DNA of 64,000 nucleotides from Achatina immaculata (taxonomy: Eukaryota; Mollusca; Gastropoda; Stylommatophora; Achatinidae), in the NCBI GenBank assembly GCA_009760885.1, contig CM019699.1:42296268-42360267 (forward strand). Direction: 5' to 3'. The translations under genes and the position numbers were made by a program. Every line of letters begins with the position of its first letter. Within the stretch, counting starts at the first letter, position 1. Of this stretch, positions 1 to 64,000 are shown piece after piece. The notes under the pieces were generated by a model. It was given only the letters and a program-made list of their open reading frames with translations. It was not told the origin of the DNA and did not search any database.

Positions 1-1350
1 CCCGCCATCAAATTTTGATTGAAAAACTTCATGCTGCATTTGCTGACTGATGATCAGAAAGAGAACCATGTTGAAATCAGTTAGGAACTGCTTGCCAATG
101 CAAATGGTCATATGAACTTTCTTTTATGAACATTGTAACAAGATATAACATATGGGTTTATGATTGTGATGTTGAAATCAAGATGCAATCTTTGCAGTCG
201 GTGGGGAAATGATCTTTCCAACAAAAAAAAAAGCATGGACGAGTTGGTTAAAGATCAAGGTGTTGCTGTTTGTGTTTTATGATTGCAAAGGCATTATCCA
301 TTATGAATTTGTACCACGTGATTCCCCTTGGAACAAATGTGTTAAGAACACACTTATCTTAACATAGTCTTTGTGAGACAGGGAACATAGATCTGAATGA
401 TTAAAAAATATGACTACTTCTGTAGCCCAGAAACCTGTAGCAATCAACACTAATTATAATGTCTGGTTGGTAGACGGATAGAGACATGGAGATCACCAGC
501 AGGGATGAAGAAAGTCTGATGTCAAACCAATGAATCCAGGACGTGACAAGCCTATAGGTCTCTACAACAATGGCTACCAGAATGAAGAAGAGCCAAAACA
601 AAACAGAGCCAGCAGACTATAGGTGGCGGGGAATGGATATCATTGAAGCACTCATTGGATTCCTCATCCCAAAGTTGGAGTGTCTTTGTGGAAGTGTCTC
701 AAAGCTGTTGGGCCTGACGTGGAGAAGGGGCTTAAGTACAGCCACCAGAGACTTGAAAACAAACAGGTCAGCCTACACCACTGTCTTCATGGCAGTCCGA
801 GCAAGACCACAGTCTGCCTTAGCAACGAAAGATACTGAAGTCAGAGTACCCAGCCAGAAGGCGCATCACAAAAATCAGGGTACCGGGCATTATCACTACA
901 TGTGGTTAAATGGTAAACAAAAGGCTGTACCAGGAACTTTTAGTGCATTTCAGGGATGCTGTGCGAAGTAAGAGGCCTGAAATGTGGGAAAAACAAACTT
1001 CGATGTTGCACCAAGACAATGCTCTGGCTAACATGTTGCTCCTCATACACAGTTATCTGGCATAACATCAGACATCCACTATGCCTCATCCACCCCATTC
1101 TTCAGACTTGGCTCCAGCACACTCTTTCCTATTTCCCAAACTTAAAATCACTTTAAAAGGACATCATTTTGAAACCACAGAAGAGATTCAGGAAAATGTG
1201 ATAAGAGAACTGCACACCATCATAGAAAGTGCATTCCAGAAAGCATTCCAACAATGGAAGAAACATTTGGAAAGTGTACAGAGAGAAGTACTTGGAAGGA
1301 AGCAATGATAAAATGTTATCAGATGAGCACTTTGTCTTTATAGCAAAAGT
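1..1350 (+). pseudogene. mariner-like transposase, decayed and interrupted
   Basis: Remnant of a mariner (IS630/Tc1/mariner superfamily) cut-and-paste transposase. Translating across frames gives family landmarks in order: LTDDQKENHVEIS near 45-95, KMQSLQSVGK near 182-212, GIIHYEFVPR near 291-321, then after an interruption RSKRPEMWEKQTSMLHQDNA near 966-1025, and HPPHSSDLAPAHSFLFPKLK at 1087-1146 followed by the C-terminal helix region ending at 1308. HQDNA corresponds to the family HHDNAPAH segment that carries the second catalytic Asp. The expected D in SPDLAP is retained, but stop codons occur (for example the tag at 90 and taa near 1060) and the reading frame is lost between blocks. The 5' end lies outside the window and no terminal inverted repeat is seen at the right end, where an RTE tail begins. 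Nonfunctional. Confidence 0.8.
391..905. other. unidentified insertion within the mariner transposase
   Basis: The transposase reads up to roughly 320-390 and resumes near 905, so about 0.5 kb between does not belong to it. It contains a 133-codon open frame starting at 570, which is not recognisable and runs into transposase sequence in a different frame, so I do not call it a gene. A CATTATC motif occurs near both edges (293 and 889) and could be target-site duplication, but this is weak. Confidence 0.4.
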
Positions 1351-1363
1351 TCGCTTTTTTTAA

Positions 1364-3300
1364 AAAATGTCAATCAATCAGTCAATCAATCAATCAATCA
1401 AGTGCCATGCTGTGTGGCTTAGGTAATCATTTCTCTCCACAATTCCCTGTCTTTAGACCTGATTATGAGATCCGCCGGTGACGTTCTTCCATGCCACACT
1501 GACAGTCCATCCAGTAACTTCTCTTTCTGTCTTCCTCTGTCTCTTATTCCCTCAATTTTTCCAGTTGCCACAATGTGTTTCAAATTTCCTCTTCTCAGAA
1601 AATGTCCTACAAATCTCGCTTGTCTACCTCTGATCTTTTGCTGTAATTTGCCTTTTAACTCTAGCCTCTCTTAAGACTTCTTCATTGGTTTTCTTAGCTA
1701 TCCATGGTATCTTCAACATCTCTCTTATGAAATACATTTCTATGGCCTCCATTTCTTGCTGCACTCTCTTATTCATAGACCATGCTTCACACCCATAAAA
1801 CAAAATTGGCTTGATGTTACATTTAAGTACTCTGAATCTTGTTTCCATTGATATGTCACAAGGTGTTTCTCATTTTCTGGAATGCTGACTTGGCCTGAGC
1901 ACGTTTGCTTTTTATTTCGTTGTGACATTTCCCATCAGCTGTTATAATTGTTCCTAAGTACTTGAATCTATCAACTTGTTTCAGTTCTGTGCCATCGATG
2001 GTAGTGCTACATTTTGGTAGTATTCTTTTCTTTGAGATGACCATCACTTCAGTCTTCTTTTATTCAGACTGAGACCTTTATTTTTACTTTCACGAACCAC
2101 AATGTCCAGAAGATCCTGTAATTCCTCTTCACTTTTAGAAATCAGAACTGTGTCATCTGCATATCTTAAGTTGTTAAGGTTGTACCCGCCAATTGATATT
2201 CCTGGCAAGCTCTCTATATTTCTCATTATGTTTCCACTGTACAAGAAGAAGAGGCCAGGAGATAGAACACATCCTTGTCTCACTCCCAATTGTATGTCTT
2301 GGAATGCTCCTATTTGGTTCTCAACCTTCACTGTTGCTGATTGTTGCCAGTATATGCTTTTGATGAGTTTAAAATCTTTTCCTTCTATGTTGATGTCTTC
2401 CAGCATTCTTATAATTTCTGTGTGTCTCACTTTATTGAATGCTTTACAGTAGTCTATAAAGGATAAATATAGATCCGTCTTTACTTCTATTGATCATTCC
2501 AGCAATGTTCTCAATATATATATGGCATTACTTGTGCCTTTTCCTTTGACGAAGCCGCACTGTTCTTCAGTGATTTCTGGTTTTATTTTGCCCCTGACTC
2601 TTCTCATGACAATACGAAGCAGGATTTTGGTAACATGGCTCATAAGATTAATGGCTTGATGGTTTTCTCACTTTTCCTACAACTGAAATGTGGTCACTGT
2701 TGCAGTCTACACTTGGCCTTGTTTTCATTGATATTAGTGACTTCCTGAATCTTCTGTTGATCATAATGTAATCTATCTGATTATGTATGTTATTATCTAG
2801 GCTTTTCCATGTCCATAGTCACCTTGGGTGTTGTTGAAACCAAGCATTTCCTATTATTATTTTATTCTTTCTTTTCTGCCTACTCAATCAACATCTCTCC
2901 TCTTCTATTTCTAATACCTTAGTCCATAGTTGTCAGTACCTTCATTGTCTTATTCAGTCCATACTTTCATGTTTAAATCACCCAGCAAAAAGTTTACTTC
3001 CCGTGGTTTACACTGCTTCATTGCCATGTCCATATTGTTGTAAAATCATTTTATCTCATCATTAGAGCTTTCTGAAGTTGGTGCGTATACTTGGATGAGA
3101 TTTGTGTCTGGTGGCCCTGTAATTTAACCATTATCAGTCTGTCCAATATGCACCAGAAACCTTTCAGGTTATTGCTGTCTTCTTATGAAATATTATCCAC
3201 TTCTACACTGGTTTCCCCTAGAATATATTATTTTGTAGTCTTTATGATCTCTGCTTCCTGCTCCAGTCCATCTCATTTTTTTTTTATATTTTATATTATA
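1364..3300 (-). pseudogene. RTE-type (BovB-like) LINE, 5'-truncated, decayed
   Basis: Minus-strand non-LTR retrotransposon. The 3' end lies at 1364-1400 as a tetranucleotide tail (CAAT repeats on the plus strand). Reading leftward on the minus strand are part of the apurinic-like endonuclease domain (about 2700-3290), the reverse transcriptase with VRQGCVLSPGLF and LRYADDTVLIS (2044-2430), the thumb block beginning KQVDRFKYLGTIITADG (1856-2047), and the C-terminal YGCEAWSMNKR and IPWIAKKTNEEVLREA (1624-1848). The frame is broken at several points (about 1850, 2047 and 2440). The block order is the usual one for RTE and the size is slightly over half of a full RTE. Its tail abuts the mariner remnant. 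Confidence 0.85.
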
Positions 3301-3361
3301 CCAAGTTTTAACATGCACACTACAAGACACAAATAAAAAAAGATGTAACACTAAATGAGGA

Positions 3362-3557
3362 TATGTCAGGGCAACAAAACATGAAAGCCCTTACCATAAA
3401 TAATAAGCCAGCATAGGCAGGCAACAAAACATGAAAGCCCTTACCATAACTAATAAGCCAGCATAGCTAGGCAACAAAACAAGAAAGTCCTTACCATAAA
3501 TAATAAGCCAGCATAGCTGGGCAACAAAACAAGAAAGCCCTCATCATAAATAATAAG
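3362..3557. repeat. 50-bp minisatellite, left part
   Basis: About four head-to-tail units of roughly 50 bp built around ACAAGAAAGCCCTTACCATA and AATAATAAGCCAGCATAG. The array continues after the element at 3558-4991 and was clearly one array before that insertion. Confidence 0.9.
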
Positions 3558-4991
3558 CAGCTCTAAGGACTGTTATTGCCGGAGGTGGGGTGGAGGATAC
3601 GCTCTCCACTCAAATGGCGTGCATCTCAAATAGCCTCTGAAGTCAAGTCCAGCTCCTGGCCTTCTCACGGTAGAACTGTTTAAACTGACAGGAGAAGGGG
3701 CGAAAGCAAATATCTGGCGCCTGAAAACCAGACGCTTCAGGTAGATGAGAGTCTTGTTTGGTAGCTCATCTACTGCTGGTGGCGAGATCCTTCAGCTGCC
3801 GTGCGTGGAGTGGGGCTCCTCCTGGCCAGTGAAGAAAGGTGCAAATGGGGTTGCCACAAGGCACCACTGTAGAAAAGGTGAAAGAAAGGACTAAGTGAAG
3901 TAAACAGTAGTCAAATCACGGAACCTCTGGTCTGGAGGTCGACCACATCCTAAGTGCACTCATATCAGGCATTTCGCCTGAACCGGCTTAACCAAGAGGT
4001 TAAGACACTGCTGGTGAGATTCTTCAGATACAGCATGTGAAGTGAAACTCCTTTCGGCCAAGGAAGAAAATGCGGAAAAGCATTACAGTTTCTGTGCTGT
4101 GCCAATGTGACAAGGTGATGGAAAAGACAAAGTGAAGCTTAATCGGTATGTCCAGTAGCATCACGGTGAGAGCTACTCATACCACGGCACCTTTGCTCTA
4201 GAGGCCGGCCACATCTGAAATACACCCATACTGGTGAAATATGCCTAAACCGGCTTGCACCAGGGGTGAAACTTGATGGCTATGCATGTCACAGTACCTC
4301 CGCTCTAGAGGTCGGTCACATCCTAAATACGCCCATACTGGGATAATACGCCTAAACCGGCTCAACCCAGGGGTGGAAGTCACTAGTGACGAGGATTCAT
4401 CCTCCAGGACAAAAGCTCCATCCTGGTCACAACTAGGAAGGGTAGTGGCCACGACCACAAAATGCTAAAGTGGGAGACACTGGACCAGGGCAGTCTAGAT
4501 AGGCAACCACCTCTCACCCAGTAGGGATGTATGTGTATCCTGATCACAATGAGGTTTTCCGATGAGAAAGTCCAACACTGGACTGGATGGGCAACCACCT
4601 CTCACCCGACAGTGATATACGGGTATCTCAAAGCACATCAAGGTTTTCCGGTGAGAAAGTCCAACTCTAGCCTGGATAGGCAACCACCTCTCATCCAGCG
4701 TGAATATACTGATATTCAAAACATGCCAAGGTTTTCCGGTGATAAAGTTCAACTCTAGACTAAACTGGTGCAACGAAAACCACGGTATCATGCATTCCTG
4801 CTTCTGAGACCCACCAAGAATACAGGCTCAAAACCTGCAATACTCTGAACTTCTAGTGGTCCTCTCGGGGATCTTATGTGGTCCTTTTGGGGACCACATG
4901 GGGGACCATGGGACCCATCGAGGACCACAGGCATAAATTCAGTAGGATCACGAGGCAGTCTTGGTGGTAGAAGCGAACAAAGAAGAAGAAG
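3558..4991 (+). mobile_element. GAA-tailed non-autonomous retroelement, long form
   Basis: Non-coding 1.4-kb element inserted in the 50-bp minisatellite, flanked by the 12-bp target-site duplication ATAAATAATAAG (3546-3557 and 4992-5003). Its 3' end is a (GAA)n tail after GCGAAC, which is the mark of target-primed reverse transcription. It contains two internal tandem blocks: a roughly 120-bp unit with CCTAAACCGGCT and TCTAGAGG (about 3900-4390) and a roughly 75-bp unit with GGTTTTCCGGTGA and CAACCACCTCTCA (about 4490-4760). Other copies lie at 21481-22604, 39400-43815 and 49835-51155, all in the opposite orientation. No open frame of substance is present. It could be a SINE-like family or a deletion derivative of a LINE. 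Confidence 0.8.
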
Positions 4992-5350
4992 ATAAATAAT
5001 AAGCCAGCATAGCTAGGCAATAAAACAAAAAAGCCCCTATCATAAATAATAAGCCAGCATAGATAGACAACAAAACAAGAACGCCCTTACCATAAATAAT
5101 AAGCCAGCATAGCTAGGCAATAATGCAAGAAAGCCCTTACCATAAATAATATGTCAGCATAGCTAGACAACAAAATAAGAAAGCCCTTATCACACATGAT
5201 AAGCCAGAATAGGTAGGCAACAAAACAAGAAAGCCCTTATCACACATGATAAGCCAGAATAGCTAGGCAACAAAACAAGAAAGAACTTATCACACATAAG
5301 CCAGAATACCTAGGCAACAAAACAAGAAAGCCCTTATCACACATAAGCCA
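4992..5350. repeat. 50-bp minisatellite, right part
   Basis: Seven or so further units of the same repeat as at 3362-3557, with CACACATGATAAGCC variants toward the right end. Confidence 0.9.
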
Positions 5351-5556
5351 GCATAGCAATGAGACTCCAAGAAAGGAGTCACTGAAGAAAATCACAAACA
5401 TAAAGTGGCCAATATGACTGATAAATAAATGTTTAAAACATGGGTGAAAGTGACTTGAATTACACTAAGGATGGGGTGAGATGAGGAGAGTTTAGAAAAG
5501 GCCGTGACAGCAGGAATGAAGCAAATCTAACCAAAGAAACAAATTTTGCTAGTTAC

Positions 5557-5760
5557 CTGTTGAGATGTTTTTCTGCCCGTTTCTGGTGCACGTGGAGCTT
5601 TTGAACCAAATGCAATCTTGCTATCTAATACATGAGATTTTCTCCCACTAGCACTGAGATCTAGGTCAGGTACTGACCCTGGTCGAAACTGATCCAGAAG
5701 GCATGGGCCTTTGGCTGACTTCAATCGCTCAGAACATTTTATCTTCCCAAGCGTAAGAAC
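5557..5760 (-). CDS. host gene exon H (last one seen in the window)
   Basis: Internal coding exon of 204 bp (68 codons, phase 0 in and 0 out) of an unrecognised minus-strand gene. The acceptor is a pyrimidine-rich tract ending TTCTTTCACAG just above 5760; the donor is CAACAG/GTAACT just below 5557. The peptide opens VLTLGKIKCSERLKSAKGPC and contains LLDQFRPGSVPDLDLSASGR. Its second half is rich in Ser, Lys and Pro and looks disordered. The absence of stops in the required frame, and the phase match with exon G upstream at 13856-13947, support a real exon rather than a chance frame. No repeat in the window resembles it. The 3' part of the gene must lie left of the window or in exons I could not see. 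Function unknown. Confidence 0.6.
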
Positions 5761-5779
5761 CTGTGAAAGAATGTAAAAC

Positions 5780-5957
5780 ACACAGTCCACACATGAGTTA
5801 AAAAACATTAGTAGTCACATGTGGGTTAAACATCAGCAGATCACATGTGAGTTAAATCAACATTTATAGCTCAAAATGAGTTAAACGAACATCTACAGTT
5901 CTCAAATGTGTCAAATGAGCTAAGTGAATAATATATATATATATATATATAAAGTTC
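5780..5957. repeat. degenerate ACATGTGAGTTAAA repeats and an (AT)n tract
   Basis: Four or five imperfect units containing CACATGTGAGTTAAA, then an (AT)n run at 5930-5950 that supplies the target site of the RTE insertion immediately to the right. Confidence 0.7.
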
Positions 5958-6898
5958 CAGGTGTGAAACAAGGATGTATACTGTCTCCTTTACTTTTTGG
6001 GATTACAATAGACTTCATAATGAAAAAATGCTGCACAGGTAACACAGGTATTGACTAGGTACATGGGACCCAACTAGAAGATCTTGATTTTGCTGATGAC
6101 ATAACTCTTATCAGTAACAATGTGAATTCCATGCAAGAAAAAACAGATAGCCTGTCTTCAATGGCTAGCAAAATCAGACTTGAAATTAACAAGGACAAAA
6201 CAAAAATAATGAAAATTCCTCTCAATCAAAATGGAAAAATACACATAGAAGGGACAGATATTGAAGAAGTCAATCAATGTGCATACCTTGGCAGTTACAT
6301 AGACCAGGATGGTGACACTAGAAAGGAAGTTAGGATCAGAACTGCAAAAGCAGCATCAATCTTCAAGAATCTTGAGAACATATGGAATTCAAAAGTTATA
6401 AGCACAAAAACCAAGTTAAGACTGTTCAATTCAAATGTAATATCCACCCTCATTTATGCATGTGAAAGCTGGAAAACAACTAAAGAAATAGACAAGAAAT
6501 CAGACTCTTTTGAAAACAAATGCATAAGGAAAATACTCTGCATCAAGTGGAACAAATTCAAGGACAATACAGAGATAAGACAGACGACTGAACAACAACC
6601 AGTCTCATGGGTGATCAGGAAAAAGAGATGGACATATGTTGGTCACTTGATGAGAAGAAATGATCAGAGAATCCCAAAACAAGCTATCAAGTGGAACACA
6701 ACAGGCCAAAGAAAAAGAGGCAGACCGCGTGAAACTCTGAAGAGGACATTGCTAAAAGAAGCCAAATTAACAGGCATAAAATCCTTTGATGAGGTTGAAA
6801 GACTCGCCGAGGACAGGAGAAATTGGCGAATTGCTTTGCGAGCCCTATGTGACGTTTAACAGCACGGGAAGGATATAGGATATAGGATAGGATAGGAT
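5958..6898 (+). pseudogene. RTE LINE 3' part, 5'-truncated insertion
   Basis: A 941-bp insertion with an 11-bp target-site duplication ATATAAAGTTC (5947-5957 and 6899-6909). It starts inside the reverse transcriptase at GVKQGCILSPLLF, has LDFADDITLISN (catalytic FADD), and continues through the thumb to the C-terminal GRPRETLKRT and ALCDV, ending at 6859. The 3' tail is a GGATATA/GGATAG repeat. A single in-frame TAG at 6056 replaces the Trp codon found in the sister copy at 11577-13261; from 6122 onward 245 codons are open. This is a typical dead-on-arrival copy, relatively young because only one stop has accumulated. Confidence 0.9.
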
Positions 6899-6925
6899 AT
6901 ATAAAGTTCAATATCTCAGAAGAAA

Positions 6926-7172
6926 AATCCTAAAATCATAATCTTTCGTATTTTCCTCTACACAAAAATGACATAAATAATAACATACAAACATTAAACT
7001 CTTGTACTTTCATATTTTACACAAGATGACATAAATAAAAGACACAAATACTAAAATCATGTACTTTCATACTGCCCTCTACACACACAAAAAGACATAA
7101 ATAAAAGACACAAATACTAAAATCATGTACTTTCATACTGACCTCTACACACAAAAAAAAGATAAATAAAAG
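6926..7172. repeat. 66-bp minisatellite, left part
   Basis: Tandem units with AATCATGTACTTTCATACTG and CTCTACACACAAAAAGACAT. The unit is 66 bp (22 codons), so the minus strand reads as a repetitive open frame without being a gene. It resumes at 7968. Confidence 0.9.
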
Positions 7173-7740
7173 CCAAAGGACGATACACCTGGCAGCACAA
7201 GAGAGTGCTGCAAGAACTAGTAGCCATTGTAGACAGGCAAAAGATAAAGCAAATAATAGCAAAAGATTTGAGGTCTCATCTAAATACTTCACAGGCGCTG
7301 GTACGACATCGAATATTGAATTCACGGACATTCCCTTACCATCATTGCTAGATGGTGGAAATGACTGGGATGTGATAGCGGACCTACCAGGAAGAAGAGA
7401 ATACCCGAGTGCCATCAAGAACACTTCATAGAAATAATAGTGATCCAGCTACGGTTCTGTATGAAACAAGAATAGAGGAGCAGCATCTATTCAAATATGA
7501 GAAGTACAATGATCTGATCAAGCAAATGAGGCAGGAGTTGGGGCAAAAGTGATAGCTGTAGAAGTGGGAACAACAGGATTCATAGCAACATCAGCATACG
7601 ATGTAAGCTTCTGGGCATAAAGGGACAAGCAAGAGCAAGGGCATTGAAAAGCCTTTCAGAAACAGCAGAAAAGGCCTCATGCTGGCTGTGGAGTTTGCAA
7701 AACAAGCATTGAGAACATACATAATTTCGTTTGTCACAAC
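7173..7740 (+). pseudogene. restriction-like endonuclease remnant of an R2/NeSL-type LINE
   Basis: Translating across frames gives RRYTWQHKRVLQELV near 7182, DWDVIADLPGRREYPSAIK near 7365-7421, YETRIEEQHLFKYEKYNDLI near 7470-7529, VIAVEVGTTGFIATSAYD near 7550-7603, and GIKGQARARALKSLSETAEK near 7614-7673. This series is the C-terminal restriction-like endonuclease region seen in R2-superfamily non-LTR elements (the ADL, E, KY and VEVGxxGF blocks). At least two frameshifts and several stops are present, including TGATAG near 7551. It lies inside the 66-bp minisatellite as part of an insertion. It is the only representative of this LINE class in the window. Confidence 0.65.
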
Positions 7741-7747
7741 CAATACC

Positions 7748-7966
7748 AGTCCTCCGTAGCTAAATCACTAAAGATGCACTTCAAAGTGCAGTGCCAACTG
7801 GAAGATCATGGGTTCAATCCCGGGATGAAAAAAAAAAAAGCAGGAACTCACAAGACCTCTGGGAGTCATGACCCAGAGTGGCCCACCCCTTAGAGTGTCA
7901 GGCCAAAACCCTTGTCTCTGAAGGAGTTGTGTTGTTGTTCCTCTCTAAACAGTAGAGAGTTTCCTG
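7748..7966 (+). repeat. candidate tRNA-derived SINE
   Basis: The stretch begins CTCCGTAGCTAAATCACTAA (tRNA-like D-arm/A-box region) and has GGGTTCAATCCCGGG at about 7811-7825, a good match to an RNA polymerase III B box in a T-loop stem. A poly-A-like run and a body with CCCAGAGTGGCCCACCCC follow. It sits between the R2-type fragment and the right half of the minisatellite. No clear flanking duplication was found. It could instead be an old tRNA pseudogene. Confidence 0.45.
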
Positions 7967-7967
7967 C

Positions 7968-8400
7968 ATACTAAAATCATGTACTTTCATACTGCCCTCT
8001 ACACACACAAAAAGATATAAATAAAAGACACAAAAACTAACATCATGTACTTTCATATTGCCCTCTACACACACAAAAAGACATATAAATAAAAGACACA
8101 AATACAAAAGTCATGTACTTTCATACTGCCCTCTACACACACAAAAAGACATAAATAAAAGACACAAATAATAAAATCATGTACTTTCATACTGCCCTCT
8201 AGACACACACAAAACAGACACAAATATAAGATACAAATACTAAAATCATGTACTTTTATACTGACATCTACACACAAAAACAGACATAAATAAAAGACAC
8301 AAATACTAAAATCATGTACTTTCATACTGCCCTCTACACAAAAAAGACACACAAAAAAGACATAAATAAAAGACAAAAATACTAAAATCATTTAATTTCA
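7968..8400. repeat. 66-bp minisatellite, right part
   Basis: About six and a half further units of the array at 6926-7172. Confidence 0.9.
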
Positions 8401-8464
8401 TCAAATCAGGCAAATGTTCAGCAGATAGTCCTAGTGCCTCCAGATTTTCTCATACCCCAAGATA

Positions 8465-9541
8465 CAAGGTCCGACAATTAAGTACTGAGACTAATTACAT
8501 AAAAAATAAAACAAACAACAGTTGAAGATATAATCTATATTTTAGTCAAACTAAGCCTCTTGTGCACTGATACAGCAAGTGGCATGATCTAACAAAAACT
8601 GGAATAACCTCTACAGTTCTTCTGTTGGTATGGCCCTTAAACTCAATGTTATGGCCCTTTGGCCATATCAGTATCATCAAAGAAGCATCCTTTCAATGAT
8701 AACTTTAATTTTGGGAATAGAAAATAATCACAGGGGAATTGGGTGGATGGATAAGAATATACACTTGTTTTTTGGACCAAAAATTCCTGTACAACTAGCA
8801 CCCAGTGAGCTGGTGCTTTATCATGAAGAAGGAAAAAACTGCCAGGTGCTGAATACTCAGGTCGGACTCAAATAATCCTTTTCAATAGGCATTTAAAAAA
8901 TACTTAAATAAACTTTGGCAGTGACAGTCTGTCCCTCTGGAATAAATTATCTGTGAATAACTCCTTTGCTGTCGTAGAAGCACAACAACATTGCTTTCAC
9001 TTTTGACTTTTGAAGATGAATTTTTTTGTCTTTTGGTGATGATGATGACCTCCACTGAGCACTCTGGCGTTTAGTTGTGGGATCACAGCAGAAAATCCAT
9101 GCTGCATTGTCTGCAACAATCAAATTTAAGAAATGTTTATTTCTGCGACACATTTTGATGATGTCTTTTGTGTACTCAACACACTGATGTTTTTGGCCAT
9201 CAGACAAGGAACGTGGCAGAAACCGGCAAGCAATTTTTTCTTGCCCAAATCTTCCACTAAAATTTTACGAATGGTCTCTCAGTTAACACCAAATTCATCT
9301 TCATCTGCCATCATCCTCACAGTCAAACAACGATCTTCTTGTATCTGGTCTCTGACTTTTGCAATGAGTTCATCATTACGAACAGAAATTGGGTGTTTGT
9401 CATCTGCTTATCGAGCGGCAATGAAAAGTTGCCAGATCAAAGACGAAGGTTGCCTCTTTGAATTCAATGCTTTGCTTCTTAGATGGCATTTGTGTCTTGG
9501 CCATAATAAAATCAGTCTCATTACTTAACTGTTGGACCTTG
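8465..9541 (-). mobile_element. mariner transposon, both ends present, transposase dead
   Basis: A 1077-bp element with terminal inverted repeats of about 29 bp (CAAGGTCCGACAATTAAGTA at the left; the right end matches in inverted form with three mismatches) and TA target duplications at 8463-8464 and 9542-9543. The minus strand encodes a decayed transposase: MAKTQMPSKKQSIEFKEATF at the right end, then EYTKDIIKMCRRNKHFLNLI, TTKRQSAQWRSSSSPKDKK and KSKVKAMLLCFYDSKGVI at 8947-9207, and AIPTEELQRLFQFLLDHATC near the left end. The usual TGDETW with the first catalytic Asp has become VADNAAW, and stops occur throughout. The family protein is about 345 residues, which fits the spacing. Confidence 0.9.
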
Positions 9542-9639
9542 TATATAACTTTTCAGATTGCCTGTGACCCCCCACCCAATCATTTCTACCACTGGTGCAA
9601 GTCTGAGACCTACATGGATATATAAATTATCTTTCTTTC

Positions 9640-10234
9640 TGCCTTTTTTTTTAATTTTTATTCCATTACAGTACTTTTAACTTCAACCTTTCTCTTTATT
9701 TCACTGTATTATTTTTCTATCCAGTTTTTCTCTTTCTTCCTCTGCAATACTTTTTTTTCAGTTTTTCTCTTCCACTGTAATACTTTTTATTTTCTCCAGT
9801 TTTTCTCTTTTGTTCCACTGTAGTATTTTTCTCTTTTTTTCCCACTGTATTTTTCTGTTACATTATAGAATTTTTCTCTTTGCTTCACTGTAGCACATTT
9901 CTCTCTGTTCCACTATATTTTTATTTATTTTTTTTACTGTTACATTGCAGAATTTTACTCTTTGTTCCATTATATTTTTCTCTTTCTTACACTATATTTT
10001 TGTCTTTTGTTCCACTATATTTCTCTCTTTGTTCAATTATATTTTTCTCTTTGTTCCATTATATTTTTCTTTTTCTCACTGCAGTATTCTTGTCTACAGT
10101 TTTTCTCTCTGTTTTATTGCAATAACAGTCTTTAATTTTTCTCTTTCCTCACCTGCAGTAATTTTCTCTTCAGTTTTTCTTTTTCTCACCTGCAGTAATT
10201 TTCTCTTTAATTTTTCTCTTTCCTCACCTGCAGT
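9640..10234. repeat. T-rich degenerate repeat
   Basis: Pyrimidine-rich tandem repeats built on TTTTTCTCTTT and TTCCACTGTA, later CACCTGCAGTAATTTTCTC. Open frames here are compositional only. Confidence 0.8.
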
Positions 10235-10600
10235 CATGCCTTAGAAGGATTCTACAAATACGATGGCCAGATACCATAAGTAACCACGAACTGCAGCAGC
10301 AAACAGGCCAGCAACTAGTGGAAGACAATATCCTACGAAGAAGATGGGGGTGGATCGGACATACCCTACGGAAATCCACATCCAGCACTACAAGGCAAGC
10401 CCTAACATGGAACCCACAGGGTAAAAGGAGGAGAGGGAGACCAGGGAACTCCTGGCGCCGAAGTCTGGACACGGACATCAAAATAATGAACCAGACATGG
10501 AGACAGTTGGAAAGAGTGGCCCAGGACCGAACTGCCTGGCGAGCTCTTGTTGGCGGCCTATGCTCCACGAGGGGTCGGAGGCATAGATAGATAGATAGAT
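10235..10600 (+). pseudogene. LINE C-terminal fragment with GATA tail
   Basis: A 366-bp 5'-truncated insertion in the T-rich repeat, flanked by CACCTGCAGT (10225-10234) and CACCTGTAGT (10601-10610), a 10-bp target-site duplication with one change. An open frame at 10318-10590 encodes the RTE-like C-terminal tail RRRWGWIGHTLRK, GKRRRGRPGNSWRRSL and WRALVGGLCSTRG. The 3' tail is (GATA)n. It belongs to a family distinct from the other RTE copies here. Confidence 0.85.
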
Positions 10601-10640
10601 CACCTGTAGTAATTTTCTCTATAGTTTTTCTCTTTTCTTC

Positions 10641-11327
10641 ATTCATTCATTCATTTGCATGTCCCTTGCGGAACTTTGCCTCCCAAACAGCACTCCTGTA
10701 GGCCTCTCAGTTGTGAGCAAGATGGCCTGCTGCTACTGCATCCATTTGCAGATCATCATCGATGTCTTGCAGCCATCTTCATTTTGGTCTTCCTCTCTTT
10801 CTTTTTCCCATTATGTATCCTTCTAATACGGTCTTCTCTAAATTATCATGACGTTTAATGTGTCCAAAATATTTAAGTTTTCTTTCTTTAATACTCTTTA
10901 TTAGCCAGACTTCTTCAATATTAAGCTCTTGTAGTGTAGATATATTTGTTCTTTTTTGTGTCCACGATATTTGGAGAACTCTTCTGTAGCACTTACATTC
11001 AAAGGCATTTATGTGTTTCTCAGCTGTTTTGTTAAGTGTCCAGGTCTCACAGGCATATGTTGCGATGGGAAAGATGTATGCCTTTAAAAATCTTATTTTT
11101 GTGGTTCTGTCTGCTCCTCTGCACAGATTCTTTATTTGTTTTATTTTATGAAGAGCGACAGATATCCTCCTTTTAATTTCTTTCATTGTATCTCCATTAT
11201 TAGTTAGTAGTGATCCAAGATATTCAAAACTTTCCACTTCTTCCAGTTTTTCCTCATTGATACATATTTCAGCTGCCTTGTTTGTTTTGTCAGTTGTCAT
11301 CAATTTAGTTTTCTTTGCATTAAGATT
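10641..11327 (-). pseudogene. BovB-like RTE 3' end
   Basis: Minus-strand 3' portion of the family also seen at 19631-20524 and 46045-48790. The plus strand begins with the (TTCA)n tail at about 10638-10660 and the 3' UTR CATGTCCCTTGCGGAACTTT. The minus strand encodes KLEEVESFEYLGSLLTNNGD, TYACETWTLNKTAEK and ERKLKYFGHIKRHDNLEKTV, ending GKRKRGRPK near 10782. It stops inside the thumb region at about 11327, where a CR1-like tail abuts. Confidence 0.85.
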
Positions 11328-11576
11328 GATTGATTGATTGATCTTTATTTCAAAAGGGTTAAGAATTGGGCACGCAATTGGTCTGACATTCTGCCCTTTA
11401 TCATACATCTTTCACTCTATTCCAGACATTCTACAAATATGCTGTTCATATAACAAACATAACTAACACTGAAGCTGAGAGACATAAAATAAAATATAAG
11501 ATTTACGTTTCGCTCTTAAACATTCACTCAGTACAGAAGTAACTACATACATTATAAATGACTATCTACTAAACAG
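11328..11576 (-). mobile_element. CR1/Jockey-like LINE 3' UTR fragment
   Basis: Plus-strand GATTGATTGATTGATCTTTA at its left edge is the inverted 3' tail of the LINE at 18163-21060; the rest matches that element's 3' UTR in inverted form (ACATTCTGCCCTTTATCATA, CATTATAAATGACTATCTAC). Non-coding. Confidence 0.85.
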
Positions 11577-13261
11577 ATCTGGCGAAAGCAACATACAAAG
11601 AAATAGACAATAAAGTAAAAAGTTCAGCTAGAAGGGATAAAAGAGAATACATAGACAATATGGCGAAAGAGGCAGAAAAAGCAGCAAAAACAGGAGACAG
11701 TAAAACTTTATATAACATACAAAAGAGGCTAACAGGTACTATTACATCTAAAGAAAGACCAATCCTTAGCAAAACTGGAACCCTATTAACATCAAATAAA
11801 GACCAAAAGCAAAGATAGGCTGAACACTTCCAAGAAGTACTTAATCGACCACACCCAAAAGAATTGTTAAACCTTGAAACTGACTTACAAGCCCCACAAC
11901 TAAATGTCAACCTAGATGAAATTAAATTGCATGAAATTGAAACGGCAGTGAATTTAATGGCTAACAACAAAGCTGCAGGTGAAGATGAAATAACAGCCGA
12001 AATGCTAAAAGCTAACAATAGTGACAACATGAGACAACTACAGAGAATGTTTAACAAGATTTGGAAAGAAGAAAAGGTCCCTTCTAATTGGAAGAAAGGA
12101 ATCATTGTTAAAACACCAAAAAAAGGCAACCTTAGTGATTGTAACAACTGGAGAGGAGTAACCTTAATATCAGTTGTGTCAAAAGTATTTTGCAAGGTCA
12201 TTTTGAATAGACTCAAAGATATAGTGGATACTGCAATGAGAGAAGAACAAGCAGGATTTCGAAAAGGGAGAAGCTGTCTCGACCAGATCTTTACTCTCAG
12301 AATAATACTTGAAGAACATATTGAAAAGCAGAAACCATTAATACTGAACTTCATAGATTTTAAAAAGGCATATTATAGCATACACAGAGATTCATTATGG
12401 AGAATTTTATGTCTATATGGAATACCATCTAAAATTGTCAACATCATTAAGGACTTATACAATGGATATGTTTGTGCAGTCAAGACAGAAGAAGGGATGA
12501 GTGAATGGTTCCAGATTGAAACAGGTGTGAAACAAGGATGTATACTGTCTCCTTTACTTTTTGGGATTACAGTAGACTTCATAATGAAAAAATGCTGCAC
12601 AGGTAACACAGGTATTGACTGGGTACATGGGACCCAACTAGAAGACCTTGATTTTGCTGATGACATAACTCTTATCAGTAATACTGTGAATTCCATGCAA
12701 GAAAAAACAGATAGCCTGTCCTCACTGGCTAGCAAAATAGGACCTGAAATTAACAAGGACAAAACAAAAATAATGAAAATTCCTCTCAATCAAAATGGAA
12801 AAATACACATAGAAGGGACAGATATTGAAGAAGTCAATCAATTTGCATACCTTGGCAGCTACATAGACCAGGATGGTGACACTGGACAGGAAGTTAGGAT
12901 CAGAATTGCAAAAGCAGCATCAATCTTCAAGAATCTTGAGAACATATGGAATTCAAAAGTTATAAGCACAAAAACCAAGTTAAGACTATTCAATTCAAAT
13001 GTAATATCCACCCTCATTTATGCATGTGAAAGCTGGAAAACAACTAAAGAAATAGAAAAGAAATCAGACTCTTTTGAAAACAAATGCATAAGGAAAATCT
13101 CTGCATCAAGTGGAATGAATTCAAGAACAATGCAGAGATAAGACAGATGACTGAACAACAACCAGTCTCACGGGTGATAAGGAAAAGGAGATGGACATAT
13201 GTTGGTCACTTGATGAGAAGAAATGATCAGAGAATCCCAAAACAAGCTATCAAGTGGAACA
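11577..13261 (+). pseudogene. RTE LINE, internal and 3' coding part
   Basis: Longest copy of the family represented at 5958-6898. It encodes the linker (REYIDNMAKEAEKAAKTGDS), then a TAG at about 11816 in place of Trp, and from 11864 an open frame of 425 codons with the reverse transcriptase: KKGNLSDCNNWRGVTLIS, EEQAGFRKGRSCLDQIF, FIDFKKAYYSIHRDSL (catalytic Asp in FIDF; the usual AFDS is AYYS), TGVKQGCILSPLLF and LDFADDITLISN. A 2-bp deletion near 13099 shifts the frame; the C-terminus continues in another frame to about 13260 and is then cut off by the minisatellite. Both ends are missing. Confidence 0.9.
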
Positions 13262-13535
13262 CTGTGATACTTTTATCTTGACTTTCTTCTCTCTTTATTT
13301 TACAAACAATACATCTCATATCTACCACTTACACAAAACAATGCATCTATCACACAAACAATACATCTCTATCTACCACTTATACAGAACAATACAACTA
13401 TCACACAAACAATACATCTCATATCTACCACTTACACAAAACAATACATCTATCACACAAACAATACATCTCTTATCTACCACTTATACAAAACATCTAT
13501 CATACAAACAGTACATCTCATATCTACCACTTACT
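13262..13535. repeat. 52-bp minisatellite
   Basis: About five units with CATATCTACCACTTACACAA and ACAATACATCTATCACACAA. It interrupts the C-terminus of the RTE on its left. Confidence 0.9.
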
Positions 13536-13855
13536 TAAATAAAAAAAAATAATCAGACATTATTATACACTGATAATATCAAATACATGCAGTACCTGAG
13601 TGCACTTAGTGAACTTTTGTAGTCACAAGCACAATGTTAATTAAGAAAAGGATCACATATAATGTAACTGATATAAGATACTACCAACCAAAACATAAAA
13701 TTAAAATTTAGTTTCAAATGATGGTAAAGTAAAGTGTACAAACCAAATCAATGAGAGACAAACCTTATGTTCAGTTATCAAAATTCTAGACACCAAAATA
13801 TGAACTATGCAAAGCTAGAACTTGGTGGTCTGCGTATGACGAAGACAGAATATAC
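13536..13855. other. no recognisable feature
   Basis: AT-rich sequence without significant repeats or open frames; read as intron. Confidence 0.6.
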
Positions 13856-13947
13856 CTGTGTTTGATGAACAACATTTGAAGTCAGCTGGCATGATTTAGG
13901 GATGTTGTCTATCTCACTACTGTTTGTGTTTGAACAACCATACAGCT
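13856..13947 (-). CDS. host gene exon G
   Basis: A 92-bp segment with acceptor GTGCTATTTTTTTCAG just above 13947 and donor CAAACACAG/GTATAT just below 13856. Phase 1 in and 0 out: two bases complete a codon split with exon F, then 30 codons beginning LYGCSNTNSSEIDNIPKSCQ and ending VVHQTQ. The segment is polar and unrecognised. The pyrimidine tract is strong, the frame is open, and both phases match the neighbours (F at 15397-15588, H at 5557-5760), which is unlikely by chance for all seven exons together. Confidence 0.5.
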
Positions 13948-13969
13948 CTGAAAAAAATAGCACATAAGT

Positions 13970-14358
13970 AGGTAAGCAAGCAAGCACGCAAGCAAGCAAA
14001 GTAAGCAATTAAGATGGTAAAATAATAAATAAGGAAAGTATGTAGGTAAGTAAGCTAAGTAAGTAAAGTAAATAAGAAAAGTAATTAGGTAAGTAAAGTA
14101 TGTTGGTAAATAAGCTAAGTAATCAAGTAAAGTAAATAAGAATACATTAGGTAAGTAATTTGGTAAGTAAAGTAAGTAAGCAAGTAAATATGCAAAGCTT
14201 GTACATAAGTAAAGTAATAATGTAAATACAGTAGGTAAAGTAAATAAGCAAAGTAAATAAAGTATATAACTAAAGTAAGTAGCAAGTAAAGTAAAATTAT
14301 GTAACTAAAATAAGTAGTAAGTAAAGTTATCAATAAGGAGAGGTTAATTAAATAAAAT
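13970..14358. repeat. AAGT/AAGC-rich simple repeat
   Basis: Irregular GTAAGTAAAGTAA and AAGCAAGC tetranucleotide repeats. It contains the target of the RTE insertion on its right. Confidence 0.85.
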
Positions 14359-14369
14359 AAAGTACAGTA

Positions 14370-14936
14370 AAGACCAGGATGGTGACACCAGGAAGAAAGT
14401 TAGAATTGCAAAAGCAGTTTTGTCCTTCCAAAATCTTGAGAACATTCAAAAGCACAAAAACAAAGTTAAGATTATTCAATTCAAATGTGATATCTAACCT
14501 CATTTATGCATGCAAATGCTGGAAATCAACTAAAGAAATAGACATGAAATTAGACTCTTTTTAAAACAAATGCCTAAGGAAAATACTTGTCATCATGTGG
14601 AATGAATTCAAGAAAAACACAGAGATAAGACAGATGAGCAAACAACAACCTGTCTCATGAGTGATCAGAAAAAGAAGATGGACATATGTAGGCCATGTGA
14701 TGAGATAAAACAATCGGGGAATACCAAAACAAGCTATCAAGTGGAGCACAACAGGCTGAAGAAAAAGAGGTCGACCACGTGAAATTCTAAAGAGGACACT
14801 GTTAAGAGAAGCCAGTTTAGTGGGCACAACATCCCTTGATGAAGTTGAAAAACTCACTGAAAACAGGACAACTTGGCAAACAACTATGCGAGCCCTATGT
14901 GACGTTTAACAGCACGGGAAGGATGTAAGATGTAAG
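14370..14936 (+). pseudogene. RTE LINE 3' fragment, heavily decayed
   Basis: A 567-bp 5'-truncated copy of the 5958-6898 family, flanked by the 11-bp duplication AAAGTACAGTA (14359-14369 and 14937-14947). It has recognisable thumb sequence (SNLIYACKCWKSTKEID) and the C-terminal WRTTMRALCDV equivalent, but several stops and an internal deletion. The tail GGATGTAAGATGTAAG corresponds to the GGATATA tail of younger copies. It is older than the copy at 5958. Confidence 0.85.
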
Positions 14937-14947
14937 AAAGTACAGTA

Positions 14948-15396
14948 CAGTAAATACAGATAGTTCCCAGTTTAGGTAAGTAAACATTCCACAACCGTTT
15001 ACATAAACTGTTTTTCACATATGTTGGACTTACCACACATTCCACCTTTCACCACTCATCAATATGTCCTATATCACAAACACATAAGCCAGAAATACAA
15101 AGCTGTACTAAAGAACAGAGAGAACAGTTTTTTTTCCATTTCACTCATTACACTTTCATGTATCTTTGTTACTACTGTTAACTTTACTGACACCAGCTAC
15201 TTTCACAGCCCTTTTTATGGCCGCAGTATCCTTCACAAAAGTGTTTACAGCTGATATCATGAAACCTAGTTCATATGTGATTGTCCACTTTTTTTTGTAA
15301 AATAAACTTTACTGTCAAAAAATATTACACTACATAAATATATGATTAAAAACTAGTCTTGAGGATGGAGATAAACTGGCATGAGATTTACAATAC
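14948..15396. other. no recognisable feature
   Basis: AT-rich intronic-looking sequence. A minus-strand TAG follows the exon F frame at 15353, so exon F could instead end here as a terminal exon. Confidence 0.5.
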
Positions 15397-15588
15397 CATT
15401 ATGATGAGAATGCTGATAAAAGTAAAATTTGACACCTTTGTGTTTAATTGTACTTGACAAGGAGATTGTTTGTAAAAGAAGAGACTGACTGCTGCTAGAG
15501 GTCACAGTCTGAAGCAACTGCCACTCCTGAAGTGCTGTGTCTAGGTGGCCATGGCAAAGCACATATGTCAGAACAAGTTTTATGCTAG
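15397..15588 (-). CDS. host gene exon F
   Basis: A 192-bp segment, phase 1 in and 1 out (2 + 63 codons + 1). The acceptor used is GTGGTGCCCAG/CTAGC at 15588; a nearer alternative, TACATACAG/TGG, gives a stop in the required frame. The donor is CATAATG/GTATTG. The peptide includes SIKLVLTYVLCHGHLDTALQ, EWQLLQ, a Ser/Leu-rich stretch and KHKGVKFYFYQHSHHN. It appears folded (alternating hydrophobics), not low-complexity. If the donor were not used the frame would end at the TAG at 15353-15355 and this would be a terminal exon. The phase match to exon G favours an internal exon. Confidence 0.5.
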
Positions 15589-15599
15589 CTGGGCACCAC

Positions 15600-15788
15600 T
15601 GTATGTAAGTAACTAAAGGAAGTATAAGTTAAAAGTCAGTAATGTAAGATGAAAGTAAGGAATGTAAATAAGGTAACAAATTGAATATATAAGAAAGTAA
15701 TGTATATATGGTAAGTTAATGTGTAAGGAAGTAAAGTTAAGTAAGAAAATAGTGAGTAAACTATAAAAAATAAGTAAAGTAAGCTAGG
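15600..15788. repeat. AAGTAA-type simple repeat
   Basis: Irregular GTAAGTAA/GTAATGTA repeats similar to those at 13970-14358. Confidence 0.7.
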
Positions 15789-16196
15789 TCATCATCATCA
15801 TCATCAGGTGCCGTGCCAATTGGCATTGGCTATTATGCTTCTACAGAGTACACGATCCTTCATGCAAGCCATCAGTTCAGTTGGTGATCTCCTCTCACAC
15901 CATCCCGTCAGACTGTCCAGTATCATTTCCCTTGGTCTTCCTCTTGATCTTCTTCCTTCTATTTTTCCTGTTGTTGTAATATTTTCAATGCCCCCTCTTC
16001 TCATTGTATGTCCTCTCTTATCTTTTTGACAAGGTTTTTTTGTCTCTCCAGCTCTTCTCATACATTCTTCATTAGTTATTTTTGCTGTCCAGGGAATTCA
16101 CAACATTCTTCTAATAAACCACATTTCTGCTGCTTCCAATGATTTTTGTGCAGACCTGCCTATTGTCCATGATTCACTTCCATATAACTTCCAAGA
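15789..16196 (-). pseudogene. RTE LINE 3' fragment with GAT tail
   Basis: The plus strand opens with (CAT)n, the inverted (GAT)n tail. The minus strand encodes KLYGSESWTIGRSAQKSLEA and MWFIRRML (16098-16190), MRRAGETKKPCQ, and GKIEGRRSRGRPREM to ANANWHGT ending at about 15806. The frame changes near 16080. It is truncated at 16196, where the I-clade LINE begins. It belongs to a different RTE subfamily from its neighbours. Confidence 0.85.
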
Positions 16197-18165
16197 GAAA
16201 AACCTTGTACTAGCAGCGTGGATAGACCTGAAGAAAGCCTTTGATAAAATATGGAAAAAAGGTCTGTTGTGGAAACTAAGAAACTGCAATGTGAATGGAA
16301 GACTGTACAACTGGATAAAGTCCTATTTACACAATAGAAGAGCTAGAGTAGTAATGGATGGACACAAAAGCCAGAAAGTACTTCTGCGACACGGTGTACC
16401 ACAAGGAGGAGTCCTTTCGCCTACACTATTCCTTGTATTCATTAATGACCTGGTCAAGGAACTTCCCTATGGAATCAAAGCAGCACTGTATGCAGATGAC
16501 CTGGTCATGTGGTGTACAGATGAATATGCGACAGTTGCTACACAGAGACTCCAAAGAGCAGCAGACATCTTGACATCATGGACAAACAAATGGTGTGTAA
16601 GTATCAACACAGAGAAATCAAGTACCACTCTGTTCACCCTCTCATCTAAACAGAAAGCAGGTAAGATCTTTGTAAATGAAATACCCTTAAGGATGGACAA
16701 CCAACCCACTTACTTAGAAGTGACTCTTGACTCAAAACTGACTTGGAAGCAACACATCAACAGTGCAGAAGCAAAAGCCAGAAAAAAACTAGCCATATTA
16801 AGAAAATTGAGTGGGACTACATGGGGAGCTAGTGAAAGAATCCTCAAGAATGTATATCAGCAAAGTATTCTACCACATTTAGAATATGGCTCAACATCTT
16901 GGTGCACAGCATCAAACACTACGCTGCATAATCTAGACAAGGTTCAAAATCAGTCACTACGGATTATCACAGGTGCCATGAGGTCCACACCAATAGTAGA
17001 AATGCAGAAAATAGTTGGTGTTCAACAAAGGAACGTAGAGACACAAAGGTCATGACCATGGGAGAAAAATTCCTTAGCTCTGTAAGCCATCCCCTGAAGG
17101 AGAGATTCAATAACTTGGCATTAGGACGGCTTAAAAGAAGCAGCTTCATTCATCAGGCCAAGCGTATGCGTAAGCTGATACCTGACCTTCCAACTGTAGT
17201 CACTCCATTATCATCTGTACCAGAGCATACACCATGGAAAGAAGCAGATTATACACAAATAACTATTCAGACTGAAGTGAAAGGTGTGCAGAATGGTGAG
17301 ATGCAGAGCAGTCTTGTAAGATCAACAGCCACACTTAGTGTTCTAGATGACAAATATCCATGTGACACCTGGATACGTATGTATACAGATGGATCGGCAC
17401 ATAATGCCATAAAGAATGGTGGGGCAGGAGCATATATTGAATATCCAAACAACACCATTGACAAGATTTCCATACCCACTGGTAAATACTGCAACAACTT
17501 TGATGCAGAAGTTAGGGCAATTATTGCTGCAGTTGAAAAACTATCAGACTCCAGAATTGATACATGTCCTGTAGTAATTCTCACAGATGCAAGATCAGTA
17601 CTGGAGGCTCTTCAGTGCAACAAACTACCAGACCTTAAGGATGCCTTGTCAAAAATTGGCTTACAACATGGAGTCACTTTGCAATGGATTCCCTCCCACT
17701 GTGGGATACCAGGCAATGAGAAAGCTGACCATCTGGCCAAAGAGGGCACTGAAATGGAGCAACCAGACATACCAATCACCTATAATCAGAAGAAAAGCAT
17801 GATAAAAACCTACAGGAAGCCACAAACACCACCACATGATGACTATCACATGCTAAACAGAAAGGAACAAGTCACCATCTTCCGTCTCCGAACAGGACAC
17901 AGCCGACTCCGAAGTCATATGTATACAAAGTTTAAGGTTGGTACTACTAATCTATGTACATGTGCCCAGGTGCCCCAAACCGTGGAACATATCCTCCAGA
18001 ACTGCATAAACTACGAGACACTGAGAAATAATTACTGGCCCAGTGAAACCACTAAAGAAGATAAGCTCTACGGTTCCATACATGAGTTACAAAAAACAGT
18101 GAAATTTATCCAAGAGACAGGACTGCAGATATAGACAGACAGTGCGAACGAAGAAGAAGAAGAAG
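16197..18165 (+). pseudogene. I-clade LINE with RNase H domain, 5'-truncated, one frameshift
   Basis: Non-LTR retrotransposon opening in the reverse transcriptase at LVLAAWIDLKKAFDKIWKKG (catalytic Asp), then RHGVPQGGVLSPTLF and ALYADDLVMW (YADD). The first frame is open from 16198 to 17055. A frameshift near 17050 moves into a second open frame to 18134, with the RNase H domain: MYTDGSAHNAIKNGGAGAYI, NFDAEVRAIIAAVEKL, PVVILTDARSVLEALQ and QWIPSHCGIPGNEKADHLAK, which hold all four acidic positions. A Cys/His C-terminus follows (TNLCTCAQVPQTVEHILQNC). It ends with GCGAACGAAGAAGAAGAAG. Apart from missing the 5' half and the one frameshift it is well preserved. The terminal motif is shared with the non-autonomous GAA-tailed family. 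Confidence 0.9.
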
Positions 18166-19630
18166 AAATCATCAATATCAGCTCCTGTATGCGACTTACA
18201 TGAACTACAAACATTCCTGGACAGCAGATGTACTGATTTTAAACAGTTACACATTCCATTCTTAACAGTCAGTGAAGTTCACAGTTATCTCTTAACCTTA
18301 AAAAACAACAATACAGCTGGGCTTGATGATATTAGTAATAAGATTTTATGTTATGCTGCACCTGTCATTTCACATACACTAACATATATTTATAACCAGT
18401 GCATTGCAAAATGTTATTTCCCTGAGGTTTTTAAAACTGCTAAGGTGTATCCTCACTTTAAATCTGGCTCATCCAACAATCTTACCAACTATAGACCAAT
18501 ATCCATATTATCGTCATTATCAAAACCACTCGAAAAACACATACACAAAATAACTCTACAACACATTCAAGAGAACAATTTACTCATAGACAGTCAATCA
18601 GGCTTTAGACACAATCATTCCTGCCACACAGCTCTTACCAAAATGACAGAAAACTGGTTAGTAAACATAAATGACGATAGACTATGTGGTGCCATCTTTG
18701 TCGACTTTAAAAAGGCATTTGATATGACTGACCATGATATTCTTGTAAGAAAAATAAAGACTTATAAATTGCACCCTGACCTAATAAAATTAATTGCATC
18801 GTTTCTTTCAGACAGACAACAGGTAGTATTCTTCAACAATTCTCTATCAAATTCTGCTACAGTTGACACTGGTGTTCCGCAAGGTTCTATTCTAGGCCCG
18901 TTGCTCTTTGCTATCTATGTCAATGATCTTCCACTTCATCTTAAACACTCTTCTTGTGACCTTTTTGCCGATGATTGCACAGTCTACGCCAGTGACTATG
19001 ATTATGTTAATCTAGCATCAACTCTTCAGGTCGATTTATACAATTTAATTCGATAGAGCAAAAATAATGGCATGATTATAAATACCTATAAAACAAAATC
19101 AATGCTCATAGCAACAAGACAGAAAATACAAAACGCAACAAAAACACACTTAGGCTCTGTACAGAAACATCACAAATAGAAAACGTTAGCGAGCACACAA
19201 CACTAGGTCTTATTATTGACCAACATCTGACCTGGAACTCTCATGTGCAATGTCTAACAAAACTCATCGCACAAAAAGTATACCAGTTAGCCAAAATTAA
19301 GCACTTCATTGATCAAGACACTAGGAAGACATACTACATATCTCATATACAAACACATTTAGACTATTGCTCAACAGTTTGGGATGGTTGCTCAGTGTCA
19401 AATACAAAGAGGCTTTGCTCACTCCAAAAGCGAGCAGTAAAGCTTATTAGTGACAAAGATCAAGCACAAACAACTAACCAGCACAAACATATCAAAATAC
19501 TGTCTCTTAAGAACAGGTTCCTCTTCAACAAAGCCAAGTTAGTACATCAAATTCTTTCACGGCATGCCCCGCCTTATCTATGGAACCTATTTAAATTTAG
19601 CCCAAAGTGCAGCCAACGCTTGAACAACAT
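18166..19630 (+). pseudogene. CR1/Jockey-like LINE, left part
   Basis: Reverse transcriptase open from 18142 to 19056 with NYRPISILSSLSKPLEKHIH, QSGFRHNHSCHTAL, FVDFKKAFDMTDHDIL (catalytic Asp), DTGVPQGSILGPLLFAIYVN and DLFADDCTVYASD (FADD). A stop at 19054-19056 is followed by a decayed stretch, and the C-terminal frame reopens at 19245 (THLDYCSTVWDGCSVSNTKR). The copy at 49081-52000 is its paralogue. It is split at 19630 by a minus-strand RTE and resumes at 20525. Two bases of uncertainty remain at the junction with the GAA tail on its left. Confidence 0.85.
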
Positions 19631-20524
19631 TCATTCATTCATCTGCATGTCCCTTGCGGAACTTTGCCTCCCAAACAGCACTCCTGTAGGCCTCTCGGTT
19701 GTGAGCAAGATGGCCTGCTGCTGTTGCATCCATTTCCAGATCGTCAACGATGTCTTGCAGCCATCTTCATTTTGGTCTTCCTCTTTTTCTTTTTCCCATT
19801 ATGTATCCTTCTAATACGGTCTTCTCTAAATTATCATGACGTTTAATGTGTCCAAAATATTTCAGTTTTCTCTCTTTAATCCTCTTCACTAGCCAGCCTT
19901 CTTCAATATTAAGTTCTTGTAGTATAGATATATTTGTTCTTTTTTGTGTCCACGATATTTGGAGAACTCTTCTGTAGCATTTACATTCAAAGGCATTTAT
20001 GTGTTTCTCAGCTGTTTTGTTAAGTGTCCAGGTCTCACAGGCATATGTTGCTATGGGAAAGATGCATGCCCTTAAAAATCTTATTTTTGTGGTTCTGTCT
20101 GCTCCTCTCCACAGATTCTTTATTTGTTTTACTTTCTGAAGAGCGATAGATGTCCTCCTTTTAATTTCCCTCATTGTATCTCCATTATTAGTTAGTAGCG
20201 ATCCAAGATATTCAAAACTCTCCACTTCTTCCAGTTTTTCCTCATTGATACATATTTCAGTTGCCTTGTTTGTTTTGTCAGTTGTCATCAATTTAGTTTT
20301 CTTTGCATTAAGACAGAGGTTCTGCTCTTCGCTGTTCTTGCGGACTGACATAATTAGTTTTTCCATTCCTTTTTGTGTTGTGGACAGCAATACTGTGTCA
20401 TCAGCATATCTAATCTCTGGTATTTCATAACCTCCAACTGTTATGGCATCGTAATATTCTTTGTCTACATCTTCTCTAACATTCCTCATTATATTTTCAG
20501 TATACAAGTTAAATAACTTATAAT
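19631..20524 (-). pseudogene. BovB-like RTE nested in the CR1-like LINE
   Basis: An 894-bp 5'-truncated minus-strand insertion between the duplicated AACAT (19626-19630 and 20525-20529). The paralogous LINE at about 51390-51420 preserves the empty site. The tail is (TTCA)n on the plus strand. The minus strand is open for 257 codons (19767-20540, the first few codons lying in the flanking LINE): LFNLYTENIMRNVREDVDKE, IRYADDTVLLSTTQKG (catalytic YADD), EESFEYLG-type thumb sequence (KLEEVESFEYLGSLLTNNGD), TYACETWTLNKTAEK and GKRKRGRPK. The reading frame is still intact, so the insertion is recent. Confidence 0.92.
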
Positions 20525-21060
20525 AACATATGTCTTCCAAAACCTAGACTTGATCTTTACAAGAAAAGCTTTAGTTATTCTGCTGCTCATCTTTGGAATA
20601 CCCTCCCATCCTGTATAAAAAATATAAATTATACTCCTTCCTACAACTACAAGCTTTCCAATATCTATTTGATGTCGACTACATGCCTCCATGAATTATA
20701 AAACTTAAAAGTTATCTTAAACTGCTCTTACAGACACCGAATACAATTAATTGTTTTCTGAATAGTCCCGAAAATTCTGTTTAGTATATAGTCATTTATA
20801 ATGTATGTAGTTACTTATAGTCATTTATAATGTACGTAGTTACTTCTGTATTGATTGAATGTTTAAGAGCGAAACGTAAATGTTATATTTTATTTTATGT
20901 CTCTCAGCTTCAATGTTAATTATGTTTGTTACATGAACAGCATACTTGTAGAATGTCTGGAATAGAGTGAAAGATGTATGATAAAGGGCAGAATGTCAGA
21001 CAGGCCTGCATGCCCAATTCTTAACCCTTTTGAAATAAAGATCAATCAATCAATCAATCA
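20525..21060 (+). mobile_element. CR1/Jockey-like LINE, right part with 3' UTR and tail
   Basis: Continues the LINE after the nested RTE: CTTCCAAAACCTAGACTTGA encodes the last residues, followed by a non-coding 3' UTR and the tail AAATAAAGATCAATCAATCA at about 21033-21060. The same 3' UTR is inverted at 11328-11576 and repeated at 51500-51995. Confidence 0.9.
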
Positions 21061-21469
21061 GATGCTGTTTGATTTTAGTGTAATTTATACTGTAAGACTA
21101 AGACTTACTGTATTTTGTGATTAATATATTTTGTGATTAGTACATCTTGTGTCTGAAAACGACAGTTCTGGTCGTTTGTTATGTGTTTAATGTAGCAAAT
21201 GTGGGGGACATACACACATGCAAGAACACATATACTGGCCCAGTTAAAGCCCTTGTAATGAACCCCACTTAATGTCAACTCATGTCACCATATTTTGACA
21301 GTCTCACCAATGTGATATTAAGCAGGTTCAACTGTACTGTTTAACTAATTTACTGTACTAACTCTGTACCAGTCTAATACAGCATAGCTGTGAATGAAAT
21401 AGTCAATTTTATATGTGTGTCCAGATTTTCCTTATGCTTGTAGCATATATTCCGAATATATGCATACTC
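21061..21469. other. no recognisable feature
   Basis: AT-rich unique-looking sequence, no exon or element seen. Its right end supplies the target site of the next insertion. Confidence 0.6.
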
Positions 21470-21480
21470 ATAATTTTAGC

Positions 21481-22604
21481 TTCTTCTTCTTATTCTTCTT
21501 CTTCTTCGTTCGCTTCTACCACCAAGATCACCCAGTGATCCTACTGAATTTACTCCTGTGGTTCTTGCGATAGTCTCATTTAGGACGGAGGCTCAAAGCA
21601 TTGTGGGGTTTGGGCCTATATTCTCGATGGGTCACAGAAGCGGCATTGCATGACACTGTGGTTTTCGTTGCACCAGTTTAGTCTAGAGTTAGACTTCCTC
21701 ACCTGAAAACCTCAACGTGTTTTGGATATTAGTATATCCCCGCCTGGTGAGAGGTGGTGCCCATCCAGTCCAGAGTTGGACTTTCTCACCAGAAAACCTC
21801 AACGTGATTTGGATATGAATATATCCCCGTCGGGTGAGAGGTGGCTGCCTATCTGGACTGCACTGGTCCAGTGTCTCTGATTTCAGCATTTTGTGGTCGT
21901 GATCACTACCCTTCCTGGTGGTTACCAGGACAGAGCTTTTGTCGAGGACGAATTCTCACCTCTACTAAGTTTTACCCCTGGGTTAAGCCAGTTTAGGCAT
22001 ATTATCCCAGTATAGGTGTATTTAGGATGTGACCAGCCTCTAGAGCAGCAGTACCATGATATGAATAGCCATCAAGTTTCACCCCTGGGTTAAGCAGGTT
22101 TAGGCATATTGGCCCAGTATGGGTGTATACAGAATGTGGCCAGGCTCCACAGCAGAAGCGTCGTGGTATGAGTAGCCCTCACAGCGAGACTAGTGACCAT
22201 ACCTATTAAACTTCACTTAATCCTTTCTAACACCTTTTTCACAGCAGCGCCGCGGGGCAACCCTAACCACATTTTTCATCATTGGCTGGGAGGAATTTCA
22301 CCTCACGCGCAGCAGCCAAAGAATCTTGCCAGCAGCGTTTTAGTTTAACTCCTGGGTTAAGCCGGTTTAGGCATTTTGCCCCAGTGTATGTGTATATAGG
22401 ACCTGGCCGGTCTCTAGAGCAGAGATGCTGTGATATTAGTAGCCCTCACCGCGAGACTACTGGCCATACCAATAAAACTTCACTTACTCCTTCCCATCAC
22501 CTTTTCCACGGCAGCTCCGCAGGGCAACCCTAATCGCATTTTTCTTCACTGGCCAGGAGGAGTTTCACCCCATGCACAACAGCTGAGGAATCTCGCCAGC
22601 AGCG
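21481..22604 (-). mobile_element. GAA-tailed non-autonomous retroelement, short form
   Basis: A 1124-bp insertion flanked by an 11-bp duplication ATAATTTTAGC (21470-21480 and 22605-22615). On the plus strand it begins with (TTC)n and GTTCGCTTCTACCACCAAGA, the inverted 3' end of the family. Internal repeats (GTTAAGCCGGTTTAGGCAT with AGGATGTGACC) are present in three copies. The 5' end (right edge, CGCCAGCAGCG) is the same position as in the copy at 39400-43815, suggesting a genuine short subfamily rather than random truncation. Non-coding. Confidence 0.85.
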
Positions 22605-22740
22605 ATAATTTTAGCAAGTAACTTTGTTCCCACCAGTGAAATGCATGTATTCACTTTCATATTTGGCCATTTTAAAATTCAAATATTCATTTTTGGGTGA
22701 AAATATTTAGTTCAAATTTAATGGCAAGTTGAGTGGATAA

Positions 22741-23215
22741 ACTTGAATGTCAGTATAAATACAGAGAGATGACAAGTGGATAATCACTCTGACTTTGGTA
22801 TAAGGATAGAGAGATGACAAGTGGATACATCACCCTGACTGCTGGTATACAGATAGAGATGATATGTATATAAATCACCTCAACTGTCAGTACAAAGACA
22901 GAGAGGTTACATATAGATAAATCACACTGACTGTCAGTATAAGGATAGAAAGATGACAACTGGATACATCGCCATGACTGTCAGTATTAAAAAAAAAAAC
23001 CAGAGAGGTGACATGTAGATAAATCTAATGTAGACTGTCAGCATTTCATTTCCATGATCCAGCAGCCATTTAAGCTTGCAGTCTTCAGCTCGCAGCAATG
23101 GTAAAGTATCTGCTGGTGACTGTCAGTATAAAGACAGAGGTGACATGCAGATAAATCACCCTGTCATTACAAATCAAGAAAGTGATGACATGCACAAATC
23201 ACTCTGACTATAAAG
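22741..23215. repeat. degenerate minisatellite of roughly 45-50 bp
   Basis: Repeated CTGACTGTCAGTATAAAGAC, AGAGAGATGACA and AGATAAATCAC, with one divergent spacer at about 23040-23110. Confidence 0.8.
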
Positions 23216-23233
23216 AGTTTCATACAGCCTTAC

Positions 23234-23390
23234 CATCATCATCAGTTGTGTCGGGTGGCTGATTCTTCATTGTAAACACACGCCTCAGCTTACAGTTGGC
23301 TGAGACTGATATCTGGTCTAGACATCGAAATGTCTGGCTGATCCATGTTTCTCCTACAAATGACACCAAGTCAATTACCAAATTCAGCCA
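23234..23390 (-). CDS. host gene exon E
   Basis: A 157-bp exon with an excellent acceptor (ATTTATATTTTTTTTCAG just above 23390) and donor GATGATG/GTAAGG just below 23234. Phase 0 in, 1 out: 52 codons plus one base. The peptide opens WLNLVIDLVSFVGETWISQT and contains FRCLDQISVSANCKLRRVFT, ending in an acidic DTTDDD. It looks like a folded domain segment, is not related to any repeat in the window, and is the strongest single exon candidate with exons A and H. Gene identity unknown. Confidence 0.6.
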
Positions 23391-23429
23391 CTGAAAAAAA
23401 ATATAAATGTGATACAGATGAATAACTTG

Positions 23430-23660
23430 AAAAGATAAAAGGGATGGCAACTGCAGTAAAACTGGTTCTAATAATAAAGGTAGATAGAGATGTATGGTGC
23501 AGTTTTACAAGGTGGCAGAGGGAGTGAGAAAAGAGAGAAAAGTGAGAAAAAACGAATAGAAAGTATGAGAGCAAGATGAGAATGTATAAATGAAAAACAT
23601 ACAACATCCTATATTTCAGCATGAGCCTTTTTCGAGGATTACATACATAAACGAGACAAA
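23430..23660 (-). mobile_element. Penelope-like-style 3' fragment
   Basis: Inverted relative of the element at 47545-47795: it shares AAAACTGGTTCTAATAATAA, ATGTATGGTGCAGTTTTACA, GGCAGAGGGAGTGAG, GAATAGAAAGTATGAGA and AGCCTTTTTCGAGGATTACA. The last, read on the minus strand as a CTCGAAAAAGGCT then CGCC-like motif, recalls the end of Penelope-like elements, but no protein domain is present to confirm the class. Confidence 0.45.
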
Positions 23661-24110
23661 GACATATAACTAAATGAAAAACGTATCTTAATGTGGCATC
23701 CTCCAAAAGTAGGAAACACAGAGAAATGTGTGTCCACTAGACTAGGCATAGAGACCACGTGAAACCACACAAAGGATAAGCAGATAGAGCCAATCGTAAA
23801 GAAGAGGTGGAGAGAGGAAGGGAAACAGGTGGAGGAAGGGCAACAGAAACATGATAGCCACTAGAGGTGTTTGGGGGGGGGGGGGAGTGGAGAGAGAATG
23901 AATGAAGAACATAAACACCTGCAGTGAGAAAATGTGAAACTGGTGAATAGGACAAGACCTTATACACCTGTAGGTCGCCAGAGAAGAAGGGAAGGGGTGA
24001 CAGGGAAGGGAGCTAGGAGAAAGAAACTAGAATATAAATCATGAAAAAAAAAGAAGGGGGGGTGAAAAACTAAGTTAAAGGAAGCTGAAGACATTGTTAA
24101 ATCAGGGATG
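23661..24110. other. purine-rich sequence, nothing recognised
   Basis: Contains a G-run of about 13 at 23873-23885 and purine-rich imperfect repeats. No supported gene. Confidence 0.5.
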
Positions 24111-24111
24111 T

Positions 24112-25300
24112 GGAGTTACAGGAAATCTGGGGCTGAGTTAGAGTCAGAGTTGGTGGAAATGGGTTGAGTTAGAGTCAGAGTTGGTGGAAATGGATTGTCA
24201 GACATGGTGTAAACTGACTGAGTTAGAGTTGGTGGAAATGGATTGTTAGACATGGTGTAAACTGATTGAGTTAGAGTTGGTGGAAATGGATTGTTAGACA
24301 TGGTGTAAACTGATTGAGTTAGAGTTGGTGGAAATGGATTGTTAGACATGGTGTAAACTGATTGAGTTAGAGTTGGTGGAAATGGGTTGTTGGTGTAAAC
24401 TGAGTTAGATTTGGTGGAAATGGGTTGTTGGTGTAAACTGTTTGAGTTAGATTTGGTGGAAATGGGTTGTTAGATTTGGTGTAAACTGTTTGAGCTAGAG
24501 TCACAGGTGGTGAAAATGGATTGTTAGAGTTGGTTTAAACTGACTGAGTTAGAGTTGGTGGAAACAGGTTGTTAGATTTGGTGTAAACTGATTGAGTTAG
24601 AGTTGGTGGAAATGGGTTGTTAGGTTTGGTGCATACTGTTTGAGTTATAGTTGATGGAAATGGGTTGGTAGAGTTGGTCTAAACTGTTTGAGTTAGATTT
24701 GAAGTTGGTGGAAACAGGTTCTTAGAGTTGGTGTAAACTGACTGAGTTCGAGTCAAAGTTGGTGTAAACTAATTGAGTTAGAGTTGGTAGAAATGTGGTG
24801 AGTCAGAGTTAGTGGAAATGTGGTGAGTCAGAGTTGGTGGAAATGTGGTGAGTCAGATTTGGTGGAAATGTGAGTCAGAATTGGTGGAAATGTGGTGAGA
24901 CAGAGTTGGTGGAAATGTGGTGAGTCAGAGTTAGTGGAAATGTGGTGAGTCAGAGTTGCTGGAAATGTTAGTCATAGTTGATGGAAATGTGGTGAGTTAG
25001 AGTTAATGGAAATGTGGTGAGTTAGAGTTGATGGAAATGTTGTGAGTTAGAGTTGATGGAAAAGTGGTGAGTTAGAGTTGATGGAAATGTGGTAAGTTAG
25101 AGTTGATGGAAATGTGGTGAGTTAGAGTTGATGGAAATGTGGTGAGTTAGAGTTGATGGAAATGTGGTGAGTTAGAGTTGATGGAAATGTGGTGAGTTAG
25201 AGTTGATGGAAATGTGGTGAGTTAGAGTTGATGGAAATGTGGTGAGACAGAGTTGGCAAAAATGTGGTGAGTTAAAGTTGGTGGAAATATGGTGAGTTTG
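24112..25300. repeat. 48-bp then 25-bp minisatellite
   Basis: Left half: units of 48 bp with GTTAGAGTTGGTGGAAATGG and GTTAGACATGGTGTAAACTG. Right half (about 24780 onward): units of 25 bp, GTTAGAGTTGATGGAAATGT plus GGTGA. The short unit is evidently the first half of the long one, so one array evolved from the other. Confidence 0.92.
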
Positions 25301-25379
25301 CAGAAATGCACCATTTATGAAGTCATCTGAGTATAGAAGATCAGTGGAATCAGCATCATAGGTACAGAATGCTGACTCG

Positions 25380-26019
25380 ATAGCTTTTATATGCTTCAGA
25401 TCAAATCAGACTGTGCCATGCCACAAGGCATAGGCGGTCATCTATCTCCATCTTGCTCCATCTTCCATCTTCCATGTCTCGAATCAATTCAATTGTTTTT
25501 CCACCAAATCATGCAGTCAAGTCATCCAAATATTTCTGTCTTCTTTGCCCTCTCTGTCATTTGCCATTTACCTTTCCAGCCATGACCAATTTTTCGAAAC
25601 CTTCATATCTGCTGATGTGTCCAAGAAACTCTGATTGTATTTTTATTATGTATGGCACCAGTCTGAGATATTCCTTTGTCTGCTGTAATACTTCTTCATT
25701 TGCCTTTCTGGCTTCCATGGTATGTGAAGCATCCTTCTTAAGAACCACATTTCAGTAGTCTTTATTCTTTGTTCTAATTGCTTATTCATGGTCCATGTTT
25801 ACTTGTATAAAGCAGAATAGTTCTATATTGCACCTTAGAATTCACTTTCTTATTGCCAGTGACAGTCTTTGTTTTGTTAATATGTTCTTCATTTGTCCAA
25901 AAGCTGTCTTTGCCATTGCTATCCTGGTTCTGATTTCTTCAGTGCACCTGCCATCAGAAGCTATGACTATAGCTAAATATTTGTATCTGCTGATCTTCAT
26001 ATCTTCCACTGCACTATAG
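25380..26019 (-). pseudogene. RTE LINE, 3' part of the copy that hosts a mariner
   Basis: Minus-strand RTE similar to 1364-3300. Seen are MKISRYKYLAIVIASDGRCT (thumb), KTAFGQMKNILTKQ, ARKANEEVLQQTKEYLR, and IQSEFLGHISRYEGFEKLVM with GKVNGK. Between the Asp-bearing FIDY segment (26020-26054) and AVEDMKISRYKYL most of the catalytic core is missing. The rest of this element lies at 27132-27430 and 27628-27795, rearranged by a duplication. Confidence 0.8.
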
Positions 26020-26119
26020 TAATCTATGAAGCACACATAAAGATCTCTGCTCACTTCTTGTAGTCACTCTATTAACATCCTTTATATGAAAATTGTGTTT
26101 GTTGTTCTTTTTCCTTCTA

Positions 26120-27131
26120 CAGGGTCCGGCATAAAGCATAGCTAGATTTAACTGACGTAGTGTGCAGAAACTGAATACGTGTGAAAAAAAATATGACGTC
26201 AGAGATGAAGCAGACAAACGGTCATTTTTAACAATGGCTTCTTGGCAAACACAACACCGCACATTCACCACTGAAACTTATTTTAAAAGTGGAGAACCGT
26301 ATTTAAAAAGTGGAGAATCGTCTGTACAATAAAAGTTTCATCACCATTTTGAGTTGGATCCCCATGATAATGTTTCCGATCGGAGGACAAAACAATTTTG
26401 AGGTAGGTCAAAAAATTTAAGGAAACCTCTAATTGCCTTAATAACAAGTCTACTGGGCATCCAAGAACTCAACAGACACCTGAACGAAATCAAGAAGTCC
26501 ACAACGCATTGCTCAGTTGCCCTGTGATCAGCTGTTAGGAACGCTTTGGCACTTGGCATCCTCTTACTATTAATAGTGATCTTTATGTGCAGATGCTAAC
26601 TGAATACTTCATTCTAGATACTTCATTCTAGACTTGGCCAAAAGAAATAAGAGACTAATATGGTTTCAACATGATGGAGCATCTGCCCACACAGCCCGTC
26701 AGTCCATGGCCATGCTGCGACAAGCATTTCCCAATCGTCCTATTTCCAGATTTGGGGATATTCATTGGCCAGCAAAGGTCACTGGATTTATCGGCCACAG
26801 ACTTTTTTGTAGAGGTATCTCAAGAACACAGTGTATGCTAGTCAACCATAGTCAATTGCAGACCTAAAAGATCGAATTCGACACTGCATTCAAAATATCC
26901 CTTTGAATATGTTAAATGCTGTTATGCAGGAATTTTCCAGACGCCTGGCTGAATGTATCACATGTAATGGCGGTCATCTAACCGGCATAATTTTCAAAAC
27001 CTAAATATGATTGTTAGTAATAATAAAAATACCCACTTTTCTGAGTTTCATTTCACTTCTTTTTATCAAAAACATGTATAGCATTTATTTATTTTCCATT
27101 TTTATTCAGCTATGCTTTATGCCGGACCCTG
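26120..27131 (+). mobile_element. mariner-type transposon (copy 1), transposase dead
   Basis: A 1012-bp element with perfect 24-bp terminal inverted repeats starting CAGGGTCCGGCATAAAGCAT. It is inserted in an RTE at TA (26118-26119; the right duplicate reads AA). The plus strand encodes a decayed transposase from ATGGCTTCTTGGCAAACACA (26235): MASWQTQHRTFTTETYFKSG, then ELDPHDNVSDRRTKQ, and at 26634-26867 KRLIWFQHDGASAHTARQSM (Asp of the DDE core in QHDGA) and FPNRPISRFGDIHWPAKV; then IADLKDRIRHCIQNIP and RRLAECITCNGGHL at the C-terminus. Stops occur, so it cannot encode an active protein, yet the ends are perfect and could still be mobilised in trans. Confidence 0.9.
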
Positions 27132-27430
27132 AACAAATCCACATTGTTCTTCTAATATTTCTGGTTTAATCTTGTTTTTCATCTTCATCATTTTAATTCT
27201 TAGTGATCTTGGTGGCATGGCTCATAAGACTGATCATACAGTGCTGATCATGTTGAATAGCTCTCGCCTTTTTTGGAAGTGTAATGAAGATTGACTTAGT
27301 TAAGTCTGTTCGCATTTCTCCTGCATGATACATTGCACTTAACAGTTCTGTGACTGTTTCAGTTCTGAAATCTTCCAAAGCTTTTATCATTTCTGTGGAA
27401 AAAACCAGGAGCTTTACTGGTTTTCATTCA
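27132..27430 (-). pseudogene. RTE reverse transcriptase N-terminal segment
   Basis: Minus-strand MIKALEDFRTETVTELLSAM, DLTKSIFITLPKKARAIQHD and QHCMISLMSHATKITKN, the start of an RTE reverse transcriptase, upstream of the mariner insertion. The mariner sits in the segment that normally reads EEQCGFVxGKGT. Confidence 0.85.
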
Positions 27431-27436
27431 TGTCAG

Positions 27437-27627
27437 AGCATCTGTGATATGCTTAGTCTGTGATATGCTTAGTGTGTGATATGCTTGGTGTGTGATATGC
27501 TTAGTCTGTGATATGCTTAGTGTATAATATGCTTAGTCTGTGATATGCTTAGTGTGTGATATGCTTAATGTGTGATATGCTTAGTGTGTGTGATATGCTT
27601 AGTGTGTGATGTGCTTAGTCTGTGATG
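27437..27627. repeat. 16-bp minisatellite (short block)
   Basis: About 12 units of TGATATGCTTAGTCTG or GTGTG variants. The same repeat expands to about 1 kb at 29178-30192. Confidence 0.92.
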
Positions 27628-27795
27628 GTATTGTCCACTTACTGCTGCCATTTGTTGCCAGTAGATGTTTTTTACTATCTGTAAGTCTCTTCCATCAATT
27701 TCCACTTTATCAAGCAACTTAAAAATTTCTTCATGTCTTACTCTATCAAATGCTCTATTGTAATCTATGAAGCACACATAAAGATCTCTGCTCAC
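27628..27795 (-). pseudogene. RTE reverse transcriptase motif A segment
   Basis: Minus-strand SRDLYVCFIDYNRAFDRVRH (catalytic Asp in FIDY), EIFKLLDKVEIDGRDLQIVK and NIYWQQMAAVSG. In copy 1 of the duplication the equivalent frame jumps from FIDY directly to the thumb, so this block survives only here. Confidence 0.85.
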
Positions 27796-27860
27796 TTCTT
27801 GTAGTCACTCTATTAACATCCTTTATATGAAAATTGTGTTTGTTGTTCTTTTTCCTTCTA

Positions 27861-28872
27861 CAGGGTCCGGCATAAAGCATAGCTAGATTTAACTGACGTA
27901 GTGTGCAGAAACTGAATACGTGTGAAAAAAAATATGACGTCAGAGATGAAGCAGACAAACGGTCATTTTTAACAATGGCTTCTTGGCAAACACAACACCG
28001 CACATTCACCACTGAAACTTATTTTAAAAGTGGAGAACCGTATTTAAAAAGTGGAGAATCGTCTGTACAATAAAAGTTTCATCACCATTTTGAGTTGGAT
28101 CCCCATGATAATGTTTCCGATCGGAGGACAAAACAATTTTGAGGTAGGTCAAAAAATTTAAGGAAACCTCTAATTGCCTTAATAACAAGTCTACTGGGCA
28201 TCCAAGAACTCAACAGACACCTGAACGAAATCAAGAAGTCCACAACGCATTGCTCAGTTGCCCTGTGATCAGCTGTTAGGAACGCTTTGGCACTTGGCAT
28301 CCTCTTACTATTAATAGTGATCTTTATGTGCAGATGCTAACTGAATACTTCATTCTAGATACTTCATTCTAGACTTGGCCAAAAGAAATAAGAGACTAAT
28401 ATGGTTTCAACATGATGGAGCATCTGCCCACACAGCCCGTCAGTCCATGGCCATGCTGCGACAAGCATTTCCCAATCGTCCTATTTCCAGATTTGGGGAT
28501 ATTCATTGGCCAGCAAAGGTCACTGGATTTATCGGCCACAGACTTTTTTGTAGAGGTATCTCAAGAACACAGTGTATGCTAGTCAACCATAGTCAATTGC
28601 AGACCTAAAAGATCGAATTCGACACTGCATTCAAAATATCCCTTTGAATATGTTAAATGCTGTTATGCAGGAATTTTCCAGACGCCTGGCTGAATGTATC
28701 ACATGTAATGGCGGTCATCTAACCGGCATAATTTTCAAAACCTAAATATGATTGTTAGTAATAATAAAAATACCCACTTTTCTGAGTTTCATTTCACTTC
28801 TTTTTATCAAAAACATGTATAGCATTTATTTATTTTCCATTTTTATTCAGCTATGCTTTATGCCGGACCCTG
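27861..28872 (+). mobile_element. mariner-type transposon (copy 2)
   Basis: Identical in everything I compared to the element at 26120-27131, including inverted repeats and stop codons; it arose by the surrounding duplication, not by transposition. Confidence 0.9.
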
Positions 28873-29171
28873 AACAAATCCACATTGTTCTTCTAATATT
28901 TCTGGTTTAATCTTGTTTTTCATCTTCATCATTTTAATTCTTAGTGATCTTGGTGGCATGGCTCATAAGACTGATCATACAGTGCTGATCATGTTGAATA
29001 GCTCTCGCCTTTTTTGGAAGTGTAATGAAGATTGACTTAGTTAAGTCTGTTCGCATTTCTCCTGCATGATACATTGCACTTAACAGTTCTGTGACTGTTT
29101 CAGTTCTGAAATCTTCCAAAGCTTTTATCATTTCTGTGGAAAAAACCAGGAGCTTTACTGGTTTTCATTCA
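28873..29171 (-). pseudogene. RTE reverse transcriptase segment, duplicate
   Basis: Second copy of the segment at 27132-27430 (LTKSIFITLPKKARAIQHDQ), carried by the 1741-bp duplication. Confidence 0.85.
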
Positions 29172-29177
29172 TGTCAG

Positions 29178-30192
29178 AGCATCTGTGATATGCTTAGTCT
29201 GTGATATGCTTAGTGTGTGATATGCTTGGTGTGTGATATGCTTAGTCTGTGATATGCTTAGTGTATAATATGCTTAGTCTGTGATATGCTTAGTGTGTGA
29301 TATGCTTAATGTGTGATATGCTTAGTGTGTGTGATATGCTTAGTGTGTGATGTGCTTAGTCTGTGATGTGCTTAGTCTGATATGCTTAGTCTGTGATATG
29401 CTTAGTCTGTGATGTTCTTAGTCTGTGATATGCTTAGTCTGTGATATAGTTAGTGTGTGATATGCTTAGTCTGTGATGTGCTTAGTCTGTGATATGCTTA
29501 GTCTGTGATGTGCTTAGTCTGTGATGTTCTTAGTCTGTGATGTGCTTAGTCTGTGATGTTCTTAGTCTGTGATGTTCTTAGTCTATGATATGCTTAGTCT
29601 CTGATATTCTTAGTCTGTGATATGCTTAGTCTGTGATGTTCTTAGTCTATGATACGCTTAGTCTGTGATATGCTTAGTCTGTGATATGCTTAGTCTGTGA
29701 TATGCTTAGTCTGTGATATGCTTAGTCTATGATATGCTTAGTCTATGATATGCTTAGTCTATGATATTCTTAGTGTGTGATATGCTTAGTGTGTGATATG
29801 CTTAGTCTGTGATATGCTTTGTCTATGATATGCTTAGTCTGTGATATGCTTAGTCTATGATAGTCTGTGATATTCTTAGTCTGTGATATGCTTAGTCTGT
29901 GATATGCTTAGTCTATGATATGCTTAGTCTGTGATATGCTTAGTCTATGATATGCTTAGTCTGTGATATGCTTAGTCTGTGATATGCTTAGTCTGTGATA
30001 TGCTTAGTCTGTGATATGCTTAGTCTGTGATATGCTTAGTCTATGATATGCTTAGTCTGTGATATGCTTAGTCTATGATATGCTTAGTTGTGATATTCTT
30101 AGTCTGTGATATGCTTAGTCTGTGATATGCTTAGTCTGTGATGTTCTTAGTCTATGATATGCTTAGTCTATGATGTGCTTTGTCTGTGATGT
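29178..30192. repeat. 16-bp minisatellite (long block)
   Basis: Roughly 63 units of GTGATATGCTTAGTCT with GATGTTCTTAGTCT and TATGATATGCTTAGTC variants in runs. Confidence 0.95.
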
Positions 30193-30720
30193 TCTTAGTG
30201 GATTAGACTCTGGCCAAATCAGGTTACCTGCATAAATAATTAGATTTTGCATGCAAAATAATGACAGCTTAAATGTTTTTATCCACAACAAAATTGTCTG
30301 CCAAATATAAACTGCCAAGACCCTCTCCTGCTTTGATAAGGTGCTTCTAGTGGTAGGCTTTTTCAATCTTTAAGCAACATGCTATACTGAACAATTCTAG
30401 TGATAGACTTTCAATCTTTAAGCAACATACTATGCTGAACAATTCTGGTGATAGATTTTTTCAATCTTTAAGCAACATGCTATGCTGAACAATTCTAGTG
30501 ATCATGATTCTCCATTATATGTGGTCCTTGCTGCTTCCAATCAATTAAAATCCTGTTCTTTTCCTATGCCATTTGGTCAACTCATTCAGAAATATTTCCC
30601 TCTGCCTTCCATTACTTTTTTTCTCAAATTTTCCTGTTATTCCAAATTCTTTAAGAGACCCTGGGCAGTCAGAATGAGTGGATGCAAGAAGTGTTAGATA
30701 AAGAGTTTTGTTCATGAAAG
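30193..30720 (-). pseudogene. RTE C-terminal fragment next to a threefold 58-bp repeat
   Basis: The minus strand encodes GKFEKKSNGRQREIFLNELT and KWHRKRTGF at 30545-30660, an RTE C-terminus like those at 1364 and 25380. Left of it (30350-30500) three units share CAATCTTTAAGCAACATGCT and GAACAATTCTAGTGAT. Confidence 0.7.
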
Positions 30721-31320
30721 AAGAGATGGATAAAAGAGTCAATACTTACTTGAAGCAGGAACGTAAATGAGAGAAGAGATGGATAAAACAGTCAATACTT
30801 GCTTGAAGCAGGAGAGCAAATGAGAGAAGAGATGGATAAAAAAGTCAATACTTGCTTGAAGCAGGAGAGTGAATGAGAGAAGAGATTGATAAAAGAACGC
30901 ATGTGTGTAACACGTGAGTGAATGAGAGGAGAGATGGATAAAAGAACATTTGTGTGTAACACGAGTGAATGAGAGAAGAGAGAGATAAAAGAATATCTGT
31001 ATGTAACGTGAGTTTATGAGAGAAGAGAACATTTGTGTGTAACATATGAGTGAATGAGAGAAGAGACAGATAAAAGAATATCTGTGTGTAACTTGAGTGA
31101 ATGAGAGACGAGACAGATAAAAGAACATTTGTGTGTAACATGAGTGAATGAGAGAAGAGACAGAAAAAAGAATATATGTGTGTAAATGAGTGAATGAGAG
31201 AAGAGACAGATAAAAGAACATTTGTGTGTAACATATGATTGAATGAGAGAAGAGACAGATAAAAGAACATTTGTGTGTAACATACGAGTGAATGATGAGA
31301 GAGACAAATAAAAGTGAGAT
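30721..31320. repeat. minisatellite of about 43-49 bp
   Basis: Units carry GTGAATGAGAGAAGAGACAG and ATAAAAGAACATTTGTGTGT, with length variants. Three long minus-strand open frames run through it; all are repeat translations. Confidence 0.92.
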
Positions 31321-31449
31321 GTGGAAGAATAAATTAAGGAACAGATAGCAGGTAAACTGAACATCTGTGAGTAAGAGGAGAAGGCTGGAGAACATTTTTG
31401 CTTACACAGTTGTATAAATAAAGGGCAGACTAGAGAATGTTTTTTTCTT

Positions 31450-31842
31450 AACTAGTTGATTGAATAGAAGAAAGTTTGGAGACACTCTCTGCTGGTTTAG
31501 TTGAGTGAATAGAAGAAAGTTTGGAGACACTCTCTACTGGTTTAGAAGAGTGAATAGAAGAAAGTTTGGAGACACTCTCTGCTGGTTTAGTTGAGTGAAT
31601 AGAAGAAAGTTTGGAGACACTCTCTACTGGTTTAGTTGAGTGAATAGAAGAAAGTTTGGAGACATTCTCTGCTGGTTTAGATGAGTGAATAGAAGAAAGT
31701 TTGGAGACACCCTCTGCTGGTTTAGATGAGTGAATAGAAGAAAGTTTGGAGACATTCTCTGCTGGTTTAGATGAGTGAAGAGAAGAAAGTTTGAAGACAC
31801 CCTCTACTGGTTTAGTTGAGTGAATAGAAGAAAGTTTGGAGA
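31450..31842. repeat. 45-bp satellite, first block
   Basis: Nine units of the 45-bp repeat described at 33199-37440. Confidence 0.92.
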
Positions 31843-33591
31843 CATTCTTAGTCTGTGATATGCTTAGTCTGTGATATGCTTAGTCTGTGATGTTCTTAGT
31901 CTATGATATGCTTAGTCTATGATGTGCTTTGTCTGTGATGTTCTTAGTGGATTAGACTCTGGCCAAATCAGGTTACCTGCATAAATAATTAGATTTTGCA
32001 TGCAAAATAATGACAGCTTAAATGTTTTTATCCACAACAAAATTGTCTGCCAAATATAAACTGCCAAGACCCTCTCCTGCTTTGATAAGGTGCTTCTAGT
32101 GGTAGGCTTTTTCAATCTTTAAGCAACATGCTATACTGAACAATTCTAGTGATAGACTTTCAATCTTTAAGCAACATACTATGCTGAACAATTCTGGTGA
32201 TAGATTTTTTCAATCTTTAAGCAACATGCTATGCTGAACAATTCTAGTGATCATGATTCTCCATTATATGTGGTCCTTGCTGCTTCCAATCAATTAAAAT
32301 CCTGTTCTTTTCCTATGCCATTTGGTCAACTCATTCAGAAATATTTCCCTCTGCCTTCCATTACTTTTTTTCTCAAATTTTCCTGTTATTCCAAATTCTT
32401 TAAGAGACCCTGGGCAGTCAGAATGAGTGGATGCAAGAAGTGTTAGATAAAGAGTTTTGTTCATGAAAGAAGAGATGGATAAAAGAGTCAATACTTACTT
32501 GAAGCAGGAACGTAAATGAGAGAAGAGATGGATAAAACAGTCAATACTTGCTTGAAGCAGGAGAGCAAATGAGAGAAGAGATGGATAAAAAAGTCAATAC
32601 TTGCTTGAAGCAGGAGAGTGAATGAGAGAAGAGATTGATAAAAGAACGCATGTGTGTAACACGTGAGTGAATGAGAGGAGAGATGGATAAAAGAACATTT
32701 GTGTGTAACACGAGTGAATGAGAGAAGAGAGAGATAAAAGAATATCTGTATGTAACGTGAGTTTATGAGAGAAGAGAACATTTGTGTGTAACATATGAGT
32801 GAATGAGAGAAGAGACAGATAAAAGAATATCTGTGTGTAACTTGAGTGAATGAGAGACGAGACAGATAAAAGAACATTTGTGTGTAACATGAGTGAATGA
32901 GAGAAGAGACAGAAAAAAGAATATATGTGTGTAAATGAGTGAATGAGAGAAGAGACAGATAAAAGAACATTTGTGTGTAACATATGATTGAATGAGAGAA
33001 GAGACAGATAAAAGAACATTTGTGTGTAACATACGAGTGAATGATGAGAGAGACAAATAAAAGTGAGATGTGGAAGAATAAATTAAGGAACAGATAGCAG
33101 GTAAACTGAACATCTGTGAGTAAGAGGAGAAGGCTGGAGAACATTTTTGCTTACACAGTTGTATAAATAAAGGGCAGACTAGAGAATGTTTTTTTCTTAA
33201 CTAGTTGATTGAATAGAAGAAAGTTTGGAGACACTCTCTGCTGGTTTAGTTGAGTGAATAGAAGAAAGTTTGGAGACACTCTCTACTGGTTTAGAAGAGT
33301 GAATAGAAGAAAGTTTGGAGACACTCTCTGCTGGTTTAGTTGAGTGAATAGAAGAAAGTTTGGAGACACTCTCTACTGGTTTAGTTGAGTGAATAGAAGA
33401 AAGTTTGGAGACATTCTCTGCTGGTTTAGATGAGTGAATAGAAGAAAGTTTGGAGACACCCTCTGCTGGTTTAGATGAGTGAATAGAAGAAAGTTTGGAG
33501 ACATTCTCTGCTGGTTTAGATGAGTGAAGAGAAGAAAGTTTGAAGACACCCTCTACTGGTTTAGTTGAGTGAATAGAAGAAAGTTTGGAGA
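31843..33591. repeat. tandem duplication, offset 1749 bp, copy 2
   Basis: Second copy of 30094-31842: the end of the 16-bp array, the RTE C-terminal fragment (minus, now about 31942-32469), the 43-49-bp minisatellite (32470-33069) and the 45-bp satellite. All open frames translate identically to those of copy 1. Confidence 0.9.
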
Positions 33592-36500
33592 CATTCTCTG
33601 CTGGTTTAGATGAGTGAATAGAAGAAAGTTTGGAGACACTCTCTGCTGGTTAGGATGAGTTAATAGAAAAAAGTTTGGAGACACTCTCTGCTGGTTTAGA
33701 TGAGTGAATAGAAGAAAGTTTGGAGACAGTCTCTGCTGGTTTAGATGAGTGAATAGAAGAAGTCTGGAGACACTCTCCCACATTTAGATGAGTGAATAGA
33801 AAAAAGTTTGGAGACACTCTCTGCTGGTTTAGATGAGTGAAAAGAAGAAAGTTCGGAGACACTCTCTGCTGGTTTAGATGAGTGAACAGAAGAAAGTTTG
33901 GAGACACTCTCTGCTGGTTTAGTTGAGTGAATAGAAGAAAGTTTGGAGACACTCTCTACTGGTTTAGTTGAGTGAATAGAAGAAAGTTTGGAGACATTCT
34001 CTGCTGGTTTAGATGAGTGAATAGAAGAAAGTTTGGAGACACCCTCTGCTGGTTTAGATGAGTGAATAGAAGAAAGTTTGGAGACATTCTCTGCTGGTTT
34101 AGATGAGTGAAGAGAAGAAAGTTTGAAGACACCCTCTACTGGTTTAGTTGAGTGAATAGAAAAAAGTTTGGAGACATTCTCTGCTGGTTTAGATGAGTGA
34201 ATAGAAGAAAGTTTGGAGACACTCTCTGCTGGTTAGGATGAGTTAATAGAAAAAAGTTTGGAGACACTCTCTGCTGGTTTAGATGAGTGAATAGAAGAAA
34301 GTTTGGAGACAGTCTCTGCTGGTTTAGATGAGTGAATAGAAGAAGTCTGGAGACACTCTCCCACATTTAGATGAGTGAATAGAAGAAAGTTTGGAGACAC
34401 TCTCTGCTGGTTTAGATGAGTGAAAAGAAGAAAGTTCGGAGACACTCTCTGCTGGTTTAGATGAGTGAACAGAAGAAAGTTTGGAGACACTCTCTGCTGG
34501 TTAGGATGAGTTAATAGAAAAAAGTTTGGAGACACTCTCTGCTGGTTTAGATGACTGAATAGAAGAAAGTTTGGAGACACTCTCTGCTGGTTTAGATGAG
34601 TGAATAAGAAAGTTTGGAGCCACCCTCTGATGGTTTAGATGAGTGAATAGAAGAAAGTTTGGAGACACCCTCTGCTGGTTTAGATGAGTGAATAGAAGAA
34701 AGTTTGGAGACACTCTCTGCTGGTTTAGATGAGTGAATAGAAGAAGTTTGGAGACACTCTCTGCTGTTTTAGATGAGTGAATAGAAGAAAGTTTGGAGAC
34801 ACTCTCTGCTGGTTTAGATGATGAATAGAAGAAAGTTTGGAGACACTCTCTGCTGGTCTAGATGAGTGAATAGAAGAAAGTTTGGAGACATTCTCTGCTG
34901 GTTTTGATGATTGAATAGAAGAAAGTTTGGAGACACTCTCTGCTGGTTTAGTTGAGTGAATAGAAGAAAGTTTGGAGACACTCTCTACTGGTTTAGTTGA
35001 GTGAATAGAAGAAAGTTTGGAGACATTCTCTGCTGGTTTAGATGAGTGAATAGAAGAAAGTTTGGAGACACCCTCTGCTGGTTTAGATGAGTGAATAGAA
35101 GAAAGTTTGGAGACATTCTCTGCTGGTTTAGATGAGTGAAGAGAAGAAAGTTTGAAGACACCCTCTACTGGTTTAGTTGAGTGAATAGAAGAAAGTTTGG
35201 AGACATTCTCTGCTGGTTTAGATGAGTGAATAGAAGAAAGTTTGGAGACACTCTCTGCTGGTTAGGATGAGTTAATAGAAAAAAGTTTGGAGACACTCTC
35301 TGCTGGTTTAGATGAGTGAATAGAAGAAAGTTTGGAGACAGTCTCTGCTGGTTTAGATGAGTGAATAGAAGAAGTCTGGAGACACTCTCCCACATTTAGA
35401 TGAGTGAATAGAAGAAAGTTTGGAGACACTCTCTGCTGGTTTAGATGAGTGAAAAGAAGAAAGTTCGGAGACACTCTCTGCTGGTTTAGATGAGTGAACA
35501 GAAGAAAGTTTGGAGACACTCTCTGCTGGTTAGGATGAGTTAATAGAAAAAAGTTTGGAGACACTCTCTGCTGGTTTAGATGACTGAATAGAAGAAAGTT
35601 TGGAGACACTCTCTGCTGGTTTAGATGAGTGAATAAGAAAGTTTGGAGCCACCCTCTGATGGTTTAGATGAGTGAATAGAAGAAAGTTTGGAGACACCCT
35701 CTGCTGGTTTAGATGAGTGAATAGAAGAAAGTTTGGAGACACTCTCTGCTGGTTTAGATGAGTGAATAGAAGAAAGTTTGGAGACACTCTCTGCTGTTTT
35801 AGATGAGTGAATAGAAGAAAGTTTGGAGACACTCTCTGCTGGTTTAGATGAGTGAATAGAAGAAAGTTTGGAGACACTCTCTGCTGGTCTAGATGAGTGA
35901 ATAGAAGAAAGTTTGGAGACATTCTCTGCTGGTTTTGATGATTGAATAGAAGAAAGTAAGTTTAGAAACATTATCTCCTTGTTTAGATGAATGAAAGGAA
36001 GTTTGGAGACATTCTCTCCTTGTTTAGGCAAACGAATGAAAGGAATTTTTGAGACATTCTCTCTTTGTTTAGATGAATGAATGAAAGGGAGTTTGGAGAC
36101 ATTCTCTGCTTGTTTAGGTGAATGAATGAAAGGAAGTTTGGAGACATTCTATAATTGTTTAGATGAATGAATGAAAGGAAGTTTGGAGACATTCTCTGCT
36201 GGTTTAGGTGAATGAATTAAAGGAAGTAAGTTTGGAAAGATTCTCTGCTGGTTTAGATGAGTGAATAGAAGAAAGTTTGGAGACACTCTGCTGGTTTAGA
36301 TGAGTGAATAGAAGAAAGTTTGGAGACACCCTCTGCTGGTTTAGATGAGTGAATAGAAGAAGTCTGGAGACACTCTCCCACATTTAGATGAGTGAATAGA
36401 AGAAAGTTTGGAGACACTCTCTGCTGGTTTAGATGAGTGAATAGAAGAAAGTTCGGAGACATTCTCTGCTGGTTTAGATGAGTGAATAGAAGAAAGTTTG

Positions 36501-37440
36501 GAGACACTCTCTGCTGGTTAGGATGAGTTAATAGAAAAAAGTTTGGAGACACTCTCTGCTGGTTTAGATGGCTGAATAGAAGAAAGTTTGGAGACACTCT
36601 CTGCTGGTTTAGATGAGTGAATAGAAGAAAGTTTAGAGACACTTTCTGCTGGTTTAGATGAGTGAATAGAAGAAAGTTTGGAGACACTCTCTGCCGGTTT
36701 AGATGAGTGAAGAGAAGAAAGTTTGGAGACACCCTCTGCTGGTTTAGATGAGTGAATAGAAGAAAGTTTGGAGAAACTCTCTGCTGGTTTATATGAGTGA
36801 ATAGAAGAAAGTTTGGAGACACTCTCTGCTGGTTTATATGAGTGAATAGAAGAAAGTTTGGCGAAACTCTGCTGGTTTATATGAGTGAACAGAAGAAAGT
36901 TTGGAGACACTCTCTGCTGGTTTATATGAGTGAATAGAAGAAAGTTCAAGACACTCTCTGCTGGTTTAGATGAGTGAACAGAAGAAAGTTTGGAGAATTC
37001 TCTGCTGGTTTTGATGAGTGAATAGAAGAAAGTAAGTTTGGAGACATTCTCTGCTGGTTTTGATGAGTGAATAGAAGAAAGTAAGTTTGGAAACATTATC
37101 TCCTTGTTTAGATGAATGAAAGGAAGTTTGGAGACATTCTCTGCCTGTTTAGGTAAATGAATGAAAGGAAGTTTGGAGACATTCTCTCCTTGTTTAGATG
37201 AATGAATGAAAGGAAGTTTGGAGACATTCTCTGCTGGTTTAGGTGATTGAATGAAAGGAAGTAAGTTTGGAAACATTCTCTCCTTGTTTATGTGAACGAA
37301 TAAAAGGAATTTTTGAGATATTTTCTCTTTGTTTGGGTGAATGAATGAAAGGAAGTTTGGAGACATTCTCTGCTTTTTTATGTAAACAAATGAAAAGAAG
37401 TTTGGAGACATTCTCTCCTTGTTTAGGTGAATGAATGAAA
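33199..37440. repeat. 45-bp satellite with higher-order structure
   Basis: Roughly 90 units of a 45-bp repeat with GAATAGAAGAAAGTTTGGAG and ACACTCTCTGCTGGTTTAGA. A block recurs at 33553, 34136 and 35165 (offsets 583 and 1029 bp), recognisable by the variant GGAGACACTCTCCCACATTT. From about 35940 the units grade into a GAATGAAAGGAAGTTTGGAG variant. Because 45 is divisible by three, minus-strand frames up to 327 codons are open; they are not genes. Confidence 0.95.
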
Positions 37441-37620
37441 GGAAGGCTGCAAACGCTTTTTTTAAAATTGGATCAGCTGTTCCCAGACTTTTTAAATGCA
37501 ATCCTAAATCAGCAATGGTATATTACTCATGAAAAGGTAAAAGAGAACTCTGAAGTTGAACAAAAACTTAACTATGTCAGTGGCTCTAACACAACAGAAA
37601 ACAGACAGGGTTACAGATTC
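37441..37620. other. short unique segment between arrays
   Basis: Contains GATCAGCTGTTCCCAGACTT. A minus-strand frame (HLKSLGTADPILKKAFAAF) could be exon-like but has no donor before the satellite, so I do not call it. Confidence 0.4.
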
Positions 37621-38330
37621 AGCATGTCTAGCAGATGAACATAGACAGGGTTCTAGATTCAGCATAACCTAAAACCTGAAAAGGCAGGTTATAGATTTAG
37701 CGTGACCTAAAACCTGAACAGGCAGGTTATAGATTCAGCATAACCTAAAACCTGAACAGGCAGGTTATAGATTTAGCATGACCTAAAACCTGAACAGGCA
37801 GGTTATAGATTCAGCATAACCTAAAACCTGAACAGGCAGGTTATAGATTCAGCATAACCTAAAACCTGAACAGGCAGGTTATAGATTTAGCGTGACCTAA
37901 AACCTGAACAGGCAGGTTATAGATTCAGCATAACCTAAAACCTGAACAGGCAGGTTATAGATTTAGCATAATTAAAACCTGAACAGATTACAGATTCAGC
38001 ATGACCTAGTACTTGAACAAAGACAGGGTTATAGATGCAGCATGACCTAGTACTTGAACAAAGACAGGGTTATAGATGCAGCATGACCTAGTACTTGAAC
38101 AAAGACAGGGTTATAGATGCAGCATGACCTAGTACTTGAACAAAGACAGGGTTATAGATGCAGCATGACCTAGTACTTGAACAAAGACAGGGTTATAGAT
38201 GCAGCATGACCTGTTACCTGAAGAGACAGGTTACAGATTCAGCATGACCTAGTAACTGACCAGGTAGGTTATAGATTCAGCATGACCTAGTACTTGAACA
38301 GACATTTTATAGATTTGGCATAACATAGAA
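37621..38330. repeat. 38-bp then 41-bp minisatellite
   Basis: Left block: about nine 38-bp units (GGTTATAGATTCAGCATAAC then CTAAAACCTGAACAGGCA). Right block: about six 41-bp units (GGGTTATAGATGCAGCATGA then CCTAGTACTTGAACAAAGAC). The two units are clearly related. Confidence 0.93.
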
Positions 38331-38376
38331 CTTGAACACTGAAGAAGAGGAAGAATGAAAATACTGCTTGACGTAC

Positions 38377-38483
38377 CACTGCTCTCCTGGCTATTGTCAA
38401 AGGTACCTTTGCATGAAGTGGGGTCACCTGTGTTTCTTTTTGTGCTGTAGACAGTAGAAGCCTCCTCTTGTTGTTCCCCATGT
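38377..38483 (-). CDS. host gene exon D (least certain)
   Basis: Segment after the tract TTTTTTGTTGTTGACAAAG and AGTAACAG, phase 1 in. After two bases the frame reads MGNNKRRLLLSTAQKETQ, then VTPLHAKVPLTIARRAV to the donor GCAGTG/GTACGT (107 bp in all). Two earlier donors, ACACAG/GTGACC (exon end at 38428) and GCAAAG/GTACCT, are also in phase 0, so the exon may be shorter. The frame is phase-compatible with B and E. It is basic rather than hydrophobic, and I rate it lower because the peptide has no recognisable pattern and the acceptor is not clean. Confidence 0.35.
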
Positions 38484-38499
38484 CTGTTACTCTTTGTCA

Positions 38500-39386
38500 A
38501 CAACAAAAAAAAAAAAAAAACATAAAATATCTCATTCATTTCTCATTCCTGGATGTAGCAACAAAAAAAAAAGCAACAATACTGAATTATGAAGCAAATT
38601 ATTTAAATACAGATATGATTGTTAACCTTTCTATCCCACATATGTTAAGTCTATTTTTAGACTTTTCTAACATGACACAATGAATTTCATGATCAAACAA
38701 CTTCCTGTCCAACTCCTGATCACACTGATCCCCGCCTACTCAATGATATAACTGATCCCATCTCTTAATCAAACTGATTCCTGTCTATCTCATCTTCTTC
38801 AACCAGTTTCAGATGACATGTATACTTCTGAAGTGGTGGTGATCATCTGAAGTAACATCCCCATACTGAATGTTTTGGACTGATGTAATAGTTGGCCATT
38901 GGCCATATCTGCCTCCTTTGTTGCTCATATATATATATATATATATATATGTGGTCTGCTGTCTATCTCATGATCAAATTGATTTCTGTCTATCTCATGA
39001 TCAAATTGATTGTCTGTCTATCTCATGACATAGCAGTATAAGGGGGATAACTGTTGTTTTTACAAAAAGGGCAATTCTCTTTTTTAACTTTTACATGATC
39101 TGTCGAGATCCCTCTAGAACGTCACATGGTCTGAGAAACCCGTGACAGAGAATTGTGGAAGAGACTATGAGTGGACGGTCAGTCTACGTTTGGATGTGTA
39201 CCTGAGAGGATGGTTTTTGCGATGTCTCTGTGGAGAAAATGGATGTTTATATCTGTTACTGGAGTTGTGGAAGTATGAATGGACTTGCCATGTGGCAGGG
39301 TAAACCTGCCGGCAGTCAGAATATCGTCATCACCATCTTCATTTTCATCCATTTCATCAATAAAATCTCATGTCAAGTAATATGCA
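38500..39386. other. mostly unannotated, with microsatellite
   Basis: A-rich start, (AT)n at 38930-38950, and a few copies of CTGTCTATCTCATGATCAAA related to the array at 44010. A plus-strand frame at 39230-39601 runs into the next element and is not supported as a gene. Confidence 0.6.
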
Positions 39387-40068
39387 GGACTGGCTTGACC
39401 TTTCTTCTTCCTCTTCTTCTTCTTCGTTCTCTTCTACCATCAAGACCACCCCGTGATCCTACAGAATTTACTCCTGTGATTCTGTTCTCCTGTGGTCCCC
39501 GGGAGGACCACAAGAGATCCCTGAGAGGACCACAAGAGGTTCAGAGTAACGTGGGGCTTGGGCCTGTATTCTCAATGGGTCACAGAAGCAGGACTGCATG
39601 ACACTGTGGTTTTCGCTGCACCTGTTTAATCTAGAGTTGGACTTTCTCATCAGAAAACCTCGATGTGGTTTGGATATCAGCATATACCCACCGGGTGAGA
39701 GGTGGTTGCTCATTCAGCCTAAAGTTGGACTTTCTCACCAGAAAACCTCGTTGTGTTTTGGATATCAGTATATCCCTGCCAGGTGAGAGGTGGCTGCCCA
39801 TCAAGTCCAGCATTGGACTTTCTCACAGCAAAACCTCAGCGTGATTAGGATACGCATATATCCCCATTGGGTGAGAGGTGGTTGCCTATCTAGACTGCAC
39901 TGGTCCAGTTTGTCGTCATGGCCGCTACCCTTCCTAGTTGTGACCAGGATAGAGCTTTTGTCCAGGAGGATGAATCCTCACCACTAGTAAGTTTCATCCC
40001 TGGTTTAAGCCGGTTTAGGCGTATTATCCCAGTATGGGTGTATTTAGGATGTGACCGACCTCTAGAGC

Positions 40069-43000
40069 CCCCCGTGTGGTACCCGGGATCTGCAAAGAAT
40101 AGGACCACTGTACCCTACCACGCATGATCGTAAAAGGCGACTAAGGAGGGTTGGGCATAGGGCCAGCAACCCTATCTGGTAAAAAAAACTATCAGACTGC
40201 TACAGAAACGGAAGCAAGGGAAAAAACAAATGCAGGTGGAAGGAGAAATGCTAATCAGGAAACTAAGCCCATGAAGGTTGTGGATGAAAGCCAGCCACTG
40301 GAAGTCACCAGCCCGACTGCAGACCTCCTGGAACCTAAACACAAGATGCAAATAAGCAGCTGGAATGTAAGAACACTTAATCAGACTGGAAAACTAGCAC
40401 AAACCATCAAGGAAATGCACGGATACAAACTAGACATACTAGGAATACAAGAAGCAAGATGGACAGGACAAGGCAGAAGGAAATTAACAACACAGCACAC
40501 AGAAGATACAATAATATGGTCAGGTAAAGAAGATCTTCATGAAGGAGGAGTAGCATTGATTATAACAAAAGAAGCATCAAGAGCATTGCTGAAATGGACC
40601 CCAATAAATGAGAGATTATTATATGCACGGTTCAACTCAAGATTCATGAAGATGTCTATTATAGTTTGTTATGCACCAACAGAAGCAGCTGAAGAGGAAT
40701 TAAAAGATTTTTACAACAGCCTCCAAGCCACAGCAGAAACAATACCCAAGCATGATATGCTACTCATCTTGGGCGACTTCAATGCAAAAGTAGGTGAAGG
40801 AAATGAAGATAGAAGAAGAATCATGGGAAGAGAAGGAATCGGAGAAATAAATGAAAATGGAGAAAGACTGTGCAGTTTCTGTGAAGAAAACATGATGACC
40901 ATCGGGGGGACAATTTTCCAACACAAAAACATCCATAAGGTGACTTGGAGGTCACCAGATAAAACCATAGAAAACCAAATCGATCACATACTAATAAACA
41001 ACAAGTGGAAACAGTCACTACAAGATGTGCGAGCAAGGAAAGGAGCAGATGTAGGAAGTGATCACAACCTTCTGGTAGCAAAAATAAAACTAAAATTAAG
41101 GAAAGCCAAAATCGGAGAATACAGAAAGATACATTTTAATACAAGAAAACTGAAAGACCAGCAAACAAGAAATGAATTCTCAATAGTACTTAAGAACCGC
41201 TTCACTGTCCTACAAGACGAAGCAGAAATGTCCATACTAGAGTTCAATAAAACACTACAGGAAACAACAAAAGAGGTGCTGGAATATCGGAAAAGGAGAA
41301 AAGAGGAATGGATAAGAAAGACTACATGGGAAAAAATACAGCAAAGAAAAGAAATCAAGAAAAAATTACTGAACACCAAATCACAACGGCTTAAAGAACG
41401 AGTTTTAAGTAATTATGCACAAAAAGACAAAAAAGTGAAGGAATCATGCCGTCAAGATAAATGTCAATACTATGACAACTTAGCAGAAACAGCAGAGAAA
41501 GCAGCATATACAAATGACATGAAAACCACATATAAAATCACAAAGCAGATGACAGGCAACTTCAACACAAGATGTGAAAGTGCAACAAGGACACAAAATG
41601 GACAACTGGTCAGTGGAGAAAGAGAAAAAATTGAAAGATGGAGGGAACACTTTAACACCCTACTAAACAGAACACAAGCAGCACAAACAATAGACATACC
41701 TGAAGCAAAAACGGAACTAAACATCAATACAGGACCAATAACAATAAGTGAAGTAAAGGAGGCGATAAAGAAGCTAAAATCAGACAGGGCACCAGGTGAA
41801 GATGAAGTGACTGCTGAGATGTTGAAAGCAGAAGAAACAGAAACACCAAAACAACTTTGCCGGATATTACAACAAATTTGGGATCTAGAAAAAGCCCCAG
41901 AGGAGTGGAAAACTGGGCTTATAGTAAAACTACTAAAGAAGGGTGACCTCAGAGACTGCGGGAACTGGAGAGGCATTACCCTACTGCCACTCACCAGTAA
42001 AGTATTTTGCAGAATAATCATCAACAGAATTGTACCAACACTTGAGGAAAAACTTCGGAAAGAGCAGGCAAGATTTAGGAAAGGAAGATCATGCATAGAC
42101 CACATATTTGTACTTAGACAAATATTAGAACAGGCAAATGAGTGGCATAGCACAACATATGCATTATTCATAGATTTTGAGAAAGCCTTTGACAGTGTCA
42201 ACAGAGATGCACTGTGGAAAATTCTAAGATGGCATGGCCTCCCCCATAAGATAGTTAATGTAATCAAAGCCCTATACGAGGGTTTTCAGTGCAAAGTGAT
42301 CTGTGGAGAACATACCTCCAGCAGCTTTAGTGCACAAACAGGAGTGAAACAGGGATGTGTACTATCATCAACATTATATATCTTGGCAGTAGACTGGTTA
42401 ATGGAGGAGGCAACATCAGACAAACGCAGAGGATTACAATGGACCCCTGACACAGTGCTGGAGGACCTTGACTTTGCGGATGATATTGGTCTGTTATCAA
42501 GCAGTCACAAAGATATGCAAGATAAAATAAACAAGCTAACTCAGAATGCAAACAACATAGGACTAAAGATCAACGTAGGAAAGACAAAGTTAATGAAGCA
42601 AAATGTGAACAACAGAAATGTACTCAGAGTAGATAGCAAGTTAGTGGAGGAGGTCAACGAATGTGTATACCTTGGCAGCAGAGTAGTAGAAAATGGAGAC
42701 AGCACTGAGGACATCAACAGCAGACTTACTAGAGCAAACCAGGCTTTTGCAATGCTGCAGAATATATGGAAATCAAAAAAACTAAGCATAAATATGAAAA
42801 TCAGGATATTTAAGAGTAATGTTCTAAGTGTACTACTCTATGGAAGTGAATGCTGGAAAATCACCAAAACCATAGAAAACAAGTTGAATTCTTTCCAGAC
42901 TAAATGTTTACGAAGAATTAGAAAAATATTTTGGCCAAACACCATAAGAAATAACATCTTATTGGCAGAAATGCAGATGACGCCACCGACAACAATTATT

Positions 43001-43264
43001 GAGCAAAGACGCTGGCGATGGTTGGGACATGTGCTCCAAATGACTGACAACTCACTACCAAAAATAGCACTAAGATGGACACCACAGGGGAACAGAAGTA
43101 AGGGTAGACCAAAAGAGACATGGAGAAGAACAACAGAAAGGATGCTGAGCAACAGAGGGCTCACTTGGGCAAGAGCAGAAAAAAAGGCGAAGGACAGGCA
43201 TTTGTGGAAAACCCTTGCGGAAGCCCCATGTGCCCTGGGCACTTAAGGTTCAGAGAGAGAGAGA
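40069..43264 (+). mobile_element. full-length RTE retrotransposon
   Basis: A 3196-bp insertion flanked by a perfect 12-bp target-site duplication GACCTCTAGAGC (40057-40068 and 43265-43276). It begins CCCCCCGTGTGGTACCCGGG, has a 5' leader of about 200 bp with two predicted hairpins, a single intact ORF, and ends with a short (GA)n tail only about 18 bp after the stop codon. Identical flanking duplications and no disabling stop indicate a recent insertion. Confidence 0.93.
40271..43246 (+). CDS. RTE endonuclease-reverse transcriptase, intact ORF
   Basis: Single 991-codon ORF of the RTE, encoding the enzyme that nicks target DNA and reverse-transcribes the element RNA. I start at the first in-frame ATG, 40271; the frame is open from 40151 but without an ATG. 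Endonuclease domain: SSWNVRTLN with Asn32, IQEARWTG with Glu61, LILGDFNAKVG with Asp169 and Asn171, and SDHN with Asp264 and His265. A Lys/Glu-rich linker follows. Reverse transcriptase: LRDCGNWRGITLLPLTSKVF, YALFIDFEKAFDSVNRDAL with Asp635, TGVKQGCVLS near 690 and DFADDIGLL with catalytic FADD at 735-738. The C-terminus has RRWRWLGHVLQM and GRPKETWRRT near 945. One oddity: QAGFRKGRS of the sister copy is QARFRKGRS here (Arg601 for a usually conserved Gly), which may impair activity. Confidence 0.92.
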   Translation: MKVVDESQPLEVTSPTADLLEPKHKMQISSWNVRTLNQTGKLAQTIKEMHGYKLDILGIQEARWTGQGRRKLTTQHTEDTIIWSGKEDLHEGGVALIITKEASRALLKWTPINERLLYARFNSRFMKMSIIVCYAPTEAAEEELKDFYNSLQATAETIPKHDMLLILGDFNAKVGEGNEDRRRIMGREGIGEINENGERLCSFCEENMMTIGGTIFQHKNIHKVTWRSPDKTIENQIDHILINNKWKQSLQDVRARKGADVGSDHNLLVAKIKLKLRKAKIGEYRKIHFNTRKLKDQQTRNEFSIVLKNRFTVLQDEAEMSILEFNKTLQETTKEVLEYRKRRKEEWIRKTTWEKIQQRKEIKKKLLNTKSQRLKERVLSNYAQKDKKVKESCRQDKCQYYDNLAETAEKAAYTNDMKTTYKITKQMTGNFNTRCESATRTQNGQLVSGEREKIERWREHFNTLLNRTQAAQTIDIPEAKTELNINTGPITISEVKEAIKKLKSDRAPGEDEVTAEMLKAEETETPKQLCRILQQIWDLEKAPEEWKTGLIVKLLKKGDLRDCGNWRGITLLPLTSKVFCRIIINRIVPTLEEKLRKEQARFRKGRSCIDHIFVLRQILEQANEWHSTTYALFIDFEKAFDSVNRDALWKILRWHGLPHKIVNVIKALYEGFQCKVICGEHTSSSFSAQTGVKQGCVLSSTLYILAVDWLMEEATSDKRRGLQWTPDTVLEDLDFADDIGLLSSSHKDMQDKINKLTQNANNIGLKINVGKTKLMKQNVNNRNVLRVDSKLVEEVNECVYLGSRVVENGDSTEDINSRLTRANQAFAMLQNIWKSKKLSINMKIRIFKSNVLSVLLYGSECWKITKTIENKLNSFQTKCLRRIRKIFWPNTIRNNILLAEMQMTPPTTIIEQRRWRWLGHVLQMTDNSLPKIALRWTPQGNRSKGRPKETWRRTTERMLSNRGLTWARAEKKAKDRHLWKTLAEAPCALGT

Positions 43265-43828
43265 GACCTCTAGAGCGGAGGTACCGTGACATGAGTAGTC
43301 ATCAAATTAAGCCGGTTTAGGCATATTTAACCAGTATATGTGCATATAGGATGTGGCCAGCTTCTAGAGCACAGGTGCCATGGCATAAGTAGCTCTCGCT
43401 GCAAGACTACTGGACATACCGATTAAACTTCACTTTATCCTTTCCATCACCTTTTCCACAGCAGTGCCGCATGGCAACCCTAATTGCATTTTTGCATTTC
43501 CTTCATTGGCCGGGAGGAGTTTCACCCCATGCATGGCAGCCGAAGAACTCACCAGCAGTGTCTTAGTTAACCCCTGGGTTAAGCCAGTTTAGGCAATCTG
43601 CCACCAGTATGGGTGTATGTAGGATGTGGCCGGCCTCTAGAGCAGAGGTGCCGTGATTTGAGTAGCCCTAACCTTGAGACTACTGGTTACTTCACTTAAT
43701 CCTTTCTTTCACCTTTTCCACTGCAGCGCCACGCGGCAACTCTAATCGCATTTATCTTCATTGGCTGGGAGGTGTTTCACCCCAAGCATGGCAGCTGAAG
43801 AATCTCGCCAGCAGCGGACTGGCTTGAC

Positions 43829-44009
43829 TTCTGTATCAGTGTGTTGCCAACTTAAGGTTTGAAAGGAGCTTGGTAGTGAAGGATGGCTGGAGACAGTGAA
43901 TAACTAATCCAGAAACACTCAACATGGCTTCAGCTAGTGCCCCAACTTTCTATTCAGTAACAAAAAAATAATAACACAGTAAACACAGCTGTAATACTAT
44001 TTCAATGAT
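43829..44009. other. no recognisable feature
   Basis: Short unique stretch between the insertion and the next minisatellite. Confidence 0.5.
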
Positions 44010-44440
44010 CAAACTGATTTCTGTCTATCTCATGATAAACTGATTTCTGTCTATCTCATGATAAACTGATTTCTGTCTATCTCATGATAAACTGATTTCT
44101 GCCTATCTCATGATAAACTGATTTCTGTCTATCTCATGATAAACTGATTTCTGCCTATCTCATGATAAACTGATTTCTGTCTATCTCATGATAAACTGAT
44201 TTCTGTCTATCTCATGATAAACTGATTTCTGTCTATCTCATGATCAAACTATCTCATGATAAACTGATTTCTGTCTATCTCATGATCAAACTGATTTCTG
44301 TCTATCTCATGATAAACTGATTTCTGTCTATCTCATGATAAACTGATTTCTGCCTATCTCATGATAAACTGATTTCTGTCTATCTCATGATAAACTGATT
44401 TCTGTCTATCTCATGATAAACTGATTTCTGTCAAGGTCAG
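44010..44440. repeat. 26-bp minisatellite
   Basis: Sixteen or so units of CTGATTTCTGTCTATCTCAT plus GATAAA. A few scattered units also occur at 38700-39030. Confidence 0.95.
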
Positions 44441-44454
44441 GGCTATCTCATGAT

Positions 44455-45010
44455 GAAACTGACCTCTGTCCTGGTAATTATCTCCTTCAACCTGCCGAAA
44501 TAAACTTGGACATCTCTATTCTGTTAATTTCTGCTTCACCTGTCCCAATGTTTGTCCATTCATTTTAACAGGTGTTTTTCATTCTTCCCTGTGACTGCCA
44601 TGACCCTGGTTTTTTTTTATATTTATTTAACTCCATAATTCTGGATTGTGTTGCTCATTTATGTCACAAGTTTCCAGAAGTTTTCAGGATTTTCTGACAT
44701 CAGCATTGTATCATTTGCATATCTGATGTTAACAACTGCTCTTATCTGATGTTAATAACTGCTCTTATCTGACATTAATAACTGCTCTTATCTGATGTTA
44801 ACTGCTCTTATATGATGTTAATAACTGTTCTTATCTGATGTTAATAACTGCTTTTCCTTTCATGATTACCCTGGGCATGCATTAAACTCTTTGAAGATTT
44901 TCTCTGCTAAACAAAGATACAAAACCCAACCCTGTCTGACTCTTCTCTTTACATCAGTGACCGTGGAGCAGTTCATGTCAGATATTACAGGTCTGACCAA
45001 AAAAAATTAC
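44455..45010 (-). pseudogene. RTE fragment containing a 23-bp tandem repeat
   Basis: The minus strand gives VNIRYANDTMLMSENPENFW near 44690-44730 (YADD decayed to YAND) followed by LVT and MSNTIQNYGV, in an RTE reverse-transcriptase context. Inside, TCTGATGTTAATAACTGCTC units have expanded five times (44720-44850). Heavily decayed. Confidence 0.6.
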
Positions 45011-45289
45011 TTACTGATCTAATGTCTCAACCCTCTAACTTAATCTTTTTCAGGCATCCAATTATTTGTTTCCAGACTGAAGTAGTTTTTGACAAGACAA
45101 AACACGCCTGTTTTCACATTCTTGCATGCTAGGATAAAATGACTGGGAAATGAATGAACTATGGACACTGGTAACACACAATAAATAGTGTATAAGTATA
45201 CAACTATACACAAAGCATTTCTTGTTTACATTGGTGATGCTGAAAAAGGGACACCTCACAGTGCTCTCAATTATTCACGCTAAGTGCGT
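45011..45289. other. mostly unique, includes a 43-bp dispersed repeat
   Basis: ACACAATAAATAGTGTATAA followed by GTATACAACTATACACAAAG (about 45177-45221) recurs at 54061-54103 and can form a hairpin (GTGTATA with TATACAC). Confidence 0.6.
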
Positions 45290-45485
45290 TTAATTTTAAA
45301 GTTTTATTTTGTATTTTTCATTCATTTTTTTCATTATTTCATTAATTTAGTTTAATGTAATCCTATACTTTGTCTCCTCTATCTTATTCTTCGTCCTGTT
45401 TGTTATTGTCTGACGAAGGGCAAGCGCCAAAACGTCACAACTTTGCATTCGTTAAACAATAAAGCTGCTCCTACTTTTTTCTAGT
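45290..45485 (+). mobile_element. possible Penelope-like element 3' end
   Basis: Contains TGACGAAGGGCAAGCGCCAA followed by AACGTCAC and then AATAAAGCTGCTCC. A GAAGG plus GCC plus AAACGTC motif close to an AATAAA is typical of the 3' region of many Penelope-like elements. No coding domain is present, so class assignment is tentative. Confidence 0.45.
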
Positions 45486-46044
45486 TTATACATTATGGAC
45501 AATGGCGTGCATCTGATGAACCTAGCAGACAACTGTCAGCCATGCTTACCCAAGCTCCAAAGAAAAATCTACTCCTTTAGGCAGAAAGAGCTGCAGCACA
45601 AGAAATCTCTGGATCAGACTTACTGGAACATGAAAGATGATACAAAACATGTTACTATGCTATAGCAGATGGGCACATAAATAATAAACATTCCAAATAA
45701 TATTACACCACAGTTACATTTTGATGATCATAATATTGAGCTTTGCTTCAACTTTTAGCTAATGAAACTAAGCCTATGTATTTATATTTGTATACAAGCA
45801 AGCAGCTTCTTTTGACTTTAGTTTTTCACCTTAGTTTATTTATTTAGCTTTCAAACAAGAGAACATTAACTGATTGGTTTCAGGAGCAGACAAAAAAGTC
45901 TAAATTTAATTTAAGATAAAATTAGTAAAAGTTAAAATCTGCTATTAGGTGACAAAAATAGAAGTTACAATTTCTGTGTTTATTGATAACATCACTTTTT
46001 ATTTGTTTCAAATTGTTAACATTTGTTGTTTAGTTATGTCAGTC
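45486..46044. other. no supported gene
   Basis: AT-rich. An exon-like minus-strand segment at 45550-45590 has fair splice sites but fails the required frame; see rejected items. Confidence 0.5.
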
Positions 46045-48790
46045 AGTTATTTGCATATCCTTTGTGGAACTTTGCCTCCCTCACAGCTTTCTTGTAGGCC
46101 TCTCAGTTGTAAGCAGGATGCCCTGTCTGTTCATCTCCACAGCTCCTTTAGTTGTTTTACTTTTTGAAGAGCGATAGATGTCTTCCTCACTGTATCTCCA
46201 TTATTAGTTAGTAGTGATCTAAGATATTTAAAACTCTCCACTTCTTCCAATTTTTCCTCATTGATACATATTTCAGCTGCCTTATTTGTTTTGTCAGTTG
46301 TTGTCAATTTAATTTTCTTTGCATTAAGATAAAGGTTTTGCTCTTCACTATTCTTAAGGACTGACATAATTAGTTTTTCCATTCCTTTTTGTGTTGTGGA
46401 CAGTAATACTGTGTCATCAGCATATCTAATCTCTGATATTTCATAACCTCCAATTGTTATGGCATAATAATATTCTTTGTCTACATCTTCTCTAACATTC
46501 CTCATTATATTTTCAGTATACAAGTTAAATAAGTAAGGCGAAGATATGCACTCCTGATGGACCCCTTGTTTTGTATCTAACCAAGTTGTTTCACCATTTA
46601 TTCTTACTGCTGCCTGTTAGTCTAGATACAGCAGTGGTATCAATTGTATCAAATGTGTGGGAAATTCCATTTTTTCCTTTATTTCCCTAAGTTTCTGGTG
46701 TTGTATACAATCAAATGCCTTTGAATAGTCTACAAAAGATAAATAAAAATTCTCTGCATTTCTCTATTATTAATCTTATATTGAATATATGATCTCTTGA
46801 TCCTCTTCCTTGCCTAAAACCAGCATGGACTATACTGACTTCTATTTTCTTAGGAAGTCTACCCATTATGATTTTTAATAGAATTTTACTGGCATGACTA
46901 ATCAGGGCAACAGCTCTGTAGTTTGTGCATAATTTCAGGTTACCCTTTTTTGGCAGTGGTATGAATACAGTTCTTTTCCATTCTTTTGGCCAAATATTTA
47001 AATGCCATATCTTTTTACATAGTGCATGATAGATTGTTGCACATTCCTTTCCTCCTGCTTTAATAATTTCACCTGTTATCTCATGACATCCTGGTGATTT
47101 ACTATTTTTCAGAATCTTTATTCCCCTAAAACTTCTTCAATTGTCAGTTTGGGTTCTTTCTCCTCCAATAATAATTCACACTGTTGATTCCTACTTTCAG
47201 TCGGTTGTTTCATACATTCCTCTGCAATATTCCTTCCATCTTTCTAGAATTTCCTCTGTCTCTGTCAAGGTCTTTCCCATCTCATCACAAATTACATTTA
47301 GCTTAGGTGTGACATTTCTCATCAACGTCTTCATTTCTTTAAACATTTCACTATCTCTTCCACAGTTTTGATGTCCTTCTATTCTTTCGCATCAATCTTG
47401 TATGTATTGTTTTTTGTCATTTCTATGTTTCTCCTTACTTCTTTTGTTAAAGATTTATATACCTCTTTGCTGTTGTTTGTCACTTTCCATTTCATCTCCA
47501 TTTCTCTATGTTGTTTTATTAGTTCTAGTGTGCCTGGCGTAATCATAAAGGCAGACTGAGGTGTATAGTGTAATTTTACAAAGTGGCAGAGGGAGTGAGT
47601 AAAGTGAGAAAAAAAATGAATAGAAAGCATGTAATCCTCGAAAAAGGCTCACGCCAAAATATCGGATGTTGTATGTTTTTCATTTATACATTCTCATACT
47701 TTCTATTCGTTTTTTCTCACTTTACTCACTCCATACACCTCTATCTACCTTTATTATTTAAACCAGTTTTACTGCAGTCACCATCCCTTTTATCTGCCTG
47801 GTGTAATCCATCCATTCTTTTGTGTTTCTTTACTGGAACCATGTGTTATTATGATATTCCTGGCTTGTGTAGCTAATTCATCTGGTGTCATCTTCTCCTG
47901 AACAGCCATCAGGATTTCGAAATGGTTCTTCACTTCTATAGTATATTGTTCTGGTATTTTTGTAAGATCAAACCAGAATGGTCTTGATCCCCTAAATGTC
48001 TTTTTTATTTTTATCTTCTTGTCTGCTATTAATAACTTATGATCCATGTCACAATTGGCACATGGTAAAGTTTTTGCTGATGTTATACTTGATCTCCACC
48101 TTCTTTGCACTAAAATGTAATCTATTTGATTCTTGGTTTTCCCATCATGTGATGTCAATGTGTAAAGCCTTTTTTTTTGGATGTTGTCTAAAAAGTGTGT
48201 TAGCAATCATTAGCTCATTTTTCACGCACAACGCCATTAGACTGTCACCTGCCTCATTTCTATGTCCTAATCTAAATTTCGCTAAAACATATCCTTCGAT
48301 TTCCGCTTTTTCTGTACCAATACTTGCATTAAAATCACCCATTATTAATACAATATCATTTATTCATACCTGGTCTATCGTTGTTTGCAGTGTGTTATAA
48401 ATGTCTTCTACTTCCTCATCTTCTGCTGCTGATGTAGGTGCATATATCTGGATGATTGTTACATTTTTCTAGTAGTGCCCTTAAGTCTGATAGTGAGGAT
48501 TCTGTCACTTACTGGATTGTAACCTAGTAATGCTTTTGATGTTAATTTGTCCAAGTAAAAAGCCACTCCATTCTTTCCTCCTAATTCTCCACCAGAGTAT
48601 ATAAATATATCATAATTATCACTCTTGAAGTGTCCTGATCCTTTCCGTCATTGTTCGCAGATTTCCAAAATGTGTATCCCCGTTCTTTTCATCTCGTCAC
48701 TTATTATTTGATACTCTCCCTCATACATACTCCTCACATTCCATATTCCTATTTTTCTTTTCAGTGATTGTACTAGTCAATGATTGTAGC
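46045..48790 (-). pseudogene. BovB-like RTE, near full length, decayed, with nested insertion
   Basis: Minus-strand RTE of about 2.5 kb once the insertion at 47545-47795 is removed. From its 5' side: MKRTGIHILEICEQ near 48690, GELGGKNGVAFYLDKLTSKA near 48560-48590, MGDFNASIGTEKAEIEGYVL (endonuclease, 48145-48342), NQIDYILVQRRWRSSITSAK and DMDHKLLIADKKIKIKK (47790-48206), then reverse transcriptase with IRYADDTVLLSTTQKG near 46400-46440 and KLEEVESFKYLRSLLTNNGD. The C-terminal part is deleted: the frame jumps at about 46135 to 3' UTR sequence like that at 19640. Many frameshifts. It is the most complete copy of this family here. Confidence 0.88.
47545..47795 (+). mobile_element. 251-bp foldback element nested in the RTE
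   Basis: Flanked by GCCTGGCGTAATC (47532-47544) and GCCTGGTGTAATC (47796-47808), a 13-bp duplication with one change. The two ends are inverted repeats of each other: GAGTGAGTAAAGTGAG plus GAATAGAAAGCATG on the left pairs with CATACTTTCTATTCG plus CTCACTTTACTCACTC on the right, around a centre holding CCTCGAAAAAGGCTCACGCC. A related copy lies inverted at 23430-23660. The centre resembles Penelope-like 3' motifs. Confidence 0.75.
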
Positions 48791-49080
48791 CATTGTCCCT
48801 ACATTGAGATCATCTGCCTACCATCATAGAATGGTGACCATAGCCAACATTATCTGTCAACTGCTCTCCCATTCCATCCACACCTGCTCCCATGGCTTCG
48901 CATCACTCTGAATGGGGGAGCTATACAGGTACTCCACCTTGCCAAAGGTGTCCCGTAGGCTGACAGAAGTAAGAAGGCATTTTACTTCTTCTTTGATAGG
49001 GGACACCACTACTCCTTTTAGTGATGTACACTGACAAAATGCCAAAATTTGTTGCCTAGTGACACAAGCAGATTTGTATT
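48791..49080. other. no supported gene
   Basis: GC-richer than average. A 75-codon minus-strand frame (MQYKSACVTRQQILAFCQCT) is open but unrecognised and has no splice context that fits the host gene. Confidence 0.4.
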
Positions 49081-49834
49081 GCAAGGCTCAGTCTCTTTAT
49101 CCTTAAAAAAACAACAATACAGTTGGACTTGATGATATTAGCAATAAGATCTTACGTTATGCTGCACCTGTCATTTCACATACACTAACATACATGTACA
49201 ATCAGTGCATTGCAAAATGTTATTTCCCTGAGCCTTTTAAAACTGCTAAGGTGTATCCTCGCTTTAAATCTGGCTCATCCAACAATCTAACTAACTATAG
49301 ACCAATATCCATATTATCGTCATTATCAAAACCACTCAAAAAACATATACACAAAATAACTCTACAACACATGCAAGAGAACAATTTCCTCATATACAGT
49401 CAGTCAGGCTTTAGACCCAATCATTCGTGCCACACAGCTCTCACCAAAATGACAGAAAACTGGTTAGCAAACATAAATGATGACAGACTATGTGGTGCCA
49501 TCTCTGTCAACTTTAAAAAGGCATTTGACATGACTGATCATGATATTCATGTGAAAAAAAAAGACTTATAGACTGCATCCTGACCTAATAAAATTAATTG
49601 CATCATTTCTTTCAGACAGACAACAGGCAGTATTCTTCAACAATTCTCTATCAAATACTGCTATAGTTGACACTGGTGTTTAGCAAGGTTCTATTCTAGG
49701 CCACTTGCTCTTTGGTATCTATATCCATGATTTTCCACTCCATCTTAAACACTTTTCTTGTGACCTTTTTGCCAATGAATGCAGTCTACACCGGTGACTA
49801 TGACTGTATTAACTTAGAATCAACTCTTCAGGTC
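49081..49834 (+). pseudogene. CR1/Jockey-like LINE, left part of second copy
   Basis: Paralogue of 18166-19630 starting at NNNTVGLDDISNKILRYAAP. It has YRPISILSSLSKPLKKHIHK, QSGFRPNHSCHTAL and VNFKKAFDMTDHDIH (the catalytic Asp is Asn: the usual VDFKKAFD is VNFKKAFD). A frameshift near 49560 and a stop in the VxQGSIL motif (GGTGTTTAGCAAGG) show that it is dead. It is interrupted at 49834 by a GAA-tailed element. Confidence 0.88.
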
Positions 49835-51155
49835 TTCTTCTTCTTCATTCGCTTCTACCACCAAGACCGCCCCTGATCCTACTGAATTTACTCATGCGGT
49901 CCTCGATAGAGAGAGAACCATAAGAAGTTCAGAGTATCGCAGGACTGTATTCTCGGTGGGTCGCAGAAGCAGGATTGCGTGACACTGTGGTTTTCATTAC
50001 ACCGGTTTAATCTAGATTTGAACTTTTTCACAGGAAAACCTCAGCGTGTTTTGAATATCAGTATATCCCCGCCACGTGAGAGGTGGTTGTCCATCAAGTC
50101 CAGTGTTGGACTTTCTCACCGCAAAACCTCAGCGTGATTAGGATATGCATATAGCCCCATTGAGTGAGAGGTGGTTGCCTATCTAGACTGCACTGGTCCA
50201 ATGTTTCCAACTTCAGCAGTTTTTGGTAATGGCCGCTATCCTTCCTAGTTGTGACTAGGATGGAGCTTTTGTCCAGGAGGATGAATCCTCGCCACTAGTA
50301 AGTTTCACCCCAGGTTAAGCCAGCTTAGGCATATTATCCCAGTATGGGTGTATTTAGGATGTGACCGACTTCTAGATTGTAGGTACCGTGACATGAGTAG
50401 TCATCAAATTTCACTCTTGAGTTAAGCCAGTTTAGACATATTTTACCAGTATAGGTGTATACAGGACATGGCCAGCCTCTAGAGCAGAGGTGCCATGATA
50501 TGAGTAGCTCTCATCACGAGACTACTGGACATACTGATTAAATTTCACTTTATCTTTTAAATCACTTTTTTCACAGCGGCACCGCACACCAACCCTTTTC
50601 GCATTTTCATGCACAGCAGCCGAAGAATCTTGCCAGCAGTGTCTTAGTTTAACCCATGGGTTAAGCCAGTTTAGGCAATCTGCCACCAGTATGAGTGTAT
50701 ACAGGATGTGGCCGGGCTCTAGAGCAGAGGTGCCGTGATTTGAGTAGTCCTGACCTCGAGACTACTGGTTGATTTACTTAATCCTTTCCTTCACCTTTTC
50801 CATGGCGGCACTGTGCAGCAACCCTAATCACATTTTTCTTCATTGGCTGGGTGAAGTTTCGCCCCATGCACGGCAGGTGAAAAATCTTGCCAGCATTGGG
50901 TTTTAAATCAGAGTTTTCCTTCTCCTAGATGAGCTACCAACCAAGACTCTCATCTACCTGAAGCATCTGGTTTTCAGGTGCCAGATATCTGCCTTTCACC
51001 CATTTCTCCTGTCAGTTTAAACAGTTCCACCACGGGAAGGCCAGGAGCTGGACTTGACTGTCAGAGGCTATTTGAGACACACGCCTTGGAAACATTTAAT
51101 TGGAATGGAGAGCGTATTCCCCACCCCACCTCCAACTAAAACAGTCCTTAGAACT
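49835..51155 (-). mobile_element. GAA-tailed non-autonomous retroelement, long form
   Basis: About 1.3 kb, inverted relative to the copy at 3558-4991 and reaching the same 5' end (CAGTCCTTAGAACTG at the right edge). It sits in the CR1-like LINE, but about 350 bp of that LINE (equivalent to about 19034-19386) is missing at the insertion point and no target-site duplication is visible, so integration was associated with a target deletion, or the deletion happened separately. Confidence 0.85.
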
Positions 51156-52000
51156 GTTGCTCAGTGTCAAATACAAAGAGGCTTTACTCACTTCAAAAGC
51201 GAGCAGTAAAACTTATTAGTGACAAAGATCAAGCACAAGCAACTAATCAGCACAAACGTATCAAAATACTGCCTCTTAAGAACAGGTTCCTCTTTAACAA
51301 AGCCAAGTTAGTACATCAAATTCTTTCACAGCATGCTCTGCCTTATCTATGGTACATGTTTAGATTTAACCCACAGTGTAGCCAACACTTAAACAACATA
51401 TGTCTCCCAAAACCTAGACTTGATCTTTACAAGAAAAGCTTTACTTACTCTGCTGTTCATCTTTGGAATACCCTCCCATTATATATAAATAAAATATAAA
51501 CTATACTCCTTCCTACAACTACAAACTCTTCCAATATCTATTTGATGTCGATTACATGCCTCCATGATTCACAAAAGGTATTTTAGTCTGTTCTTTCAGA
51601 CACCGAACTCAGTCAATTGTTTATTATGAAGAGTATCAACTTTCTGCTTGGTAGATAGTCATTTATACGTAGTTACTATCTGTAGTTATTTATATATGTG
51701 TGTAGTTACTTTTTGTAGCCATTTATATATGTAAGTAGTTACTTCTGTAGTCATTTATATACGTACGTAGTTTCTTTCTGTATTGAGTGCATGGATAAGA
51801 GTGAAATATGAATGTTATACTTTAATTTTATTTTATGTCTCTCAGCTTTCCAATGTTAGTTATGTTGGTTATATGAGCAGCATATTTGTAGAATGTCTGG
51901 AACAGAGTGAAAGTTGTATGATAAAGGACAAAATGTCAGACAGGCCTGCATGCCCAATTTTTAACCCTTTGGAAATAAAGATCAATCACTCAATCAATTA
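51156..52000 (+). pseudogene. CR1/Jockey-like LINE, right part of second copy
   Basis: C-terminal frame MSNTKRLYSLQKRAVKLISD through LDLYKKSFTYSAVHLWNTLP (51164-51499), then 3' UTR and tail (AAATAAAGATCAATCACTCA). It shows the uninterrupted sequence at about 51397 where the other copy carries the RTE at 19631. Confidence 0.9.
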
Positions 52001-52450
52001 ACCATCTCTTGTTTTCAGTTTTGGCAATCATTTCCTGCTCCAGCAGCCCTGCAGTCTTATGCTGAGCCACTCTCTATGTGACACAATCTTTTGTCAGTTG
52101 TTGCTAGTCTTCATGTCTTATGGAAAAATGTATCATGCATCATTTACCCACTTCCTTGAATGTGAGCCTCACGCTGCCTCGTGGTCCTGATGTTCATCAT
52201 ACAGTCATTTCTTGCCACACACCCTAAGCCATCTTAATCTTCTGATGCTGTATATCATTATCATGGATGACAGCTGACTGGTTATCTGATGTTCATCATA
52301 TGGTCATTTCTTATTATTCAATTTTGCCACACACCCTAAACCATCTTAATCTTCTGAAGCTGTGTACTGACATCACAGATGGTGGTTAGCTATGTTTATT
52401 ATTCTGTGAAGAGTTATGACAGAAACCATAAGATTATCTTTCTTGTGTTA
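52001..52450 (-). pseudogene. decayed LINE 3' fragment
   Basis: GCCACTCTCTATGTGACACA and ACCCTAAGCCATCTTAATCT parallel the LINE at 61519 (GCTGCTCTCCATATGACTCA; CCCAACCATCTCAATCTTCT). A 110-bp block with CTGATGTTCATCATA is duplicated. Weak. Confidence 0.4.
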
Positions 52451-52830
52451 TGATTATGCATGTCACAACATTAAAATAAACTTCTGATATACAGTACTAA
52501 TAAATACATAAAAATCTGTGCTTTCAATGTTTATCTTCTCTTGTTTTATACTCTTTTTATCTACTGTGTCAAATTGAAGGCTGCCTTTCCTGTTCTGATT
52601 TCATATTTTTCATCTTGAGATAAGTTTGAGATAAGGTTGCAGTTTATTGTCTCAAAATCATCAATGACTACAGGAATCTGAAAAAGTTCAGGAAGCACTG
52701 CAGTGTAGTATTGTTTTATTACTGATAAAGCTTAACTGAATGGATGATTTTATTTCCTGCACTACCCTACATTTTTCACAAAAGCTAGTTTCTGGTCTTA
52801 TTTTCTTCACAGAAAGTTTAGAAGAGGTTG
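52451..52830. other. no recognisable feature
   Basis: AT-rich intronic-looking sequence. Confidence 0.6.
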
Positions 52831-52839
52831 TTAGGTTGA

Positions 52840-53015
52840 CAAGTGGGTAAACATGTTGACAGAATGGTTAATAGGCAGATAAACATGTTGACAGAAAAGT
52901 TGACAGGCAGGTAAACATGTTGACAGAAAGGTTAACAGGCAGATAAACATGTTGACAGAAAGGTTAACAGGCAGATAAACATGTTGACAGAAAGGTTGAC
53001 AGGCAAGTAAAGATG
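52840..53015. repeat. 32-bp minisatellite
   Basis: About five units with CAGGCAGATAAACATGTTGA and CAGAAAGGTTAA. Confidence 0.92.
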
Positions 53016-53110
53016 CTGACAGAAATAGAAATGTTTCTGAAGCCCTCTTTTTTTCACTGACAGATGGCCAGCAGGGGCAGGTGATAGGTTAGGAGATCAA
53101 AATCTCTTAC

Positions 53111-53204
53111 AGCTTTGTTTTTGATCCTTGGGAGAAGTGAGTTTTGTGGTAGCTGGTGAACCTTCCAGTAGCAAAACATATCCCTTCACATCCTTCTCAT
53201 AGAT
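53111..53204 (-). CDS. host gene exon B
   Basis: A 94-bp segment with acceptor CACAATCTCATTTGCAG just above 53204 and donor CAAAGCT/GTAAGAG just below 53111. Phase 0 in, 1 out: 31 codons IYEKDVKGYVLLLEGSPATT then KLTSPKDQKQS plus one base. The first half (KDVKGYVLLLEGS) looks like a beta strand in a folded domain. Phases match exon A upstream and exon D downstream. No repeat similarity. Identity not recognised. Confidence 0.55.
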
Positions 53205-53740
53205 CTGCAAATGAGATTGTGTGAGACATAGTAATTCATGTAACTGTGCTTTTCTGCTGCAAGCTTGAAGCCTATCTTTTCACAAAACAGGACAATCATA
53301 AACTATAAATAAAGTGACAGAACAGAGCTTTTTTATGGTTAGTCTTCAAAAAAAATTGTAGTCAAAGCATTTTAGATGTGAGAGAATGAAAAAGGACAAG
53401 AGAATTACCTGGGACTTGAACCATTTACTCCAGTAAGACAAGCAACCATCTAACAATGAGAGTAAATCACACTAATCAACTTTGCTATCTCGCACCTCTT
53501 AAAAAAAAAGTGTTTAATAACAAAGTCTTCAATGCCTGTTTGGCCAAAAATCATGACACTTGGAAAGGGAATGAAGTCATGACACACAAGTTCTGTTGCT
53601 TGGATTCAGCATCTCAGATGCAAACATAACATGCAGAGTCTCTCGCAAATGTCTAGTGCACCTCTCTCTTTCTAATGGATGCTAATCAGGTGTTGGTTGT
53701 CACCAATTTCCACAACCATCTATCCTTTGCTCTTTCTATA
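53205..53740. other. no recognisable feature
   Basis: Intronic-looking, no coherent open frame. Confidence 0.6.
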
Positions 53741-54060
53741 AGATGTGTGTTGGACCATGATCCTTGCCACTCTGAAGGGCAGTCCTGTAACAGGTGCTGG
53801 GATGTTATTTTGTTCATACCACATCAGCTGTACCCAACTTGAGCCCGCTAAACATGTGGCATCTCAATCCGTTGTGGCCTGTTCTGAGTCTAAAGACCCT
53901 GACTTGTTCTTCTCTGTTGAACTGGTAGTAGGACTTGGGGGGGGAATGTGTGCGTGCGGGGTTTTGAAAGTTTTTGTTTAAATTTCCTGGGCTTGTTTGG
54001 AGACTAAGTGTGCATCCCTTATCTGGAATGTTCCTTTGTCTCTCCATTCACAAATTGAAC
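53741..54060 (-). pseudogene. I-clade LINE C-terminal fragment, decayed
   Basis: The minus strand reads FNREEQVRVFRLRTGHNGLR then CHMFSGLKLGTADVV, the post-RNase H segment of I-clade elements (compare RKEQVTIFRLRTGHSRLRSH at 17856-17915). Only about 0.3 kb remains, with a stop and lost cysteines. Confidence 0.75.
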
Positions 54061-54543
54061 ACACAATAATTAGTGTATAAGTATACAACTATACACGAAG
54101 CACTGCAGTAAACCAGAATGAACCTATGTTTCAATCCTAGTCAGAACAATGCTGAGAAATTTGTCTTCTTCTTTCAAAGCCAAGTCCACTGTTTGAGCTT
54201 TGTGAACGTCAGTTAGTTGTTTTGATACCCACCGCGCACAGAACTGTGCTAATCCAATCTCTCTGTGACAATTAAAAACATACTAGTCCTCAAAATTTGG
54301 GGAGATTCATCGAAAAGATCTGATTATCATGAAATGACTGTTTTTTTCCCATGACTTAGTCATCTTTTTGAATGATTTCACCACCCACAATGTAACCTTG
54401 CTCCCTGCTCATTATGTTCCCATGACCTGGTCATCTTTTTGAATGATTTCACCAGCCACAATTTAACCTTGCTCATTATGTAACAGTCCCTGGATTTCCT
54501 TCACTAATCCCTCACAGAACTGTTACTCACAACATTATCGTCA
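54061..54543. other. 43-bp dispersed repeat then unannotated sequence
   Basis: Second copy of the hairpin-forming repeat at 45177-45221, then a 65-bp imperfect duplication with CATGACCTGGTCATCTTTTT and GAATGATTTCACC. Confidence 0.6.
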
Positions 54544-54545
54544 TA

Positions 54546-54900
54546 CGAGGGGTGACTGATAAGTTCTCAGTATGAGGTACAACACATGACACAATCAACA
54601 ATAAACCTCGGTGGTGCTGTGTCCTGCAGAAAATGAATCACATATGAAGCTCACAGCTGCTGGTATGAATGGCAATTACAGGTCTATGTACTCGGTTGCT
54701 ACTCATGCACTACTGGACAAAATGGACTGTGGTTTGGTATTTAATGAGATAACACTTTACTGGTTGCTACAAGAAATGCATCATCTCACTATGGCAACCA
54801 GTTTATTATTACCAGCCAATTGGAAGTTGATTTTGGTACACCCGTGTATCTTTTTTAATTATAGATGCTCCTCAACTTGGTTCAGCTTATGATATCATGA
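54546..54900 (+). mobile_element. possible mariner end fragment
   Basis: CGAGGGGTGACTGATAAGTT after TA at 54544 is typical of a mariner terminal repeat. A 93-codon plus-strand frame at 54611-54892 follows but is unrecognised, and no matching right terminal repeat was found. Tentative. Confidence 0.35.
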
Positions 54901-55287
54901 CTTTACAATGGTACAGAAGTGATATGCCTTCACCAGAAACTGTACTTCAAATTCTGAATTGCTTTTACAGAGAAATATATGATGAAAAGAAGAAACTATA
55001 TGGTCAAAACTTCATATTTTTCTGATTTTAAAAAAAAAAAGTATGTCTGCTAAACCATCAACAAGCTGATGTCCCAAGTATCTTCTATCAGATACTCTCC
55101 TGCCCCATCAAAAGAGAGAGAAAATGATAAGCCTCTAAGTGTAGCATCCCCATCATCCAGCAATTAATTTTAGTTCAAGCTTCAAACATTCTTCAGCTCC
55201 AGAGTTCAGCTGTGCATGTTACTGCTGAATACCCAGACAATCAATCTGTTTTTCATTTTCAGTACAGCATTCAATAAATTGTGGCCT

Positions 55288-55560
55288 GGTTAAATAGTTA
55301 GGCACTTCACTTACTAATTCGGTTAGGCACTTCACTTACTAATTCGGTGCTACTGAGTTCAGTCTCAGCAGTGGTATTTTTTTTCTAGTATACACCTAGA
55401 TGGCCCAGGGGTTCACCCAGCCTCTAAAAATGGGTAGTAGTGAAATCTGAGAAGGCAAAGCAGCTGGTGTGATACTAACCACATCACAACTTCATGTGCT
55501 GAAGGTCATGGAAAAAATACGGGCCTAACACTGTATCCCCCCCCCCAGTATGCCTTAATA
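55288..55560 (+). repeat. candidate tRNA-derived SINE
   Basis: GTGGCCTGGTTAAATAGTTA (D-arm/A-box-like) and GAGTTCAGTCTCAGC (B-box-like) spaced as in a tRNA, with an internal 33-bp duplication (GTTAGGCACTTCACTTACTA). The body contains GCAGCTGGTGTGATACTAAC and a C-run at 55538-55548. No sure flanking duplication. Confidence 0.4.
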
Positions 55561-55612
55561 GCATGGAAATGAGAATTAGATTCAATAAATGACATAAGAT
55601 ATTCAACACCTT

Positions 55613-55895
55613 CTCATGGCTGATCAGGTAGAGGAGATGGGCATATGTTGGTCACTTGATGAGAAGAAATGATCAGAGAATCCCAAAACAAGCTATCAAG
55701 TGGAACACAACAGGCCGAAGAAAAAGAGGCAGACCGCGTGAAACTCTGAAGAGGACATTATTAAGAGAGGCCAAATTAACAGGCATAAAATCCTTTGATG
55801 AGGTTGAAAGACTCGCCGAAGACAGGAAAAATTGGGGAACTACTTTGCGAGCCTTATGTGACGTTTAACGCCACGGGAAGGATATAAGATATAAG
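55613..55895 (+). pseudogene. RTE LINE 3' fragment, 283-bp insertion
   Basis: 5'-truncated copy of the 5958-6898 family flanked by the 12-bp duplication ATTCAACACCTT (55601-55612 and 55896-55907). The open frame 55656-55868 ends ALCDV and contains GRRKRGRPRETLKRTLLREA. The tail is GGATATAAGATATAAG. Confidence 0.92.
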
Positions 55896-55944
55896 ATTCA
55901 ACACCTTATTATAAAATAAGCTTTGTATTAGAAGATTTTGCCAA

Positions 55945-56105
55945 ATTGTAGACTAGTATTCTGAGCAAGTTTAATGTGGGCTAGGCTAATGTAAGTATTC
56001 TGAGCAAATTTAATGTGGACTATACTAATGTAAGTATTCTGAGCATGTTTAATGTGAGCTATGCTAATGTAAGTATTCTGAGCATGTTTAAGGTAGGCTA
56101 GACTA
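55945..56105. repeat. 39-bp minisatellite
   Basis: Four units with GTAAGTATTCTGAGCATGTT and TAATGTGGACTATGCTAAT. Confidence 0.88.
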
Positions 56106-56289
56106 AGCTTTGATGTTTGGTAGGATAGGGGTATTAAATGCATTTATGACTTGCAATATTTTCATCTTACAATGTGTTCATCAGAATGTAACCCCATTGT
56201 AAGTCCAGGAGTAGTTTTTTTGTAAGTTAACATATTTCAAACTTCTGTATCATGTTGTTAACTTGGTAAATTAAAGAGTATGGAACACA

Positions 56290-57270
56290 TCAATGAATGT
56301 GAGACATGACAAATAAGTATAGGTCATGACAATTAGTGTGAGACATGACAATGAGTGTGAACATAACAATGAGGGTTGGACATGACAATGAATGTGGGTA
56401 AGACAATCAGTATAGGTAATGACAGTAAGTGTGGGTTATGACAATGAGTGTGGGACATGTCAATGAGTCTGGGACATGACAATGAGTGTGGGTAATGACA
56501 ATAAGGGCGGGTCATAACAATGAGTGTAGGACAAGTCAATAAGTGTACAAGATATGTCAATAAGTGTGGACATGAATGTGGGACATGTAAGTGTGAGACA
56601 AGTCAATGAGTATGGGACATGAGTGTCAATGAGTGTGGGACATGTCAATGAGTGTGGGACATGTCATTAAGTGTGGGACATGAGTGTGGGTTCTGACAAT
56701 GAGTGTGGGTTATGACAATAAGTGTGTGACATAACAATGAGTGACAATAACTGTGGGTTATGATAATGAACATGGACATGACAATAAGCATGGGTTATGT
56801 CAATGAGTGTGGGACATGTCAATGAGTCTGGGACATGACAATGAGTGTGGGTAATGACAATAAGGGCGGGTCATAACAATGAGTGTAGGACAAGTCAATA
56901 AGTGTACAAGATATGTCAATAAGTGTGGACATGAATGTGGGACATGTAAGTGTGAGACAAGTCAATGAGTATGGGACATGAGTGTCAATGAGTGTGGGAC
57001 ATGTCAATGAGTGTGGGACATGTCATTAAGTGTGGGACATGAGTGTGGGTTCTGACAATGAGTGTGGGTTATGACAATAAGTGTGTGACATAACAATGAG
57101 TGACAATAACTGTGGGTTATGATAATGAACATGGACATGACAATAAGCATGGGTTATGTCAATGAGTGTGGACATGACAACAAGCATGAGTTATGGCAAT
57201 GGACATGACAATGACCATAGGTTATGTCAATGAGTGTTGACATGACAATAAGCATCAGTTATGACAATGA
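56290..57270. repeat. GACAATGAGTGTGG minisatellite with a 359-bp duplication
   Basis: Irregular units of about 20-25 bp (GTGTGGGACATGTCAATGA, GGGTTATGACAATAAGTGTG). A 359-bp block (about 56450-56808) is repeated exactly, as far as I compared, at 56809-57167. Confidence 0.92.
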
Positions 57271-57654
57271 GTGTCATACAAATACATCTGTAATACCTGT
57301 TCTGTATTTGCAGAGGGGTTTTAAAGTTAGTTTTAATTGATTAAATAAGGAATTATTATTTGTATACATGTGTGTACACTGTGTGCAAGTGTGTACATGT
57401 AGTGCAAGTGTATACGTGTGCGTGCATGTACATTTGTGCGTGCATATGTGGGCATGAATGTGCATGTGTTTTGCTATAGGATTTTTATTTTGTGAGTTTC
57501 ATCTGAATAAAGGATTGAAAATCCCACCACAAATACTTTCCCCCTCCACCACTCACATGAGTAAATAAGAGTTACCTAACCTCTACAAACTAAATGTATA
57601 TCCCACTCTTAACACAATTCACTTACTTTTCTAAAGATAGATGAGTTAAAGATT

Positions 57655-57830
57655 ATGATAAAACCGGTTCTAGTAGATTGTCAAATATGTATGGTGCAGT
57701 GAGATAAGCATGTAGAAATGTAAAACAAACTGTAACAAACAAATATTTTGGTGATATGCCTATATCAGGAATGATGAAAATAATGAAACAAATAAACACA
57801 AAAGTAACACATCTGGTATCAAGCAAGTAA
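57655..57830 (+). mobile_element. Penelope-like-style fragment
   Basis: Has AAAACCGGTTCTAGTAGATT and ATGTATGGTGCAGT, as in the element at 23430-23660, and TTTTGGTGATATGCCTATATC then AGGAATGATGAA. Non-coding; duplicated at 59692-59867. Confidence 0.4.
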
Positions 57831-57897
57831 TGTCTATTATTAAGTAATACTTACATTATTTTTTTTAACTGTTACAGTCACCTTCAATAATGTTTAC

Positions 57898-58027
57898 CTT
57901 TTTAATGCCTGAGTTAGACTCTTTCCAGTTAGTCATAAAGTCATGTCCTTGTGTGGTGAAGAGCTCTAGGTAAGGACCACCCTGACACATGGAAAATGAC
58001 TGAATCATAAACTGAAAGAGTTCTATA
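57898..58027 (-). CDS. host gene exon A (copy 1)
   Basis: A 130-bp exon with acceptor TGAAGTTTATGTCTGCAG just above 58027 and donor ATTAAAAAG/GTAAACAT just below 57898. Phase 2 in (one base finishes a codon), 0 out; 43 codons: IELFQFMIQSFSMCQGGPYL then ELFTTQGHDFMTNWKESNSG and IKK. It reads as part of a folded helical domain and is not low-complexity. It is the most 5' exon I can identify; earlier exons would lie to the right of the window. An identical copy is at 59935-60064. Splicing both copies would shift the frame, because 130 is not a multiple of three. Confidence 0.6.
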
Positions 58028-58079
58028 CTGCAGACATAAACTTCAAGTGCAACCATGAAGAAGATACTCAAAGGACATT

Positions 58080-58270
58080 TTACATCATCAGCTCACACAA
58101 CCTTACATCATCAGCTCACATAACCTTACATCATCAGCTCACATAACCTTACATCATCAGCTCACATAACCTTACATCATCAGCTCATATAACCTTACAT
58201 CATCACCTCACATAACCTTACATCATCAACTCACACAACTTTACATTATCAGCTCACATAACCTTACATC
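58080..58270. repeat. 23-bp minisatellite
   Basis: Eight units of CATCATCAGCTCACATAACC plus TTA; duplicated at 60117-60307. Confidence 0.93.
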
Positions 58271-58383
58271 ATCAGTTCATAGTACTCCCTAATAGGGACA
58301 GCAAACCCACAATATGCAAGTCAAATCTCCAGCTGGCTCCTTTCATCAAAGACGAATGAAAAGCAGCCAGGCATGATACTCAG

Positions 58384-59285
58384 CACATCGCTCTTTAGTG
58401 TTCCTACAATCAAGGAAAACACAGACACTAACATGACCACATCACTCTTTAGTGTTCCCAGAACCAAGGAAAACACAGACACTAACATGAACACATCACT
58501 CTTTAGTGTTCCCAGAACCAAGGAAAACACAGACACTAACATGACCACATCACTCTTTAGTGTTCCCACAATCAAGGAAAACACAGACACTAACATGACC
58601 ACATCACTCTTTAGTGTTCCCACAATCAAGGAAAAAACAGACACTAACATGAACACATCACTCTTTAGTGTTCCTACAATCAAGGAAAACACAGACACTA
58701 ACATGACCACATCACTCTTTAGTGTTCCTACAATCAAGGAAAACACAGACACTAACATGACCACATCACTCTTTAGTGTTCCCAGAACCAAGGAAAACAC
58801 AGACACTAACATGAACACATCACTCTTTAGTGTTCCCAGAACCAAGGAAAACACAGACACTAACATGAACACATCACTCTTTAGTGTTCCCAGAACCAAG
58901 GAAAACACAGACACTAACATGACCACATCACTCTTTAATGTTCCCACAATCAAGGAAAACACAGACACTAACATGACCACATCACTCTTTAGTGTTCCCA
59001 CAATCAAGGAAAACACAGACACTAACCACATCACTCTTTAGTGTTCCCACAATCAAAGAAAACAGACACTAACATGAACACATCACTCTTTAGTGTTCCT
59101 ACAATCAAGGAAAACACAGACACTAACATGAACATATCACTCTTTAGTGTTCCCACAATCAAGGAAAACACAGACACTAACATGACCACATCACTCTTTA
59201 GTGTTCCTACAATCAAGGAAAACACAGACACTAACATGAACACACCACTCTTTAGTGTTCCTACAATCAAGGAAAACACAGACAC
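58384..59285. repeat. 54-bp minisatellite open on both strands
   Basis: Seventeen units of 54 bp (18 codons) with CATCACTCTTTAGTGTTCCC and ACAATCAAGGAAAACACAGA. Two alternating variants (ACAATCAAGG and AGAACCAAGG; ATGACC and ATGAAC) form a barcode. Open frames of about 220-237 codons run on both strands; I consider them repeat artefacts. Confidence 0.95.
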
Positions 59286-61385
59286 TAAGCATCAGTTATG
59301 ACAATGAGTGTCATACAAATACATCTGTAATACCTGTTCTGTATTTGCAGAGGGGTTTTAAAGTTAGTTTTAATTGATTAAATAAGGAATTATTATTTGT
59401 ATACATGTGTGTACACTGTGTGCAAGTGTGTACATGTAGTGCAAGTGTATACGTGTGCGTGCATGTACATTTGTGCGTGCATATGTGGGCATGAATGTGC
59501 ATGTGTTTTGCTATAGGATTTTTATTTTGTGAGTTTCATCTGAATAAAGGATTGAAAATCCCACCACAAATACTTTCCCCCTCCACCACTCACATGAGTA
59601 AATAAGAGTTACCTAACCTCTACAAACTAAATGTATATCCCACTCTTAACACAATTCACTTACTTTTCTAAAGATAGATGAGTTAAAGATTATGATAAAA
59701 CCGGTTCTAGTAGATTGTCAAATATGTATGGTGCAGTGAGATAAGCATGTAGAAATGTAAAACAAACTGTAACAAACAAATATTTTGGTGATATGCCTAT
59801 ATCAGGAATGATGAAAATAATGAAACAAATAAACACAAAAGTAACACATCTGGTATCAAGCAAGTAATGTCTATTATTAAGTAATACTTACATTATTTTT
59901 TTTAACTGTTACAGTCACCTTCAATAATGTTTACCTTTTTAATGCCTGAGTTAGACTCTTTCCAGTTAGTCATAAAGTCATGTCCTTGTGTGGTGAAGAG
60001 CTCTAGGTAAGGACCACCCTGACACATGGAAAATGACTGAATCATAAACTGAAAGAGTTCTATACTGCAGACATAAACTTCAAGTGCAACCATGAAGAAG
60101 ATACTCAAAGGACATTTTACATCATCAGCTCACACAACCTTACATCATCAGCTCACATAACCTTACATCATCAGCTCACATAACCTTACATCATCAGCTC
60201 ACATAACCTTACATCATCAGCTCATATAACCTTACATCATCACCTCACATAACCTTACATCATCAACTCACACAACTTTACATTATCAGCTCACATAACC
60301 TTACATCATCAGTTCATAGTACTCCCTAATAGGGACAGCAAACCCACAATATGCAAGTCAAATCTCCAGCTGGCTCCTTTCATCAAAGACGAATGAAAAG
60401 CAGCCAGGCATGATACTCAGCACATCGCTCTTTAGTGTTCCTACAATCAAGGAAAACACAGACACTAACATGACCACATCACTCTTTAGTGTTCCCAGAA
60501 CCAAGGAAAACACAGACACTAACATGAACACATCACTCTTTAGTGTTCCCAGAACCAAGGAAAACACAGACACTAACATGACCACATCACTCTTTAGTGT
60601 TCCCACAATCAAGGAAAACACAGACACTAACATGACCACATCACTCTTTAGTGTTCCCACAATCAAGGAAAACACAGACACTAACATGAACACATCACTC
60701 TTTAGTGTTCCTACAATCAAGGAAAACACAGACACTAACATGACCACATCACTCTTTAGTGTTCCTACAATCAAGGAAAACACAGACACTAACATGAACA
60801 CATCACTCTTTAGTGTTCCTACAATCAAGGAAAACACAGACACTAACATGACCACATCACTCTTTAGTGTTCCCAGAACCAAGGAAAACACAGACACTAA
60901 CATGAACACATCACTCTTTAGTGTTCCCACAATCAAAGAAAACAGACACTACCATGAACACATCACTCTTTAGTGTTCCTACAATCAAGGAAAACACAGA
61001 CACTAACATGAACACATCACTCTTTAGTGTTCCTACAATCAAGGAAAACACAGACACTAACATGAACACATCACTCTTTAGTGTTCCCAGAACCAAGGAA
61101 AACACAGACACTAACATGAACACATCACTCTTTAGTGTTCCTACAATCAAGGAAAACACAGACACTAACATGACCACATCACTCTTTAGTGTTCCCAGAA
61201 CCAAGGAAAACACAGACACTAACATGAACACATCACTCTTTAGTGTTCCCACAATCAAAGAAAACAGACACTACCATGAACACATCACTCTTTAGTGTTC
61301 CTACAATCAAGGAAAACACAGACACTAACATGACCACATCACTCTTTAGTGTTCCCACAATCAAGGAAAACATAGACACTAACAT
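59286..61385. repeat. tandem duplication, offset 2037 bp, copy 2
   Basis: Repeats copy 1 through the exon and the 23-bp array. The 54-bp array (60421-61384, about 18 units) starts with the same variant order and then diverges in copy number. Confidence 0.9.
59935..60064 (-). CDS. host gene exon A (copy 2)
   Basis: Exact duplicate of 57898-58027 with identical splice sites. If the duplication is real, this copy is the more 5' one in the gene and only one of the two can be used in frame. It may be an assembly duplicate. Confidence 0.45.
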
Positions 61386-61389
61386 CATA

Positions 61390-61518
61390 TTCCCTTGTTT
61401 TCTCTGTTGTATTATCACTCCATTTTTCTTTACTTTATCTTTGCACATAAAATCATTGCATGTCTTTATCTTTGCATGTAATGTCTAGAACGTGTAAAAG
61501 ACACTTTCTAAAAGAACA
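61390..61518. other. unique spacer
   Basis: Nothing recognised. Confidence 0.5.
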
Positions 61519-62669
61519 CTTACGAAGCAGCAGATAACACTGCCTGTCAGGGCTGACTTGTGAGAATCACCTCAGTAACAGCAAGCAATGTTTGTGTTGC
61601 AAGTTCCAGTTTCCTTGCACTTGCCATCTTTTAACTATTGCTTCTTGTCTCCTCCTCAAATGATGCTATGCCTTTGCACAGAGCTGCTCTCCATATGACT
61701 CAGTCTTCTGCACGTTCTTACTGGACTTCATGGCCGGTACAAAAATCTCACATGATGACTTGCAAATATCTTTATATCTCAGTGTAGGTCTACCATGTGG
61801 CCTTCTTCCTGCCATAATCTTGCCATACAAAACCTGCTTTCAAATACAGCTTCCATCCATTTTTACCATATGTCCCAACCATCTCAATCTTCTGTTGCTT
61901 AGTGCTCATGGAAGTTTTGCAGAACCTACAGAGTTGGTTACTTTGTCTTGCCACTTAATGTTCATTATTTTGTCAAAGACAGTGAAGATGGAAAATGTTA
62001 CGTTTTTTTCTCATACCTTGCATATGATGTCCATGTTTCAGTTCCATATAACAAAATTCTAAGCTCACATGTATAAATCAAAACGTTGACCTTCTCTTGT
62101 TCTGTGTCATTTTCCTGAATTTGCCAAAAGTGACAGCTACTTTACATATTCATGTCCTGAATTCTTCACCTGGAGACAATGTGGAAGTAACTGCAGATCC
62201 AAGATGGTCAAATTTCTCTAATGATTCAAGCAGTGTTCCAATCAATATCAGTACATATGGTTTTGCCTTTTTTTAAGAACCACATTCATTCATTCATTTG
62301 CATGTCCCTTGCGGAACTTTGCCTCCCTAACAGCACTCCTGTAGGCCTCTCAGTTGTGAGCAAGATGGCCTGCTGCTAATGCATCCATTAAGAACCACAA
62401 TCTTGTTGATATTTACCATCTGAGAGAATAAATCACATACTCTGTGAGAATAAATCACATGCTCTGGCCACACTGTTAAATGGAGGCTGCAGAAATGCTT
62501 CACTGTTAGCCATGAAGAATGAATTGTCAGTAAAAAGAATCTCCCTGATCAGAATTAGTTTCTGTGGTTCTTTGACTTGGCTTGATAAATGACTTTTTAC
62601 AACAAACAGTCAAGATTTGCAAAAATGAGAGACTGATGTCTCACTGATGATTAAGATATTTAAACATCA
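61519..62669 (-). pseudogene. LINE 3' part, first copy of a 1151-bp duplication
   Basis: The minus strand reads (in pieces) LFTDNSFFMANSEAFLQPPF near 62540 (catalytic FADD decayed to FTDN), YGTETWTSYARYEK near 62050, KIEMVGTYGKNGWKLYLKAG near 61850-61890, and DWVIWRAALCKGI near 61680: an APE-type LINE with the arrangement seen in RLRWLGHVARM-type families. Many stops. A 103-bp RTE tail is nested at 62285-62387. The plus-strand 110-codon frame at 61730 is a shadow. Confidence 0.7.
62285..62387 (-). mobile_element. 103-bp BovB-like RTE tail insertion
   Basis: Flanked by TTAAGAACCACA (62273-62284 and 62388-62399), a 12-bp target-site duplication. It contains the (TTCA)n tail and GCATGTCCCTTGCGGAACTT of the family at 19631-20524. 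Extreme 5' truncation. The copy at 63436-63538 arose by the duplication. Confidence 0.92.
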
Positions 62670-63820
62670 CTTACGAAGCAGCAGATAACACTGCCTGTCA
62701 GGGCTGACTTGTGAGAATCACCTCAGTAACAGCAAGCAATGTTTGTGTTGCAAGTTCCAGTTTCCTTGCACTTGCCATCTTTTAACTATTGCTTCTTGTC
62801 TCCTCCTCAAATGATGCTATGCCTTTGCACAGAGCTGCTCTCCATATGACTCAGTCTTCTGCACGTTCTTACTGGACTTCATGGCCGGTACAAAAATCTC
62901 ACATGATGACTTGCAAATATCTTTATATCTCAGTGTAGGTCTACCATGTGGCCTTCTTCCTGCCATAATCTTGCCATACAAAACCTGCTTTCAAATACAG
63001 CTTCCATCCATTTTTACCATATGTCCCAACCATCTCAATCTTCTGTTGCTTAGTGCTCATGGAAGTTTTGCAGAACCTACAGAGTTGGTTACTTTGTCTT
63101 GCCACTTAATGTTCATTATTTTGTCAAAGACAGTGAAGATGGAAAATGTTACGTTTTTTTCTCATACCTTGCATATGATGTCCATGTTTCAGTTCCATAT
63201 AACAAAATTCTAAGCTCACATGTATAAATCAAAACGTTGACCTTCTCTTGTTCTGTGTCATTTTCCTGAATTTGCCAAAAGTGACAGCTACTTTACATAT
63301 TCATGTCCTGAATTCTTCACCTGGAGACAATGTGGAAGTAACTGCAGATCCAAGATGGTCAAATTTCTCTAATGATTCAAGCAGTGTTCCAATCAATATC
63401 AGTACATATGGTTTTGCCTTTTTTTAAGAACCACATTCATTCATTCATTTGCATGTCCCTTGCGGAACTTTGCCTCCCTAACAGCACTCCTGTAGGCCTC
63501 TCAGTTGTGAGCAAGATGGCCTGCTGCTAATGCATCCATTAAGAACCACAATCTTGTTGATATTTACCATCTGAGAGAATAAATCACATACTCTGTGAGA
63601 ATAAATCACATGCTCTGGCCACACTGTTAAATGGAGGCTGCAGAAATGCTTCACTGTTAGCCATGAAGAATGAATTGTCAGTAAAAAGAATCTCCCTGAT
63701 CAGAATTAGTTTCTGTGGTTCTTTGACTTGGCTTGATAAATGACTTTTTACAACAAACAGTCAAGATTTGCAAAAATGAGAGACTGATGTCTCACTGATG
63801 ATTAAGATATTTAAACATCA
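62670..63820 (-). pseudogene. LINE 3' part, second copy of the 1151-bp duplication
   Basis: Same sequence as 61519-62669, including the nested RTE tail at 63436-63538; I saw no difference. Junction: ATTTAAACATCAC/TTACGAAGC at about 62669, with CACT present at both parental ends. Confidence 0.9.
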
Positions 63821-64000
63821 CTGTGAATTGAGCATTTTGTACATTTGGCTGCCATTCAGCAATTAATGACAGTCAAACTTCAATATTGGCTGTGCCTGCT
63901 TAAAAACAAACAAAAAAGAGAAAATCATTGCATATTCATTATTTTGTTAATGTTCATTTACAAACCTGGTATGCACCTTTAAAGGACATCTTAGGCCATC
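63821..64000. other. no recognisable feature
   Basis: AT-rich end of the window. Confidence 0.5.

What the first reader, a model, noticed from the sequence alone, without database searches (positions are those of the whole stretch)
5557..58027. Cryptic host gene: seven phase-compatible exons on the minus strand across 52 kb of transposons
Seven short segments with GT donors and pyrimidine-tract/AG acceptors sit between repeats: 57898-58027, 53111-53204, 38377-38483, 23234-23390, 15397-15588, 13856-13947, 5557-5760. In transcription order their phases at the six junctions match (0, 1, 0, 1, 1, 0) with no stop, giving 325 codons. I chose some splice sites (F acceptor, D donor) with phase in mind, so the agreement is not fully independent. 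I cannot name the protein.
Basis: partly seen in the sequence, partly recalled or inferred. Interest (0 to 1): 0.75.

Follow-up and report, generated by a model that had tools for sequence, protein, structure and literature searches.

The report
Snail CFAP20DC gene across transposon-filled introns
The scattered exons belong to an ordinary animal gene, the land-snail version of the cilium-related gene CFAP20DC, stretched over about 141 kb by repeat-filled introns; six of the seven proposed exons are real (two with one wrong edge), one is unsupported and two were missed.

Summary
On the minus strand lies the ortholog of CFAP20DC (human C3orf67), a CFA20-domain protein. Exon E (15397-15588) is not supported: 0 of 240 homologs spanning that junction carry more than 7 extra residues there. 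Two exons were missed: the ATG exon (63966-63989) and exon 4 (45550-45622). Two acceptors were misplaced: exon 2 begins at 57981, not 58027, and exon 5 at 38491, not 38483. The corrected window model (8 exons, 843 nt, 281 aa, no stop; junction phases 0,0,1,2,0,1,0) raises the CFA20 match from 81.8 to 130.5 bits. Spliced alignment with six homologs, human included, gives the same splice sites for exons 2-8. In the fetched flanks the gene runs on to a stop near window position -76818: about 141 kb, about 965 aa. A tree places it beside the land snail Candidula unifasciata. Exon 2 lies in a near-identical 2-kb tandem duplication, so an identical copy exists at 59935-60018. Best mechanism: a ciliary/centriolar microtubule-associated protein with a CFAP20-like domain (inferred from the family). 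An ordinary gene in repeat-rich DNA; interest low.

The parts
63966..63989 (-).
   Evidence: One of two equally scoring candidates in a scan of about 104 kb upstream of exon 2, preferred because it matches the Physella and Bulinus starts MSFKNGFQ and MSYKSGYQ; used by 5 of 6 spliced alignments, in full by three (P0095, P0183, P0087) and from its third codon by two (P0157, P0109); the sixth template, P0001, is partial and starts after it
59935..60018 (-). Exon 2, upstream copy: GGPYLELFTTQGHDFMTNWKESNSGIKK, phase 0-0
   Evidence: tblastn; identical in sequence and splice borders to 57898-57981; chosen in 6 of 6 spliced alignments, but since the copies are identical this does not say which is used
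57898..57981 (-).
   Evidence: tblastn; the partial Candidula protein P0001 begins exactly at GGPY
57244..61328 (.). Tandem duplication, period about 2,037 bp, carrying both copies of exon 2
   Evidence: 98.1% over 2,052 columns; before the 54-bp satellite 1 difference in 1,137 bp
53111..53204 (-).
45550..45622 (-).
   Evidence: tblastn 88% identity to Candidula over 25 aa; 6 of 6 spliced alignments
38377..38491 (-).
   Evidence: 6 of 6 spliced alignments
23234..23390 (-).
   Evidence: tblastn 3.1e-26, 87% identity to Candidula over 52 aa; 6 of 6 spliced alignments
15397..15588 (-).
   Evidence: 0 of 240 homologs spanning the exon 6/7 junction have more than 7 extra residues there; unused in 6 of 6 spliced alignments
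13856..13947 (-).
5557..5760 (-).

Best explanation
The segments are coding exons of the CFAP20DC (C3orf67) ortholog of a gastropod, most likely a stylommatophoran land snail or slug; the window holds coding exons 1-8. The gene is read from the minus strand and spans about 141 kb, from the ATG at window 63989 to a stop near window -76818. Its introns hold non-LTR retrotransposons and satellite arrays that must be spliced out. The protein (about 965 aa, of which the window encodes 281) has an N-terminal CFA20 domain and a long tail with conserved short motifs. Shown: homology, splice-site and phase consistency, an open frame, closeness to CFAP20DC, and a CFAP20-like fold for the Candidula ortholog. 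Inferred: the gene is expressed, and the CFA20 domain binds tubulin or microtubules in cilia or centrioles, as CFAP20 and the WDR90/POC16 domain do. The role of the tail is not known to me.
For: The corrected model hits CFA20_dom in one stretch at 7.6e-38, 130.5 bits. Identity of the 281 aa: Candidula 77% (273 aa), Bulinus 69%, Physella 68%, Littorina 61%, sea urchin 54%, human 47%. Same borders for exons 2-8 with six templates, human included. Downstream exons follow in order on the same strand to the conserved C-terminus, then GTC TTG TGA. Tree: window with Candidula, 100/98. Structure of the Candidula ortholog: the 18 PDB matches at E<=1e-3 are all chains of axonemal complexes, TM-score 0.65-0.72 normalised by target (0.31-0.37 by query). 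WDR90/POC16 DUF667 domains bind microtubules and tubulin (PMC7500955, passages read).
Against: No RNA reads. 5,000 bases next to window position 1 read N; templates disagree on small exons after exon 8. The human template's downstream part is scattered over many fragments, and the Physella run departs in its last exons. The Candidula fold has modest confidence (mean pLDDT 62.4, pTM 0.53, 26 sequences; blocks of the first 60 residues 28-64). Genome copy number was not tested. Microtubule binding of CFAP20DC itself is reported in nothing I read.
Confidence: 0.97

Rival explanations
1. Decayed CFAP20DC copy (pseudogene) invaded by transposons.
For: Large, repeat-filled introns; tandem duplication holding exon 2. 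No RNA evidence was available, and a second copy elsewhere in the genome was not excluded.
Against: 843 nt open through 8 exons with GT/AG at every internal border; the same borders for exons 2-8 from six templates; 77% identity to Candidula; the downstream model is open to the conserved C-terminus, though the aligner penalises stops and so favours open models.
Confidence: 0.02
2. Chance chain of phase-compatible open segments, no gene.
For: Open AG...GT segments are common: 191 intervals on the minus strand and 111 on the plus strand in a crude scan.
Against: Strand-specific homology down to 3e-26 in the right order, absent from the reversed window.
Confidence: 0.005
3. Exon E is a lineage-specific or alternative exon of this gene, or an exon of another gene nested in intron 6.
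For: Open for 63 whole codons with AG/GT borders and phase 1-1; weak Pfam similarity to Reelin_subrepeat-B, E 0.0012, 19.1 bits against a cutoff of 27.
Against: 0 of 240 spanning homologs have more than 7 extra residues there, and the Candidula protein joins the flanking exons directly; no second copy in the 264 kb read, less 5 kb of N; open AG...GT intervals of 180-210 nt number 15 on the minus and 19 on the plus strand in the crude scan, whose rules E itself does not meet.
Confidence: 0.04

Closest known systems
CFAP20DC / C3orf67 (animal ortholog group)
   Same: N-terminal CFA20 domain; tail stretches shared with mollusc orthologs (PHPPR.PSSDRVRRR, DDDTSFSTWKAP, SNPR|DWS, LNCYYDP.TKKYYEL); length near that of other molluscs (most of those listed are 894-1042 aa)
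   Different: About 141 kb long here; exon 2 present twice in the assembly
CFAP20 / FAP20 / BUG22 (axonemal inner-junction protein)
   Same: CFA20 domain and fold
WDR90 / POC16
   Same: N-terminal CFA20 (DUF667) domain, which binds microtubules and tubulin (PMC7500955, passages)
   Different: WDR90 continues into WD40 repeats; Pfam finds none in three full CFAP20DC proteins

Membership tests
CFAP20DC (C3orf67) | N-terminal CFA20 domain (PF05018) | tested here: met
   7.6e-38, 130.5 bits against a cutoff of 24, residues 3-173 of 281
CFAP20DC (C3orf67) | Best matches are CFAP20DC/C3orf67, not CFAP20 or WDR90 | tested here: met
   No listed row (65 of 65) or 50 (best 120 of 700) is named CFAP20 alone or WDR90; names are CFAP20DC, C3orf67, CFAP20/CFA20 domain containing, uncharacterized, hypothetical, unnamed or none, and one 'transporter' (P0183). 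Searches are limited by protein length
CFAP20DC (C3orf67) | Long tail with shared motifs ending in CYYDP...KYYEL | tested here: met
   Collinear exons in fetched flanks
CFAP20DC (C3orf67) | Place in a tree agrees with species relationships | tested here: met
   29-row tree: window with Candidula 100/98 among ten heterobranch rows 100/99 (two rows unnamed). Deeper parts are poor: Nematostella falls with Branchiostoma (84/67) and several forks are open. No CFAP20 or WDR90 outgroup was included
CFAP20DC (C3orf67) | Single ortholog in the genome | not tested
   The whole-genome protein search did not complete
CFAP20 | Protein of about 190-215 aa, little more than the domain | tested here: not met
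   The frame continues beyond the domain: 281 aa in the window, about 965 in all
WDR90/POC16 | WD40 repeats after the CFA20 domain | tested here: not met
   No WD40 in the 281 aa nor in three full orthologs; the 965-aa model itself was not scanned

The most novel reading that the evidence does not exclude
The two identical copies of the phase 0-0 exon 2 are a true, recent exon duplication, and some transcripts include both, giving a CFA20 domain with a doubled 28-residue stretch near its start; or exon E is a young, lineage-specific exon.
Probability: 0.05. Interest if true: 0.3.

Novelty: new member of a known kind. Interest (0 to 1): 0.13.

Why it matters
A real multi-exon gene was seen by eye in 64 kb of repeats, and the corrected model describes a little-studied cilium-related gene in a land snail. 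It also shows the limit of phase agreement as evidence: the one exon that homology does not back fitted the frame as well as the others.

Tried and rejected
Exon E was tested against 182 and then 243 homologs (179 and 240 span the junction), against 264 kb of this locus (5 kb of it N), and with Pfam; only a sub-threshold reelin-like match remains. Rfam at gathering scores found nothing in the window.

Papers: the search for CFAP20DC (18 papers, 18 listed), for C3orf67 (46 papers, 15 listed) and for C3orf67 with cilia (2 papers) showed titles and the starts of abstracts; none of those shown is about the protein's function. The searches on DUF667/WDR90/CFAP20 (4 papers) and CFAP20 with inner junction and cilia (33 papers, 8 listed) were used to choose papers. 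Of PMC7500955 I read passages; PMC9633640 and PMC11779644 do not hold CFAP20DC or C3orf67 in the main text (find).

The small exons that the aligner placed after exon 8 (for example 2431-2441, 2485-2509, -5816..-5788) differ between templates and are not claimed; 5,000 N lie there. Exons 15 and 16 of the Bulinus run are one exon (-51802..-51248) in the Plakobranchus and Physella runs.

Whole-genome searches for exon E copies and for CFAP20DC paralogs were attempted many times and never answered, so copy number is untested.

Full report
What was checked. Given that translation, Pfam reports CFA20_dom at 6.5e-23, and a protein search returns 65 proteins at E<=1e-3, led by an unnamed protein of the land snail Candidula unifasciata (9.3e-107), a sea urchin C3orf67 homolog and CFAP20DC/C3orf67 proteins of many vertebrates. 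The gene is therefore CFAP20DC.

Corrections to the model. tblastn places the missing residues at 45549-45623, and the exact exon is 45550-45622. Exon C needs the acceptor 8 nt further upstream, so that GG|A GTA ACA GAC reads GVTD. Exon A starts at 57981. A scan of about 104 kb upstream of exon 2 for a short ATG exon gave two candidates with the same score; the one reading MSFKGAYQ, at 63966-63989, matches the Physella and Bulinus starts MSFKNGFQ and MSYKSGYQ. The corrected window protein has 281 aa from 843 nt with junction phases 0,0,1,2,0,1,0 and scores 130.5 bits in one stretch against CFA20_dom, against 81.8 bits in two stretches before.

Independence of the model. I wrote a spliced protein-to-DNA aligner and ran it over 142 kb with six templates: Bulinus, Plakobranchus, Physella, Littorina, the partial Candidula protein and human. 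Exons 2 to 8 have identical borders in 6 of 6 runs. Exon 1 is used in full by three and from its third codon by two; the Candidula template lacks those residues. No run uses exon E. The aligner prefers consensus splice sites and penalises stops, which favours tidy models. As a control, seven homologs were compared with the reversed window: the best match was 0.25, against best values of 1e-16 to 3e-26 in the real window, where the matches below 1e-3 are all on the minus strand.

Exon E. Of 243 homologs held at that point, 240 span the exon 6/7 junction and none has more than 7 extra residues there; 223 have none. No second copy of E was found in the 264 kb read, 5 kb of which is N. A weak likeness to Reelin subrepeat B (E 0.0012, 19.1 bits against a cutoff of 27) was not followed further, because the genome search did not complete. 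A crude scan finds many open AG...GT intervals (191 on the minus strand, 111 on the plus; at 180 nt or more 15 and 19). Its strict rules recover only four of the nine intervals that I checked (57898-57981, 53111-53204, 23234-23390, 5557-5760) and not E itself, so it gives only a rough idea of chance.

The whole gene. In fetched flanks of the same contig (window = C17:42296268-42360267, genome of 1.65 Gb in 145 contigs) further exons follow in order on the minus strand to the conserved C-terminus KYYEL, then V, L and TGA. With the ATG at 63989 and the stop near -76818 the gene covers about 141 kb. Six downstream exons have the same borders in the Bulinus and Plakobranchus runs (-16059..-15940, -26277..-26063, -38963..-38855, -54849..-54580, -60204..-60122, -76812..-76697); four others agree except at one border or by being split in one run. 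The Physella run departs in its last exons, and the human run scatters its tail over many small fragments. One or more short exons after exon 8 remain unplaced; 5,000 bases there read N. The window's introns between coding exons are 3.9 to 15.0 kb, and tandem repeats cover 28.7% of the window. Of eight long frames scanned, five hold reverse transcriptase or RNase H domains of non-LTR retrotransposon type and three had no match.

Species. A 29-row tree joins the window with Candidula (100/98), among ten heterobranch gastropod rows (100/99), two of them unnamed. Identity is 77% to Candidula and 75% to the sea slug Plakobranchus. Candidula is the only row that I know to be a stylommatophoran, so 'land snail or slug' is likely but rests on one close relative. 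The deeper parts of the tree are poorly resolved.

Duplicated exon 2. The exon lies in a tandem duplication of period about 2,037 bp (98.1% over 2,052 columns); before a 54-bp satellite there is 1 difference in 1,137 bp, and the exon copies are identical. Exon 2 is phase 0 at both ends, so either copy, or both, could be spliced in without a frame change. A short-query search matched exon 2 in 131 of 243 homologs, none of them twice. Five further tandem duplications at 99.4-100% identity, with periods of 1.15 to 4.8 kb, lie in the same 264 kb, one of them 100% over 4,769 bp; a further tandem pair at -69670..-66569 is 97.1%. They may be recent or may be assembly errors.

How it works. The Candidula ortholog, folded with an alignment of 26 sequences, gives a beta-rich domain (mean pLDDT 62.4, pTM 0.53; blocks of ten residues from 61 to 220 average 71-94, the first six blocks only 28-64). 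The 18 PDB matches with E<=1e-3 come from 13 entries, all axonemal complexes: doublet microtubules, the Chlamydomonas inner junction and central pair, and the Tetrahymena N-DRC baseplate. Twelve of these 13 entries also appear in the sequence search, where the matching chains are named CFAP20, FAP20 or CFA20 domain-containing protein. The related DUF667 domain of WDR90/POC16 decorates microtubules in cells, and recombinant domains from seven species bind microtubules and tubulin in vitro (PMC7500955, passages read). I therefore infer that CFAP20DC is a ciliary or centriolar microtubule-associated protein whose domain docks on tubulin. The docking is inferred from the family; that the tail recruits other parts is a guess.

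Verdict. A correct and skilful observation of an ordinary conserved gene. Interest is low; the corrected gene model is the useful product.

Noticed in passing
window 26010-29368, 30092-33597, 57244-61328, 61511-63822; and window-relative 104655-114203 and 138569-141971 in the flank: Six near-identical tandem duplications with periods of 1.15-4.8 kb in 264 kb (98-100% identity; one is 4,769 bp at 100%). Recent duplications or assembly errors.
   Followed up: partly
window 40145-43246 (+): One open frame of 1,033 codons with endonuclease and reverse transcriptase domains: an apparently uninterrupted non-LTR retrotransposon frame inside intron 4.
   Followed up: partly
window 11819-13141, 16030-17055, 16932-18134, 18103-19056 (+): Further frames with reverse transcriptase (three) or RNase H (one) domains, inside CFAP20DC introns and on the opposite strand to the gene. 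Three other frames scanned had no Pfam match.
   Followed up: partly
window 33202-37436: Satellite array of a 45-bp unit, about 94 copies, inside intron 5.
   Followed up: no
window 15397-15588 (-): Weak, sub-threshold likeness of the exon E peptide to Reelin subrepeat B (E 0.0012); copies elsewhere in the genome could not be sought.
   Followed up: partly
P0183 (Plakobranchus ocellatus): Its source calls this CFAP20DC ortholog 'transporter', apparently a misnaming.
   Followed up: no
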